From positions 1 through 64,000 of the forward strand of contig WFMF01000205.1 of NCBI GenBank assembly GCA_011033025.1: a stretch of 64,000 nt of DNA, in the 5' to 3' direction. The DNA is from Beroe forskalii (Eukaryota; Ctenophora; Nuda; Beroida; Beroidae). Positions within the stretch are counted from its first letter, which is position 1. Each line of letters begins with the position of its first letter. The notes under the pieces are model-generated. The model ran no database searches. It saw only the letters and a list, made by a program, of their open reading frames with translations, and was not told where the DNA came from. Made by a program: the position numbers and the translations under genes. Shown here one piece after another: positions 1-64,000 of this stretch.

Positions 1-1714
1 AAACTCACAATAACAGTGGTTCAAATCCATTAATTAAAAAAGGTGCAATTCAAAAGCCGTAATGAAGTTGGTACAATCTGTCAACTCAAACAGAACGCCG
101 GCAACTAAAGCATGAGATAACTAAAAAGATGCTGATTGTTGGTGTGAACTGAGATACAGGGTGTATCCCAAATAAATACAGGGAAGATACAATAATAGGT
201 ACTACAGTTACGCCTTGTGCAATGTAGTATAAAGTTGGGCGCAATATGATTACATTCAATATATGCACAAATACGAGTGCAGATTAGATTGAGTCATAGT
301 AATAATATCATTAATATCAAATTTGTGTCACATCACATGTACAATTAAAAGTGTGGCACAGTGTCACTAAAAGCATAAGTGAAGGTCAACAAAATTTGTA
401 ATTCTAAATTTTCAAGGAAAACTTCTGCCAAATGGTTCCCAAGTCTCAACAGCATGTTACATGCTGATCATGTTCGTCAAATTACTAGGGTTGAGAATAA
501 GAGACATAAAGAATAAAAGCTCAACGGAGGAGTCTCATAAAGCAAGGTAAATGATTAGACACGTCAGTCTTAATCATCTAACTTCAACGAGTAACAATGA
601 GGCCAAGAGCGACGTGCATTCTCAAATTTACAATACCACAGAAAACTATCATGAACCATTGAAATACAATCATAACTACTATTAAGTGCTACCAGGGCGA
701 CCGAAAGTAAGCAAGAACGGATTTAGAGTTCAAACTATGTAGACTTGCAATGTTAGTGCCAATGAGTTCCATTCGAACTGCTTTCTAAAGTCGCATGGAA
801 TAACTGTTATTAATTGCCTGAATTCCTCACACAGAGAGACACTAGTGCTTGATGTGAAGACACAAAACAAACAAAGCATCGTATAGCTCTACTTTTCTAG
901 CTCTCATTAACATGTCAAAACATCCACACATGATTATCGAACATCTCAAGTGATTAGTGAATCATGCATTGTTCTGACTTCGCTGATCCTGTTAATTATA
1001 TTTCAACCTTCAAACCAGAGTACAGAAGTGCTACACCCTTCATCTGTCATATTTCATTGTCAGGGGTGGGTGATCAGGGGAAGGGGAACATTGCGTAGCG
1101 TGTGTAAGAATTGAGGCAACAGAAATAATTTTGGGTCTTTTTTACATGCTAATTAAAAAAATTTTTAATTAAAAAATAAAATGTTTTTAAATTTTTTCCC
1201 GAAATACCCATTTAAAATTTTGAAAAAAATTTTTAGAAAATTTTAAAAAAAATTTAAAAAAAAAAAATTTTAAAATTTAAATTTTCACTGAAGTTTTAGG
1301 GAGACTCAAGAGCACCAAGTTTAAAACAGTAGAATGGGGACCTAGGGTGGGGCTGGCGATCAAAGGGGGTTTTTATTTGAATTGTTATCAGAAAAAAGGG
1401 GAAAAAAAAAGAGACATTTTGTAAAAAAATTCGGGATCAGTTGTGCCATAAACTAAAACAAAAAATTTAATTTTTTTCTTTGCAGTTCAATGAGTGAAAC
1501 AAAAACAAAGTGGAAAATTGGGGAAAAAACATAAATTTAAAAATAAAAATGGATTTGGGTCTAAACACAAAAGGAAATAAATTACCATAATTACATTATA
1601 AAACTGATTGACAGAAATATTTATCAATCAATTACATCGTAACTCGACACCACAGTTATTATCTTCATGTTCGATATGAGGGATATGTGAACCTATCTCG
1701 TTAAATTACAAAGG
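1..1714. other. Gene-free AT-rich sequence with low-complexity block
   Basis: I see no supportable gene here. From about 1130 to 1560 the sequence becomes almost pure runs of A, T and G homopolymers, which looks like either a low-complexity block or a stretch of poor consensus quality. The only ORF of 60 codons has no recognisable features. Confidence 0.5.
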
Positions 1715-1850
1715 CCACTACGGACTTAAGTGCCACACGGACTTAAGTGTCACACGGACTTAAGTGCAACACTGACTTAAGTGCCACACAGACTTAAGTG
1801 TCACACGGACTTAAGTGCAACACTGACTTAAGTGTCACACAGACTGAAAA
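1715..1850. repeat. 17-bp minisatellite with CTTAAG cores
   Basis: About eight tandem copies of a 17-bp unit of the form TCACACGGACTTAAGTG, with alternating CACACGG, AACACTG and CACACAG variants. Each unit carries the palindrome CTTAAG. No coding potential is visible. Confidence 0.9.
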
Positions 1851-2092
1851 GTAAGACACAGTGACTGACTGAAGTGTGATACAAAAGTTTATCATCTTAA
1901 ACCCTGAGGAGGACTTTATCCCGCAGGCCAATATAATCATCAAATTACTGTAACATTAACACGCAACTCCGTGTGCAATGATTTGCTACACGGGGGTGGG
2001 GTACAACAGTACCACTACAGTACATGCCATAGAGCATGACATATGTCGCTGACAAACATTCTCTGGGTCTTGAACACGAACAATAGTTCGTT

Positions 2093-2135
2093 CCACGTCA
2101 TCAACTCACCATTTTAAACCATCACAATGTCATCA
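2093..2135 (+). promoter_or_regulatory. Paired-CRE module 1
   Basis: CCACGTCA, then exactly 27 bp (TCAACTCACC...ATCACAA), then TGTCATCA. Both sites are degenerate CREs. The spacer sequence matches the family consensus. A second, inverted copy lies about 100 bp downstream. Confidence 0.65.
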
Positions 2136-2241
2136 CTTCACCCACCAATATCTTAATCACTATAGTCGAGTAGAAGGTCGCTGGTCACAACTCGTCGTAG
2201 CAATACATATGACCACGCTTCAATGAAAGATTGCAATAAAA

Positions 2242-2284
2242 TGACGTCATTATCATAGGATAAAGAAGGGCGTTGATGACGTCA
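2242..2284 (-). promoter_or_regulatory. Paired-CRE module 2 (two perfect sites)
   Basis: Two perfect TGACGTCA palindromes at 2242-2249 and 2277-2284, separated by exactly 27 bp. Read on the minus strand the spacer starts TCAACG and ends TGATAA, as in the other copies. CREB/ATF-type bZIP factors are the known binders of TGACGTCA; function here is inferred. Confidence 0.8.
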
Positions 2285-5200
2285 CACCGCCATTTCCTTG
2301 CACGTGGAATTAGATGAATTAGATGCAGGGAATATGATAATGACTAGATATATTTTGAAATATAAATATAAAGCTCTACACGCCTAACTCTAGCGGGGGG
2401 TGATTCGCTGGAATTACTATAATGATGATTACACTACCCTCCCACCAGCTAGCACTGTCAGTCACCTCAAGTAAGTCTCTACTTCACTGTCACTCACAAG
2501 CATGCATTGTCTGTCGGTGACAGGCCCTTGTGAGAGTTACGCGCCGCGCACCGCGAAGTTGACGCAAGTCGTTTCAGAGCTTGCGTCTGTATTGTATCAG
2601 GAAACGTCTGACATAAGACAATGAGACAGCGCATAATTTGGAACAGGCTCAAAGCTTCGATTTTCATGACTGTTACAGACTACAGTACCAATCGATACGA
2701 ACTATTCAGACAAAGAAATAAGCAGATTGGTATCATGAAATTCACACTTTTAGCCTTGATAATACCGTCATTCACAATCGTGCCCTATATCATTTTGAAC
2801 CGTTAATATCATGATCCTACTGTTTCATGATCACATAAGTCGACACGGTGACAAGTGAATGATATATTGTAAATCATGAGAAGGTATGGCTACCCCCATA
2901 TGCGCATATGGAAAATAATCAGTTTTTGTCTCGAAAGTTGCACAAAGTCAAAAGAACAGTTAAAACACACGTTTTTGACAGCACTGATATTCGACAGGGT
3001 TTCATAATCAATGAGAAAAAAGAAAAAAAGAAGGAAACTAGTAATGCTTCACGGACTGAAAATACGAAACAATACGAATGGGTTCATTAAAACAGGAATA
3101 GGTAGGAGGGCCCACTAGGCCTAAAACAGATAAATTCCTCGAGGGAGGAGTCAACATGAAGTTGGCTTTGGCCCATCTCCAATTAGAAGTTAAACACCGA
3201 ACAGATCACGACGAACATATAACACAAACAAACGATATAACACACAACACGAACTCACACAAACATTATATCTTACCGGTGTGGAGTTGTTGTTAGTCCC
3301 CTCGACTGCAGGCTCATCAGGATGTACCACTTTTGACGCTACCATCACGATATGGACTATACGAGCCTAGTTCTAGATCAACTATTGTTTGAGTTTAATT
3401 TCCAATAGATTTATCAAAAGTTTCAATTTAATTTAATTCAGAATATTTAATGTTTCGTGAAATTTTTCGGGTCGACTTTTATTGACGCGACATTTAAAAA
3501 TCCGTCTTTGAAATTTTACGAACTTTGTAGGCAAACTGTCATTATTTTCAAAAAAATCTTCGTAAGTTCTACTACTTCATCACATATTCACATCCATTTT
3601 AAAATAACCACGTGTAATTATTGAGGACTTAAATACAAGAGTCTAAGCCCTAATGTCTCGGCTAACCTAATAAAACCATGAAGTTTCATCTCAAATAGTA
3701 CAATAAATCATCGATTGGTCTCTAGTACCGTTCAATTGACCAGAAAATTGCTTTTTATTTGCTCAATCAGGTATTTCAAATACAAAATAATACAGCGAAC
3801 CCCACTGTTCGACCTTGGTGTACCGACTAAACAAGGATTATATGAGCATATATTGAACGCTACAAGCAAATGAAATGCTAATACATCAGCAGTGAGTATT
3901 ATTGCTTACCAGCAGAACCCTGAAATCAGCATGACGTAGACCAATCAGCAAGTGAGTTGATGATCAACTTCCTGCTGATTGGTCGATGTCAAGGGTAGGT
4001 AAGCTAATATATACACTGTCTATAATAAACACACGATCGTATGTCGTCTACTGGTTATTCAGTACGTCATTTAGTACGGTATGCTGCCACATGCAAAATT
4101 ATTTGCTGAAAATGTCAAATAAAAATACGGCGCGACTAAATCATGAATATATAAACACTACTCATGATGTATGTTTTCATATCCCTGAGGCCTGGCTTAA
4201 TCAAATCCTTAAGTAGGATTTTAGCCCAATCCTTATGGGCACATCATTTCATTTGTGACAAAACTTGTTCTGTTAATTTATAAATTTCAAAAATGCACCT
4301 ATAATTTGCAGCTACCTATCTTTCTTAAGGCATTCTATAAATAAAACACAGTAGATATACTGGTAAGCATTGTATGGTAAGCATTAGAGGATTGTTTAAC
4401 TTAACATGTGATGAAGTAGTAGGTTTAACGAACGACAGAGGCTGTTCGTTAATTGGACTTCCAACGATCAAACACGAACCAACATATTTCGGCAAAAAAT
4501 ATATGCTCTGCACTTTTAACAGAGGAAGAATTGTTTTTCCGTAAAATATTTTTCCTAAGAAAGACGTGCGAGTGCGCAAATCCCTAAATTTCGAAAAAAA
4601 GAAGTATAATTATTTAAACTTATTCCAGGAAATATACAAGGTTTTAAAGAGTTTTCAGCGGTATATATTAACAAGGGGAAGCTTCACAGCACTATAAATT
4701 ATATAAACGAAGCTACAAACGTCCGATGAACTTATCCTCAGTGAGTGTAGGTACATATATAACTAGAAGTGTTGACATAGGTTAAAGTCAAAGTGCTTTC
4801 TGCGTACATATACCTACACGCCGCAAACATATGAAATGTGCCGTCGAGGATGAGGTCATAGCTGGGTTTTTTGAGAGAAGTTCATGACGTTTAAAAGTGT
4901 ATTATTTCGTGCGAATATAAATTTCGGCGTGTCCGGATGTTGGTATTTTTTGTGAGAATTATAACACACGGACATCTCACAGTGTGCCTACTCTGCGGTA
5001 CTTTTTAATTTTAGAGAGAGGAAGGAAACGTTTCAGCAAAAATGAGAAAATAATAGCAAAATATCGATGTATGCCTTCTAGAAGTAGTAGGAGCAGAGCC
5101 CGTATGTTATGAAAGAATCATAAAGCATACAACTCCAAAGATCGTGCATATCATCGCTGTCAGATGATCTGATAGTCTCTAGGAGGCTTAATTTCGAATA

Positions 5201-5350
5201 TTAGAAAATTCGTGAGCACTACTTCAACTCAGACGCGTTCAGATATAATTATTGATAATTTTCATATTAAACATTGGTATGTTCTCGACATGTTTCTATA
5301 GTTTCTGTATCTCAACGCTAGTTCGCTTCACACCCTACCGACGCAGGAGG
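2285..5350. other. Intergenic sequence, no gene supported
   Basis: Several ORFs of 60-84 codons occur on both strands, but none has a domain, splice-consistent neighbours or coding-like composition. I see only unique AT-rich sequence and short repeats. Confidence 0.4.
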
Positions 5351-5360
5351 TAGGGGTGGA

Positions 5361-5531
5361 GGGACCAATGGAAGCTCAGCAGCGGAGTTCATCAGCCAAT
5401 GGTAGCTCAGCAGTGGAGTTCATCAACCAATGGGGATCCAGCGCTATATTAGCCAATGGTAATCGTGCCGTGGGGTGCGCTGGCCAATCAGAACAAAGAA
5501 GTATACACTCGGTATATTTTACTCAATATCA
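5361..5531 (+). promoter_or_regulatory. CCAAT-box array with 31-bp spacing, then E-box
   Basis: Five CCAAT boxes start at 5365, 5396, 5427, 5453 and 5484, so the spacings are 31, 31, 26 and 31 bp, close to three helical turns. Four are followed by GG and the last by CAG. Part of the regularity comes from a tandem repeat of about 31 bp carrying GCTCAGCAG and GGAGTTCATCA. A CACGTG E-box follows near 5528 and a TATTTAAA box lies near 5615. Regularly spaced CCAAT boxes are a known layout for NF-Y-driven promoters. The only ORF downstream is the small one at 5700. Confidence 0.6.
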
Positions 5532-5699
5532 CGTGCTGTTCCCATGACAACGCGTTCTGAAGGTGTCGTCAGTAACCGGAAATACCTCCGTTAATTTCAG
5601 CAGCGTGACGGGTATTTAAAGTTTTATTTTTATCTAATTCATTCACCAGGCTCGTCTTTCTCATTCGGGTGTTCAGAAAAGCGGTAATCAGCACAAGAA

Positions 5700-5915
5700 A
5701 TGAGCAGTTCAGTGCGATTAATAACTCCTCAAAAAGTTCATAATGATGACACTATATGTTATCAACTGCCTATAACAATCTCTGAACATCTTAAACATAA
5801 CAATACAACCGAGAAAAAACGAGGAAAGTTCAAGAACCGTGAAATTTGGAAACAACACAAATTCCTCACAGAACATAATACTGACAACAGCATGAATAAA
5901 CTCGACACAATGTGA
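5700..5915 (+). CDS. Small basic ORF downstream of CCAAT/TATA region, unrecognised
   Basis: A 71-codon ORF beginning MSSSVRLITPQKV, rich in Lys, Asn and Thr, with no recognisable domain, signal peptide or membrane segment. Its ATG lies about 85 bp after a TATTTAAA box and about 210 bp after the CCAAT array, which is the main reason to list it. It could be a first coding exon, a small protein, or a chance ORF. I found no downstream exon to join to it. Confidence 0.25.
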   Translation: MSSSVRLITPQKVHNDDTICYQLPITISEHLKHNNTTEKKRGKFKNREIWKQHKFLTEHNTDNSMNKLDTM

Positions 5916-6370
5916 CTCACATGAGAGAGTGACATTTGTATTAGTGCTACATATTGGCAGGGCAAGATGACGTCATTATCATAGCTCAAGTGGTCAGTTG
6001 GTGAACCATAAATCACGTGACGGCTTGGCAAGACCTGTTGTTTATAAATATATCTTAGTATAATATAGATGTTTTGAATCTATGATGATCAATACAGAAT
6101 TCATCTCAAAATCAGCTGCAGTGGGCACTTGGCGCCAGGAAGCGTATTAAAAGCTTACCCAATGGATCTTGATACTGACCACGTCCAAGCGCGCTGAATC
6201 AGTGCGCAAGTTGACAGTAAACGCGCGCGCAGATTGGTTGCTATCACAAGTATCCCATGGGTAAGTTCATACACGGTCCAATGCCGTCTCATTGTGAAGT
6301 ATGGTAGTGATAGCATTCTGAAGCAGCTTGTAACTCTGGTGCAAGGCACACGGAGTGCCACTCTTACGTG

Positions 6371-6445
6371 ACATACACACGACACAAGTTGACATACACA
6401 CGACACAAGTTGACAAACACACGACACAAGTTGACATACGCAAAC
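6371..6445. repeat. 21-bp minisatellite
   Basis: About 3.5 tandem copies of a 21-bp unit containing CACACGACACAAGTTGACA. Translations across it give cysteine-rich ORFs on the minus strand that are only products of the repeat. Confidence 0.8.
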
Positions 6446-6449
6446 AAGA

Positions 6450-7755
6450 AGTTGACAATTGGCACACATTTTATTTAGGAAACGCGCGTGTCTTCCAGTA
6501 AATGTTTTGATAAAATGTGAATTATATAAACAGATATTTTTGTGAGTTGGCATTCATCGAGCATGGAAATGGAATAGAAATCACGCTAGAAATGGAAATA
6601 CTCAGAGTAAGCAGATCTTCAGATTTCAACTACAAGCAAATCCCTGATGTTGCTTCAAATGATGAAATTATCATGGAGGAACATTGAAATCATTATAAAA
6701 CAAATAATTAATAATTAATAATGAATCATAGAATCGGATATGGATATATGACAAGTCAAATGAATATCCTATACTTGATGATAGAATGAGAAGATATTAA
6801 CTTGATATTAAAAATAAAATACTTGGATTTTAACACAACATACATAAATAACATGTCAAATTTCGCGACCGCACGTAAACTATGCAGGACAATACGTGTT
6901 GCAGATTTACCGAGGAAAATATGTGCTGCTTTCTTAATGATGCCTCGTATAATAGAGCTTATAGGATTTCAAACCTGCGAAGTAAAATTAGACAGGTATT
7001 ATGAAGCTTTAAGCAAGAAACCATATGTTAAAAGCCGACATTTTCTACCATCAAAATGTCGGAAATAAGAAAAAACGTGCGACAATTACGGCACTTGTTT
7101 TGTGAACAAAAAAGCTGACCGTTCCAAAGCCTATAATAGACTGAACCTTAACCTGAAAAGATGAAATGAAATAAAAAGAAAATTATGAAAAGAACATAAT
7201 AAGTGGCGGGCAGAAAAAAAAAGAGTTTATTTGTAGTGTTTCGCGCCTTCAATGCCTTCTAAGTTAATACTATGTCGTTTGTTTCTTGACATGACTACAA
7301 AATCCAACAAGGTTCAAGCAGGCTTGTAATCGGCTCCAAAAGGATGCTGAAACTCCGTAAAGGAGTGAATATTTAGTGCCAAGGAAGCAAAATCGCAGAA
7401 GAACATATTTCTCACTTAAGCAGCACATAGGTATATTGCAATTCCTTGCAACGTCCTCCCTGAGCGCGGGCGTTACGTCCAAGTAAGAGGGGTACAGTTA
7501 ATATATCACCAAACCAAGCACCGTGATGCGCTCTATCGCCCTCAAATCAGGAGTATATTTTATGTAAACAAGATCCCCGGAGCTATATGATCCTGGTATA
7601 GAGAATACGTACAGAGATCACTTAACACACTAACCCCATTACTATACTTGTACTACTTCTGGCTCTATAGATGTGATAGTAATCGAGCTCTCGAGAACCA
7701 TATCACAAAATACAGGGCTAATTGCGCAGCGTATTAGATGGCGCTCTTTACATAA
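6450..7755. other. Intergenic sequence, no gene supported
   Basis: ORFs of 60-88 codons occur (for example 6802-7068), but I see no domain, consensus splice partner or promoter that supports any of them. Confidence 0.4.
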
Positions 7756-7756
7756 T

Positions 7757-8175
7757 GTAGGAGGAGGAGGAGGAGGAGGAGGAGTTGTGGAATAAATTGT
7801 GAGAGAGAAGCGGAGGAGGAGGGGGAGTGGGAGAGGGGGGAGTGAGAGAGGAGGGAAGAGGGGGAAGGAAAGTGGGAGAAAGAGTGGGGAGTGGGAGGGG
7901 AGGGAAGAAGGGTTAGGGAGTGGGAAAGGAGGGAGGAGTGGGAGAGTGGGAAGAGGGGGATGGGAGTGAAGAAGAGTGGGAGAGGGGGGAGTGGGAGTGG
8001 GAGAGGGGGGAGTGGGAAGAGAGGGAGTTGGAAGAGGAGGGAGGAGTGGGAGAGGAGGTAGGAGTGGGATTAGGAGGGAAGAGGGGAGTGAGTGGGGAGG
8101 AAAGTGGGAGAAAGAGTGGAGAGTGGGAGTGAAGGAGGAAGGGGAGTAGGGGGAGTAGGGGGAGGGAGGAGGCAA
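7757..8175 (+). repeat. About 400-bp polypurine tract (G/A strand)
   Basis: The + strand is almost entirely A and G, built from GGA and GAGTGGGAGAGG-type units. It starts as a (GGA)n run near 7759 and drifts into longer imperfect units. Such homopurine-homopyrimidine mirror tracts can form triplex (H-DNA) structures. The long Pro-rich and Glu/Gly-rich ORFs across it are artefacts of composition. Confidence 0.9.
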
Positions 8176-8179
8176 AGAA

Positions 8180-9005
8180 GATCTAACGATAAATTCGAAA
8201 TGAATCCGGACTTGAGAAAATTCAATTGGGAACGAGATGAGTCAGAGGATAAAATGACTGGAGGAAAATATTAATCTCAAGAGAGGAGCCGGGGAGAATT
8301 CGCTCAAAGTACGCGATTTGGACGAAGCAAGGAAAGGGGAGGAATGGAAGGGTGAGTGTCAGAACAGGGAGATACATCCTGAGATGAAATGTCATGCTAT
8401 ACCCGGAGCGAATAGTGGCAGTGAAAGGGGGAGGAGGACAAGTTAAGAGACTATAGCAGCTACTTCAACAACATGCAAAGTATATAACCCCCACAAAGGG
8501 GTGTGTCTATTGTTGTACAGCGCGAGCTACTCCTGCTTCTCCTCTTCCTAATGCTCTCTCAGAATATGGAAATAGGCGCTCGCAATGTGACGTCACTAAC
8601 GTAGCGCGCGCTGCCAAATTGTTGGAAATATAACCGCCTAATTTTTCGTACCCCCGCAGCTTGCAGATGTTTATACGGTTTACATATGGTGGTACTCATG
8701 ACACGTGGCATTAAACCCCCCTCCCCCTGGAAATATAAACGGTTCAACGACTTCAAGTTACCCCAGCCTTTGCTTTGATAATGATGTCATCTTAACCGCC
8801 TATTTATTCTGCTCCAAGGTTGCACACAGTGGTATATTCTTGCACACACATGGTCCACAAGGTGAAACTGTGAAACACCATGGTTCAAGGAAGGATTAAG
8901 TGAGGATAAGTGGATATTTTGTAAAGAAGATTCTCCAACAATTTGGGACAAAGCTCAACTGTATATGATGTCATGGCCCAGCAATTTGGCGAGAAGAAAA
9001 TCAAG
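8180..9005. other. Intergenic sequence with one weak paired-CRE module
   Basis: No gene is supported. At 8748-8789 a degenerate member of the paired-CRE family is present (CGACTTCA, 26 bp, TGATGTCA), one base short of the usual spacing. A single TGACGTCA occurs near 8590. Confidence 0.4.
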
Positions 9006-9010
9006 AAGGT

Positions 9011-9177
9011 CTTACCGTGGTGTCTCGACTTTAAGAGGCGCGCGTCGTGTTACGCCTCGCTTGGGTGCTTTTCTTAAAACTCGCGCTGTATTGAAAGCAC
9101 TGTCACGTGCAGCAAGAAGCACCCACGCGCAGCGTAATACACCGCGCCTGAAAAAGTCGAGACACCGTGCTAGAAAG
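9011..9177. repeat. Imperfect hairpin element
   Basis: GTGGTGTCTCGACTTT at 9017-9032 pairs with AAAGTCGAGACACCG at 9154-9168, and pairing continues inward over GGCGCG, GTATTACGC and GGGTGCTT. Arms of about 60 bp flank a GC-rich loop of about 40 bp. It looks like a small MITE or fold-back sequence. The ORF that reads through it is unlikely to be a gene. Confidence 0.7.
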
Positions 9178-9682
9178 AATCATCTACGACTTTATTTCTT
9201 CCTGTTTCTAGAACAATTTCGTGCTTCATTGGTCTAAGACAACGTAGAAAACGCATAGAGCAGATGGGTGTGACTAGACGGAGACGTCCTAGGTTAAATA
9301 TCAGTAAGGAAATTTCTTGGTCGAAAAATTTAGCTTCAAGCTAGCAACAGTTTTTAGCAGTTTCCGCAACGCAGACTACACATATTATCATTCCATCAGA
9401 ATATAATCCCGTATTCTATATCAAGAAAATAAACCCAAAAACGGCCGTATATTTAGCAGACTGAGACATGTCAATTGTCAAAACAAACATAAATTTCGAT
9501 ATATATATCGGGTTAGACTTTCTTGCATATATCGGGTTAGACTTTCCTGCATATACTACATGAACACATCATGTTGTACCACGGGATCAGCATGCCGAGG
9601 ATTAACCATTACGTCACAGTTACACGACATGGCTGGTGGAGTTACGTATATATTTGCAGTATCGCCCAAAACAGAGATCTAT

Positions 9683-9725
9683 ACACGTCATCAACACACT
9701 ACATTGTGCTGTGATAATGACGTCA
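9683..9725 (+). promoter_or_regulatory. Paired-CRE module 3
   Basis: ACACGTCA at 9683-9690, 27 bp, then a perfect TGACGTCA at 9718-9725. The spacer begins TCAACACAC and ends TGATAA. Confidence 0.75.
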
Positions 9726-9938
9726 TCTTCACCGCCTGCTCCGCACATGGTATACCAGGAGTCCCCGAAGGGTGAAGGCTGGCTGATACACATATCCGCC
9801 AGTCATTACCCTAGTATATCGCATCTGGTATATCACTAGATCTCCACCTGGTATATCACTAGAAGTACACGATCCCTGGATGCAGACAGTCCAAACATAC
9901 AGAGATAACGATACTTTGTGATATTGCGGGGAACTGTG

Positions 9939-10085
9939 AATGTGGGTGGAATTCAGCTGGAATGTGGGTGGAATTCAGCTGGAATGTGGGTGGAATTCAG
10001 CTGGAATGTTGGTGGAATTCAGCTGGGATGTGGGTGGAATTCAGCTGGAATTTGGGTGGAATTAAGCTGGAATGTGGGTTTGATC
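9939..10085. repeat. 22-bp minisatellite
   Basis: About 6.5 tandem copies of a 22-bp unit containing GTGGGTGGAATTCAGCTGGA, each with an EcoRI-type GAATTC core. It gives overlapping Trp/Gly-rich ORFs that are not supported as genes. Confidence 0.9.
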
Positions 10086-10254
10086 CTGCTGTTACAAGTA
10101 CCTCGCACAAGCTAGATGTCACCAACTCACTGTTCCAGACAACAATTTGTTATACGTGATCTGAAGCAGAACTGTGGATGATAAATTTTATCAAAAGTAG
10201 GATTTTCACTTTTCTTAACCATGAATATGCAGTAAAACATGCAACTTTATCCAA

Positions 10255-10350
10255 TTCCAAAGTCTTATCTAGAAAAGTGCATGGATATATGACAAATATA
10301 AAATTACTCCTGAATATCGGTTTTCTCATCCATATTCAGAGCATATTGCT
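10255..10350 (+). repeat. Dispersed repeat, diverged copy
   Basis: A segment running from TCTTATCTAGA to about 10345 resembles the better-preserved copies at 14372-14507 and 42650-42782. Confidence 0.4.
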
Positions 10351-10954
10351 GCAGAATGCAGAGAAATATTGAGATTATGAACATGCGGCGTTAGAGATAA
10401 GAGGATGTAGGTCACGGCCGAAACTACCATTCTTATCCGGACCCGAAAGTGAAAAGTTCCAAAGCTCATGTGACAAGCCGTTGCAGTAGCCATTATGAAT
10501 CTTGTAATCTAGGTTCATGCTAGGTTTATCGCAATATGCACCATATGTACACTATGCAGGCAGCCAAAACTTATGAGTTTCGTAACATGATACTAGAAGG
10601 GAATTCAGAACGCTGGTCTAGTGATCCACTGATTTATAAGGCGTCAAATAACACCATTTCCACAATGCTCACCTTAAGAATTGTTGTGTTTCTGAACTTT
10701 ACGTTGTTAAATGCTTTTAGGACCGTGCCAGTTTAACTGTTTTCGATAATCGATGTTCAACAACCGACTTTTCATCTTCACTCCCCATTGTAAAGACCTA
10801 AACTTTAAATTCAAAGCAGTTATTGTCTGCTGTTGACAGACCCTCGTGAAATTTGACCCACGAACCAGCCAACGCTTGACAAAGCAGTAACTCAGTACAC
10901 ATTTTCTATGAATTTCTTGTAAACCAGCTGTTTATCATACCCCTCTACTTGAGA

Positions 10955-12129
10955 ATGGCATTGTTCCCCCCTTTTGCCAGCAACTACTCTGACCCTGCTT
11001 TCGACTCCCTCATGAACACAGGTTGCGGAGTCTCCCTCACCCTCATCTTCCTTCTCTCCCTCCTCTTCAACAGCATAGCATTCTACGTTGTGTACACCCG
11101 GCAGCAATTCAGCATCACAAAGGTCCTGTTTCTGGTCCTGATCCTGTCTGATCTAACGTACTCCCTGATTAAAAACCCCTTTGCCATCAACAACCTGTTA
11201 AACCCCAAAGTGCTGCCTTCCCTCCCACCAACCAACGCTACGACCTTGCAACTGTTCGTAACAGAAGCCAGCTGGATGTCCATTCACGTCTCCATTAACG
11301 CCATCTTCGGGATCAGTACTCTGCGGTTCCTTAGACTGGGTGCCCCCTGGTGGTCCATTGCACATCGCACTGCCTCCCTGGTCCTGACTTTCCTGCCTCT
11401 GGCTATCATAGCAGGGTTTGAAATAAACAAATATATTTAACTAAGCACCCTCTCACCTTCCATTTTCAGCTGACGACGATATTACGATAATCACATGATC
11501 TTCGAAAGCTCCTGATTGTGATTTATCGTATCATTTTGATTTAACGTTTTAACTTGCTCCCTAAACTTTCATGCAATCAAATTTGAGACCTGAAGGTATG
11601 CCGTAGGACAACGAAATCTTGATTTTTATCTTGTACCAGTGCAACCCAATCAAAAGAAAATAAATATCTCATAACTCTTCCCAGGTGTAACATAGCAGTG
11701 GAGGTCATGATCCTAACCAACACTCCTTATCTTTGGGACCCTGTTAAACAAGACATTCTCTTGAGGGAGAACTACCTCGCCTTCTGTATGCCCCCTGTTT
11801 ACATCCCAGCAGGATTATCCTTCCTCTTTTCTGTTGCTACAATCGTAAAACTGCAGACTTCAGGCAACATGTCGGAAACAACTCGACGCAGTTGCGTTAC
11901 CCTGATCCTTCTTAGTTTGGGTAACTTGACATGGATGGGGGAGGCTGCTTGGACGGCCTTTACGGACCAAATGCCCCCAAAAGCTCAGGGATTTTCTGAT
12001 GTAACCGCATTCGTCATAATCCCGAGCTTTCTGGCCATGTACAACCCGTTAGTGCTGTGCCTCAGGAAGACTCATGTTAGGGAGGTTGTGCGGAGACTTA
12101 CCGAGAGACAGGGTGAGAATGGAAACTAA
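10955..12129 (+). CDS. Divergent class A (rhodopsin-like) G protein-coupled receptor
   Basis: Two exons, 10955-11415 and 11685-12129, join across a 269-bp GT-AG intron (GTTTGA...CCCAG) in phase 2. The product is 301 residues, a normal length for a short class A receptor, with no frame break. The N-terminus carries NYS, a glycosylation site. TM1 holds the conserved Asn (LLFNSIAF) and TM2 the conserved Asp (LILSD). The end of TM3 reads STLRFLRL where DRY is expected, and a TM3-start Cys is not obvious. TM7 ends YNPLVLCLRK, a variant of NPxxY, followed by a basic helix-8-like tail. The DRY and NPxxY changes mark it as a divergent, lineage-specific receptor; no ligand can be assigned. The chosen ATG sits one base after CTCTACTTGAG, a good 3' splice site, so the message probably begins by splicing here. 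Confidence 0.88.
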
Positions 12130-12863
12130 CCGGCAACTGCAAGACTAACCGCGAGGGTGAAGTTGAGGCCAGCAACTTTACAGTTAATACAGATGATATG
12201 CAACAGAGAATGAAGTGTTTCATGAACTTTTAAGTGTGTTCACATTGACACATTCGAAATTGTTGGTTTAAGTAAGGAAAATTTATTTCATAGGTATTGT
12301 ATGCGGTTTTTGCTACAATGGCGCGAGAAACAAAAAGACAGAACAGAAATTATACATGACACAATACACATACTGAATGACAAATATTGAGATTTTCATA
12401 ACGTTTCAGTAAATAATCGGGTCAATTTGCTCCAACGCAGATAGAAATTGTATAGAATTGTTTACCTTTTCGTTGATGATATCAAAGAAGTTTCCCCCCT
12501 TTGCACTTGCAGTGCTCTTCCTGGTGTACGGGATGTTCATCCCTCAAAGATCCTCTCAGAATTCGCAATTTATTCTCTTCTTTGCGATGTATCACGGTAT
12601 GACGCTTATGATTCTCCAATAATTATTCGTTGATCCACCACGTCATCAGGTATACAATATCTCAAATCTCACAGAGAGTTAACACTACAAAAGCTTAACA
12701 ACACCCAATAACAAGAAGCACCACATAAAAATAAAATTTACGCACATAAGACTATGACAGGATCTTATTATCATATTTAACCATAAGTCTTATATAAAAT
12801 ACATCATGACCTGCTGTGACGTACAAATATAACACAAGCGCAGCACCAATGATAGAGACAAAG
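12130..12863. other. Intergenic sequence downstream of GPCR
   Basis: A hydrophobic reading frame of roughly 50 codons at 12475-12630 is open, but nothing else supports a gene. The rest is AT-rich unique sequence. Confidence 0.35.
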
Positions 12864-12906
12864 TGACGTCATTATCAGGGGTTAACATGGTGCTTTGATG
12901 ACGTGG
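12864..12906 (-). promoter_or_regulatory. Paired-CRE module 4
   Basis: Perfect TGACGTCA at 12864-12871, 27 bp, then TGACGTGG at 12899-12906. On the minus strand the spacer starts TCAAAGCACC and ends CTGATAA. Confidence 0.75.
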
Positions 12907-13294
12907 AACTGCCTAAGATCCACAGTGCGTGACCACTGCCCAGTGCCCACTGTAGTGCGAAAGTGCCACATGAGGGGGATGTTTAAATAATGCAGCAAAA
13001 TATTCAGCTTATATTTAACAAGTGTGCAGGGAAATTCAGCAAAATATGCAGGGAAGTTGAACATATTGAGCGAATTTGCTAATTAAATATACAAAAACTT
13101 GAACAATATGGTCAATGACAGCGTCAATAGAGCAATAAAAGCAATTTTGCTAACAACCACCACAAAGCATTCAACCACATCGAAAATTTAGCTTTTTAGT
13201 TTTTGTTTCACGCACTTTGAGTAAACTACTGAGAGTTCAGGGGTCTTTGTTGTTTGAGTGAATTGGAAAATTACGGGAAGATAGGGGTTTGAGT

Positions 13295-13475
13295 GAGTTA
13301 CTCATACTCAGACTCACTCACTGACTCACTCAGACTCACTCACTAATTTACAGCAGCGTATACCAGCGAGTCAGTAATCCATCCACTCACTCACAGAGTC
13401 ACTCACCGACTTACCCATTCACTTACTGAGCCACTCACTCACTCACTCACTATCTGACTTATTCACTTCCTCGCC
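13295..13475. repeat. Degenerate ACTC/GACTCACT repeat
   Basis: A loose tandem array of ACTCACTC and GACTCACTCA units with two interruptions of unique sequence. A short phrase, TATACCAGCGAGT, recurs at about 13360 and 13497. Confidence 0.75.
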
Positions 13476-13517
13476 AATTTATATTTATACCAGCTTATAC
13501 CAGCGAGTTTAACCTAC

Positions 13518-15952
13518 CTTGGTCAGGAAAACCATCCACTTTATAGGAAGTCTGAAGATACGAATAATATTGAGGACAAAAAGCAAAACCAATTCAAAAT
13601 ATTCTGTAGATAAATTTTTAACATTTGTGATCCATTTATTACGGTGAAAATTTAAATGTCACAGTGAAAATAAATGAAAGATAAAAGTTTATACAATGGA
13701 TATATTCAAAAACATGCCGGTTGTTTGCAGTAAAATATGTAACTAATGATTTTCCGATCACTGGTCGAGCCGTTGTAAAAAACTAATTCCTTCGTGAACG
13801 TTCCTTCATGACCAGTAACCGGTGGAGTCGACATATTTTTTCAAAAAATCTCGTAAAATCCTACCACATAAAATGTACACCCCTAAAAATAATACCTTCT
13901 CACTTTGAAAACTTTCGAACCGTGCGAGGACATTTGCAGAGCGGTCAAAGAGACAAGGTATAATGCTCGCCAGACACATAAATATCATAACATCACAACA
14001 TATAACGCTTTATTCTTACGGCTGAACATGTGCGATTGAATCCTTATTATATGAGATTGAAATTACTTGATATGAAGAGGCAATTAAAAGTACAATTACC
14101 GAACATATCAGTACAGCTATGTGAATATTTGGAGTGTTATTGGTCGGAATGAAAGGAAAGAATCTGTATACAGAGAAGCCAGAAAAACAAGCGTCTTTTA
14201 ACAACTACATTCGAACTTGATTATTGAGTCATTTCTCAAGAAAGAGATGATAAGTTTGATTTTTTTCAATTTAATTTGCTAGTTAAGGTAAAATTTACTA
14301 TTGAGGCAGATTATTCCATTTGAGGGTTTGAAATCATCAAAATTTAAGCTTTCCCAAGTAAATCCAATGTCTTATCTATAGAGGTGTATGGGTATTCTAC
14401 AAACATAACAAAATACTGTATTCGATTTTCTAATTCAAGGATTGACATTAGAGGCGGAAGAGACTAAACTGTGAATCATCAGCGGTTACCCTACAGTTGA
14501 GGACATATTGATCTCTATAGAATCTATAATTATTTGACAATGATATTTGTTGAAAAAGCCCACTCAAAGTCCATTGTTTTTTTCACCGATACTTGAGTTC
14601 TTAATAATATTTTGAGATGTAATGGAAGAATTTTATGAGGCAATCTATTGTTTTATGAGGCAAGTCATTAGCTCAAGTACTTTCATTCTCTAGAAATTCC
14701 CTCAAAATAAAACTGTAGTACATTAAAACGGTTTAAGTGAAAAACAATGATGCTTGTATACAGATTAAAAAACAGACCGCTATTAAAAACCACTGATTAA
14801 ACCTACCTTGTTTTTGGGCTTCGCAATGATCTCCTCCTCCTTTTCCTCCTCTAGAATGCCCACTTTATCCTCTTCTTCCTCCAGAAAACCCTGTTCTCTT
14901 CAGGAGCCCATTCCCCTCCAAGTTCACTGAGACTCCCGTGGATTCCGTCTCCTGGGACTCCGCCCTCCCCTCGTTGGAGGGGGAGTGGGAGAGTGGGGCT
15001 GGTGGGGTGGGGAGCTGCTTGGGTTTCCTCGCCCCACTGGGGGGAGTGCTGGGAGGGGTCCCATGATGACTCGGCCCTCCTCCGCCTCCGCCAGGGGATC
15101 GGATAGTTCTGAGTTTGCGGAGACTCCGCTTCATCTCCGAGCTGCTGTGCACGCACTGGTGACGCTGGTTGTAGGACAGGGAGACATCTCGGCGGTTAGC
15201 TCTGATCTTACTGCTCCCGTGACTCATGACACTGCCGTCAGAGGAGCTGACCCCGCCCTGATCACTGCTGTTCTGGAGGTTCACTAGCTCGATGTAAACC
15301 TGCAGGGGAGTCAGGGACTTTTAACTGACATTTTACCACACGGCACTTTATCTCTGTCTCCTGAACCAAAACATAGCCCTAACCTTACCAAAACGACATT
15401 TCACTACACGGCACTTTAATCTCTGTCTCCTGACCTAAAGCATTGTAAAACCCTTGACTCCAGCCCTAGCCCTAACCCTTTTCTTTCCCTATAGTTGAAA
15501 TATCATGCGGTTAAATGTCGTGAGGTAAATATTCCTCAAACCTGGTCATCAGAGAGAGCTCCATTCTTGAGTACATCCATGCAGGTTTTAGCAGTGAAGG
15601 TGTAAATGCTCATCTCCCTCCCGCAGTTCTTACAGGAGGGCTTGCTGCTGCATCCCACAGGGATTTCTTGAGAGAGGTGGAGCTCGGAGTGGGAGGGAGG
15701 AGGGGAGGAGGAGGGAGGGGGTCGCCGAGAGAGATGGAGTTCGGAGTGAGAAGGAGAAGGGGAGGAGGAGGGAGGGGGTCTCCGAGAGAGATGGAGTTCG
15801 GAGTGGGAGGGAGGAGGGGAGGAGGAGGGAGGGGGTCTGAAGTTGGAGGTGGGGCGGGAGTGGGTGGCCCGGAGCGAGGATTTCCCAACATGATGCATCC
15901 CCGAACGACCGGCCATGATCCAGAGACGATTATATATCACAAGAGATCGAAA
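13518..15952 (-). CDS. Minus-strand exons coding a Pro/Ser-rich, low-complexity protein (3' part of long locus)
   Basis: Exon complement(15542..15916, or to 15952 if preceded by the acceptor TTTTGCTCAG) is open for its full length and ends phase 0 at CAG|GTTTGA. It opens either with MAGRSGMHHVG as a start or as an internal exon. It holds three 57-bp in-frame repeats (RRPPPSSSPPPSHSELHLS) and a CxxxxxCxxC motif that could bind a metal. Exon complement(14807..15299) starts VYIELVNLQNSS and ends in a Glu/Lys-rich stretch (EEEKEEEIIAKPKNK|GTAGGT). It is 493 nt, one more than a multiple of three, and the frame changes at TTTT (14884-14887). Removing one T restores agreement with the donor, so this is probably a consensus error. 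A 34-nt exon at complement(13518..13551), TSYKVDGFPDQ, has good splice sites. No domain is recognised. Phase agrees with the exons at 19.3 and 22.7 kb, so it may be the same gene. Confidence 0.55.
13560..14370. other. Intronic or intergenic AT-rich sequence
   Basis: Nothing beyond short chance ORFs is visible. If the minus-strand exons at 13.5 and 14.8 kb belong together, this is an intron of that gene. Confidence 0.35.
14372..14507 (+). repeat. Dispersed 135-bp repeat, copy A
   Basis: Nearly identical to 42650-42782: both share TCTATAGAGG, ACAAACATAACAAAATACTG, GAGGCGGAAGAGACTAAAC and CATCAGCGGTTACCC. A more diverged copy lies at about 10255-10350. No terminal repeats or poly-A are obvious, so the class (SINE, MITE or other) is unknown. 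Confidence 0.75.
15300..15490. repeat. Two-copy tandem repeat of about 80 bp
   Basis: CACGGCACTTTA and CTCTGTCTCCTGA recur at about 15338-15365 and 15400-15435, each followed by an AGCCCTAACC-type phrase. It lies in the intron between the two minus-strand exons. Confidence 0.6.
15674..15846 (-). repeat. Three 57-bp in-frame coding repeats
   Basis: Three consecutive 57-bp units within the minus-strand exon, each encoding 19 residues rich in Pro and Ser and ending HSELHLS. Two frames stay open through all units. The unit is strongly pyrimidine-rich on the coding strand and abuts CTCTCTCAAG, so part of it could instead act as a polypyrimidine tract. Confidence 0.85.
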
Positions 15953-16363
15953 CTGAGCAAAACTGAGAACGATTCACAGCGATGGAGAGATCAGGGAGTC
16001 TGTGTGCGTATGACGATACAGAGATCTAAGGAGTCGAGCAGGAGTTTATAATGCGTATGTGTACAGATAACGAAGTTAAACAAAAAACGAAGAACAACAA
16101 AGGTATATACGGATTGTAATCAGATGGGATACTCCTGATAATGGTTACACAATTATAATATTCATGTTCTGTAATCCTGCACAATATACGAGGAACAATA
16201 TGTGTAATATGTATCCTACAACAGCTGCTGCAGGCTGCGAGTGGCTGGTAACATAGAGCGAGTTACATGTAAAGTAAAGAAAAGGACCTGCTCTCAAGAC
16301 GACAAATTACAGGTGCAGCTAACAGGTGCGTGAATATGCTGATGAGGGCGGGTGTAGGCCACT

Positions 16364-16406
16364 CAGCGTCAGTAAAGTACCATGGAAAGCTATGATAATG
16401 ACGTCA
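16364..16406 (+). promoter_or_regulatory. Paired-CRE module 5
   Basis: CAGCGTCA at 16364-16371, 27 bp, then perfect TGACGTCA at 16399-16406, spacer ending CTATGATAA. Confidence 0.7.
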
Positions 16407-16924
16407 TCAGGACAAACAAATATAGTGTAACCAGCCAATTATCTAGTGTTTGATGATGAGCAATATAAGTTTGAAAATCACAACAGAGAGATATACTATC
16501 AGACTTTACACTTATCACACATCAGAACAATGTGGTGATCCCTCATGAGAGGTTGTCAGTGATTTAATGTGAGCATGAGAGCGAGTGTATGGGAATGGGG
16601 AGATGGAACAAAGTCAGAGAACAGCAATACTTGGACAGCAATGCTTTATTCGTTAAATCTGTTGGGCTGTGATCATGATTTATGAAAGTAGAAATAGCCA
16701 AACCTCTTGAAATGTTTGTCATGATGAGATGATGGTTCATCCATCAATCTGGAGTCGTAAACCGGAAGCCTTTTCCTGCTGGTTCCGATGTGTAGGTACA
16801 CTGCAGTCCAGCCAAGAATGTACATTTTACATCCGTTTACCAATGTACAGCAGAATTTATACACAGTAACGAGAAAGTTCGCGAATACACAGTGAATCGA
16901 ACATACGAAAAGGTACAATTTAGG

Positions 16925-17050
16925 AAATGAAAGGGTGGCGCGCGCGCGGTCATTTTAGCAGCACCTTGTTCACCAAATTCAGTCACGTGACGCGCACACT
17001 TGACTGGATGTTACATTTGGCACGTGACCCCCAGTGCGCGCACTCAAATG
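16925..17050. promoter_or_regulatory. CpG-rich E-box cluster
   Basis: A short GC- and CpG-rich island in AT-rich surroundings, with GCGCGCGCG at about 16938 and two CACGTGAC motifs (about 16984 and 17021, the first as GTCACGTGAC). It lies about 1 kb upstream of the possible minus-strand start at 15916 and may be its promoter. No TATA box is seen. Confidence 0.4.
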
Positions 17051-18096
17051 GAGCGGAATGTGTGTAAAATGTACATTGTACTCATGTATACGTCATTTCA
17101 GTGCAGTTTGTGTCACGAGGAAGCGAGAATCGTGAAGTAGTGAATTTGAATTTCGAGATTTGAATTGTATCCTTGTCAGTTTGTCAGTTTGTATTGCTCT
17201 GTTCTTTTGTTAATCACTTGTGATTCTTTCGTGAACTGCATCAAATTGCAGCGTAGATGCACGGTGGAATTTCAAATTGATGGAAATACGGAAGCAGATT
17301 AAACTTTTAAGTGTCCCGTATTCGTACCTGGTGCGCTGAAAACTGCAGACCACTTTTGACTTCTAAGATCTGGTTTAATTTGAACTTGTATTGTATCACA
17401 ATATTGTATTGATCAGAATATCATTTCTTTAATGTCGCACATGAGCATTGATCGCACATATTTATGTATACCGATATTGTTTTTAGTTCTACTGACGGTT
17501 GCGTCACATTCACGTATCTACTCTCAAACCCTCATATCTACTCTCAAACCCTCATATCTAACTATCTAACTATCTAACACGTGATCATTATAAACCTACA
17601 TCTCGAACTCCATTTGTTCGTTTAACTTGTCTCAGCATCTGCACTAAAATGCTATAAACTGACGACTTTATCGTTTAGATCGTAAGACTGTAAGGAGAGT
17701 AAGACAGCCATCCAACCAGAAAGACACTTAACCGCTGGAAAACGTTCAGGAAAACTACCACTAATGAAAGTGCAATAACGGGTAGGTATATGGTAAGATA
17801 TCAACTTAAGATACTGATCCATTAAGCCATCATGCTCATTCTCTCATGAGTCATGATATCAATGGTTATTTGCCATGTTCTGAAGTCGGAACAATTCTGA
17901 GTACCACAAAAAAGTTTGAAGTTAAAGGAATACAAAAAATGAAAGAAAGAAAGTAAGAAATAATCACCATTTTTAGAAAGTAACAAAATTTAAATCGGGA
18001 AAACAGATTACATTAAACCATTAAAATCCCTACACAATCATGGCAATGCAGACACAAGGTAATTCTCATTATGATGCCCACAGAAACTACGCGATT

Positions 18097-18139
18097 TCGC
18101 GTCACTAATTTACCATTCTAAACCCTGATAATGACGTCA
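18097..18139 (+). promoter_or_regulatory. Paired-CRE module 6
   Basis: TCGCGTCA at 18097-18104, 27 bp ending CCCTGATAA, perfect TGACGTCA at 18132-18139. The duplicated partner is at 21499. Confidence 0.7.
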
Positions 18140-19331
18140 TCGATCAAAATCTCAACCTCCTAGGATTCCTATTATCACCTGTCTGACAGCTGTCAGTGCG
18201 AGTTGAAAAGTACACAAAAACACATCATGAAGCAATATAGCTGTGTGATGATAGGGGTGAACTGTGAACTTCACTGTATAAACTTCATAGAAATCATGAA
18301 AAATAGAGGGAAATCATGAAAATTAGATGGAAATCATTCAGAATACTATAATTACCAAATAAATGAAGGATTGTAAACAGTAAATGTACAGTTATATCAA
18401 ATATATTTTTGAAGTATAAGGTGCACAACAATACAAGTTGTAAAATATGATTTAACAAGAGCAAAAGCAATAATCGGACATTCCGATTACACCGATCGAC
18501 GAATTCCGATTGAATAAATATCGCTATATTGACTTATTCATTATCAATTGACTTTACGTTGCAAATCTGAATAAAAGAGTAAAGTGACTTTGGAAACAAA
18601 GCTTTAGCACTTGTGAAGGATCGAGATGTAAAGTTATTGAAGTTGCGAGAATAAAGGAAGCTGAAGATAAAAAAGTTTTCGCGAAGTCGGGTGGACTTTG
18701 CTAGAAGTAGAAACAAACAACAACAATCAAGATGCCGCACTGCAGAAAACCTACAACCTGATACATACGAATTCAGTTCACACAGACAACAATACACAAC
18801 TTGGCATGTACCCCGAACAACATGTACAACATTTACATGGGACATATCCCCAACATGATAAAGTTCATGTTACAAATTAATAATGCGTATTTATAGATCT
18901 AAATAGATAAATTAATCAAGCACACACGCATTTCAAGATACCATCATTCGATCAGGAGATGGCATATCTAGAAGTCGCAGGGGTACAAAACGCGGATCAA
19001 AGTGGCATAATTTTCAGGGATGGGAATGCGAGAGTTGTGATATGATGATGCCTATGTTTGCGTCTGTGACTGAACAGGTTTTGGGCCTGGTCGCGACATA
19101 ATATGCAGATATTCACAACGCAGGAAGAGGCAATGTTAAACATCTAGTTCTACAGAAGCTGCAACTAATGCATGGGCTGCTGACCAGATGACCACCATAT
19201 AATGATGGAAATTGATCGCTTCTCTCCCCGCCCCCGTTCACTGCAAAACAAACTAACAAGCTAATACTCTAATTATTCAGCTTATATAAGGTATTTGCCA
19301 ACATGAGTTCTAACATTCTAACATTCCTTAC

Positions 19332-19392
19332 CTTGTTCCGTAACACGTGGTAGATGTTCACAGCCTGAGCCATTTCACTGAGCTTGTGAAGC
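19332..19392 (-). CDS. Alternative exon, copy A (minus-strand gene)
   Basis: Reads LSEMAQAVNIYHVLRNK on the minus strand and ends AAG|GTAAGG. Using the same acceptor as copy B (TTGTAG) the exon would be 61 nt and out of frame. Using the AAG ten bases further in (19382) gives 51 nt, phase 0 at both ends. Compared with copy B the residues differ conservatively (A/S, I/L), although several bases changed, suggesting selection on the protein. Confidence 0.5.
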
Positions 19393-19572
19393 CTACAAGG
19401 TATGCAAACCCTCCAGCGTTGTCTGGATTACTGTCTACTGGTAAAGAGGACAAGGCAGGTAGAGAGGACTAGAGGCTGGTGGAGGTATTCCAAGTGTGGA
19501 AGAAAGCAAGAAATATAAACCTTAAAACTCGAAATATAGGCATCTACTAAACTTCCGGGGAGATATGTTGTA

Positions 19573-19666
19573 CCAATGTTTAACATGATTCAGTGCTGAG
19601 CTGACCAATCACAGGGAGAGTAGGGGGACTTCACCCAATCAGAGGGCTGGAAATAGGTCACGTGAC
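19573..19666. promoter_or_regulatory. CCAAT/CCAAT/CCAAT/E-box cluster, copy A
   Basis: CCAAT boxes at 19573, 19605 and 19635 (spacings 32 and 30 bp), then GTCACGTGAC centred near 19661. An AATACAG|GTAATA donor-like site follows at about 19722. The order is that of an NF-Y plus USF-type promoter. Copy B repeats it at 22889-22980. Confidence 0.5.
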
Positions 19667-20418
19667 GAGGAGTTAGACTGGAGTGTGTTGACATGAGTGA
19701 GAAGGCTAGCTGACAATACAGGTAATATCGGTCAAATCCTAATCGCGTTTATCATCGACATTTCTTACATTTCTGACAAGTGATCTCTCCCGTATGAAAT
19801 GTATTATGTACAACGTACATTTCAAAAGTTCTGGCATAATGTACAATGTACATTGTATTTGTTCATGAAGAATTGAAGAAGCTGTAACCATATTTGATTT
19901 TTTTGGACAATGACATGAGAATCCATCAATAGCAGTGTCTAGTGATTGACTGAATAACCTTTGGACTTATTAATTGAAAAAACTGTATCGATCTATTGTT
20001 AAGCTCTAAGGACTTGGATAGATGGTTCTTACTACTTATCTACCTACACTTCTCAGTCATTTGCACCTTTTTTTATTATTATGTTTGAACATTTAAAAAA
20101 GAAAAAGGGAAATACTACAGCAAATAGAAACTGAAAGAAAACAGCGCCATTTTACGTCAAAATTAGATGTCACTGATGAAGATAAATTAAGAAATTATTA
20201 CGACCGACAAAGAAATAATAAATGGTTACATTGATTACATAATCCAACCCTTTAAACGGCACACAACAGAGAACTTCAACATGTCTTTGATGTTATAATC
20301 TATCTACTCAATCATAATTACATAATTAAATACAACTATAAATTATGCTACTTATAAACGGAGCATAATCAAGAGCTACAATATTGGATCTGACGTCATT
20401 TTGATGGTTTTTAATGCT

Positions 20419-20518
20419 NNNNNNNNNNNNNNNNNNNNNNNNNNNNNNNNNNNNNNNNNNNNNNNNNNNNNNNNNNNNNNNNNNNNNNNNNNNNNNNNNN
20501 NNNNNNNNNNNNNNNNNN
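20419..20518. other. Assembly gap (100 N)
   Basis: Exactly 100 unknown bases, the usual placeholder for a gap of unknown size. Copy A of the large duplication ends at its left edge. Confidence 1.
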
Positions 20519-20559
20519 CATCCCCGAAATATCTGTTGCTTATCATTTTGACCTCTAGA

Positions 20560-20965
20560 TGAACTTCGAGATGAATTCGTTGAACTGCGTTGAACTGCGT
20601 TGAACGCTGAACTCCGTTGAACTGCGTGTTGAACTCCCTGCTGAACTGAGTCCGCGAGATGAACTTCCTAGTTCATATGAATTCAAGGCGAACTGAATGC
20701 ATATGAGTTCATATGAATTCATATGCATCTCAGTTCACTAAATTTTGGTGAACTAGTTCATCTGTGTTTAATGAATTCATATGAGTTCATATGAAGTTCA
20801 TATGAACTTGGTGGAGTTCATATGAAGTTCATATGAATTCATATGAAGTTCATATGAAGTTCATTCATATAAAAATTTATTGAACTGGTAAACGCATTCA
20901 AATGAACTCATATGAATTCATATGAATTCATATGAAGTGCGCAGCGACTTCATATGAACTGCAGT
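20560..20965. repeat. Palindromic CATATG/GAATTC-rich repeat
   Basis: Dense, irregular tandem repeats of TTCATATGAA-type palindromes (GTTCATATGAATTCATATG and variants), preceded by GAACTGCGTT repeats at 20580-20640. Nothing like it precedes copy A of the duplication. Confidence 0.85.
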
Positions 20966-21498
20966 TCACCCAGTATATAGCCTAAAATGTTCGTGCTATA
21001 AAATGCTATAAACTGACGACTTTATCGTTTAGATGTAGATCGTAAGGAGAGTATAACGACAGCCATCCAACCAGAAAGACACTTAACCGCTGAAAAACGT
21101 TCAGGAAAACTACCACTAATGCAAGTGCAATAACTGGTAGGTATATGGTAAGATATCAACTTAAGATATATACTGATCCATGAGGCCATCATGCTCATTC
21201 TCTCATGAGTCATGATATCAATGGTTATTGGCCATGTTCTGAAGTCGGAACAATTCTGAGTACCACAAAAAAGTTTGAAGTTAAAGGAATACAAAAAATG
21301 AAAGAAAGAAAGTAAGAAATAATCACCATTTTTAGAAAGTAACAAATTTGAAATTGGGAAAAACAGATTACATTAAACCATTAAATCCCTACACAATCAT
21401 GGCAATGCAGACACAAGGTAATTCTCATTGTGTTGTCCACAGAAAATATGCGAATCCAAGTCACCATTTTAGCATTTTACCATTCTAAACCCTGATAA

Positions 21499-21506
21499 TG
21501 ACGTCA
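21499..21506 (+). promoter_or_regulatory. CRE of diverged paired module (copy B)
   Basis: Perfect TGACGTCA preceded by TACCATTCTAAACCCTGATAA as in module 6. The left site has been displaced by an insertion, so only the right site and spacer are preserved. Confidence 0.5.
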
Positions 21507-22651
21507 TCAATCACTTTATCACAACTGCTTATGATTCCCATTATCACCTGTCTGACAGGAGCTGTCAGTGCGAGTTGAAAAGTACACAAAAACACATCAT
21601 GAAGCAATAAAGCTGTGTGATATGGGTGAACTTCACTGTGTAAACTTCATAGAAATCATGAAAATTAGATGGAAATCATTCAGAATACTATAATTACTAA
21701 GTAAATGAAGGATTGTAAATGTACAGTTATATTAAATATAAGCATTTTCGAAATATAAGGTGCACAAGAATATGATTTAACAAGAGCAATTTAAGTAATA
21801 ATCGGACATTCCGATAACCGATCGACGAATTCCGATTGAATAGATATCGCTTTGACTCATTCATTATCAATTGACTTTACGTTGCAAATCTGAATGAAGT
21901 TACTTTGGAAACAAAGCTTTAGCACTTGTGAAGGATCGAGAGGTAAAGTTATTGAAGTTGCGAGAATAAAGGAAGCTGAAGATAAAAAGTTTTCGCGAGG
22001 TCGGGTGGACTTTGCTAGAACTGAGAACAAACAACAACAATCAAGATGCCGCACTGCAGAAAACCTACAACCTGATACAACATACGAGTCCAGTTCACAC
22101 AGACAACAATTATAATACACAACTTGGCATGTACCCGAACAACATGTACAACATTTACATGGGACATATCCCCAACATGATAAAGTTCATGTTACAAATT
22201 AATAATGCGTATTTATAGATCTAAATAGATAAATTAATCAAGCACACACGTATTTCATGATACCATCATTCGATCAGGAGATGGCATATCTAGAAGTCTC
22301 AGGGGACGAACAGGCGGATAAAAGTGGCATCATTTTCAGAAATGGGAATGCGAGAGTTGTGATATGACGGTGCCTATCTTTTAATCTGTGACTGAACAGG
22401 TTTTGGGCCTGGTCGCAACATATTATGCAGATATTCACAACGCAAGAAGAGGCAATGTTAAACATCTAGTTCTACAGAAGCTGCAACTTATGCATGGGCT
22501 GCTGACCAGATGACCACCATAATGATGGAAATTGACCGCTTCTCCCCCGCCCCGTTCACTGCAAAACAAACTAACAAGCTAATAGTCTAATTATTGAGCT
22601 TATATAAGGTATTTGCCAAACATGAGTTCTAAAATTCTTAACATTCCTTAC

Positions 22652-22711
22652 CTTGTTCCGTAACACGTGGTACAGGTTCACAGCTTGACTCATTTCACGA
22701 GAAGGTGAAGC
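22652..22711 (-). CDS. Exon copy B (minus-strand gene)
   Basis: 60 nt, phase 0 at both ends, acceptor TTGTAG and donor AAG|GTAAGG. It encodes 20 residues containing REMSQAVNLYHVLRNK. It directly continues the frame of the upstream exon at complement(29018..29133), which ends phase 0. Confidence 0.65.
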
Positions 22712-22888
22712 CTACAAGGTATGAAAACCCCTCCAACGTTGTCTGGATTACTGTCTACTGGCAGAGATAGGACTAGAGGCTGGTAGAGAGGACTAGGCTG
22801 GTATACCAAGTGTGGAAGATAGCAAGAAATATAAACCTTAAAACTCGAAATAAAGGCATCTTCTAAACTTCCGGGGAGATATGTTGTA

Positions 22889-22980
22889 CCAATGTTTAAC
22901 ATGATTCAGTGCTGAGCTGACCAATCACAGAGAGAGTTGGGGGACTTCATCCAATCAGAGGGCTGGAAATAGGTCACGTG
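22889..22980. promoter_or_regulatory. CCAAT/CCAAT/CCAAT/E-box cluster, copy B
   Basis: CCAAT boxes at 22889, 22921 and 22951 (32 and 30 bp apart) and CACGTG at 22975-22980, matching copy A. Confidence 0.5.
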
Positions 22981-23694
22981 ACCAGGAGTTAGACTGGAGT
23001 GTGTTGACATGAGTGAGAAGGCTAGCTGACAATACGGGTAATATCGGTCAAATCCTAATCGCGTTTATCATCGACATTTCTTACATTTCTGACTAGTGAT
23101 CTCTCCCGATGTATGAAATGTACATTGTACCAATGTACATTTCAAAATTTGGAACATAATGTACACTGTTCATGAAGAAGCTGTAATTATTTTTGAACTT
23201 TTTGGACAATGACATGAGAATCTGTGATTGACTGAAAAACCGTTGAACTTTGAAATTGATAAACTGTATCGATCGACTTCTCAGGACTTGAAATCCACCT
23301 ACAATTTTCAATCTAGGCCCAAGAGTAGACCATTTGCACCTTTTTATTATGTTTGAACTTTTGAAAAAAGAAAATGGGAAACACTTCAGAAAATAAATAC
23401 TGAAAAAAAGCGCCATTTTACGTTATAAGGTACGTTAAAATTAGATGTCATTAATGAAGATAAATTAAGAAATTATTACGACCGACAAAGAAATAATAAA
23501 TGGTTACATTGATTACATAATCCAACCCTTTGAACGGCACACAACAGAGAACTTCAACATGTCTTTGATGTTATAATCTATCTACTCAATCATAATCACA
23601 TAATTAAATACAACTATAAATTATGCTACATATAAACGGAGCGTAATCAAGAGCTACAATATTGGATCTGACGACATTTTGATGGTTTTCAATA

Positions 23695-24431
23695 CTCAAT
23701 TGTTGACTCGAAACCGCATATTTTCCCAGCGTTCCAAATACAACTATTTTATTGGCTTAGTCCGATCTCAAGTGAACTCTTCAGAAAGTTATATCATAAT
23801 GAAGGACACGTGGGATGAATGGTGGTAATTGATATAATGGATAAGTACTAAGTAGGTATCTAAAAGTTGCATGCCCTGAAGAATACTATCATCAATGGAT
23901 AGATTGATTAATTGTGCTGATTTAAGTTCAAATTTAGTTATCAATTTGGTGTCCAAAATCTACATCTTTCAAGAAAGCGGATGATGTAAAACATCAATAA
24001 CATAAAATGCAGAATGAAGAACAATGATCATATCATGTTGATCCCAAAGCCATTCCGTCACGGTTGCACTTTCATCATGTCCCGTAAGAGAAATCCTTAC
24101 TGAGAATGACGCAAAAATCACTGAATTACACTCTAATTTAAGAATTCAGAGACATTTTAACCGCCCTATCTACTCCTCTACAGATAAGATAATATAAACC
24201 ATGCCCTGCAGCTCCTCCCTTCTCATATCCCTTATGATATATAAATGAGGCTGATGATGAAGCTAAAGTTCAAGCAAGAGATAATAACATATCGCTTAAG
24301 CCGTCTGAAGCTGATGAGCGTGATATAATATCCAAAGAGTATAGGGAACGTATTCTGCCTTCCCTCGTACGCATATGTGAAGTGTGTGATGGGATATATA
24401 GAGATCCTGTGTGAAGATGAGAAGTGCTTGG
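23695..24431. other. Intronic sequence, nothing supported
   Basis: AT-rich unique sequence inside the minus-strand locus. I see no exon with matching phase here. Confidence 0.35.
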
Positions 24432-24474
24432 TGACGTCATCAACTCACTATTTTAAGTCATGATAATGACGTCA
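24432..24474 (+). promoter_or_regulatory. Paired-CRE module 7 (two perfect sites)
   Basis: TGACGTCA at 24432-24439 and 24467-24474 with a 27-bp spacer TCAACTCACTATTTTAA...TGATAA. This is one of the best-preserved copies. Confidence 0.8.
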
Positions 24475-26258
24475 TATTCTTGATATTCTACAGAGTTGGA
24501 GAGAGGGATGAGATAATATGAGTATAGGATTTAGCGTGGGAACGGTTATCCATGACCTCTAATGCTCATAAAGTGCTCATAAACTGCTCATAGCATACAG
24601 TGATATATCAGTATGTGCTGAGTAGCAGAAAATATAGAACAGCTATATTCAGATCGAGGCTGTTATTATGCAATTATAGGGGTCAATTATATTTATTTTC
24701 ATATTCTTATGATGCTATAAGTAGTGTGAGAGAATGGAGGATTGTGAAGATATGAGATGTTCAGATTTCAGAGCGTTGGAATCAGCTGTTCTAAAGCATG
24801 GTAATAACATCTCACTTGTGACTGGAATATATCATTTTACGTGAGTGAATTAAAGGACACTTATTTCTGTGACACTTTATTCTGTGACACTTTATTCTGT
24901 GAAATTTCACCAATCAGGACACTTTATCTCGTGGCTTGGATTCGGTTATGTTGTTATGACTATGAGCTTATGGCTAGGACCAGGCTTATGGCTAGGACCA
25001 AATTTCGTGCGGTGAAAACTGAAAAGTCTTTCGCCTTGGTATGTGACCTTGATATAAGCCATGAACCAATACCCAGAACTTTAAAATTGTGTGGCTAAAT
25101 TAAACAATCTGGTTACAGATCTGCTGAGAACTAAGCTTATAAATTACAATACCATATATACAGTTAATCATAACAATACAAGATCCAACTAGCATAACAC
25201 ATCGCATATATAAATTCGGAAATATATTACATACCAAAGTGTTATTGACATTCAAGAAATACAGGTATAAACATAACTTATAACATGAGCTAGATTCATG
25301 CACACACAGACAACTTTATGCAGCGCAAAGAAAGATTGAACTTGATGAAGCAATATAAATTAACCATTCTTACTCATGATAATGCCATCAATTCTAAACG
25401 CCTAGAATTGGTAGGCGACCTTCCAAATTCCAATTCAGAGTCGTTTATTGCCTCAACACAACAGTGCTGAACCTGAGGCTTTTCGGTACGTTTCGATAGG
25501 ACCTTGGTAAGATTGCGTGGCTCAGCATATTTCGATTTTTTGGTATACACTACAAATACGCGATTACAAATTTTGTTGAAATATCGAAATGCAAATATGC
25601 CGAGCCGCGCAATCGTACCGAACCTACCTGAAGATCAGCATTGTGAAGCATGTTTCGAAAAATGAACATTTATTGCCTGCTCGAAAGGATACTTAGCCAA
25701 TAGCGACACACACAAATGATTATTTTATTTATTGTTCTAGCAGTCTAGGAATCTAGTATCTAGTAAACTGTCAAAAATGACCCTGAAGCATAGTCAAAAA
25801 CTGTACAAGAATAAGATAAACGTTAAATGTGTCCCCCCATGGATATAAATAGTTAACTGTAAACGTATAAGAAAGGCTGGAATACTGAAATTATATAGTT
25901 ACTGGAACCACCATCTCTGGAAGCCTCATATTAATCGTAACTCTAAGAAGTCTCAAATATTACCAATATTTGAATGCCTAAATATGTGAAGCAATGCCTC
26001 TAACCCTTGATACATAAGATAGGAACCCAAATATACAAAGATTACTGAAACCTAACACATTATGGGAACTCACACATATCTGGTCAATATATTTCCATTT
26101 TCCGACATTGAGAAGAGACCTTACTCATAAAATATTCACTCCTCAGCAAATATATTCCCCTGACACAAATATTCAATAATAACTCTTTTAATTGCACTGG
26201 CTTCCCAATAATCAAGTATGGCATTACTCCTTCAGTATCATACACTTCACCTAAACAA
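24475..26258. other. Intronic sequence, nothing supported
   Basis: Contains short repeats (TTCTGTGACACTTTA at 24868-24905, TTATGGCTAGGACCA at 24968-25000) and a partial paired-CRE relic near 25383. No exon recognised. Confidence 0.35.
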
Positions 26259-26260
26259 TA

Positions 26261-28175
26261 GGGGTTATTCATAAAAGTAATCCGGTGAGTATATACTCAA
26301 TTTCTAAGCCAAAATCCGGTTTTCTTATTCATAAAACAGGTAATCCGTGAGTCTGAGACGGCAGTGAGTCTAGACTCGTGAGTTTTGACTTACAATCAAT
26401 TTTGGCTTTATTTTTCGGATCAGTGGCTCACAGTTCTGGATTACTGGCTTAGAATCATAGATCACCGGCTCAAAACTTTGGATCACTGGATCTGAGTCTC
26501 GGATTTCTGACTTATGAGTCTCGGATCATCGGATAACACTGGATTACGAGCGGCTCAGACTCAAAACGGAGTTATTTATAAAGTGAGCATATTCTCAAAA
26601 TTCTGAGCCGACCGGTAGTGCCAGGATTTTTTGGATTACTCATGGATTACTGACGCAAATTATACGAAAAAATAGCAGAAAATGGTTTCATGAATCTCAA
26701 GTACCGTAAGATAATCGATGAAATGGTAAATTTAGCGTTCAGGCAGAAAAATCTATTCATTAAACAGTTGAAATTCGTGTTTCACAAAGACATAAAACAC
26801 AATTTATGCACATTTCATCTATATTATTGTCCTAACGGCAACTCTTCAAACACTCAAATAGTACTACACACTATAAAGATTCTGGAAGTACAATCAAAGC
26901 GCATAGTGAAATATGGTGACAGTGCAATGAAACACCCAACCGTATATAAATTCCTTATCTCTGTTTGTTAACTCCACCGTATGTATTCGATCATAGACTT
27001 GTGTGACTCAACGAATCTTCATTGAAGGTCAGTGGTCACGTGCGCGCGTCACGTGACTGCGCTGAACCAATAGCAGAGAAGGAGATAATTGAACTTTCCA
27101 TCACGTTCGTTTCAATCACGATTGTTTTCGCACATTTTATCTACGGTATATACGGTAACACAAGGTAAAATAGAGATAAGGAACACTATGGCATTTAAGT
27201 AAATACTCAGACGCGGTTGATTACTCCATCCGTGTGTTACCATGTTTGTGTCCTGGTTTATTTCTGATTAAGTGATCGAAATGGCAGTTTTCATAGTATG
27301 TGATTTGAGCTCTTGAGTCAGTTGTTTAGGGGATCGTTTGACACATGCAATCACTTAGGGGAGGGAGGGGGTTTCGGAATGATTACGTTACATGTTAATG
27401 TAACAAATACAACTACTGTTAACTTGATTACGAGGGGGAGGGGGATTACGTAAAATGTGAACGATCCCTTATCAAATGCTTGGTAGTAGCGTGCTTTCTT
27501 TTTGTTTTCGACAGTATCAAACATTCAGACATTTGAGTCCAGAATACCCGTGCAACTTAATTGTCGAAGTGATCTTAGTTTGCTCCATCCGTGCTATTTA
27601 GACCTCAACTTTTACATTTGATCGTCGTTCTTTTGAATTTATTTGTTGGATTTACTTTTACACGATGATGATGTCACATTTTAGTATTTTAGCTTTTACG
27701 AAATAATGATAGGTAATATAAGACTTGTCAATTTACCCGATTCGATCATGCATTATCCAGCAGGCTTATTAGTTTATTGTTACTTTTAGTGAGCCAACAC
27801 TGAGCCGTACCGCCGAATGATCCAAAAAATTGAGTTCCAGCTTCGCAGACTTAAAAAGAAGCCAAAAATGCAATCCACTGAGTCGAGACTCAAAAATCCC
27901 GTGATCCGAAACTCAATGCGGCAAGCCAAGACTCAATGCGCGGCAAGCCGAGACTCATAATCCAGTAATCCGGTACTTAAGCCGGTGATCCAAAGGACTG
28001 AGCCAATGAGTCATTATATTGAGCCAATGATCCGAGACTCGCTGAAATCCAAGCCATGAGCCAGAGACTCACGGCTTGGATCGTGTTTATGAATACAAAA
28101 TTTTTGACTTACTTTTTTGAGTCTCGGATTAGAGTCTCTGGCTTAAGTCTCAGTCTCATTCTTATGAATAACCCC
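26261..28175. mobile_element. Non-autonomous long-TIR DNA transposon (about 1.9 kb)
   Basis: Termini are GGGGTTATTCATAA (26261-26274) and its inverse TTATGAATAACCCC (28162-28175). TA flanks both ends, so a TA target duplication is likely; an AAT duplication with one more terminal base is the alternative. About 300 bp of subterminal sequence at each end is made of GAGTCTCGGAT and GATCACTGGCTC units that mirror each other. The longest internal ORF is 93 codons with no transposase motif. A CACGTG/CCAAT cluster lies inside (27037-27070). The element sits in an intron of the minus-strand locus. Confidence 0.75.
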
Positions 28176-28179
28176 TAAT

Positions 28180-29017
28180 ACCCCTAATGGAGGGGCTAAT
28201 TTACCCTTTGAGAATCATTTCCCCATTATTACCTTATTATTCTTGGGGAATGATCATTATTATCATTGATTATTGATAATCGATCATGCGATTATTGTAA
28301 GATTTCCAATGATGCTTATATACGGATATATATTCCTCTTGAAAGTAGCCAAGAATGCTAATATTCAATATTTTCATAAGCTTATAAAGATAGCAAAGGT
28401 CTCGCGACTTTGAGAAATGAGAATCATTCTGAAATTTCCGAGTCGCACGGCATGTACCAGTACGCAGTGATACTATTAAATCAGTATCACGTACGTACAA
28501 ATAGCGGTCGTGTAGAAATTACAGAAGGCGTTCTCTGAACCACGACAACTTATGTTTTACGAGTCCTAACCGAACCACAAATCAGCTATATCATATCAAT
28601 AATCCAATGTTCCCATTGTAGGTACGACTGACGACTATAAGTATAATCTTTGATTTCAAAGTTCAAAGATTCGATTAAATTCAAAACGGGTTCCTACTTC
28701 AAAGATTTCAAAGATTTTACCATAGTAAGGTTAGATCCTACCGAGCCACATAGTTTTGATGGTACCATTCCTTATACTCAGCCTCAGGGAGGAATATGAT
28801 GCGCTCTCGGATAAACTGAAAATAATGCGGAATATTGTGCTAAATTCATATTGGATTTGAAGTGAAATTAAAGCGATTTTTGTGATTAAACTGAAATGGC
28901 GAAATTTAAATTTCTCAAAATATCGCATCGCTTGCCAAAAATTAACATGTTAAAAAGTTAAAAATATCGGTGTTTATCGCTGATTAATTCAAGGGATATG
29001 CTACGTTATCTTCTCAC
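28180..29017. other. Intronic sequence, nothing supported
   Basis: AT-rich sequence between the transposon and the minus-strand exon at 29018. A TTCAAAGAT phrase repeats several times at 28640-28720. Confidence 0.35.
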
Positions 29018-32000
29018 CTTGGAGACGTTGATGACCTCTGCTAACTGTAACTCCCACTCTCTCAAGGTCAGGATTATGGAGAAGAACCTCTCCTTGGTGT
29101 ACCGCTTAACTGCTTGCGGGGACTGGGCCAGACCTGGGAGGGTGTCAAGGTGGTGTCAAGGTGGTGTCAGGGTGAGCTGCTGTCAAGGTGCAGTGGTGTC
29201 AGGGTGCAGTGGTGTCAGGGTGAAGTGGTGTTAGAGTGGAGTGGTGTCAGCGTTGAGTGATGTCAAGGTGGAGTGGTGTCAGAGTGAGCTGGTTTCAGCG
29301 TTGAGTGATGTCAAGGTGGAGTGGTGTCAGAGTGAGCTGGTGTCAGCGTTGAGTGATGTCAAGGTGGGGTGGTGTCAGAGTGAGCTGGTGTCAGCGTTGA
29401 GTGATGTCAAGGTGGAGTGGAGTCAGAGTGGAGTGGAGTCAGGGTGAGCTGGTGTCAGAGTGAGGTGGTGTCAGAGTGGAGTGGTGTCAGGGTGGAGTGG
29501 TGTCAGAGTTAAGTGGTGTCAGTGTGAATTTATTTCTGATTTACTCTAGGTTTCAGTATCATTCATGATTCATATCCCAGCACTTCTGTATATTCCTTTC
29601 TGCAGTAAAGACTGTAGATGAATATAACAATAGATAAACTTCAAATTTTGTCTAAATTTTCTGTCCAACCCTGGTCATATAACGATATTTAGGCTACAGG
29701 GAGAAACAGTTTATCATTCAGATAATAGAGTCTAAAACAGAGCTATAATGAAGACGACTATAATCATATTGTCATCTCTTGTCAAGGGATGTTACTCAAG
29801 TCATTGGCTGCTTTATGTCGATCACAAATAGCATATAAAATAGCTGGTCTAGAGTTATATAATCATGATTTGAGGCACATATAGATGCAGTTGATGATGG
29901 GAAACCACGAAAGATGGTTTTATTTTGTTGAATCATATGAAAATCATAATTAGGAATATGATTGTGACCAACAGATAGATCAGTAACATTTGCTAAATTC
30001 AGGCATCCTGCCATCCGTCTACAGATCGGTGAAAAATCAAAAGTTGGTTAGATTTCTCTATTTTACCGAGACTAAAAGTTGTCAAAATTCCAATCAATTT
30101 CGGAAAGACCTAGGGGTTAGGGTCACATACTCACATACCGTGTAGTTTCTGGAGGGCTGAGAGGTATTTGGGCTCGTCTCTGGCACAAGGCAGGTCAGCC
30201 AGGAGGTCATCAAACCAGTGGTAGTTGTACAGGATCTTCCCTGAAGGATACATAACATCAAAGAGGCGTACACATCAACATGGCAAATTGCCAATAATTA
30301 TTCAGGGGCAGAGGAATCCTGCAACGTATTTATGAAATTAATTTAATATTGTTGTGAAACGTGAAATAATTTGGAATATTCATTTTGCTGACTGCAATTG
30401 GAGAATAATGAAAAAGATAAGAGTAAGGGTAATGAAACTAATCATCTGCAATCCTTACGTCTAGCCGTGTCCTCTGTATCCAGAGCAACACTAGCCCGCA
30501 TCTCGTGCAGATCTTTGGTGAGAACCCCTGGAAACGAAGAGTATGATCAATGATAGGTGATGGTTTAAAAGAAAAGAATACCTCTTAACCTCTCATTCAA
30601 GAATGAGTTAAAAATTACCATAATTCCCGCCCTGGCCAGGGCGGTAACCCCCCGCGGTAAAAAGAAAACTGGCCAGGGGTATAAGTTAGAGATTTGAGTG
30701 TCACAGGGTGATAGTATAATAATAATAATAATATATAATAATAATATCATGATAGTTGGGAGCAAATTTAAAACGATGAGATGTCAAGAACGGGAAATGG
30801 TAGAGCCATGATCGAGGTCAGGTTTTGTTGATCTAAGATGGGAAAATGTTATAGGCTATAAGAGAAGTTCTGGTGACGTCATTTTCACGTCACTATGACG
30901 TCATCAACTTAGCGAAATTTTGTTTCTTTTTTAGCGAAAATAGGCTAATTTCGAGCGCATTTTTCACCAAGAAGGAAAGGAGATAGCGGTCTGATTTTTT
31001 CGGAACAATTTTAGCAAATTTAAAGAGCTTTCAGAAAATCATACGGATTATTGGGCTATCTCGATTTTTCATCGAGATATACGCGATTTTCTAAGGTACG
31101 GTGAAAATCGATTTCCAAATTATAGGACAAAAGTTAAATGAGTGAGGTGTCAAGAACTGCAACTTATCTTGAGATGAGACCGGTCAAAGTATGTTGTACT
31201 AAGGTGGAATTGTCTTATAGGCTATATGGGAAGTTGGTTTGAGTCTATTTGGGTGCTGTGATGACGTCATCAAAATCGCGTAAAACCACTAAAATAGCGT
31301 ATTTTGCGATAGAACGCTATTTTGCGCTACTTTGGACATCTCTAACTCAAATAGTTTTCATCGGATTATGTTTTACTTTGATATGCTGCTTTTTAAGACC
31401 TTAAGATTTAGCTATAAAACGAGTTTCAGGGCGATCGGTCGAAGATTGTTGTCGTGGGAGGCTTCTAAAAATTGAACTGCAAATTGATTGAAATTACGTT
31501 TATGACGAAAAAATTGTACTGTAATCCTATTCTGTGATACGATGGTCTACTGATAATGGTTTCTCCATGTCTTGCAGTGAATAGGGATGGGAAATATACG
31601 ATGAACTAGTGGAGCACGTGAGTTGACGCGGACGTTTTGTAGAAATTAGGGGATTTAAAGAAATTGATATTTACACGGGATTTTCGACTTGATTACGTTG
31701 AAATGAGTTTAAATACGACTAATGCACGTGAAATTAGATCTAGTTGCCATATTTCAGCACGTGAGTACACACGGGCGTTTTGTAGAAATTAGGGGATTTG
31801 AAGAAATTTATGTTTACACGGGATTTTCGACTTGATTATGTTGAAATGAGTTTAAATACGACTAACGGGGGTCTGAATAACGGGGGTCTGAATAACGGGG
31901 TCCGAATGACGGGGTCCGAATGACGGGGGTCCGAATAACGGGGTCCGAATAACAGGGGTCCGCATAACGGGGGCCCGAATGACGGGAGTCCGAATAACGG

Positions 32001-33399
32001 GGGTCCGAATAACGGGGGTCCGAATAACAGGGGTCCGAATAACGGGGATCCGAATAACGGGGGTCCGAAAAAAGGGGGTCCGAATAACGGGGGTCCGAGT
32101 AACATAGGTTTAAACTACATACATCTGTCAAGATATCACCACCAAAACCGTTGGACGGTTGGTCTAGTAACCCCCCGCGGGTTTGGATGTGACAACGGAA
32201 CCTGAAAAGAGACAAAATGGGCTGATCACATCCAAACCAGCGGGGGGTTACTAGACCAACCGTCCAACGGTTTTGGTGGTGTATAAATTAATTTCATCAC
32301 GGAATCATGTCAAACAATTCCTCTTCCAATTCACCTTCACTCCTCTCTATATTCACATACCAGTAAGTTCGAGGGAGGTGAACTTCTTCCTGCACGCCGT
32401 TGACCTGCTCCTTTCCATGGCTTTGAGTTGCTGGGTCAGTGCTTCCGCCTTGGATTCAGCTACCGAGCAGAACTTAGACCTCATTTCCGTGGGGGAGAGT
32501 GCACTGGCTGTGTTAGAACCGATCCAGGCTGCGGAGGGAGGGTAATGTGTTGCTTTTTATTTCGAGAGGATTTCAATTCAATTCTTTGTCGGGAAATTTC
32601 AGAAAGCGTTCTCACACCAGGTATCGTTATTGGGACTTTATTCCCATAATTTACTGTGAAACTGAATTGATAATCACACCCTATTACCTGGTGAGGTGGC
32701 CGGTCTCTTGTTGTTCTGCTTCTGTTTGATCCTCCCATCTCCACCTCCTCCCATGACATCCCCCTGGAAAGCATGGTGTTTAATTGGGGCATATTCATAC
32801 TCTCAAAGCCAAAGCAGTGAAACATTTCAATTATTTTAGAATCTATAGGTTACAGAGCTATAGAACAGCAAAAACTTTTCTGAAACGTTCCGGATGGCAG
32901 GGGTTCTGTACTGTGGCACCCCCAGTACCCCCTCTTCCCCCCCCCCGTATCATGTTATTTACCTGGTTGCCTGCTGTCTCAGGTTTGGAAGATCGGAGGG
33001 TTTGGAAGAGTGAGGTTGCACCCCCGGTGCCCCCTCTTCCTCCTCCTCCGGTGGCAGGGGCAGATTCCTCCTTCTCCTCCGATACTTCGGACTGCTTGCT
33101 GTTAAAACCACCTGGAAGTAAGGGGAAGTTGAACCTCCTACTAGGATACAAGGGGAAGTTCATAGGATCTCAGTAACGAGACCTCAGATCAGGCTATAGA
33201 AACAACGGCCCTGCGATTGATTGTTATATTTCATTTCCACATTTCCTACCTGTTGTGACGGCAGCGACTGTAGCAGCGGACTTGGGTCGCATGGTCGAAC
33301 TCGGGTGCTTTGTCTTGACGAAACTCTTCCACTTCGACTGGTTCGCTTTCTTTGACTCTAACGTGGCATTGGCTTCACTGGTCCTGGGAGAATGTTTCG
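29018..33399 (-). CDS. Multi-exon minus-strand gene, product not recognised
   Basis: Seven exons join with agreeing phases and GT-AG sites: complement of 33250-33399, 32963-33111, 32688-32763, 32361-32528, 30459-30527, 30139-30240 and 29018-29133. They continue into 22652-22711 (or 19332-19382). The N-terminal part is basic and Gly/Ser-rich (low complexity). Then come a charged, probably helical segment (SKAEALTQQLKAMERSRST), the segment YNYHWFDDLLADLPC, and FFSIILTLREWELQLAEV. No signal peptide or membrane segment is seen, so a cytoplasmic or ciliary protein is likely. The W-F-D-D-L-L and LR-WEL pattern faintly recalls CCDC60-like proteins, but I cannot confirm this. Upstream candidates are complement(33820..33925), with coding-like QERKIKEKRDAD in a shifted frame, and complement(34439..34500). 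No break occurs within the seven exons listed. Confidence 0.72.
29133..29525. repeat. Minisatellite abutting a 3' splice site
   Basis: Tandem array of GTGGTGTCAGAGTGAGCT-type units organised into a higher-order unit of about 48 bp repeated four times (about 29253-29440). On the minus strand it forms the sequence immediately upstream of the acceptor ACACCCTCCCAG of the exon at 29018-29133, so it supplies the polypyrimidine region. Confidence 0.9.
29530..30138. other. Intron, nothing supported
   Basis: Unique AT-rich intron sequence of the minus-strand gene. Chance ORFs only. Confidence 0.4.
30620..30680. repeat. Short GC-rich palindrome
   Basis: CCGCCCTGGCCAGGGCGG is an 18-bp perfect palindrome, followed by GTAACCCCCCGCGG, a phrase shared with the hairpin at 32132. 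CTGGCCAGGGG recurs 40 bp later. Confidence 0.7.
30775..31500. repeat. Diverged tandem dimer of about 365 bp
   Basis: Two related units start GTCAAGAAC at about 30783 and 31149. Each contains ATAGGCTATA followed by a TGACGTCATCA stretch (about 30890-30905 and 31261) and AT-rich sequence with CGATTTT and GCGTATTTTGCG. Diverged but colinear. Confidence 0.5.
31608..31866. repeat. Two-copy tandem repeat of about 145 bp
   Basis: GCACGTGAG...GTTTTGTAGAAATTAGG...GGGATTTTCGACTTGATTA...GAGTTTAAATACGACTAA is present at 31613-31722 and again at 31757-31866. It leads straight into the 15-bp minisatellite. Confidence 0.85.
31864..32104. repeat. 15-bp minisatellite (GGGGGTCCGAATAAC)n
   Basis: About 16 tandem copies of a 14-15-bp unit. 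Both strands are open in some frames, giving artefactual ORFs rich in Tyr-Ser-Asp-Pro or Phe-Gly-Pro. It lies in the intron between exons 32361 and 30527. Confidence 0.95.
32132..32284. repeat. Near-perfect inverted repeat, 60-bp arms
   Basis: Arms 32132-32193 and 32223-32284 are reverse complements with only a few mismatches, around a 29-bp loop. The arm includes ACCAAAACCGTTGGACGG and TAGTAACCCCCCGC. If transcribed it would fold into a long hairpin. It may be a MITE or fold-back element. It lies 77 bp from the donor side of the exon at 32361-32528. Confidence 0.9.
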
Positions 33400-34530
33400 C
33401 TGTGTAAGCAAAGAATAAAATCAAAATAGGAACAAATCCTTGTAAATCTGTATGATTGCTTGCCGCTTGGTAATTTGTTTCAAAAGAACTGCCTTCACAA
33501 TTCACATGAGGAAACAGTTTTCAGTGTAAGTTTGGGGTCTCAATGGAAAAAATGGTTCAAAAAGTCCCATTTTTTTGCAGCCAAAAATGAAAATTCTGGT
33601 TTTGATGGAGCTATAAACTTTTGTACATTATTACAACCTTGTAGTCACCACATAAACTAGCTTACTGAGTACGGGTCACACATAGTAAACCTATAGTTCA
33701 TTGTTAATTAAATAACAGACTAATTAATCAAATGAAAAGTTGGCCAGTCGGCCTCATTGTTCGTGTTTTGATTACAATCGCTCACACAGTTTAGCCCCGC
33801 ATAATACTACATCAGCATCTCGTTTTTCTTTGATCTTCCGTTCCTGGAGAGGTCTAGGCTCGGGACTCGATCCCAATCCCATGATCCACGTAGTCCCTCA
33901 GCACACTGAGACCCTGAGTTCTGGGGGGGGGGGGGGCTGGACCTCTCACAAGCAGAAACATTGTAGTGTTTATACGATCTTTTATGTACTACTGTACTGT
34001 CTTACTGTGTATTTGACTAGGTCATGGTAAGGCAACTGGCAAGCAACCCTCAAATTGCCTCGGCAGGGTTCATTTTAGTGGCATCTGAAAGAGTTGATTT
34101 AAGTGGCATCAACTGTTCAGCTGCAGCTGGGTGCTCAATGTTTATGGGTACCTTGTACCGGGACCCATAATATCATCATATTTACTCACACTCACACACT
34201 AGCTGTGTTGTTTGAATCAATTTTCAGTCATTGATTAATCATAAGGCAACGACAATTAGATACACTTGCAACATTCTCTGTAATTCTAAACAGGCAAATT
34301 TCCGTATTCATAGGGTAGGTAGGTAGTGGGTTGGTAATGGAGGAAATACTTGAGAAGGTGGTAGAAACAAAGCAGATTGTCTTGTTGGGCCATTGTCTAA
34401 ATCTGCTGTACAACAAAAGAATGGCATGTTTGGGACCTGGTGCGGGTTCCCATGAGGTGTCGTGAGGGCCTGATCTTCCTTCAAGTTTGCACCTCCCCTG
34501 CAGTGGAGGACTGACTGGATCTCTCACAGG
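33400..34530 (-). other. Probable 5' part of the minus-strand gene, exons uncertain
   Basis: Between 33820 and 33925 the minus strand reads LSVLRDYVDHGIGIES and, in a frame one base over, PRPLQERKIKEKRDAD, with an acceptor CCCCCCAG upstream and a GTAGTA donor. The shift falls at CCC. At 34439-34500 a second candidate reads KEDQALTTPHGNPHQ between TGCAG and GTCCCA. Both look coding, but joining phases could not be settled. Confidence 0.3.
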
Positions 34531-34539
34531 TCCATCCCC

Positions 34540-35017
34540 CTTTTTAGCAGTACTTCAGCAGGGCAAAACAATGGCGTAACATGGTCTATTTCCTTGTGCA
34601 AATAATGCCAGTCACAAGATAGTCAGGTTTTATATCAATATTCATGAGGAACTTCTCCATGTTCCCAGAATCTAGGGGGTCAGCCAATGTGAGGCGGTAT
34701 TTTAGTATATTTAATCGTTCTTGTTGCCAAGAACGGTTTCTTGACTTGTTCTACTACTGTCTACACTTTCTCTTAAAATGTTACCCACCGCCGACATTTT
34801 AGGTAGTTCTAAGTTGCTTAGAGTAGGTTTGTCATTTGTTTAATTATTAAACAGCCGTATATCGAAATAGTACCATAGTCCAGTATTAGTAGTTAGTTCT
34901 CTAGTTGGCTCCCGAAATTGATGTTGGGTGAGTCTGCAAAAATTTCCGATAGCACTATAGTTTATCGCGCGTAAATATCACTTTTCTTTGTTACTTTATT
35001 ACCGGTTATTTGCAGGG
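34540..35017. other. Intergenic region between divergent genes
   Basis: Separates the minus-strand locus from the + strand lectin gene. No clear TATA or CCAAT arrangement is visible. The 3' splice site TTATTTGCAG ends two bases before the lectin gene start codon. Confidence 0.35.
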
Positions 35018-38000
35018 ATGAACCCTATCTCCAGACAGTTATATGTAACACTTCTCCTGGCTGTTATAGCTATCACCGAACAAAGTAAGTGCTATTCAAA
35101 CTGATGTAAATCTGATGTTTTTTTATTTATTATTTTTGCAATTCATCGGTTGTAACGCGAAAGTCTCGATGGTGATCCCCATTATGACACGTTCCTCAGT
35201 TAGTCTACCGAAATTCATTAATTGCTCATTTCATTGTACTGGTGTCAATAAATAATTAGCACTCGTCGGCATCGTTGATGGCTCTGGTTGTTACATGTAA
35301 AACCTCAGGAAACGTAACTCTGAGGGATTCAGTAACCGACGAGCACTGGAGAGTGTTTCAAGGAATTCACATCTGGTACTTTTCTGCCGAAGATCCCCTT
35401 CCTGGCACCTCCATCCTCCTTCATATAAACGATAACTCGGCTGTGTACAACCCCCGGTATCTGTTTGATTTTTACGATAACTCCGGGTTGATATTGTACT
35501 ATCTGTTAGTTCAGCAATATCAGTTTGACTGGGGTTGGCAGTTAACCATTACAGAGGATTCCCAACTAAATGACTTGGGTGATGGTCATTGGATGTCACA
35601 TTCGAATAGTGAAGTAGGGTTCCGACACCAAGTCTTCACCAGTTCGTACACGATGGAGATTGTTATTCACGCGCAGTTTTACGAACTGCGAATAAACGGT
35701 GAGGCGATCACTGAGTCTCGATTTAAAACTGACTGGCACAGATTGTTGGAGTTCTCTCACTACAGAATGGAAGCAAGGGAATTTGCTAATCATCCTTGCG
35801 TTGATATTGACTTAAGCTACATCCACCATCCAACCGATACAGGTTCTCTTACCAGACTTATACATTGATTATGTGGGACAATAACATTCTGGGGATCGAA
35901 ATTTTGGGGGTTTGAAAATACACAATCATGCTGCTTTTTTTCAAATATACCCCATGCTATAACGTTTGATGACGACATCATATACTTTTTTCAGGGAAGT
36001 GCAGGCCCCTACACCTGCCCCACGGCTCCATCTCCCCTCAAGGCCACATCCCAGAGGGAGTAGCGGTAACTCAGTCCTGCTACATGGGTTATCAGCTGAC
36101 TGGAGAATGGCTGGCAGTCTGCCAGAAAGGGAACCAGTACTCAAATGTCTCCTCTTGTGTGCCTCATGCGGGAGGTTTGGAGTGGTTCATTATTCATTTA
36201 AACATTCATTAATTCATTCTTTACGTTTTGCCTTTTAACCATCTGAAGTTTTCATCGCCCATCGGTTTGTAAAATACATAGGAACTTGCCCGATCGGGTT
36301 TATATTGGCTAAGGACCCTCATCCTGTCCAAACTGGATACATTACCCAGGTTCAGCCAATATGCCTATGTATGTCTATGTTTATTACTTGATTCCTGCAG
36401 GAACAAAGTTGATGTTTAGCGAGTTTAAAGTAAACGAAGACAACTTCTATCTGACTGACAAACGCCTCGATGTCTCTTCCTTCTTCTATCTGAACCTCAA
36501 GTTTAGCGGAATCTACTCCCAGGTAGTAAACTACCGTTTCCCCAAAACAGTTTATTGCAAATATCAAAATATTCGGTTTGAGTTGGCTGAAAACACATGA
36601 TTTCGGTGTCCGTTAACCACCCGTTTTTCTAAACGGTTAATAATAATTGCGATATCAAAATTATCTGTAACGGTTTTGGTTGTCCAATAACGCCCGATTA
36701 ACCGGAATTTCGGTTTCGGTTAACCGGTCGTTTCCTTCTCCCCCAGAACTGCCGGGTGTCTTTCAACCTCCTCGACCAAGACATCATGTACCACGCGGAC
36801 TTCAGATTTAACTACGGGGTAAACTACAGGGAAGTTATCCAGAATTCCCGGTTAAACGGCGTGTGGAGTTACATCTACGACGAAACCCAAACTCACCTCC
36901 CATTCTTTCGACTTGATAACGATGTGTATCTGGCCATTACCAGCAGGTTCTATCGTATCTCAGTCAATGGGGTGGAGCTCAAAGATAAGTTTCCGGTGGA
37001 TTTGGGGAGGTTACAAAACTTCCGGGGCATTGCCATTGACAATTCTGGGAACTGTGCGTCCATTGATTTGGAGAAGAGTTACTTATCTGATGGAGGTTTG
37101 TGGAGATTAAAAATAATTTCGTGATTTCTTATTCAATTTATTGATAAGCCTCGGCTGCGCCTCGGACATACGGATAAACTACTATGCGGTCGTTATTTTT
37201 CATGAATTACGCGCACCGTTCCTCGATGTATGATAATTAACATCAAACCGACTTAATCTCAAAACGCGTGTTTTTCAATCTTTTATCATTATAACTATCA
37301 TCAAATTCCGGATTAATTACCTCGGTGTTGAACTAATTAAATTGTTATTGTTTTCTGTAATTAAGTTTTAATTCCAGGTGGATTCACCTTCCACCTGGTC
37401 AATGAAGTAGGACAGAAGGTTAGAGTCGGTGAGGCATCAGGGCTCCTCATTGCAAGGAGAATGGGATACCCAAAGGTAGGCACTCACTGCTCGTTTTATC
37501 GTAAAATGGCGAAAAAATTCTCTGTTTGTTTGGGTGGTATGTATTACAACAGTTACAAAATAAAAACTTATTTAAAATAGAGAATTAGGTATCACCAGGG
37601 CCGCACTTCAACTCTGGAGCAGACAACTGACCCTCTTCCTTGAGTTTTTGGAAGAAATGAAAAAACTCTTAACCACACAGGAAGGAACGGTTTGCAGCAA
37701 TGGGTTCGACAACCACTCAGCTAAGATCTTGTGTCAAGAGCTAGGTTTCCGCGACATGGTCGGTTGGAAGGAAGGGGGTTTCCCGGTAGGGGGAAGACCA
37801 CCTATTCCATGTTGATTTACCATGTTGCATGTGACGAACAAGGGCCCTGTTCGTACAGTCAGGAAAAAGATGAAACGTGTGATGGGTCGATGAACGTGTA
37901 CTTGTCTTGCCAGTCAAACGAAGGTATATCTTTCGCTATTCATGCTGATATTCCATTGAATAAAAACGAGTAAGAAGTTGATTGAACTATATTAGCTCAT

Positions 38001-38790
38001 TATTCCTGGTAACTTGAAATGCTATTTGATGGAAACATTGAACTAGTCAAAACGTTACGTTCCTTGTTTCATGTTTCAGATACCTGTGTGATAAAGGGAC
38101 ACAACCAATTCATGAAGATAGTGTGTACGGACTACCACGGCAAGGAGTACTTCAAATGCCTGGATTCCGACGTGTACTACAGGTAGGTGTGTTACCATGA
38201 CAACCAGGCAGTGTTACCATGACAACCAGGCAGTGTTACCATGGTTACCAGCCAGTGTTAACCACGGCAAAGAATACTTCAAATGTCTGGATTCCGACGT
38301 TTACTACAGGTAGGTGTGTTACCATGACAACCAGGCAGTGTTACCATGACAACCAGGCAGTGTTACCATGGTTACCAGCCAGTGTTAACCACGGCAAGGA
38401 ATTCTTCAAATGCCTGGATTCCGACGTGTACTACAGGTTGGTGTGTTACCATGACAACCAGACAGTGTAACCATTGTTACCAGACAGTGTTACCATGGTT
38501 ACCAGGCAGTGTAACCATGGTTTCCAGCCGGTGTTACCAGCCAGTGTTAACAACGGCAAGAAGTACTTCAAATGTCTGGATTCCGACGTGCACTACGAAC
38601 GACTGGAAAAATTTTCCCACGGTTCGGGTTTCGTTTGGCTGAAAACACCCGGATAAACAGTATTTCGGTTGGGTTAACGAGTCGTTCCCTCAGGGTTGAA
38701 GCGGCCTCCCTGGTTACAGCAAGTTCAGCACTCTCTGCGAAGCTGACCCTACTTCTACCAAGCCTGTGGGGCGGGACATAACGAGGATCC
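35018..38790 (+). CDS. Secreted galectin-like / sushi / galectin-like / SRCR protein
   Basis: Exons: 35018-35084, 35309-35842, 35995-36174, 36401-36522, 36747-37095, 37378-37475, 37681-37923, 38080-38182; phases agree at every junction. Residues 1-22 form a signal peptide (YVTLLLAVIAITEQ). A galectin-like fold follows (about 30-200, with MEIVIHAQFYELRINGEAI), then a sushi/CCP domain (about 201-260, four Cys). A second galectin-like fold comes next (about 262-415, FYRISVNGVELKDKFPV), then an SRCR domain (about 416-535, EGTVCSNGFDNHSAKILCQE). In the SRCR exon the frame moves at a GGGGG run (37790-37795) and then continues with matching Cys, so one G is probably missing. The 3' end is unclear: exon 38080-38182 is partly duplicated downstream, and a last exon may begin at 38694 or end near 38790. 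Probably an extracellular glycan-binding or recognition protein. Confidence 0.8.
36560..36735. repeat. Intronic repeat, copy 1 (related to 38605-38690)
   Basis: TTCGGTTTGAGTTGGCTGAAAACAC and several GGTTAACCG-like phrases lie in the intron between exons 4 and 5. A shortened relative lies at 38605-38690 next to the duplicated exon pieces. Probably remnants of one small mobile repeat. Confidence 0.5.
38134..38600 (+). repeat. Tandem copies of partial exon plus 5' splice site
   Basis: The last about 50 nt of exon 38080-38182, its donor GTAGGT and about 75 nt of intron are repeated. Exon-like pieces reading GKEYFKCLDSDVYYR end at 38182, 38310 and 38437, each followed by a GT donor (GTAGGT, GTAGGT, GTTGGT). 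A fourth, altered piece ends near 38595. Each is preceded by TTACCAG, a possible acceptor. Spacer units contain GTTACCATG and ACAACCAGGCAGTG in their own tandem repeats. Spacing of the exon ends is 127-128 bp. Confidence 0.9.
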
Positions 38791-38951
38791 AGCCTTGATG
38801 GGCAGAACAAGAACAGAAAGCACAGGGAGTCAGGGGATCATTACAGGTTGAGTGATGCCACAGATCGGGTCGTTGAAAAAGAATCCCATGATTGCAATAA
38901 TAGCGAGTGTTTTACTTATTCTCTTTTGACACAATAGTGCAAGTACAAACG

Positions 38952-41900
38952 ATGTGTTCATTGAAGAACCGCATCGTTCTCATTTGCAGCATTGCGTTTA
39001 CAGAGATCATGTCAGGAAGTACCCACGGGAGCCTGTGCAGCTACTACATCTGCCAGGACACTGAAGGCATTTACACGAGTAGCTACACTGCTGACTACAC
39101 CTACTCGTGCAATGGGAAGCACGAGTGTGTCAACACGAGGCTAGACGAGGCGGACTGTGAGGGGAGGACGGGAAAGGAGGCACTCACTATACCCAACTCC
39201 CAGGTCTGTTGTTAATCTGGTGAGAGACACAATTTCTATCAACCAACATATGACACAAGAAAACTAAATCAGACGTCAAATCTGATGTTGAAAACGTCAG
39301 ATTCAGCCCTCTGGCGAGTCCAATTGGCATCAAACGATGGTCAGGTACAAATAAGTTCGATGGAATGACCGAACAATTCAGCAAAATGAGTAATTAACTC
39401 CCTCTCTTCCATCCCTCAGATGTGTAACGGAGTCTGCAACTTACAGACCTGCGAAGACGAGGCGTACTGCAACGGACTAAGGTACGGGACAGTATACGAT
39501 GGGGATTACACTCCTCCTTATCTCCTGGACCGCAACATGGTCCAGGAAAAGCTGGATAGAAACACGCACTACTGTACGCATTCCTTACACTGGGAACCTC
39601 AGCCTGATTTCCCCATTCTAAACTACACACGCTGTGCCACATTCCCATTCTCTGAAAGGGCCATGGATGAGGGGGAATACCTGACTGAGAAGTGGAATCC
39701 GTTCTGTACCAACTACTTAGATCAGACGAACTGCACGGATTCTACACGTGTAGCTATGTCGTGTGAAGTGGGGCGTTACCTGGCAACCATCTCCAAACAG
39801 ATCATGTGTCATGGCTTGGAGGGCGTGGCTATCTGTAGTGATGGTATTGAGAACGTGTGTTTTCAGCTCTCAACAACGTGTAGAGTTCACAAACATCTGA
39901 TGTGCGATAAGAACCATGATTGTGTAGATAAGAGCGATGAGTTGCATCTCATCTGCCGGAATCTAGCCCTGAGCCCTGCGTTCGAAGGGCAGGAACATAT
40001 AACGCATCCCTCACCTTCCCACTTGACTGGCTTCACGATGGCGTGACGGATTGCGTTGATGGCATCGATGAGAAGGACCTTCGACCGGGAAAACCCTGGC
40101 CTTCTTGTGGGAACGGGGAAACTTTCAGATACGTAGGGAAATCCAGGAATGGAACATACAATTACAATTGCACGGAAGACCTTATCTGTCTGCATGGAAA
40201 CGCACGGTTCATACGAACGGAGGAATTGTGTGATGGGATAGAGACCTGCGGCAATGAAAACGAGATCTGCAAGGTATCTGCGGGGCTGCCAGAACTGTGG
40301 AAAAACAACCGCAAAACTCGGACGGAGAGAAAAGCCGATGTTTCACTGTTTGAAGGGTTTGTCTGATTTACAAATACATACCGCTCCTTGCATCCATTCT
40401 CCGTTCAGATATAACAAGGAGAACCTGTTTGGATTATCTGAAACGACCGGGCGACTCTTCATTCCAAATCATGGAACATACAACTGTATGTACCTATATG
40501 GAGAAATGTATGTTTACATGGCTTGTTTAGGGTTGTGTGAAGGGAGTGAAGCGTGTCCCTTGACAAAGATAGTCAGGCATGATTCCTGTTCAGGACAATA
40601 TCCCCAAAGAATTCTAACAACGCAAAACCGGGAAGATTTGGTGTTCCTGCTCCAATTTCATGGCTCATATCACAGCGATGTTTTCGTGTGTGACAACAAT
40701 AAGTGTATTGATTACAGCCAGGTTTGTGACCTTGTTAACGATTGCGGTGACCAACAGCGACGAAGAGAATTGTAGCAACCACTTTAGGTGTAAAGACGGG
40801 CATTTCCTTGCTTGGTCGAAGGTTTGCGATGGTGTCATAAATTGTGCCGATATTTCAGATGAGTGTAACGACCAGTGCACCAAAGAAATCATAGGGTCAT
40901 GGGCCCTCAAAATCATGGCTTGGATCATAGGGATTCTCGCGGTGGTTCTCAACATAGGAATGATGATAGAAAACGTGCTAAAGTTGGGAAAGTGCAGAAC
41001 GTCAATGGTACTGCTCAACAATGTACTGATTCTGCTAATCAGTCTGGGCGACTTTTTTGTTGGCTTTTATCTGATATTCATTTCGGTCAAGGACCGCAGA
41101 CTTACGCACAGGTACTGCGGCATCCACAGAGATTGGATAACAGGATCAGTCCTGCTCATTACTTGGTATTATCAGTACCTTCGGCGCACAGATTTCTCTT
41201 TTTGCCATGACCGCCCTGAGCTTTGCACGGTACTGGGGCATTCGGAGAGCAATGTCCATTGGCAGTCCTGTGAACAAGAAATCAGTGGCGTTGATCTGTC
41301 TTCTGGCTTTGGTGGTAGCTGTAGCTGCTCTAAGTGTGGCAGTAGGGCCACTGCTTTAAACTCACTGGAAGATTTCTTTGTGAACGGGGTTTATTACGAC
41401 AAAGAAATACCTCTTTTTGTGGGGCTCCCAGATAAGAAAACCAATATCAGGATCATTGAGGCTTACTACGGTAATATTGGGAGATCGGTGGAAATTTCAT
41501 GGGCAAGAATTCGAGACATGGTTTCAAAGATGTTCACAGCAACCACCAGTAAACATGGAATCCGTTCCAGAAAAGTTAATTTCTACGGAAATGATCCGGT
41601 TTGTTCGTTCAAATACTTTGTTCGCATGGATGATCCGCAAAAAGCATACGTTTGGACGGTCTACATCATAAACTTTATCTGTTTTCTGTGTATCTCAGTG
41701 CTATACACAGTTATTTCAATAATTTCAATCGGAACCTCAGCTGCCTTGGTATCTAATGGGCAAAACAAGATGCTATCAAGTAGGAACAGGAGAATGCAGC
41801 GTAAAATATCCTTCATCATCCTCACTGACTTCTGCTGCTGGATGCCCTTCATTCTCATAGCTGGTTTACACACTTTAGACGTTATTGACGCCAACAAATA

Positions 41901-42186
41901 CTATGGAATACTCTGTATTGTAGTACTGCCAGTCAACTCAGTTATCAATCCCCTACTTTATGATAACGGCGTCAGTATTTTGTTCCAGAAAGTTTTAAGG
42001 AAGGCAAGCAAACATGTCCCTAACCTGACCATTAAAACAGCCAATAAACCAACCACCAATTCGACTGCTGGGGGATCTCACTCAGCCTCCCCAACCACGG
42101 GAAATATAGAAATGGAAAGTATAATTGTAAAGAACATAGCTATTGACGATATTGATATCGAGACAAGTTGTGAAAGTTCTCTGTAA
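38952..42186 (+). CDS. LDLa-repeat receptor with LGR/RXFP-like seven-helix domain
   Basis: Exon 1 is 38952-39203 (84 codons, signal peptide MCSLKNRIVLICSIAFTEIM). Exon 2 is 39420-42186, joined in phase 0 by a 216-bp intron. About 1,000 residues in all. A Cys-rich ectodomain carries about five LDLa-type modules (for example CDKNHDCVDKSDE, CDGVINCADISDEC). TM6 reads FIILTDFCCWMPF and TM7 VVLPVNSVINPLLYD, hallmarks of the leucine-rich-repeat GPCR/relaxin receptor group. No leucine-rich repeats are visible, and the second extracellular loop is unusually long (about 90 residues). TM3 (SLFAMTALSFARY) and TM4 lie in a different frame from TM1-2 and TM5-7. The frame changes at five places, near 39958, 40283, 40751, 41151 and 41356, all next to runs of 2-4 identical bases. 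Conserved Cys and helices continue through each. Likely a plasma-membrane peptide receptor; consensus indels are the simplest explanation, recent decay the alternative. Confidence 0.85.
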
Positions 42187-42649
42187 CTTGGTTATTTGAC
42201 GACATTGCAGAAATTGTTGTATCATCTTTCCATGCCACAATATTTCAAGTTTTCGCTTTATCTTTTCGTCCATTATCTTGTTAAAATTGTTCTCCTTATC
42301 CATATCAGCACGATGCGAACGAAACAATCATTAATTGCACTGCTGAAGAGTGTCAGTGAGGGGATCTAGGGGCAAATCCTCGTTTAATCTTATCCCAGAT
42401 GGGCTGTCAAGGGATGCTTCCTAATTTGCGTAATTTGGTATTCTTGAGTGCTTGAACCAGGATTTTCTGTCTTGGCTTTAGATATGTTGGTTTTTGCTAC
42501 GGGTTTTCTGTATGTAATCTATATCGCTATTGAGATTTGTGTTATTTGCCGCTAGATGGCACGTTTTAAAATTAAACGGCGTAGCGCGCGGAAACGTTCA
42601 CGCGCAAAATAACGATGAATTTCGAGATTTCATTTGAATAAATCTGATG
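42187..42649. other. 3' flank of the LDLa receptor
   Basis: Nothing recognisable. Probably 3' UTR followed by intergenic sequence. Confidence 0.3.
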
Positions 42650-42782
42650 TCTTATTATCTATAGAGGTTTATGGGTATACTACAAACATAACAAAATACT
42701 GCATTCGATTTTCTAATTCAAGGATTGACACAGGAGGCGGAAGAGACTAAACTGTGAATCATCAGCGGTTACCCAACAGTTG
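42650..42782 (+). repeat. Dispersed 135-bp repeat, copy B
   Basis: Close copy of 14372-14507. The similarity ends at AACAGTTG in both copies. Confidence 0.75.
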
Positions 42783-44439
42783 TAAGGCTTCCCCGCCATC
42801 CGCGATGTTGGTGCCCCATCAGCAGGCGACAAAGGGAAAATTGAATCATCAGATTATAAAAGCGCGCGAAAAAATGTCGGCGCGCGCCCGAAAATATAAC
42901 TAAGATTTCGTACTTTGACCATTTTTATGTAAAAGTCGCGCGTTCCATCAATCTATTTCCGATGCATTTCAGAAATTCAAATGGCAACGAGGAAAGTGAT
43001 AATTATTAATACATTAAATATTAGACCAAGGCTAGATAATCTAATATACTTTTGGGTTGCATCCATATTGAATTACCTTTACAGATCACTGTACTAGGTG
43101 AGTATTAATAACAAAACAATAAATGTGATCCTACCATACATAATGTGTTCTGCAGTCAGCTACATGCATGATATATGTACATACTGATTAACACGTTGCC
43201 ATGGTGACAAAGCAGAATGGTGACATTTATACAGCACAACGCATGAACTAACAAGTGCTTAGCCGGTGATAAATGAGTATAGCATAACAATAAACAGCAA
43301 TATAGAAAGCAATAACTCAATAAAACAATAACGTGCGAACGCTACACAAATATACATTATAAATCGCTTGTATGTACTAAAATTAAGCTAAATTTAGGAA
43401 TAAGAATGACAATGATATGATGGATTTATGAGATAAGTGCATGCATGATTGCATTTTGTTAAGGGTGCGTCGTACTTATCATGAGTGCGAGGCGTGGATT
43501 CAAATTTTCAGAGTATTGTCTTACAGATAAGCAAGGGTTAAAACGGTAGGATAAACTCAAGAAACTCAAGTAAGTGGTTAAGGAGGAAGCTGGATACGAA
43601 GTGTTTTTATCATCACAGCATCAATGAAGGGTTTTTTCTTTTCTACGTTTTTAAGGCTAGATATCATACTGTTTCAGGGCTTGGCAGGGTAAAAGTTATC
43701 GGCCTCAAGCTCTCAAGGGAAGTGAAAACGCATGAACCTGTTGACTGGATACTTGAATTTAAGGTTGAGGTTCAGTGTTGACTTGTTTTCGCGTAGGCCA
43801 GCCAAGAGACAACAAAATGTAAAGAATAATGCTTTGCTGTTTACACTATCTGGTTGAAGGATTGACGCTGAACAATCCACAGACCACAGTATATCAAAAT
43901 GTATTTTGCGTGGGTGTATTCATCACAAAAAACATGATGCCTGATATATCATGATTTTAAAATCACATATCGACATAAATAGTGTGTGAAATTAAGCCAA
44001 TATCTACAGAGTAATCAGAAGAGTTTAAACCATGTTGTTGCATATTGTTTTCATTAACGATCATATGTTTTTGATATCGTCAACACAGAAATCTCGACAA
44101 AGAGATACAAACGTCGAACACCACTGGTTAAGAATTAGATCTCATATCATCTTCAGAAACAGATACATAATTAGAATAATGGCATCTTGCGCGCGAAATC
44201 ACGAATTTAAACTCATCAGCAGAAAATTCTAAAATTTTGAGATATCCAAAGGTATGATATAAGACGATCAAATCTGCCATCCGGCCATTGGAGAACAGAG
44301 AAACCGATCAGGAAGGAGAATTTATTTGAAAACAACCAACTTTAGCATTTCCCACCAAGTTGCACAGAAAGAGAAGAAAAAAACCCAGACCAATAAATCA
44401 TTCATAGATCACAGAATGAGAGAATATAAAAACACTAAC
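42783..44439. other. Intergenic sequence, no gene supported
   Basis: AT-rich unique sequence with a few GCGCGCG clusters near 42862-42890. One 66-codon ORF at 44032 has no supporting features. Confidence 0.35.
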
Positions 44440-44565
44440 TTGTAAGCCCAAGCTGAGGTGATGGGTACCATGGAGGTCGGGTTATCACTCCTCATGGCAT
44501 CCAGGAACCAACGTAACACTTGTAGTTGTGTCCTGATCACGCTGAAACGAGTAACGATCACTGTA
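44440..44565 (-). CDS. Probable internal exon of an unrecognised minus-strand gene
   Basis: 126 nt on the minus strand, acceptor CTGCCATGAAG, donor TACAA|GTTAGTG, incoming and outgoing phase 2. It encodes 42 residues including RFSVIRTQLQVLRWFLDAM and VPITSAWAY, with strong coding character (Trp, Leu and Val in helical spacing). No domain recognised. Its partners are not found with certainty; the start exon at 47861-47951 is a candidate but would need an exon in between. Confidence 0.45.
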
Positions 44566-44569
44566 CTTC

Positions 44570-45336
44570 ATGGCAGGGAGGGAAGGGGCAGAATAGAATC
44601 ACTGAAATTCATTGGTGCAGAGAAGGAGGGGGCAGATACACGGGGGCAGGGATTGAGGGGTTTAAAGGGAGTGGGGGTCCAGATATCACAGAAATAAGAA
44701 GAGAATCAAAATTGCTTTACTTCTGCCAGCACTTTCATTTTGTGCCTGTCGGCGTTCTAAGTTCATCCATTCTGCCAAAAGTAGCTCCTTCCCACTCCCA
44801 TTTTCGTTAATATTCCTCGCCTTTTCCCAGAAAACTACAACTATTCAACGTATGTGATATTTATTTGTTGCTAACCTTGCTGATTAAAATGCCATCTTTA
44901 TATATGGCTTGGGGCCGTGCAACATCATAACAAACCATGACTTTGAAACCCTGCATATATTGCAACATATTAAGGAGGGGATCCTTACTCCTTAGCAGCC
45001 GATAACATATAAAACATTAAAACAGGAGACTAGGGATTGGGAACAAAGACTTGATATATAGATCTATGGAGATAATGAGAAGGCTATTAATAGAACATAA
45101 TGCACCCTGCCCGATACTTCGTCACATTAGCCCACCCCCCCCCTATTACTGCTTGCTTCTGCAACACCCAATGCCATATGCAGCAAACTAGCCTCAATTA
45201 CAACGTTACGACCCTTGCTGCAATACCCATCACTGCTTAGTACTAGGACCCTTTCTACAACACCCTACGCCAAATGCGAGAAACATTGCTCACTGCTCCC
45301 TGGACCCTGCTTTATACGCCTCTGATATAGGTGAGT
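44570..45336. other. Intergenic or intronic sequence
   Basis: Contains simple poly-C stretches (about 45133) and no exon I can support. Confidence 0.3.
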
Positions 45337-45379
45337 GGATGTCACCACTCCACCGTTTTAAAGCAAAGTAATGACTTCA
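45337..45379 (+). promoter_or_regulatory. Paired-CRE module 8
   Basis: GGATGTCA at 45337-45344, 27 bp (CCACTCCACCGTTTTAAAG...GTAA), then TGACTTCA at 45372-45379. Degenerate sites, exact spacing. Confidence 0.55.
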
Positions 45380-46212
45380 ATAACCACCTCCAATGTATAA
45401 TGAATGGTATTTGGTAAGAAGAAGGGTGAGAGTTGTTACAGAAAGGATGAAGTTATTAGCCTCTGTCAGATTATTGGATATGTGCGTAGTTATGTTGGTA
45501 GTTATGAGTGAAGGAGAGTGAGTTAGCGCTTCCCTCCTTAGCTTTTCTCACTCATCATGATTCTTGGTGTGAATCTTTCCTAGTTTTGGTCGTCACAATG
45601 TGACTCATCTTGGTGCGAGTCATTGGGAACTTGTGCTGCTCACCGACTCAGACTGTGGCGAATGATCGCTGAGCACAACATAGTGGTCATGTTGTCAAAC
45701 AGTGACACTCACCAACATACTTACATGGTGTTACCTTAAGGGACCATGTTTAAGTACAACAGAGTTGAAGTCTTGCAGATTGATGTCTTTCGAAGAAACC
45801 ATTCGTTATTCTGTGAGGTTTGTGACTTGTGATGAGTCAGAGGAGTTAGAGCTTGCCTTTCCTCGTTTTGAGTGTGAGCACCATATTAATTCAGCTTGAT
45901 GCTCTGCTAGCTGGGATTTCCAAGAATTGCTTGAGCAGGACCATTTTCTTTGTTATTTATCTTTTATTTTTGATCGCCCCGCCAAATCTTGCTGGAAGAT
46001 AAAGAGAGCCTCAGCAGTAAGCAGCCAACACTCATACAGCAGCATACAGCAGCATTCAGCAAGTCCATACTATAAGAGTATAAGGGGCTATATGTTCTGT
46101 TAGCGTTCGTATTGATTTGTTTGTTGTTTGGGCATCATTTTACTCCCATGAGGGTTAGCAAGGCATGTGATGCTTTTAAACGCCCAACACTAAATTAATA
46201 AGCGATTGTGTT

Positions 46213-46255
46213 TGATGCCATTGCCATGATTTAGGATGAGGAATTGATGACGTCA
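46213..46255 (-). promoter_or_regulatory. Paired-CRE module 9
   Basis: TGATGCCA at 46213-46220 and perfect TGACGTCA at 46248-46255 with 27 bp between. On the minus strand the spacer begins TCAATTCCTCATCC. Confidence 0.65.
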
Positions 46256-47860
46256 CTCCGTATCTTCTATTTCCCCGTACGCAGGTTTTTTACTGAATAA
46301 TGATCTCGACATAGCTATATATAAGAATTGATGGCCCTGCCTTGCTGCAATGTGAATTACACGCTAAAACTTATTGTCCTATTCTCCTCCTTAAAAACAA
46401 AGGCTGTATGGTCAGAGATCACAGTATGTAGGTCGACATGCTGCCTATTAGACATGTTGTCTAACAAAGACAATTATCCTAAAACGCAGGTTTAGTCGTT
46501 TTATTCCAATGTGCATATTTTGCGTTGTGGTTTTAATGGTCAACATGCAATCGAGGCGTTTTCCATTGATTTTTTAAAATATTTTTATATGCAGTTAATT
46601 GTAAAAGATAAAAAAGTAGACATAGTTCTCTGCGATCAGCGACCAATCTTCACGCGTAACCTACGTGAAAGAGTAGCCAAGAAAGCTTAAAACTTTTCGT
46701 TTTTCGGAAGATTATAAATTACAATAGAGTTTTGAAATCAAAGTTTAATTAGACTTTTTAAAGCACGCTTTTCCTGGTCCCTGATCACATTGGCATGCGT
46801 GCTATGTTTCCGCAAAAAGCCGACACAAATCAGTGAAATGTAGACATGAAAAGATTTACTTTCACCGTAAAAATTAATTTTTACAATTTTGTAACATTGA
46901 ATCGTTTTCTGTGAACGAGAAAAATGCCGAAAATCAAAAGAACTTCTTCAAAAACAAAGTAAGCAGGTGCAGCATTATGGGATTTTAATCTTTGATCTTC
47001 AAGCGGCACTATTATCAATACTTCAATAGCAATCAATAGCTGAATTATCAAGCGCAATTACTGGAAATTAATTTTCTGTGAAAAAAGTTTTATCCTTTAT
47101 CCGTGAAAGAAGCTTTATCTTTCAACTTTAAATTTGACAATAGGCAACTAGGATGATGCAATACAAATGGTTGGTTCTTTGTTTAGAATAAATTTCACAC
47201 CTTCAAAAACTCTAGAAAAGCTTCACGGCTACGTGTCAACCTAACATTATTACAAAACAAATCTTAATATAACGCTCGATTCATTATTTTCGTATAATTA
47301 TAAGTCACATAATAAATTCCACCAAATGTTGGGGTCTCAAGTTCACCCTGACACCTGCTCCCAACACCAGCTGCAGAACATAATATTTAAATATAATACG
47401 AGGATACCTAAATTAGGGAACCCTTTCTGGGACAGCAAGTGCTCAACAAAACACCATTCTTAAACATGATAATGACGTAGCGATTCCTCCCTAACCGGCA
47501 ATTCATCATCGTGATATATATATTTAGTGATGCCTAGTTTTAGTGTCAGATAAGTGGTATTTATGTATGCATGTCGGTCAATTAAACGTCTAGAAATAAA
47601 GGCTAGTGGCGCTTAATTGGTACCAGTACGTCAAATATTACGCGGGCTCGGAAATGAAGCGGTCTTAATTCGACATCAATTAAACGTTCTAACCTATGAT
47701 CATGATCTGCCATTTCACTGCCCTTTATTTCCCTGTGCGATTATAAACAGTAAATTTAAATAGGTAAATGCAAGAGGGGGATCTGTTTTGTTTGTTTGAC
47801 CACACTTTGTTTGTTTGGGGAGGTACAGGACTCCGCAGTAGCCCTGGCAACTGGGACCAC
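46256..47860. other. Intergenic or intronic sequence
   Basis: No exon is supported. A degenerate CRE half-module occurs near 47473 (TGATAATGACGTAG). Confidence 0.3.
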
Positions 47861-47951
47861 CTGTAGCGGGAGGTACCGTGTCGGGGTGTCTCTTCTTCTC
47901 TTGTAGTCTTGAAAGTTTTAGTTCCGTACCACATTTAGAAGTAGACCCCAT
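47861..47951 (-). CDS. Probable first coding exon, minus strand, unrecognised
   Basis: Starts ATG at 47951 and encodes MGSTSKCGTELKLSRLQEKK followed by RHPDTVPPAT, then donor ACAG|GTGGTC (phase 1). The MG start with a nearby Cys could be lipid-modified, though position 6 is Lys rather than the usual Ser/Thr. The promoter-like cluster at 48779-48826 lies upstream. It could share a gene with the exon at 44440-44565. Confidence 0.4.
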
Positions 47952-47989
47952 GGTCACGTGAAGTCATGCACCACTGAGTCCAGGGTTTA

Positions 47990-48775
47990 TTGATGAATAT
48001 TCAGCATTAATTAATTCTTTATTCCTCCCTCCTCCATATTCTTTCTTCCTTTACTAGTTCACTGGTTTAAATTGTATTTTTCATTCCAAATAATGGATTT
48101 ATTGATAAAATTTGGTGTTAGAAAAATCTTCGAAATAAGAATTAAAAAAGAAATCATTTCCTATAATTGCTACATTTACATTTCAAAACATGTTTCTAGA
48201 AAGTCCACAAAGGCAGTTTACTGTTTTATGAATGCATTGCAAAAGCATTGACAAAGGAAATCAAGGAAGGTCCATACTCCATGATGTGTCAACGTATTAC
48301 TGTAAATTAAGAGAGGAATGTTCAATACACTGATTTACAATTATATAGATTTTCTATGACTATTACGGACCATCATGAGAATATTGACACGCCTTTTAAG
48401 CGTCATTTGGCCGTGGGGGCCGTGATCCTATGTGGCTGATGTAAATTCCAAATTCCAAATTCTGTGTTCATCACATGTTAATAAGCAACACCCAATTGAC
48501 AACAATAATTGCACCATTGCTACGTTTTCACCAATTTCAAATGTAAATCTTTACTAATTTCCTTCTTAAAGTTACTTCCACCATATTGCACCAAACAGTT
48601 AGAATTGGTTTCGCTTCTGAATATTTCTAACCATTTTTACACCGTCACAAATCATTGTGCAACTCACGAAATCCCGCCCTTGATTTATGTAGCGTTACTC
48701 GTCTTCCGAGGAAATTTTTAGACAAATTCAGGAACAATTATTCAACAAGTTTTTGTAATGCGCAATGGCCATGTG
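47990..48775. other. Upstream region, no gene supported
   Basis: AT-rich. A 70-codon ORF at 48509 has no support. Confidence 0.3.
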
Positions 48776-48778
48776 ATG

Positions 48779-48826
48779 TCACGTGATGTCACGTGACCGC
48801 CAATATAAACCACTGCTGTCACGTGA
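48779..48826 (-). promoter_or_regulatory. Triple E-box with CCAAT and TATA-like box
   Basis: Three TCACGTGA motifs at 48779-48786, 48789-48796 and 48819-48826, with CCAATATAAA at 48800-48809 between them. TCACGTGA is the classic USF/MITF-type E-box. The cluster lies about 830 bp upstream of the minus-strand start exon at 47951 and could be its promoter, although orientation is not certain. Confidence 0.5.
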
Positions 48827-48829
48827 TTT

Positions 48830-49055
48830 ACCTAAAACCACACCCTTTCTCCTACTCCCAGTCTCTGATCTCTCACATTACTTTTTCTTACATTGTGTGG
48901 GTTTTTATGTGTTCCAGTTGTTTTTCAAACTATCTAATTGACACGAAGTTTTTTTTTCTTTAAGCGAGTAGACAGTTCTCTTGAGCCATAACCTCATATC
49001 TTTATTAGTTTATTCTGCCAGGATGTTTAATCAGAAATAGGACGAGTAGAGTGGT
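48830..49055. other. Short unique flank
   Basis: Unique sequence between the E-box cluster and the inverted-repeat retroelement. Confidence 0.3.
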
Positions 49056-49059
49056 TACG

Positions 49060-51570
49060 AACATCTTCAATTGTAACAATTAAAACGCCGTGTTCTTGTG
49101 ATATTTCAATGAATATATCATTCATCATAGTCATACATTCTGAGAAGTTAATTGGTTAGAACATACAACTGACACGCAACATATTCATATCACTACGCTC
49201 TTATCTTAACTAAATCTATAAATAATTGAATTAAATTAATTTATTAGAAAATGCACTGAATATATTATACGACAATCTACTGTCTGCTATTATGTGAAAT
49301 ACAATATATATTATACAAGATACACAGCAATTGGCAATGTCAAGGCACGAGCACTGTACACAGTACACAGTGACGTAATGACGTATGTGAGCTAGTAGAG
49401 AGAGAGAGTTCCCGCTCAAACCCTATGCTTGTCAATACGTCACTGCATACCGACACTCTGTTGCTCAGTGACTCTGTGTCTTGACCTTGTCAATAGCTGG
49501 GGAAAATTCTGCCTTTCAGTTGGTCTTGATACGTTGGTAAATTAAATAAGAATAACGGTACTGATTTCAGTTTATCATTAATTAATGTTCCATCATCGTA
49601 TTCCTGTATATATAAGCTTTCTTTAATTTTGCGTTTAAACATTTTGCTTTCAAACGTTAGTATATCACAGTTCTCAAACGTGATTTGGCAACCTGCGTGG
49701 ATTTGCCGCCAAGTGTTTTCCAACTTCAGTCATACCAGTTCCACTTGTCTTCATGTGTTCTTCAAACAAATGTTCGAAAGAGCACGACAAGTCCACCAAT
49801 ATACCGTCTTCTTCTAAGTGATCCTGTATACCAAATCATGTTTGAGGTGTTTTGGCTGTCTGTCTTTAAAACTGAACTTATGACATAATTTAGAATAACT
49901 GTTTAAATAAATTAACTGACATTTCCCCGGTAAATCCTTACTAATACATTGTTTTGACTTTCGATGAAATGTCGCCAATGTATGGTAACTTAAAATACAC
50001 TAAACTTTTCTGGCCCTTCGTGTACCAGCTTTTTCTGTCGTGTTAACTTTATTAGTAATTTTGTTGATAATATACGTAAAATTTTTATCCATTATTGTTT
50101 CCAATACTTAATAAAAATTTTTAAATAAGCTTCCATTTTTTTATCTAACATTTCTACAATTTTCTCAACTTCATCATGAAATAGTTCCACGAGCACACAA
50201 ATTTTGTACGCTCGATCGACTAAAAGTTTATTAAACCTATTTTTTTTAACGGTGAAAAACTGAGAAAGTAGATGAACACACCTGGTGTGTCGGTTTACGG
50301 TATACTGTAATGTAGATATCCTCTGTACTAGGAGTTACTGTCTTTAATGATAAGTAGATCTAAAATCGGCGATTTATCTGACACTTTCTTTATCACATGT
50401 AAAATTCTAATACTGGGATGTAAACTGTTTAAGCCGACTAAAAATCTGTCTGCATCATCTTCATTATCAAATTTTAAAAGTATCATCTACATATGCAAAA
50501 TACAGTTAAAAGAATGATTCATGGACTTTGTTCGACTAATAAATTATATTTAAGTAGTCAGGAACTAAGGAAGTTGAGAAATTACTAATAATGGATACAG
50601 TAAAATTTTACGTATAGTATTAGTTCAACAAGGTACATAAAGGGCACGAGAAAGTTTAAGGGCCAGAAAGTTTATGTGTATTTAGTTACCATGATTATGA
50701 CATTTCATCGAAAGTCAAACAATGTATTAGTAAGGGGATTTACCGGGGAAATGTCAGTTAATTTATTTAAACAGTTATTCTAAATTATGTCATAAGTTCA
50801 GTTTTAAAGACAGACAGCCAAAACAATTCTCAAACATGATTTGGCATACAGGATCACTTGTAGTTGTGGGCGACGGTATATTGGTGAGACGGTCGTGCTC
50901 TTCGAACACGGTTTGAAGAACACATGAAGACAAGTGGAAACTGGTAGGCAAATCTTGAAGTTGCCAAATCGTTTGAGAACTGTGACAAGTTGCCAAATCA
51001 CAAAATGTTTAAAACGCAAAAAAATGTTTAAACGCAAAATTAAAGAAAGCTTATATATACAGGAATGATGGAACATTAATTAATGATAAACTGAAATCAG
51101 TACCTGTTCTTATTTAATTTACCAACGTATCAAGACCAAACTGAAAGGCAGAATTTTCCCCCCAGCTATTGACAAGGTCAAGACACAGAGTCACTGGGAG
51201 CAACAGAGTGTCGGTATGCAGTGACGTGTTGACAAGTAGGTTTGAGTGAAACTCTCTCTCTCTCTACTAGCACATACGTCATTACACTGTGTGCTCGTGT
51301 ACAGTGCTCAGCCTTGACATTGCCAATTGTTGTGTATCTGTATAATATATATTGTATTTCACATGGTAGCAGGCAGTGGATTGTCGTATTGTATATTCAG
51401 TGCATTTTCTAAACAAATTAATTTAATTCAATTATTTATAGATTTAGTTAAGATAAGAGCGTAGTGATATGAATATGTTGTGTGTGTCACAAGTGGTTCT
51501 AAATTAACTTCTCAGAATATGACTATGATGAACATATATTCATTGAAATATCACAACACCATGTCTGCCA
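49060..51570 (-). mobile_element. Broken Penelope-like element (PLE) with inverted-repeat arms
   Basis: Two arms of roughly 950 bp, 49060-50045 and 50625-51570, are inverted copies of each other around a unique centre of about 580 bp. The centre, on the minus strand, contains the reverse-transcriptase signature YVDD (50482-50493) followed by a typical RT palm stretch. The arms carry remnants of a GIY-YIG endonuclease (CSCGRRYIGET in the right arm), as in the C-terminus of Penelope-like elements. Inverted terminal organisation is known for this family. It is an old, truncated fossil with multiple breaks in both arms and is not expected to be active. Confidence 0.75.
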
Positions 51571-51574
51571 GGAT

Positions 51575-52080
51575 GAAATTTGAGGTTAGGGAAGATTGAA
51601 AACGTTGATTGAATAAAGATAGCTAATTAATATCAGAAACTTTGGAAAATCATGTGATAATCTTCATCAGCCAGTACAGCATTACAGAGTCTTATAAATC
51701 AGTAGATGGAGTTAGCAGGTGCCCCTGGAGTATGAGCATCATTGATCACAGAACATTGTTCCCAGCCCCACCCTCCCTCCCTCCTTTAGATAGCTAACTC
51801 TACTCCCTCCCTCACTTTAGATGACTCTACTCCCTACCTCCGTATAGGAGGGGAGGGACCTCACATAACAAGACTTGATGAGGACTCATGTACTGAGAGT
51901 GTATTGAAACGTCATGCCGAATACGTGGCTAGACGTGGCTGTGATTCTGGTAGCTATACTTAGTTTTTGATTTTCATAGTACCATCATGCGTTGAGTCTC
52001 ATCTTTTTATCACTCATTATTATGTAGTACTCCTCTTGTTTGGAGAAACCTTAACATTTTTATGCTTTTTTTAATTTTTG
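51575..52080. other. Intergenic sequence
   Basis: Contains a CTCCCTCC-rich stretch at 51765-51850 in two loose copies. No gene supported. Confidence 0.35.
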
Positions 52081-52083
52081 AAG

Positions 52084-52407
52084 ATGTCATGCCGAATTTC
52101 AAGCGTTCCACAGACTATAGACCTTGTTAAGAGGCAGCAGATCATGCATTATCAGGGGTCTTCTTTGAAGAACTTAAAGCCGTCGTCCGTGTGTATGTTA
52201 AATCAGCCGTCTGGAAGTGATACCAAAAGAACAAAATTTCTTTTCTCTGTTTTCATCTTTTCAAACCTTGAAATCTATAAAAGATCCACGTTTGCAGCTG
52301 ACTTGTATTTAGCAGGAAACCTAACTGAGCTAAAAAAGTGTTTTCGTATTTGCACCTATGAAAAGAAGTCTGAAAAGGTATCGACAGCTGGCGTCACTTA
52401 TTGTTAA
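52084..52407 (+). CDS. Orphan ORF of 107 codons, weak support
   Basis: Begins MSCRISSVPQTIDLVKRQQ and is Lys/Ser-rich with no recognised domain, signal peptide or clear membrane segment. Its ATG directly follows a pyrimidine-rich stretch ending AATTTTTGAAG, which would serve as a 3' splice site, as for the firm genes in this window. It may be a short gene, a first exon or chance. Confidence 0.25.
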   Translation: MSCRISSVPQTIDLVKRQQIMHYQGSSLKNLKPSSVCMLNQPSGSDTKRTKFLFSVFIFSNLEIYKRSTFAADLYLAGNLTELKKCFRICTYEKKSEKVSTAGVTYC

Positions 52408-52409
52408 AG

Positions 52410-53110
52410 CAAACGTATAAGTTGTAAAAACTCGTCTTGTCAGTTGTCCGATTGTCCGCCCGAAACGATTAAACAGTCATGTCTTTATCAACTAATCAAG
52501 CTTTATCATGCTGAACAGATGACGTTGCAGAAAGCACCAAACACTAACTGTAAGTGCTAACAGCTTGAGGTATCGGGACAGACTTCTTCACTGACACTTC
52601 TTATGACAGGTCTTTAAAGTATTGTTCTAAATTGCAGGGCTATTCAGGTATATCTCGCTATATAGCAAGATTTTCGAGGAGGATTATATTGATCGTCTGA
52701 TTGTAAGCAGTTCAGCAGTTCAGCTCCCTATCTAATGAATTAATGTTCTCACTACTGAGTACTGATGTACTTCTAAGTTTCGCTTTAATTTTCACGCTCA
52801 CCGCTCACAAAAACAGTAAGGTGTGGTTGCGTTTATCTTTTTCATAATGCACTGATGAAGCTGAAGCCTCTATCTTCTTTCGAGCGTGGTGTAAAAACAA
52901 TACAATGGAGACGAGTTTCTACACCATGGTAGGCTTTGTGTATGTGTAAAACAATGAACAATGTCAATAGTTCTATATCACAGATTGTTGTACCTGCTAC
53001 TAGCAATAAAACAATTTAAACGTTTACCAGTGACCCCACATACGCCCAGTTTTGTTGCCACTTTGTGTTGTTTCGTCTTTCATATTGAGAAATATAGGTT
53101 GTTTAGTGTT
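52410..53110. other. Intergenic sequence, no gene supported
   Basis: Nothing recognisable. Confidence 0.3.
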
Positions 53111-53153
53111 TACTGTCAATACCTGAACTCATAAAGCTATGATAATGACACCA
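53111..53153 (+). promoter_or_regulatory. Paired-CRE module 10
   Basis: TACTGTCA at 53111-53118, 27 bp ending GCTATGATAA, TGACACCA at 53146-53153. Confidence 0.55.
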
Positions 53154-53996
53154 CATATTAACAATCACTGGCATTCGTAGGCGTTGTTACTAACACAAAT
53201 TGGTATTCGTTCGAATTGTTACCATTCATATTACATAGTACCAGCTATTTGTTTACCATTTCTATGTTAAAAAATTAAACTTTGATTAGTGTTTGATTAT
53301 GAATTGGGAGGCCAATTATAGATTCTATTCACTTTTTTCATAACCTAACTTTGTCTACGATAAAGGATGTTTGGTACGTACTATACATAAAAGTTTCGAC
53401 TTTTGCTAATTAGAAACGTTTTGTACTATAAGTTTTCAAAGCTGCCCGCTAGCAAAGTTTTTGCAAGACTTAGTGTAATGATTGTCAATGTTTTATTAAG
53501 GATCACATAAAATACTGATCTGCAGTAATATTCCAGCTCTTATATCTTGCTTGAATTATCTTATCTTGCCATTCAGCCTCATTCTACTCCAATCATTTGA
53601 GCAGCTGTTCGTGCGTCTCTCTTGAAATATTTCACAAGTTAACTATTATATCCTGCTTTGCAGGTAAGAATGTTTCTCGTAGGAAGGGTTTATTCATTCT
53701 CCAATATCGCATGAAATGTTCGAAATTCCTAAGCTTTTGTCCATTGATTAATCTGATTTGTAAATAGTCTGATACAACATTCGCGGGGAGTTTAATGGTT
53801 CATCGATTCCAGTGTGATTTGACTCGCCGATTTGTCGGATTTGTTTATTTCTGTCCAATGAGAGTTTTAAAAACTTAAAATAACAAAAGAAATCCGATGC
53901 ACAGTGTAAAAGTGCAGACCTTGAAGTCACAAAAAATATAATCGTGTCGAAAATCGAAATCTACAATTCTGAATCCACTCTACTAAATCCTGATAA

Positions 53997-54039
53997 TGAC
54001 ATCATCGACACACCATTTTAACGCCTGATAATGACGTCA
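53997..54039 (+). promoter_or_regulatory. Paired-CRE module 11
   Basis: TGACATCA at 53997-54004, 27 bp (TCGACACACCATTTTAACG...TGATAA), perfect TGACGTCA at 54032-54039. The left site is itself preceded by AAATCCTGATAA, so the unit appears partly tandemised. Confidence 0.75.
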
Positions 54040-54719
54040 TATTCTCCAGGACCGGTCCTGCAAGAAACACACAATGTTCCTCTCTTTGTTATTATACACA
54101 GAGCTGACACCTGGGCCTCTCTTTAGAACTTAAAAACTCTCAAACAATTAGAGAATTATAGCATATTACCAAGTGCTATTCAACATCTGTGTGGGCGTTG
54201 CTTTGCACTTTAGAGGCGTTTCAACTGTGATTATAATGATCTGTGATTATATACTTTTTCACAAAGTTTGCTCGCTCGCTTATTAGGGCATGGTTTCTTT
54301 TTGACACTTCTTTGATCCGTGAAGAGAGTCACCAATCGCTCTAATTAATCAACTACTTAAATTTGGCAGAAATCTGGCACGTTCATTGATAGCAAGAACG
54401 AAGTATTGTTTTGTGCCGAGTAGCAATCTGCAACTGAGCACCTGCCCATGAAACCGGAAACTAATGATCGAGATGGTTCATCTCATGACGCAATACAGGT
54501 TCCAAAAACTACCGTATTTATCATATTCTCTTCCAGAATGTTCCAGACTTTCTACTAAGTTGCAATCTCTCTCGTTGATTGGAGGCCGTAGAATCACCCC
54601 ATTGACTTCGTGATAGTATATAATGTTACCACTTTAATTAATTAAACTACAAACTTGGGCGATGAGAAGCACCTGTCCAAGGCATTCCAGAGACCCCTGA
54701 GAAATCTTGGTGGACGAGA
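54040..54719. other. Intergenic sequence, no gene supported
   Basis: Nothing recognisable. Confidence 0.3.
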
Positions 54720-54762
54720 TGACGCTGTTAATTCACCATTCTAAACCATGATGATGACATCA
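54720..54762 (+). promoter_or_regulatory. Paired-CRE module 12
   Basis: TGACGCTG at 54720-54727, 27 bp (TTAATTCACCATTCTAAACC...), TGACATCA at 54755-54762. Confidence 0.6.
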
Positions 54763-54859
54763 AGATAAGGGTTACGTTACTCATAACTTGTGTCGAAGAA
54801 GTCCAGAATGAGATCATACTCGTGGAGTTGAGTAGTCACTGCTTATTTTACCTTTTTAT

Positions 54860-56335
54860 GGTTTGTCCCACTTCCCGAATGATATCACCCCTACCCGATG
54901 TAGACAAATGATAAAACGGAGTTAAAGGGGAATAAACTAAATAGCAAATATGATACTTATAGAATAGTCTCAGATATCTCGCAGCTAGGATGTAGGAACT
55001 GAAGGTGTAGCTTGATTCTCTCAGGTAGGTGTAACTATATCATAAAGGGCATCCTATAGGGGATGTAGTCTGGTTAGTATCAGGTGAAACAGACTTCCCC
55101 GCTTTTCCTTTTTAACTGAAAGTCTTTCATGCGACATTTCCCCCTCTCCTCTTTTCTGAAAACTGAATTACTGATCAGCACAACAAACTTGATCCTTCCA
55201 ATCATCGTCACTACGCAGACAGACCCCATCCTTTCCGGGGCAAACCTATCCTTCTGACTGACAGACCCCATCTGTTCCGGGGCAAACCTATCCTTCTGAC
55301 TGACAGACCCCTCATTTCCGGTGCAAACCTTTCCTCAGTCTAACTGACAGACCCCATCTGTTCCGGGGCAAACCTATCTCTTGATCCAGGTCGTTGTGTG
55401 ATTACCCATAGTCCAAAACCAAGGCGGGGAAACGCGCACCAAGCAGTACAAAGGGAACGCGCATTAAGAATGCTAAAACTTTTCCAATAAAATGTCTTCG
55501 CGCGTGACGTCTTTGAGAAAATTGCCAATTTTACGCGCAAAATTCAAAGTTTTTTTTGCGTGTAACTTCCTGTACAAATTGCTCAACTCTGATTATCTGA
55601 TTAAACTTTTTAAATGTCACAAGTGGCAGTTAATTAAACTTCCGATCCACTTTGAAGCTAGTTTTTGAGAAGCAAAAACCGTGATTTTTACTCGGTGATT
55701 AACAAGTTTTTAGGGAAAATACCGTGAAATGATGTGGGAAGAATCCGTGGAAGTACTAGTAGGAACGCTGACTTCACTGCTGTAGAAGAACGATTCAGGA
55801 GAATATGATGGAGATGTAAGCTGCGAGCACTGAACATCGGAGAGAGCTGCATGAGACACGTAAAATATATATTATTTCTCTAAAAATTATTCAGTTATCC
55901 CCTTATATTATGACTAAATTGTTTTATTTCATTGAACATAAATTCGTTACAAAATTGATCAACATAAAATCGTTAAAACTTTAAATATGAGGTGAATGAA
56001 TGAATGAATCCCTCTAAAATATCATAAAACATAAAACGGACAATAATTTAACTTAAATTAACAACAAATCACCACATAAGTCCCCTTTCCATGGTTGAAT
56101 GACATATGGAATGTGTACCGAACTCCCTAAAACTAATCCCATGATTTGAGTATGAAGGATGTTATCAAACCACTGTTTCACCTGATACTAACAGACTACA
56201 TCCCCTATAGGATGCCCTTTATGATATAGTTACACCTACCTGAGAGAATCAAGCTACACCTTCAGTTCCTACATCTAGCTGCGAGATATCTGAGACTATT
56301 CTATAAGTATCATATTTGCTATTTAGTTTATTCCC

Positions 56336-56374
<39 letters not shown>

Positions 56375-56643
56375 TTTGTCCCACTTCCCGAATGATATCA
56401 CCCCTACCGATGTAGACAAATGATAAAACAGGTTAAAGGGGAATAAACTAAATAGCAAATATGATACTTATAGAATAGTCTCAGATATCTCGCAGCTAGA
56501 TGGGAACTGAAGGTGTAGCTTGATCTCTCTGGAGTGTAACTATATCATAAAGGGCATCCTATAGGGGATGTAGTCTGGTTAGTATCAGGTGAAACAGACT
56601 TCCCCGCTTTTCCTTTTTAACTGAAAGTCTTTCATGCGACAAC
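54860..56643. mobile_element. Fold-back repeat: three copies of a 160-280 bp unit around a poly-A run
   Basis: Copy A (54860-55136, +) and copy C (56372-56643, +) are nearly identical over about 275 bp. Copy B (about 56185-56340) is an inverted copy of the central 160 bp. Shared phrases include CATCCTATAGGGGATGTAGT and TTAGTATCAGGTGAAACAG. A 32-bp poly-A run (56340-56371) separates B from C. A and B could be terminal inverted repeats of a roughly 1.5-kb element, with C a partial duplicate. No transposase is visible. Confidence 0.65.
55210..55380. repeat. Tandem repeat of about 42-55 bp, four copies
   Basis: Units contain GACAGACCCCATCTGTTCCG followed by GGGCAAACCTATCCTTCTGA, with small length variation. 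Located inside the fold-back repeat. Confidence 0.85.
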
Positions 56644-56649
56644 ATTCTA

Positions 56650-57306
56650 TGCTCTGAAATACCGCTGGTCGACCGATGCGTTAATAAATAGCTATTTCTA
56701 ATTGGCCGAATTTACAAAGTGAGTAGCGAGTATTGGCTCGATTTCATGAGATGATGGAGCTAGCATTTTCCCTTATTATCATTTATCCGCTTTATTATTT
56801 CATTTTTCCGGTATATTTTTTTATTTTATATTCTGAATGTCGCGATTTTCAATAAACTATTATTTCATGAAAATCATCAAGATTAAGATTCTTCTTCGGG
56901 TTTGATATATGAGTATATGGGCACATCGAAGTATTGACCTATCTGAAGATTTATCATTTTGGAGTCGTATCTGGGACATAATAATACCTTTGATGGACCA
57001 ACTAATATTGAATGAAAATTGAAACAAGGGCGATGTGCATTACTGATGGCTTTTTCGGCATTATTATAAAACCACAGGAAAAATGAACACAGTGATTTGA
57101 GTGTCATCATCTTGTGAATATAGTCAGAATTAATACCATCAAACTTCACACACGTTTAAGGGAACTAAAAACCACTCTATCATACGCTGCTATAGTCACC
57201 GGTCACGTTTTCTCAATCCTACCACCATATTGAGTCCAGCATACAGTTCTTTGATGCTATATTTATCCAGTGAACGCCCCACACAGCATTAATAATGTAG
57301 GCGATG
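56650..57306. other. Intergenic sequence, no gene supported
   Basis: An 88-codon minus-strand ORF (56883-57149) ends in PEEES but shows no domain or splice partner. Confidence 0.3.
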
Positions 57307-57349
57307 TGGTGTCAGTAACTCACTACGTTTAGCTATGATAATGACGTCA
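57307..57349 (+). promoter_or_regulatory. Paired-CRE module 13
   Basis: TGGTGTCA at 57307-57314, 27 bp (GTAACTCACTACG...CTATGATAA), perfect TGACGTCA at 57342-57349. Confidence 0.7.
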
Positions 57350-57819
57350 TCATCTATCAGCAGAGAATTATTCATGGGGCATTATAATTAAAGGAGTCTC
57401 TCGCATGTGATACGGATGATTAGGCGTCCTTATACTTTCATATATCACAAAGCATGTCCAAATTACACACCAATCTCAGAGCCGATTAAAGGTTCGGCTT
57501 TGATAATGTAAATGCTGTCGCTGGCAGGTTATTATTTATTGTCAGCCATTAGAGGGGATGGTTTAGCTTTGAATCGTTTGTTTGTGACCGAATGATAAAC
57601 TCCCATTGCTTTGTAAACTGGTTATCGCATATTGAATACAATATGAAGATCTCACAAACTTCAGTGTGTTGAAAAGGGATAAAACTAGGGTTAAGTTTGG
57701 TTCGGGCCGAGGGGTCTATTATGGGCTTACCTAAGTGTCACTGCTCGAGTAAAACAACGGATTGTTCAAAAGATAAAACAATACTAATTAGTTGACAGTC
57801 AATAAAATCTCCTGCCTAA

Positions 57820-58250
57820 TAAGGTCACTTATAGTTAACAAGTTCCCTTAACGTAACTAACTTATAGTTAACAAGTTCGTTACAGTTCCCTTCAGAAGTC
57901 GCTTATAGTTAACAAGCTTCTTCTAGGTCTCATAGTTAACAAGTTCGTAACTAACTTATAGTTAACAGTTCCCATTCGTTACAGTTTCCCTTCAGAAGTC
58001 ACTTATAGTTAACAAGCTTCTTCTATGCCTCAAGGTCACTTATAGTTAACAAGTTCCCTTTACGTAACTAACTTATAGTTAACAAGTTCGTTACAGTTCC
58101 CTTCAGAAGTCGCTTATAGTTAACAAGCTTCTTCTATGCCACAAGGTAACTTATAGTTAACAAGTTTCCTTCTGCAACCAACTTATAGTTAACAAGTTTG
58201 TCACAATTCCTTCAGAGGTTGCTTATAGTTAACAAGCTTCCTCTATGCCC
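57820..58250. repeat. GTTAAC minisatellite (CTTATAGTTAACAAG)
   Basis: About 14 copies of CTTATAGTTAACAAG, each centred on the GTTAAC palindrome, separated by three alternating spacers (TTCCCTTAACGTAACTAA, TTCGTTACAGTTCCC, CTTCTTCTATGCC). The three spacers define a higher-order unit of about 120 bp repeated about 3.5 times. Confidence 0.95.
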
Positions 58251-58264
58251 ACGAAACTGAAAGG

Positions 58265-58360
58265 TAAGAAATAGCTCCGGACCGCCCCTTATATACAACT
58301 CGTCTGTGGCTCATAACACGTGAAAATGCTGCGTCAAGGTCACGTGGACAGTCACGTGTG
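58265..58360 (-). promoter_or_regulatory. Candidate minus-strand promoter (TATA plus three E-boxes)
   Basis: On the minus strand, CACGTG motifs at 58353-58358, 58341-58346 and 58317-58322 are followed by TATATAAGGGG (58284-58294) and then a GC-rich stretch GGTCCGGAGC. This is the order of a TATA promoter firing leftwards, which would place the GTTAAC minisatellite just downstream of the start. No ORF follows, so any transcript may be non-coding. Confidence 0.4.
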
Positions 58361-58364
58361 TGCT

Positions 58365-58979
58365 AAAATAGCCTAATCTAGATTCAAATGTTACGCCCAT
58401 ACGTTAAGTAATGACAGCCAAACTGCCAGTATCCTTTTCACTATCAAATAGGAGCAAAAGCAGCATATACAGGGAATACATAATTAGCTAAAAATAGAAA
58501 CAGTTGCACACGCCCATGAACACCAAAGGAATGTGTATAACAAGATACTTAATGCCCGATTACGTAATCTGTTAATAAATATCATGATCACATACGCAGT
58601 CAAATATGCAATCTAAAAATAGCACATGTTTCGTTTATCTACTTCAAATGCCATACTTCACCTTACAACAAGTGTATAAATTTCAATAATTGATTGTTAT
58701 TTGACTGTTTCTCCTCGCTCTTTGACAAAGTTTGATAATTGAACAAATTCTATGTTGCTTTTTCTGTAATTCTACAATATTCGAACCCTTCCCTTTTATT
58801 TATATCTTCTTATTTTGGATTCTGACCTCTCCCCCCACATTTTTACCAGACCATGAGTTTCCCTGAAGATAATGTAGAATGTTGCCCGGCAGTATTTCTA
58901 TTTTTGTATCTCGTCCCCATAATACAAGGTTCATGAACTTATCCTTGCCAACCATAGATTTTCACTTGTTTTTGACCTC
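58365..58979. other. Upstream region of GPCR repeat array
   Basis: No exon supported. A degenerate relative of the array unit (TTACCAGACCATGAGTTTCCC) lies at about 58844-58865. Confidence 0.4.
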
Positions 58980-58984
58980 TCCCC

Positions 58985-59872
58985 TCATTTCACCAGGCCA
59001 TGGAATCCCTGACAGGCCACCCTCCCCCATATAACCATATCACCAGGCCATGGAATCCCTGACAGAAGACCCTCCCCACCTCTCCCACCTCCACCTCCCC
59101 CCCTATAATAACCATATCACCAGGCCATGGACTCTCTTGCAGAAGACCCACCCCACCTCCCCACCCCCCCACTATAGTAACCATATCACCAGGCCATGGA
59201 ATCCCTGACAGTAGACCCACCCCACCTCTCCCACCTCCCCCCCCCCCATATAATAACCATATCACCAGGCCAGATCTCCCACCCCTCCACCCCCCCCCAC
59301 TATAATAACCATATCACCAGGCCATGGACTCCCTGACAGTAGACCCACCCATCTCTCCCACCCTCCACCTCCCCCCCACTATAATAACCATATCACCAGG
59401 CCATGGACTCCCTGACAGAAGACCCACCACATCTCCCAGCCCCCCTCCCCTATAATAACCATATCACCAGGCCATGGACTCCCTGACAGAAGACCCACCA
59501 CATCTCTCCCACCCCTCCACCTCCCCCCCACTATAATAACCATATCACCAGGCCATGGACTCTCTTGCAGAAGACCCACCCCACCTCCCACCCCTCCACC
59601 TCCCCCCCACTATCGCCATATCACCAGGCCATGGAATCCCTGACAGTAGACCCACCCCACCTCTCCCCCCTCCACCTCCCCCGGCTCCCCACTATAATAA
59701 CCATATCACCAGGCCATGGACTCTCTTGCAGAAGACCCGCCCCACCTCCCACCCCTCCACCTCCCCCCACTATAATAACCATATCACCAGGCCATGGAAT
59801 CCTGACAGTAGACCCACCCACCTCTCCCCCTCCACCTCCCCCGGCTCCCCACTATAACCATTTCACCAGGCC
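58985..59872 (+). repeat. Minisatellite made of copies of the GPCR start exon with its acceptor
   Basis: Twelve tandem units, mostly 69-85 bp, lead up to the real first exon. Unit ATGs are at 59000, 59050, 59127, 59196, 59324, 59403, 59474, 59555, 59631, 59716 and 59794, with one unit near 59270 lacking the ATG. Each unit has a pyrimidine tract (CTCCACCTCCCCCCC), ACTATAATAACC that resembles a branch point, ATATCACCAG as 3' splice site, GCC, then ATGGA(A/C)TC...GCAGAAGACCCACC as in the exon. None of the upper ATG frames inspected continues in frame into the receptor. Confidence 0.95.
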
Positions 59873-61198
59873 ATGGAATCTCTGGCAGAAGACCCACCCC
59901 ACCTCTCCCAGCCCTCCACTGAAGTCCACTGGAAACTCTCCCTCCTTGTGGCTTTCAACTTACTAGTCATAACCGTGGGAATACTAGGTAACATTAATGA
60001 AAAGGATTCTTTGATAAGGTCCGCTAAAGTTTAAGTCCTTGGCTGGCGCCCTGGTCCGCCTTTCATGAACAGGGAGAGTCGCCGAGGAGCGGTCAGTGGA
60101 CTGCTGCTTTGCACTGGTATTTTACCATCAATATGAATATTTAAGGACAAAATTCAAAAAGCTCTGCCTGTCATTCATGACATCCAGGGTTGGAGTCTCG
60201 GGGAAATCATTACTCATAATTAGCGGTAAATTTGTAAGGGTAACCTTGGTAGTTCACCTTTTCCCATTCTACTGATATTCTAGGACGCATTTCATAGGGT
60301 GTAGCTCCTTAATTGAATATTTATATCACCAGGTAACGCGCTGATCCTCTACATCACCCTCCGTTGCAAAGACCACCTCCCTGGCACCTGCCACGCCACC
60401 CTGACTCTTGTGAAGCACCTCACGTGTAGCGACCTCCTCTGTCTCATCTTCCTCGGCATCCCTGCCCTCACTTTCTATCTCTGTGTGGCGTGCAATGGAG
60501 GTACAATGTGTCTTTATACGAACTATGTGAGACCAGCCCTCACTTCAGCGAACTTCAAGTTCGTCTTCCTGATCTCCTTACTCCGCCTCTTCCGGTGCGT
60601 GAAGCCTCGGACTGCAATGACGATACAACCCGTGTTTGTGGACATGAGTGCTATTGTGGTGTACCTGGTGTCAACAGGTGAGGGGATGTTGTCATACTTC
60701 ACCCTCCGTCGAGCTAACTTCACTCTCAGTCCGCATGGGTGTCATGTGATAGTGGGTGACACCACTGACAACGCCGTGATGATCGCACGGTTCATTCACA
60801 TCGGCGTTGCCATGGTGATACCCTTCGTGGGTACCATCGTTGCTAACGTGTGGTTATGGGTGGTAGCATGTCGGACTAATACCACTCACTCCAAACAAAA
60901 CGTTATAAAACCCATCATAGCAGTGAGTGTCATGTCAGGCATGGTTCTTGTTTCCTGGCTACCCTTCATCGTGTACATGTTCCAGCGATACATCTTCCAC
61001 ACCCAGTTCAACTTCGAGGAGACGGAAGAGGTTGCTTTCAACTTGGTGCTGCTGAGTGTTGCTAGCAACCCCATTATATACACCGTGTTTAACAAGACGT
61101 TGAGGGAGTTTCTGATGACGAGGATGAGGAGGGTGTCGAGAGTGGTGATGGGGACTCATGCGGTGTGCGTTACGAACAATAGCGGGGTCAGTTCCTGA
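59873..61198 (+). CDS. Class A (rhodopsin family) G protein-coupled receptor
   Basis: Exons 59873-59987 and 60333-61198, intron 345 bp (GTAACA...CACCAG), phase 1, product 326 residues and fully open. TM1 contains GILGNALILYITL (conserved Asn), TM2 LTCSDLL (conserved Asp) and TM3 starts at the Cys of GGTMCLY. The DRY position reads LRL in LLRLFRCVKP, keeping Arg. The second loop has NFT and a partner Cys (PHGCHV). TM5 has the Pro (VIPFVGT), TM6 has SWLPF in place of CWxP, and TM7 ends with a perfect NPIIY followed by a basic tail. It is a complete plasma-membrane receptor; the ligand cannot be told. The ATG lies three bases after TTTCACCAG, a strong 3' splice site. The minisatellite upstream repeats this very segment. 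The region around the stop codon (GGGGTCAGTTCCTGATT) is itself repeated at about 61219-61235 and partly at 61300-61319. Confidence 0.93.
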
Positions 61199-62506
61199 TT
61201 AGTGTTAAAAACAAGAGTGGGGTCAGTTCCTGATTGCTGGGGTGAGCCGTGAGCTCCTGAGAGTTGTTACAAACACAAAGTTACAAACAATAGTGGGGTT
61301 ACAATCAACAGTTCCTGATGGGGACTCCATCATTGATTTGAGAGAGTTGAGAGTTCCTGATGGACTGTAAAGTGTATTCTAGAGATGGAGGGGATGAGTT
61401 TTTGTGGAAACCGACCAATATATGAGAGCAATTATTGATGCTTGTAGAGTTGATTGGAGGCAATTAAATTGCACTGGCGAAGACTTGCTGGTGTTCAATG
61501 AATGATTTTTGGACGCCAAATCAATAGATATCATATTGGTAATTCAGTTGACAGTTGATAAATTTAAATGAGTATTCCTATACGCGTGACATAATTATTG
61601 AGAGTTTGATATATTATTATTATAGAGATTAGGTTATTATTGTTTTTTGCTATTCTATTAGTTTTTCATTATCACAATTATTATTTTGCTAATTTGTGCA
61701 GTTGTTGACTTGAAAAAAGATTCAGCTATTGTGATTATTGTATTTTCCAGCGAAATATTTTGAAAATTCAGTTTCTTCCATTTGATTGAAACATAAAATT
61801 GAAATTATACAGGATCCGTTGAAAGCTGCACTATGCCTCCTTGAAAAGATGAAATAAACTTCGATCGCGCGTACGATTAAATCCTCCAGCTTTTCATCAA
61901 ATAAATTGACAAGCGAAGTCAGAAAGTATCTGTCAAGCTGCATGGCAGCACACATCTATGCTGTTATTTTTACTTTCAGTCCATGAAATTAAATCAAATG
62001 TGTAGCGAAACACTCACAATATCGATGTGTGCGATTTATTGCACGTAAAAAGATACATGCGATTCGAAGTTTTTGTGCGCCACAACATGAAAAGTTAGTC
62101 ATGCATTCGCTACGCCATGGAAGTATGGAAGTGTGGAAGATCTATAAATATGAAGAAAAACTCTACATAAATTGTCATTATTTGTTTTTCTAAATTGTAG
62201 GAAATGAAGATTAGCATGATTGCAGATTAATCAATATCCCCCGCGATGTTCGAACCAATTAATCACCAAGCCAATATGATAAACGTTGCCATGATGATTA
62301 TTAATAAACTATTAAACATACTTGATCAACTTGAGCAAGCAAAACAAACAATGGTTTAACACAAAACAGAGGTGCCCGTCTGGAATTTCATCCAATAACA
62401 ACGGTTTAAAATGCAAAACATTGATTTATCACGTTTATTTAGCGAAATAATTGAAGCTGATATGCCTTGTTTTGAGCAAAACATACACACAATATAATAT
62501 TAATAT
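61199..62506. other. 3' flank between convergent genes
   Basis: After the short stop-region repeats (to about 61320), unique AT-rich sequence with no gene. It separates the + strand GPCR from the minus-strand gene ending at 62507. Confidence 0.4.
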
Positions 62507-63407
62507 TCACCCGGTGGAATTTGAGGTGAAGTAAACAGGCTGAGGGGCCAGGGATTTCCTGCTTTTCGTGCTACTTTTCCGCCTGACCCTACAGGAAATA
62601 GACAGGAGATAAGGAGTCAGGTTTCGTGAAAAAACCTTGTATTTTATTCCAAGGTCTAATATAACGTAGGTGTTCTTTGCTCGCTGTTTACTAGCAGAAC
62701 ACTTTGCACGCTACAACAACGCGTTGCTAGGCACACAACACGTTGCTGAGAACCTATCACGCGTTGCCAGGCACACAACACGTTGCTAAGAACCTATCAC
62801 ACGTTGTTAGCATCAGATCACTGATTACGAGTATACGAGATAAGACACGAGATAAAACACGAGATAAAACACGAGATAAGACACGAGATAAGACACGAGA
62901 TAAGACACGAGATAAAACACGAGATAAAACACGAGATAAAACACGAGATAAAACACGAGATAAAACACGAGATAAAACACGAGATAAAACACGAGATAAG
63001 ACTCACGAAGAAGGGGTGGATATGCCGAGGGTAGACCAATAATCCTGCTTGCTCTCCGTCTCATCCCAGTTAACTTCCCCTTCCTCCTCCTCTCCGATTA
63101 TACTCCCCTCATCACTAGACCTGCGTGGTGGGATATTATAGGAGCGGGGGTGAACCCCCAAAAGACAATGATAAACCTTGCCCAAGAATACTAGAATAGG
63201 AAAATTATGGTGAAGTGTGTTCCTTTTTTCTCCTTTTCAATGCGATTCCACCTTCTCAATTTAATGAGACATTGAGACACACTATGCACTCAATTTGCAT
63301 CATAATATTCTCAGGTTTACTAACTCGTCTGATCCTGAGAGAGGTCGGGCAGGTCTCCAGTTCTCTCTCGAGTAGGTTGGTTTCCTCTCCGCAATGATTG
63401 CATCTTC
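62507..63407 (-). CDS. Last three exons of a minus-strand gene (partial), product not recognised
   Basis: Exons complement(63325..63407), (63007..63120) and (62507..62588) join in phases 2 and 2 with GT-AG sites (CCTCAG, GA|GTTAGT; ACGCAG, TTC|GTGAGT; CCTGTAG). The first reads EDAIIAERKPTYSRENW, the second is acidic (EGSIIGEEEEGEVNWDETE), and the last is basic and ends PVYFTSNSTG at a TGA (62509-62507). Without the last splice, a stop follows two codons later at 63005, so the alternative is a shorter C-terminus. The acidic and basic tails suggest a cytoplasmic or nuclear protein. The gene continues beyond the right edge of the window. The short AATATTAATATTATATTG stretch after the stop may hold the poly-A signal. 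Confidence 0.65.
62700..62815. repeat. Two-copy repeat of about 46 bp
   Basis: CACACAACACGTTGCT and GAGAACCTATCAC (or AAGAACCTATCAC) occur twice in tandem, with a third partial ACACGTTGTTAG. Located in the last intron of the minus-strand gene. Confidence 0.85.
62829..63002. repeat. 12-bp minisatellite (ACACGAGATAAA)n next to a 5' splice site
   Basis: About 14 copies of a 12-bp unit, alternating ACACGAGATAAA and ACACGAGATAAG. Because 12 is a multiple of three, frames on both strands stay open (RDKT repeats on +). It begins within a few bases of the donor GTGAGT of the minus-strand exon at 63007-63120. Confidence 0.95.
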
Positions 63408-63409
63408 CT

Positions 63410-64000
63410 GAGGACGACAGAGGGGAAATGAGTCCTTGTGAGATACTAATAATGAACACATTGTATACAATGTGTACAGTTTAATGTACATTCCAATGTA
63501 CATTCTAATGCGTACTGTGTAGAATACAATGTAGAATACAACACGTACATGGAGAAGTTTTAATAACTACAGAGTACATTGTTTATATGCATAGCGCACA
63601 ATTGTTTTGAGATGTGAGGTGTCACAAACTTGTCAAATTTCCCATGGGAATCAACTCGGCCAGCATAATTGCGATAAACGATGTGGACACGTAATGTTGA
63701 ATGCTTTTGATGATATTGAAGAATCAAAACAAGAATTAATGTTCATAATAATTGAACATTTTACACAGGGCCAGTTAAAAAAGACTTGATATACAAAGAA
63801 GGTAGTAGGTAAACAAGACAGTTGAATTGTCGATTGGTTGTGGTGAAACCATGACATATGACTGATTTATATTGTTCTTACACATTGACTTTTCGTTAAA
63901 GACAAGAATTTCAATGTTTGCTTGTTAGCATTATGATAGTTTCTTTATTTTCTTGTATTCCACAGGCGTCAAGCATATGCAATATAAAAAGTGCAGGTGA
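63410..64000. other. Right edge, probably intron of the minus-strand gene
   Basis: GTACATT/AATGTAC phrases recur several times at 63454-63550. No further exon can be placed with agreeing phase. Confidence 0.35.

Follow-up and report, generated by a model that had tools for sequence, protein, structure and literature searches.

Among miniature inverted-repeat transposable elements (MITEs), a length of about 80 bp lies near the lower end of the size range. In one study, the CERP2 and CELE2 MITEs of Caenorhabditis elegans hold pairs of motifs (m1m2), within a narrow spacing range in their inverted repeats, that are bound by HIM-17, and some of their many copies were co-opted as promoters (PMC9757741). 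The same study describes m1 and m2 as unlike other known eukaryotic motifs (PMC9757741). In placozoans, another study describes a motif spread with the ends of DNA transposons in an animal genome (PMC12221973). At the level of single sites, TGACGTCA is the CRE, the site of CREB/ATF bZIP proteins (PMC1796609).

The repeat presented here was found in a 64-kb window, the whole stretch of DNA analysed. Like MITEs, it is short, non-coding and dispersed, with inverted repeats towards its ends and copies in both orientations. Unlike MITEs, its ends are less conserved than its centre, the reverse of the usual terminal inverted repeat, no target-site duplication was found (20 copies), and it has no known parent transposon. 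It shares with CERP2/CELE2 a narrowly spaced motif pair in multi-copy inverted repeats, whereas co-option and binding were demonstrated experimentally there and the present repeat is known from its sequence alone; the likeness to both the nematode and the placozoan systems is one of description. No description of the repeat was found in the portion of the literature covered by the search, where four exact motif strings matched no paper. The copies probably form a family of very short, nearly palindromic repeats that code for no protein and spread by copying. Their likeliest identity is a non-autonomous DNA element of the MITE type, now decayed.

Copies in the window

The palindrome TGACGTCA occurs 18 times in the window, versus an expected mean of 0.90 and a maximum of 4 in 100 shuffles. 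It ranks third by observed/expected ratio among all 256 8-bp palindromes, and the two above it are GC-only and observed just 5 and 3 times. The initial annotation had listed 14 sites with two TGACGTCA, or one-sided degenerate forms, held 27 bp apart (26 bp at 8748), all of which were recovered where it had placed them, and this spacing is enriched within the window. Once tandem arrays are removed, 12 pairs (at most two mismatches per site) lie at a start-to-start distance of 35 bp, which corresponds to a 27-bp spacer between 8-bp sites, versus a mean of 1.4 and a maximum of 6 for all other spacings from 16 to 119. In the whole window, the count at 35 bp is also 12 and is exceeded by the 21 pairs at 32 bp, an excess ascribed to a 16-bp-period minisatellite (29161–29527).

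An iterated profile, trained on the very copies it scores, detects 23 copies with at least 13 bits in the 64 kb and none in 50 randomised Markov windows, where the top score is 11.5 bits. Leave-one-out profiles regained 11 of 12 seed sites with E<=3.8e-5, the failure being seed 45337 (E=0.96), and the non-seed sites 53111 and 8748 are weak by the seed profile (E=0.039 and 0.44). Five copies absent from the initial annotation, namely 5968 (minus), 21464, 25348, 47438 and 53962, have seed-profile E-values from 2.2e-7 to 0.0014. Four further copies, 2728, 23669 (minus), 47668 and 20391 (minus), reach 13 bits by the iterated profile only (seed-profile E=0.1 to 1). Dispersed in the window, a MITE trait, the copies lie 17 on the plus and 6 on the minus strand. 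They are listed below with their scores (LOO, leave-one-out E; seed, seed-profile E); numbers after "initial" are positions in the initial annotation, and "new" marks absence from it.

2083–2138, plus: copy (initial 2093); 35.8 bits, LOO 1.4e-6
2238–2295, minus: copy (initial 2242), both TGACGTCA exact; 42.2 bits, LOO 3.9e-8
2716–2778, plus: copy 2728 (new); 30.3 bits, seed 0.1 only
5964–6016, minus: copy 5968 (new); 31.6 bits, seed 1.5e-5
8568–8647, plus: possible related 80-bp unit, from the outer-arm pair search and its sequence; iterated profile 3.9 bits only; keeps the outer inverted arms and one TGACGTCA around a differing centre, excluded from the 23
8729–8809, plus: copy of 81 bp (initial 8748); 26.0 bits, seed 0.44
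9674–9732, plus: copy (initial 9683); 37.3 bits, LOO 1.4e-6
12858–12915, minus: copy (initial 12864); 47.4 bits, LOO 3.6e-11
16353–16408, plus: copy (initial 16364); 37.8 bits, LOO 2.4e-5
18088–18143, plus: copy (initial 18097) within a segmental duplication; 47.3 bits, LOO 7.1e-10
20385–20418, minus: copy 20391 (new), truncated by a 100-N gap, paralogue of 23663–23722; 13.5 bits, supported by the duplication
21445–21511, plus: copy 21464 (new), paralogue of 18097 with 8 bp more in the left arm; 34.9 bits, supported by alignment
23663–23722, minus: copy 23669 (new); 34.2 bits, seed 0.13 only
24425–24479, plus: copy (initial 24432), both TGACGTCA exact, closest to the consensus; 46.5 bits, LOO 2.8e-12
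25344–25395, plus: copy 25348 (new); 24.6 bits, seed 0.0014
45325–45386, plus: weak copy (initial 45337); 31.0 bits, yet LOO 0.96
46206–46266, minus: copy (initial 46213); 35.2 bits, LOO 3.8e-5
47438–47479, plus: copy (new); 28.1 bits, seed 1.7e-5
47661–47705, plus: weak copy 47668 (new); 21.4 bits, seed 0.53 only
53108–53158, plus: weak copy (initial 53111); 23.8 bits, seed 0.039
53971–54009, plus: partial copy 53962 (new), in tandem, 35 bp ahead of the next; 20.2 bits, seed 2.3e-4
54002–54045, plus: copy (initial 53997); 33.0 bits, LOO 2.8e-7
54712–54764, plus: copy (initial 54720); 34.4 bits, LOO 1.7e-5
57295–57357, plus: copy (initial 57307); 46.8 bits, LOO 4.2e-8

In viral contigs, no match was found to a 27-letter degenerate pattern or to a 20-letter one. 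Prokaryote genomes gave 3 matches to the 20-letter pattern, whose 15–18 bits by the iterated profile are forced, as this pattern is the profile's best-kept part. The stretches fetched around these loci hold no second copy of at least 13 bits, and the matches are taken as chance.

Limits and structure of the unit

The flanks, initially described as unshared, have about 13 bp in common on the left (GAAAATAGGCGGTT), the reverse complement of which recurs, more weakly, on the right. In 17 copies, conservation has a sharp right-hand edge at column 43 and a gradual left-hand one, fading over about 13 bp. Left-flank information reaches 4.45 bits versus a null maximum of 3.38 (5000 sets; 20 copies). 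Applied in reverse complement to the right flanks, the left-flank matrix gives a sum of 85.1 versus a null mean of 49.2 and maximum of 77.8 (2000 sets; 21 copies), and, without copy 8748, 71.7 versus 44.7 and 70.7 (3000 sets; 19 copies). The controls give 41.8 (forward, right flank) and 54.2 (reversed, far left flank). When each copy's own left flank is withheld, the sum of 70.2 falls marginally below the null maximum of 70.7, which was generated with the full matrix and not with left-out matrices. The right-arm signal comes from a minority, 9 of 21 copies scoring at least 5, six of them at a common 4–5 bp offset.

Set against a consensus assembled manually from flanking sequence, the outer arms are the least conserved part of the unit (8.7/16 and 9.9/20 versus random means of 6.7 and 8.1; 22 copies), the fullest being those of the copy at 8729–8809 (14/16 and 17/20). 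The inverted repeats expected at both ends of a MITE are present in a strongly degraded form, clear in a minority of copies. Core and right-arm quality are related by a Spearman coefficient of -0.36 (p=0.13; 19 copies), with good cores lacking good right arms. Outer-arm pairs number three in the window (8569–8644, 8732–8806 and 36566–36627), versus 0 or 1 in each of ten randomised windows. The copies do not look like pieces of one long conventional transposon, the alternative against which the initial annotation had set its own reading: within the window, the 400-bp flanks of 20 copies, with the unit masked, share nothing longer save overlaps with neighbouring copies and two matches of 44–48 bp (E=0.04). 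The unit, whose common sequence, limits and inverted outer arms are directly observed, is best interpreted as an eroded near-palindrome some 80 bp long.

The two sites of the core are unequal: of the 23 copies, 11 have the exact CRE palindrome in the right site and 3 have it in the left. Two intact CRE sites, as a paired CREB/ATF unit would have, occur in just 2 of 23 copies (2242 and 24432), and the initial description of two TGACGTCA per copy fails for the others; these counts do not support a paired CREB/ATF unit. Here, TGACGTCA is a candidate site embedded in 43–80 bp of common sequence. The spacer reads CTCACCATTTTAAACCA, then TGATAA. Over 18 copies, the consensus match is 69% in the spacer, 90% in TGATAA (Fisher p=6.5e-6 versus the spacer) and 87% in the right site, this last value being partly ascertainment, as TGACGTCA was the route to discovery. 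The conservation of the spacer, initially called variable, had been understated. In the right-site CpG, the G is poorly retained (11/18 copies), and conservation is concentrated in TGATAATGACGTCA.

Origin of the repeat

The length and information of the common sequence point to an origin by copying, for which transposition would be the route of dispersal. The ancestral unit, of about 80 bp, would have consisted of an outer arm GGAAATATAGGCGGTT, an inner arm TGACGTCATCAA, the centre CTCACCATTTTAAACCA, an inner arm TGATAATGACGTCATC and an outer arm TTAACCGCCTATATTTCC, a geometry that would account for the fixed 27-bp spacing. A transposase encoded elsewhere would be the most likely mover, and the copies would have decayed after dispersal. 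Of the two readings put forward initially, that of a tiny mobile or expanding element agrees best with the long common sequence, the outer inverted repeat and the limits with little shared beyond them.

The unit is too short for a protein gene, and neither a transposase nor an autonomous relative turned up in the 64 kb or among the 19 ORFs scanned with Pfam; those overlapping a copy (9407–9775 and 25374–25634) match no Pfam family. The scanned ORFs also include LDL-receptor-A, SRCR and galectin-like pieces of receptor genes, which indicate animal DNA, probably that of an invertebrate. The intronic placement proposed initially was not borne out, as no copy of the 23 starts in the three gene spans that could be marked on a partial annotation. 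Target-site duplications of 2–10 bp, for which the initial annotation had suggested aligning the flanks, did not appear in 14,400 length/offset tests on 20 copies, possibly too old; the top excess was 3.6 sd, with zero copies exact there. Shared derived bases define no significant subfamilies when per-copy divergence is kept: in 18 copies, the observed value was reached by 67 of 400 sets for the core and by 36 of 400 when the flanks were included. A looser result (1, 4 and 1 of 500; 19 rows) was set aside, as it vanishes under this condition.

A structured RNA was rejected, as inner-arm covariation (0.095) is below the shuffled mean (0.112), and was reached by 452 of 500 shuffles (17 copies), and an Rfam scan at the gathering threshold gave no match. 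A hairpin was likewise discarded, the fullest copy folding about as well as its shuffles (z -0.82; 39/200 as good).

Regulatory and other readings

It is possible, though unlikely, that the copies are host cis-regulatory or architectural elements, sites of about 40–57 bp that multiplied, as a MITE or by another route, and were then retained by selection. Candidate readers would be bZIP proteins, acting alone or alongside another factor that recognises TGATAA or ACCATTTTAAACC. TGATAA and the right site do outlast the spacer; nevertheless, the ascertainment of the right site and the poorly kept G of its CpG weaken this point, and constraint within a transposon lineage, such as transposase binding, would give an identical picture. 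Ranked without the right arm, the 13 top sites hold at least 10 of 14 right-arm bases, and eight hold all 14, but these are the matrix training copies, and among untrained lower-scoring matches just 2728, 21464 and 47668 retain at least 9 of 14. Also in favour of this reading, the spread of copies is uneven, with a 20-kb copy-free zone, chosen post hoc, around the 35–42 kb gene (P=0.013; 20 copies). Against it, the core has no notable edge over its surroundings in the paralogues 18097/21464; its better conservation there, seen by eye, was dropped as evidence after 60 of 2520 positions proved equally extreme.

The other initial reading, in which two bZIP dimers together read a regulatory unit, has weak support, since just 3 of 23 copies have a complete left site and 35 bp would represent about 3.3 helical turns. 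The conservation focused on TGATAATGACGTCA leaves room for a single bZIP-type site: the core may have been co-opted by a DNA-binding protein, with TGATAATGACGTCA perhaps held by selection as a putative site of this type. It seems rather unlikely that a 43-bp composite, made up of TGATAA, a CRE and another half-site 27 bp off, was spread across an animal genome by a miniature near-palindromic DNA element and that a host DNA-binding protein now uses its copies as enhancer, promoter or loop-anchor sites.

Mutator terminal repeats are defined by an 8–10 bp target-site duplication and a Mutator transposase. It is improbable that the copies represent terminal repeats, solo or in pairs, from a larger DNA transposon (e.g., Mutator-like) with its interior lost or elsewhere. 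Convergent neighbours (2093+/2242-, 18097+/20391-, the paralogous 21464+/23669-, and 45337+/46213-) would suit such an origin, as would the placozoan loop-anchor motif, which sits in Mutator terminal inverted repeats (PMC12221973). However, most copies lie outside convergent pairs, their flanks have almost nothing further in common, the inverted arms surround single copies, and neither a transposase (19 scanned ORFs) nor a target-site duplication was found. The head-to-tail copies 53962/53997 and the resemblance of the unit end TGACGTCATC to its start TGACGTCATCAA would suit mere satellite or microhomology debris, with recombination scattering a tandem unit of 35 bp. This reading is very improbable, as these copies are a single tandem pair among 23 copies and the outer inverted arms are left unexplained.

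If the repeat is only a worn MITE-like family, as preferred here, its biology is that of ordinary repeats, and the unit, unusually small, could escape repeat annotation. If the co-option reading is true, it would be a further case like the Caenorhabditis CERP2/CELE2 elements, where co-option was demonstrated, and the placozoan Mutator ends, where it was proposed. With a co-opted core, the genome would hold dense, ready-made cAMP/stress-type (CREB/ATF) sites, a prediction that their fixed spacing would make directly testable.

Abundance and spacing of the repeat

The short repeat family in this 64-kb window is real and statistically strong. All 14 sites of the initial annotation were found where it had placed them, and TGACGTCA, the CREB/ATF-type site, occurs 18 times, against 0.90 expected and a maximum of 4 in 100 shuffles. 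If two mismatches at most are allowed per site, 12 pairs of TGACGTCA-like sites lie 35 bp apart, start to start, in the whole window; the only commoner distance is 32 bp (21 pairs), an excess ascribed to a 16-bp-period minisatellite at 29161-29527. With tandem arrays removed, the fixed spacing proposed earlier holds, with 12 pairs at 35 bp and a mean of 1.4 (maximum 6) across all remaining spacings between 16 and 119 bp. A separate sequence outside the 43-bp family, at 30841-31330, carries exact TGACGTCA sites at 30874, 30896, and 31262, adjoined by two direct copies of ATAGGCTATA at 30851 and 31217, 366 bp apart; the site at 31262 lies inside a palindrome of 14 bp, TGATGACGTCATCA. The E-box-type palindrome TCACGTGA occurs nine times in the whole window (0.86 expected).

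Copies, named here by start position with (-) for the minus strand, were collected with a profile built from 12 seeds, leaving out 53111 and 8748. Leave-one-out analysis recovered 11 of the 12 (E<=3.8e-5) and missed 45337 (E=0.96), and with the seed profile itself 53111 and 8748 scored weakly (E=0.039 and 0.44). The same profile yielded additional copies at 5968(-), 21464, 47438, 53962, and 25348 (E=2.2e-7 to 0.0014), although 21464 is not independent, being a paralogue of 18097 within a 2.8-kb duplication. This direct duplication (17645-20415 and 20999-23693, ~87% identity), whose first half stops at a 100-N gap (20419-20518), holds in each half one plus and one minus copy, 2.2-2.3 kb apart. 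The iterated profile gives 23 copies at >=13 bits (17 plus, 6 minus), with none in 50 first-order Markov windows (top score 11.5); these scores are not independent tests, because the profile was built from the same copies. Four copies, 2728, 23669(-), 47668, and 20391(-), were admitted by the iterated profile only (seed-profile E=0.1 to 1).

Core and outer arms

The conserved columns run from about 4 to 43, with a sharp right edge (17 copies). The best-kept part is TGATAATGACGTCA, whose weakest column, the G of the CpG, is retained in 11 of 18 copies. Across those 18, TGATAA is 90% and the right site 87% kept, against 69% for the spacer (Fisher p=6.5e-6 for TGATAA versus spacer). Of the two sites in the layout described earlier, the right is complete in 11 of 23 copies and the left in 3 (one of the 23 copies is cut by N at the left site); both are complete in 2.

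The flanks had been described as not shared, yet the left flank carries about 13 bp more of common sequence (4.45 bits; null maximum 3.38 in 5000 sets; 20 copies). When a matrix trained on left flanks alone (consensus GAAAATAGGCGGTT) was reverse-complemented and run over the right flanks, its matches summed to 85.1 over 21 copies, against a null mean of 49.2 and maximum of 77.8 in 2000 sets; the controls gave 41.8 forwards and 54.2 reversed in the far left flank. The top match lies 4-5 bp past the right site in 8 copies out of 21; among the 9 whose arm scores >=5, 6 show this offset. A minority of copies therefore carries the signal. Since 8748 first suggested the pattern, the test was repeated without it (19 copies): the sum was 71.7 (null mean 44.7, maximum 70.7 in 3000 sets), and 70.2 against the same null when each copy's own left flank was also excluded from the matrix. 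Taken copy by copy (22 copies), the outer arms score on average slightly better than random: 8.7/16 against 6.7, and 9.9/20 against 8.1. The fullest units are:

8729-8809, the fullest copy
8568-8647, with a different centre

Given the common left flank and its inverted match on the right, the ancestral sequence was probably some 80 bp long and nearly palindromic. The repeat is real, but longer and more palindromic than first described.

Surroundings and gene context

Once the unit is masked, nothing is common to the 400-bp flanks (20 copies) apart from two matches of 44-48 bp (E=0.04) and places where adjacent copies overlap; as far as this window shows, the repeat is therefore not a set of fragments from a long transposon. 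Elsewhere in the window are a large inverted repeat at 49096-51556 (arms ~920 bp, 86% alike), perhaps a foldback element, and, at 54861-56641, a recent-looking mobile-element structure made up of several nearly identical repeats, 44-276 bp long, some inverted and some direct.

No copy starts inside the three gene spans that could be marked (10880-12129, 35260-42186, and 60317-61198). Around the second, 20 kb are free of copies (gap P=0.013 for 20 copies, in a test picked post hoc). Its ORFs encode two domains above Pfam cut-offs, a rhodopsin-type 7TM and a galectin-type lectin domain, with SRCR and LDL-receptor-A pieces below them, and possibly form one receptor gene joining all four parts. 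A 127-bp unit is repeated three times in tandem at 38134-38517, with, by eye, an apparent exon end followed by GT. By eye, each of the other two spans resembles a seven-helix receptor, and neither has a Pfam match.

Class and possible function

In this window, a MITE-like element, tiny and worn, is the likeliest explanation of the repeat. MITEs are its nearest anatomical match, although it is very small; it is called MITE-like rather than filed as a MITE because no target-site duplication, a feature that would help in defining it, was found in 14,400 tests over 20 copies. The better-kept TGATAA and right site could reflect selection for protein binding after insertion, constraint among active source elements, or partly the route of discovery; two further tests able to favour selection or subfamily copying gave no such support. 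Side-by-side pairs of bZIP dimers, as initially proposed, are unsupported, because the left site is seldom complete. An RNA hairpin was rejected: the inner arms do not covary, Rfam gives no match at the gathering threshold, and there is nothing unusual in the folding of the fullest copy.

Four exact motif strings were absent from the literature searched. In C. elegans, HIM-17 binds m1m2 motif pairs, set at narrow spacings, in the MITEs CERP2 and CELE2, part of which act as germline promoters (PMC9757741), and a placozoan loop-anchor motif sits in Mutator ends (PMC12221973). Without implying kinship, these may be taken as the best working parallels to the repeat, whose own regulatory reuse is possible and unproven.
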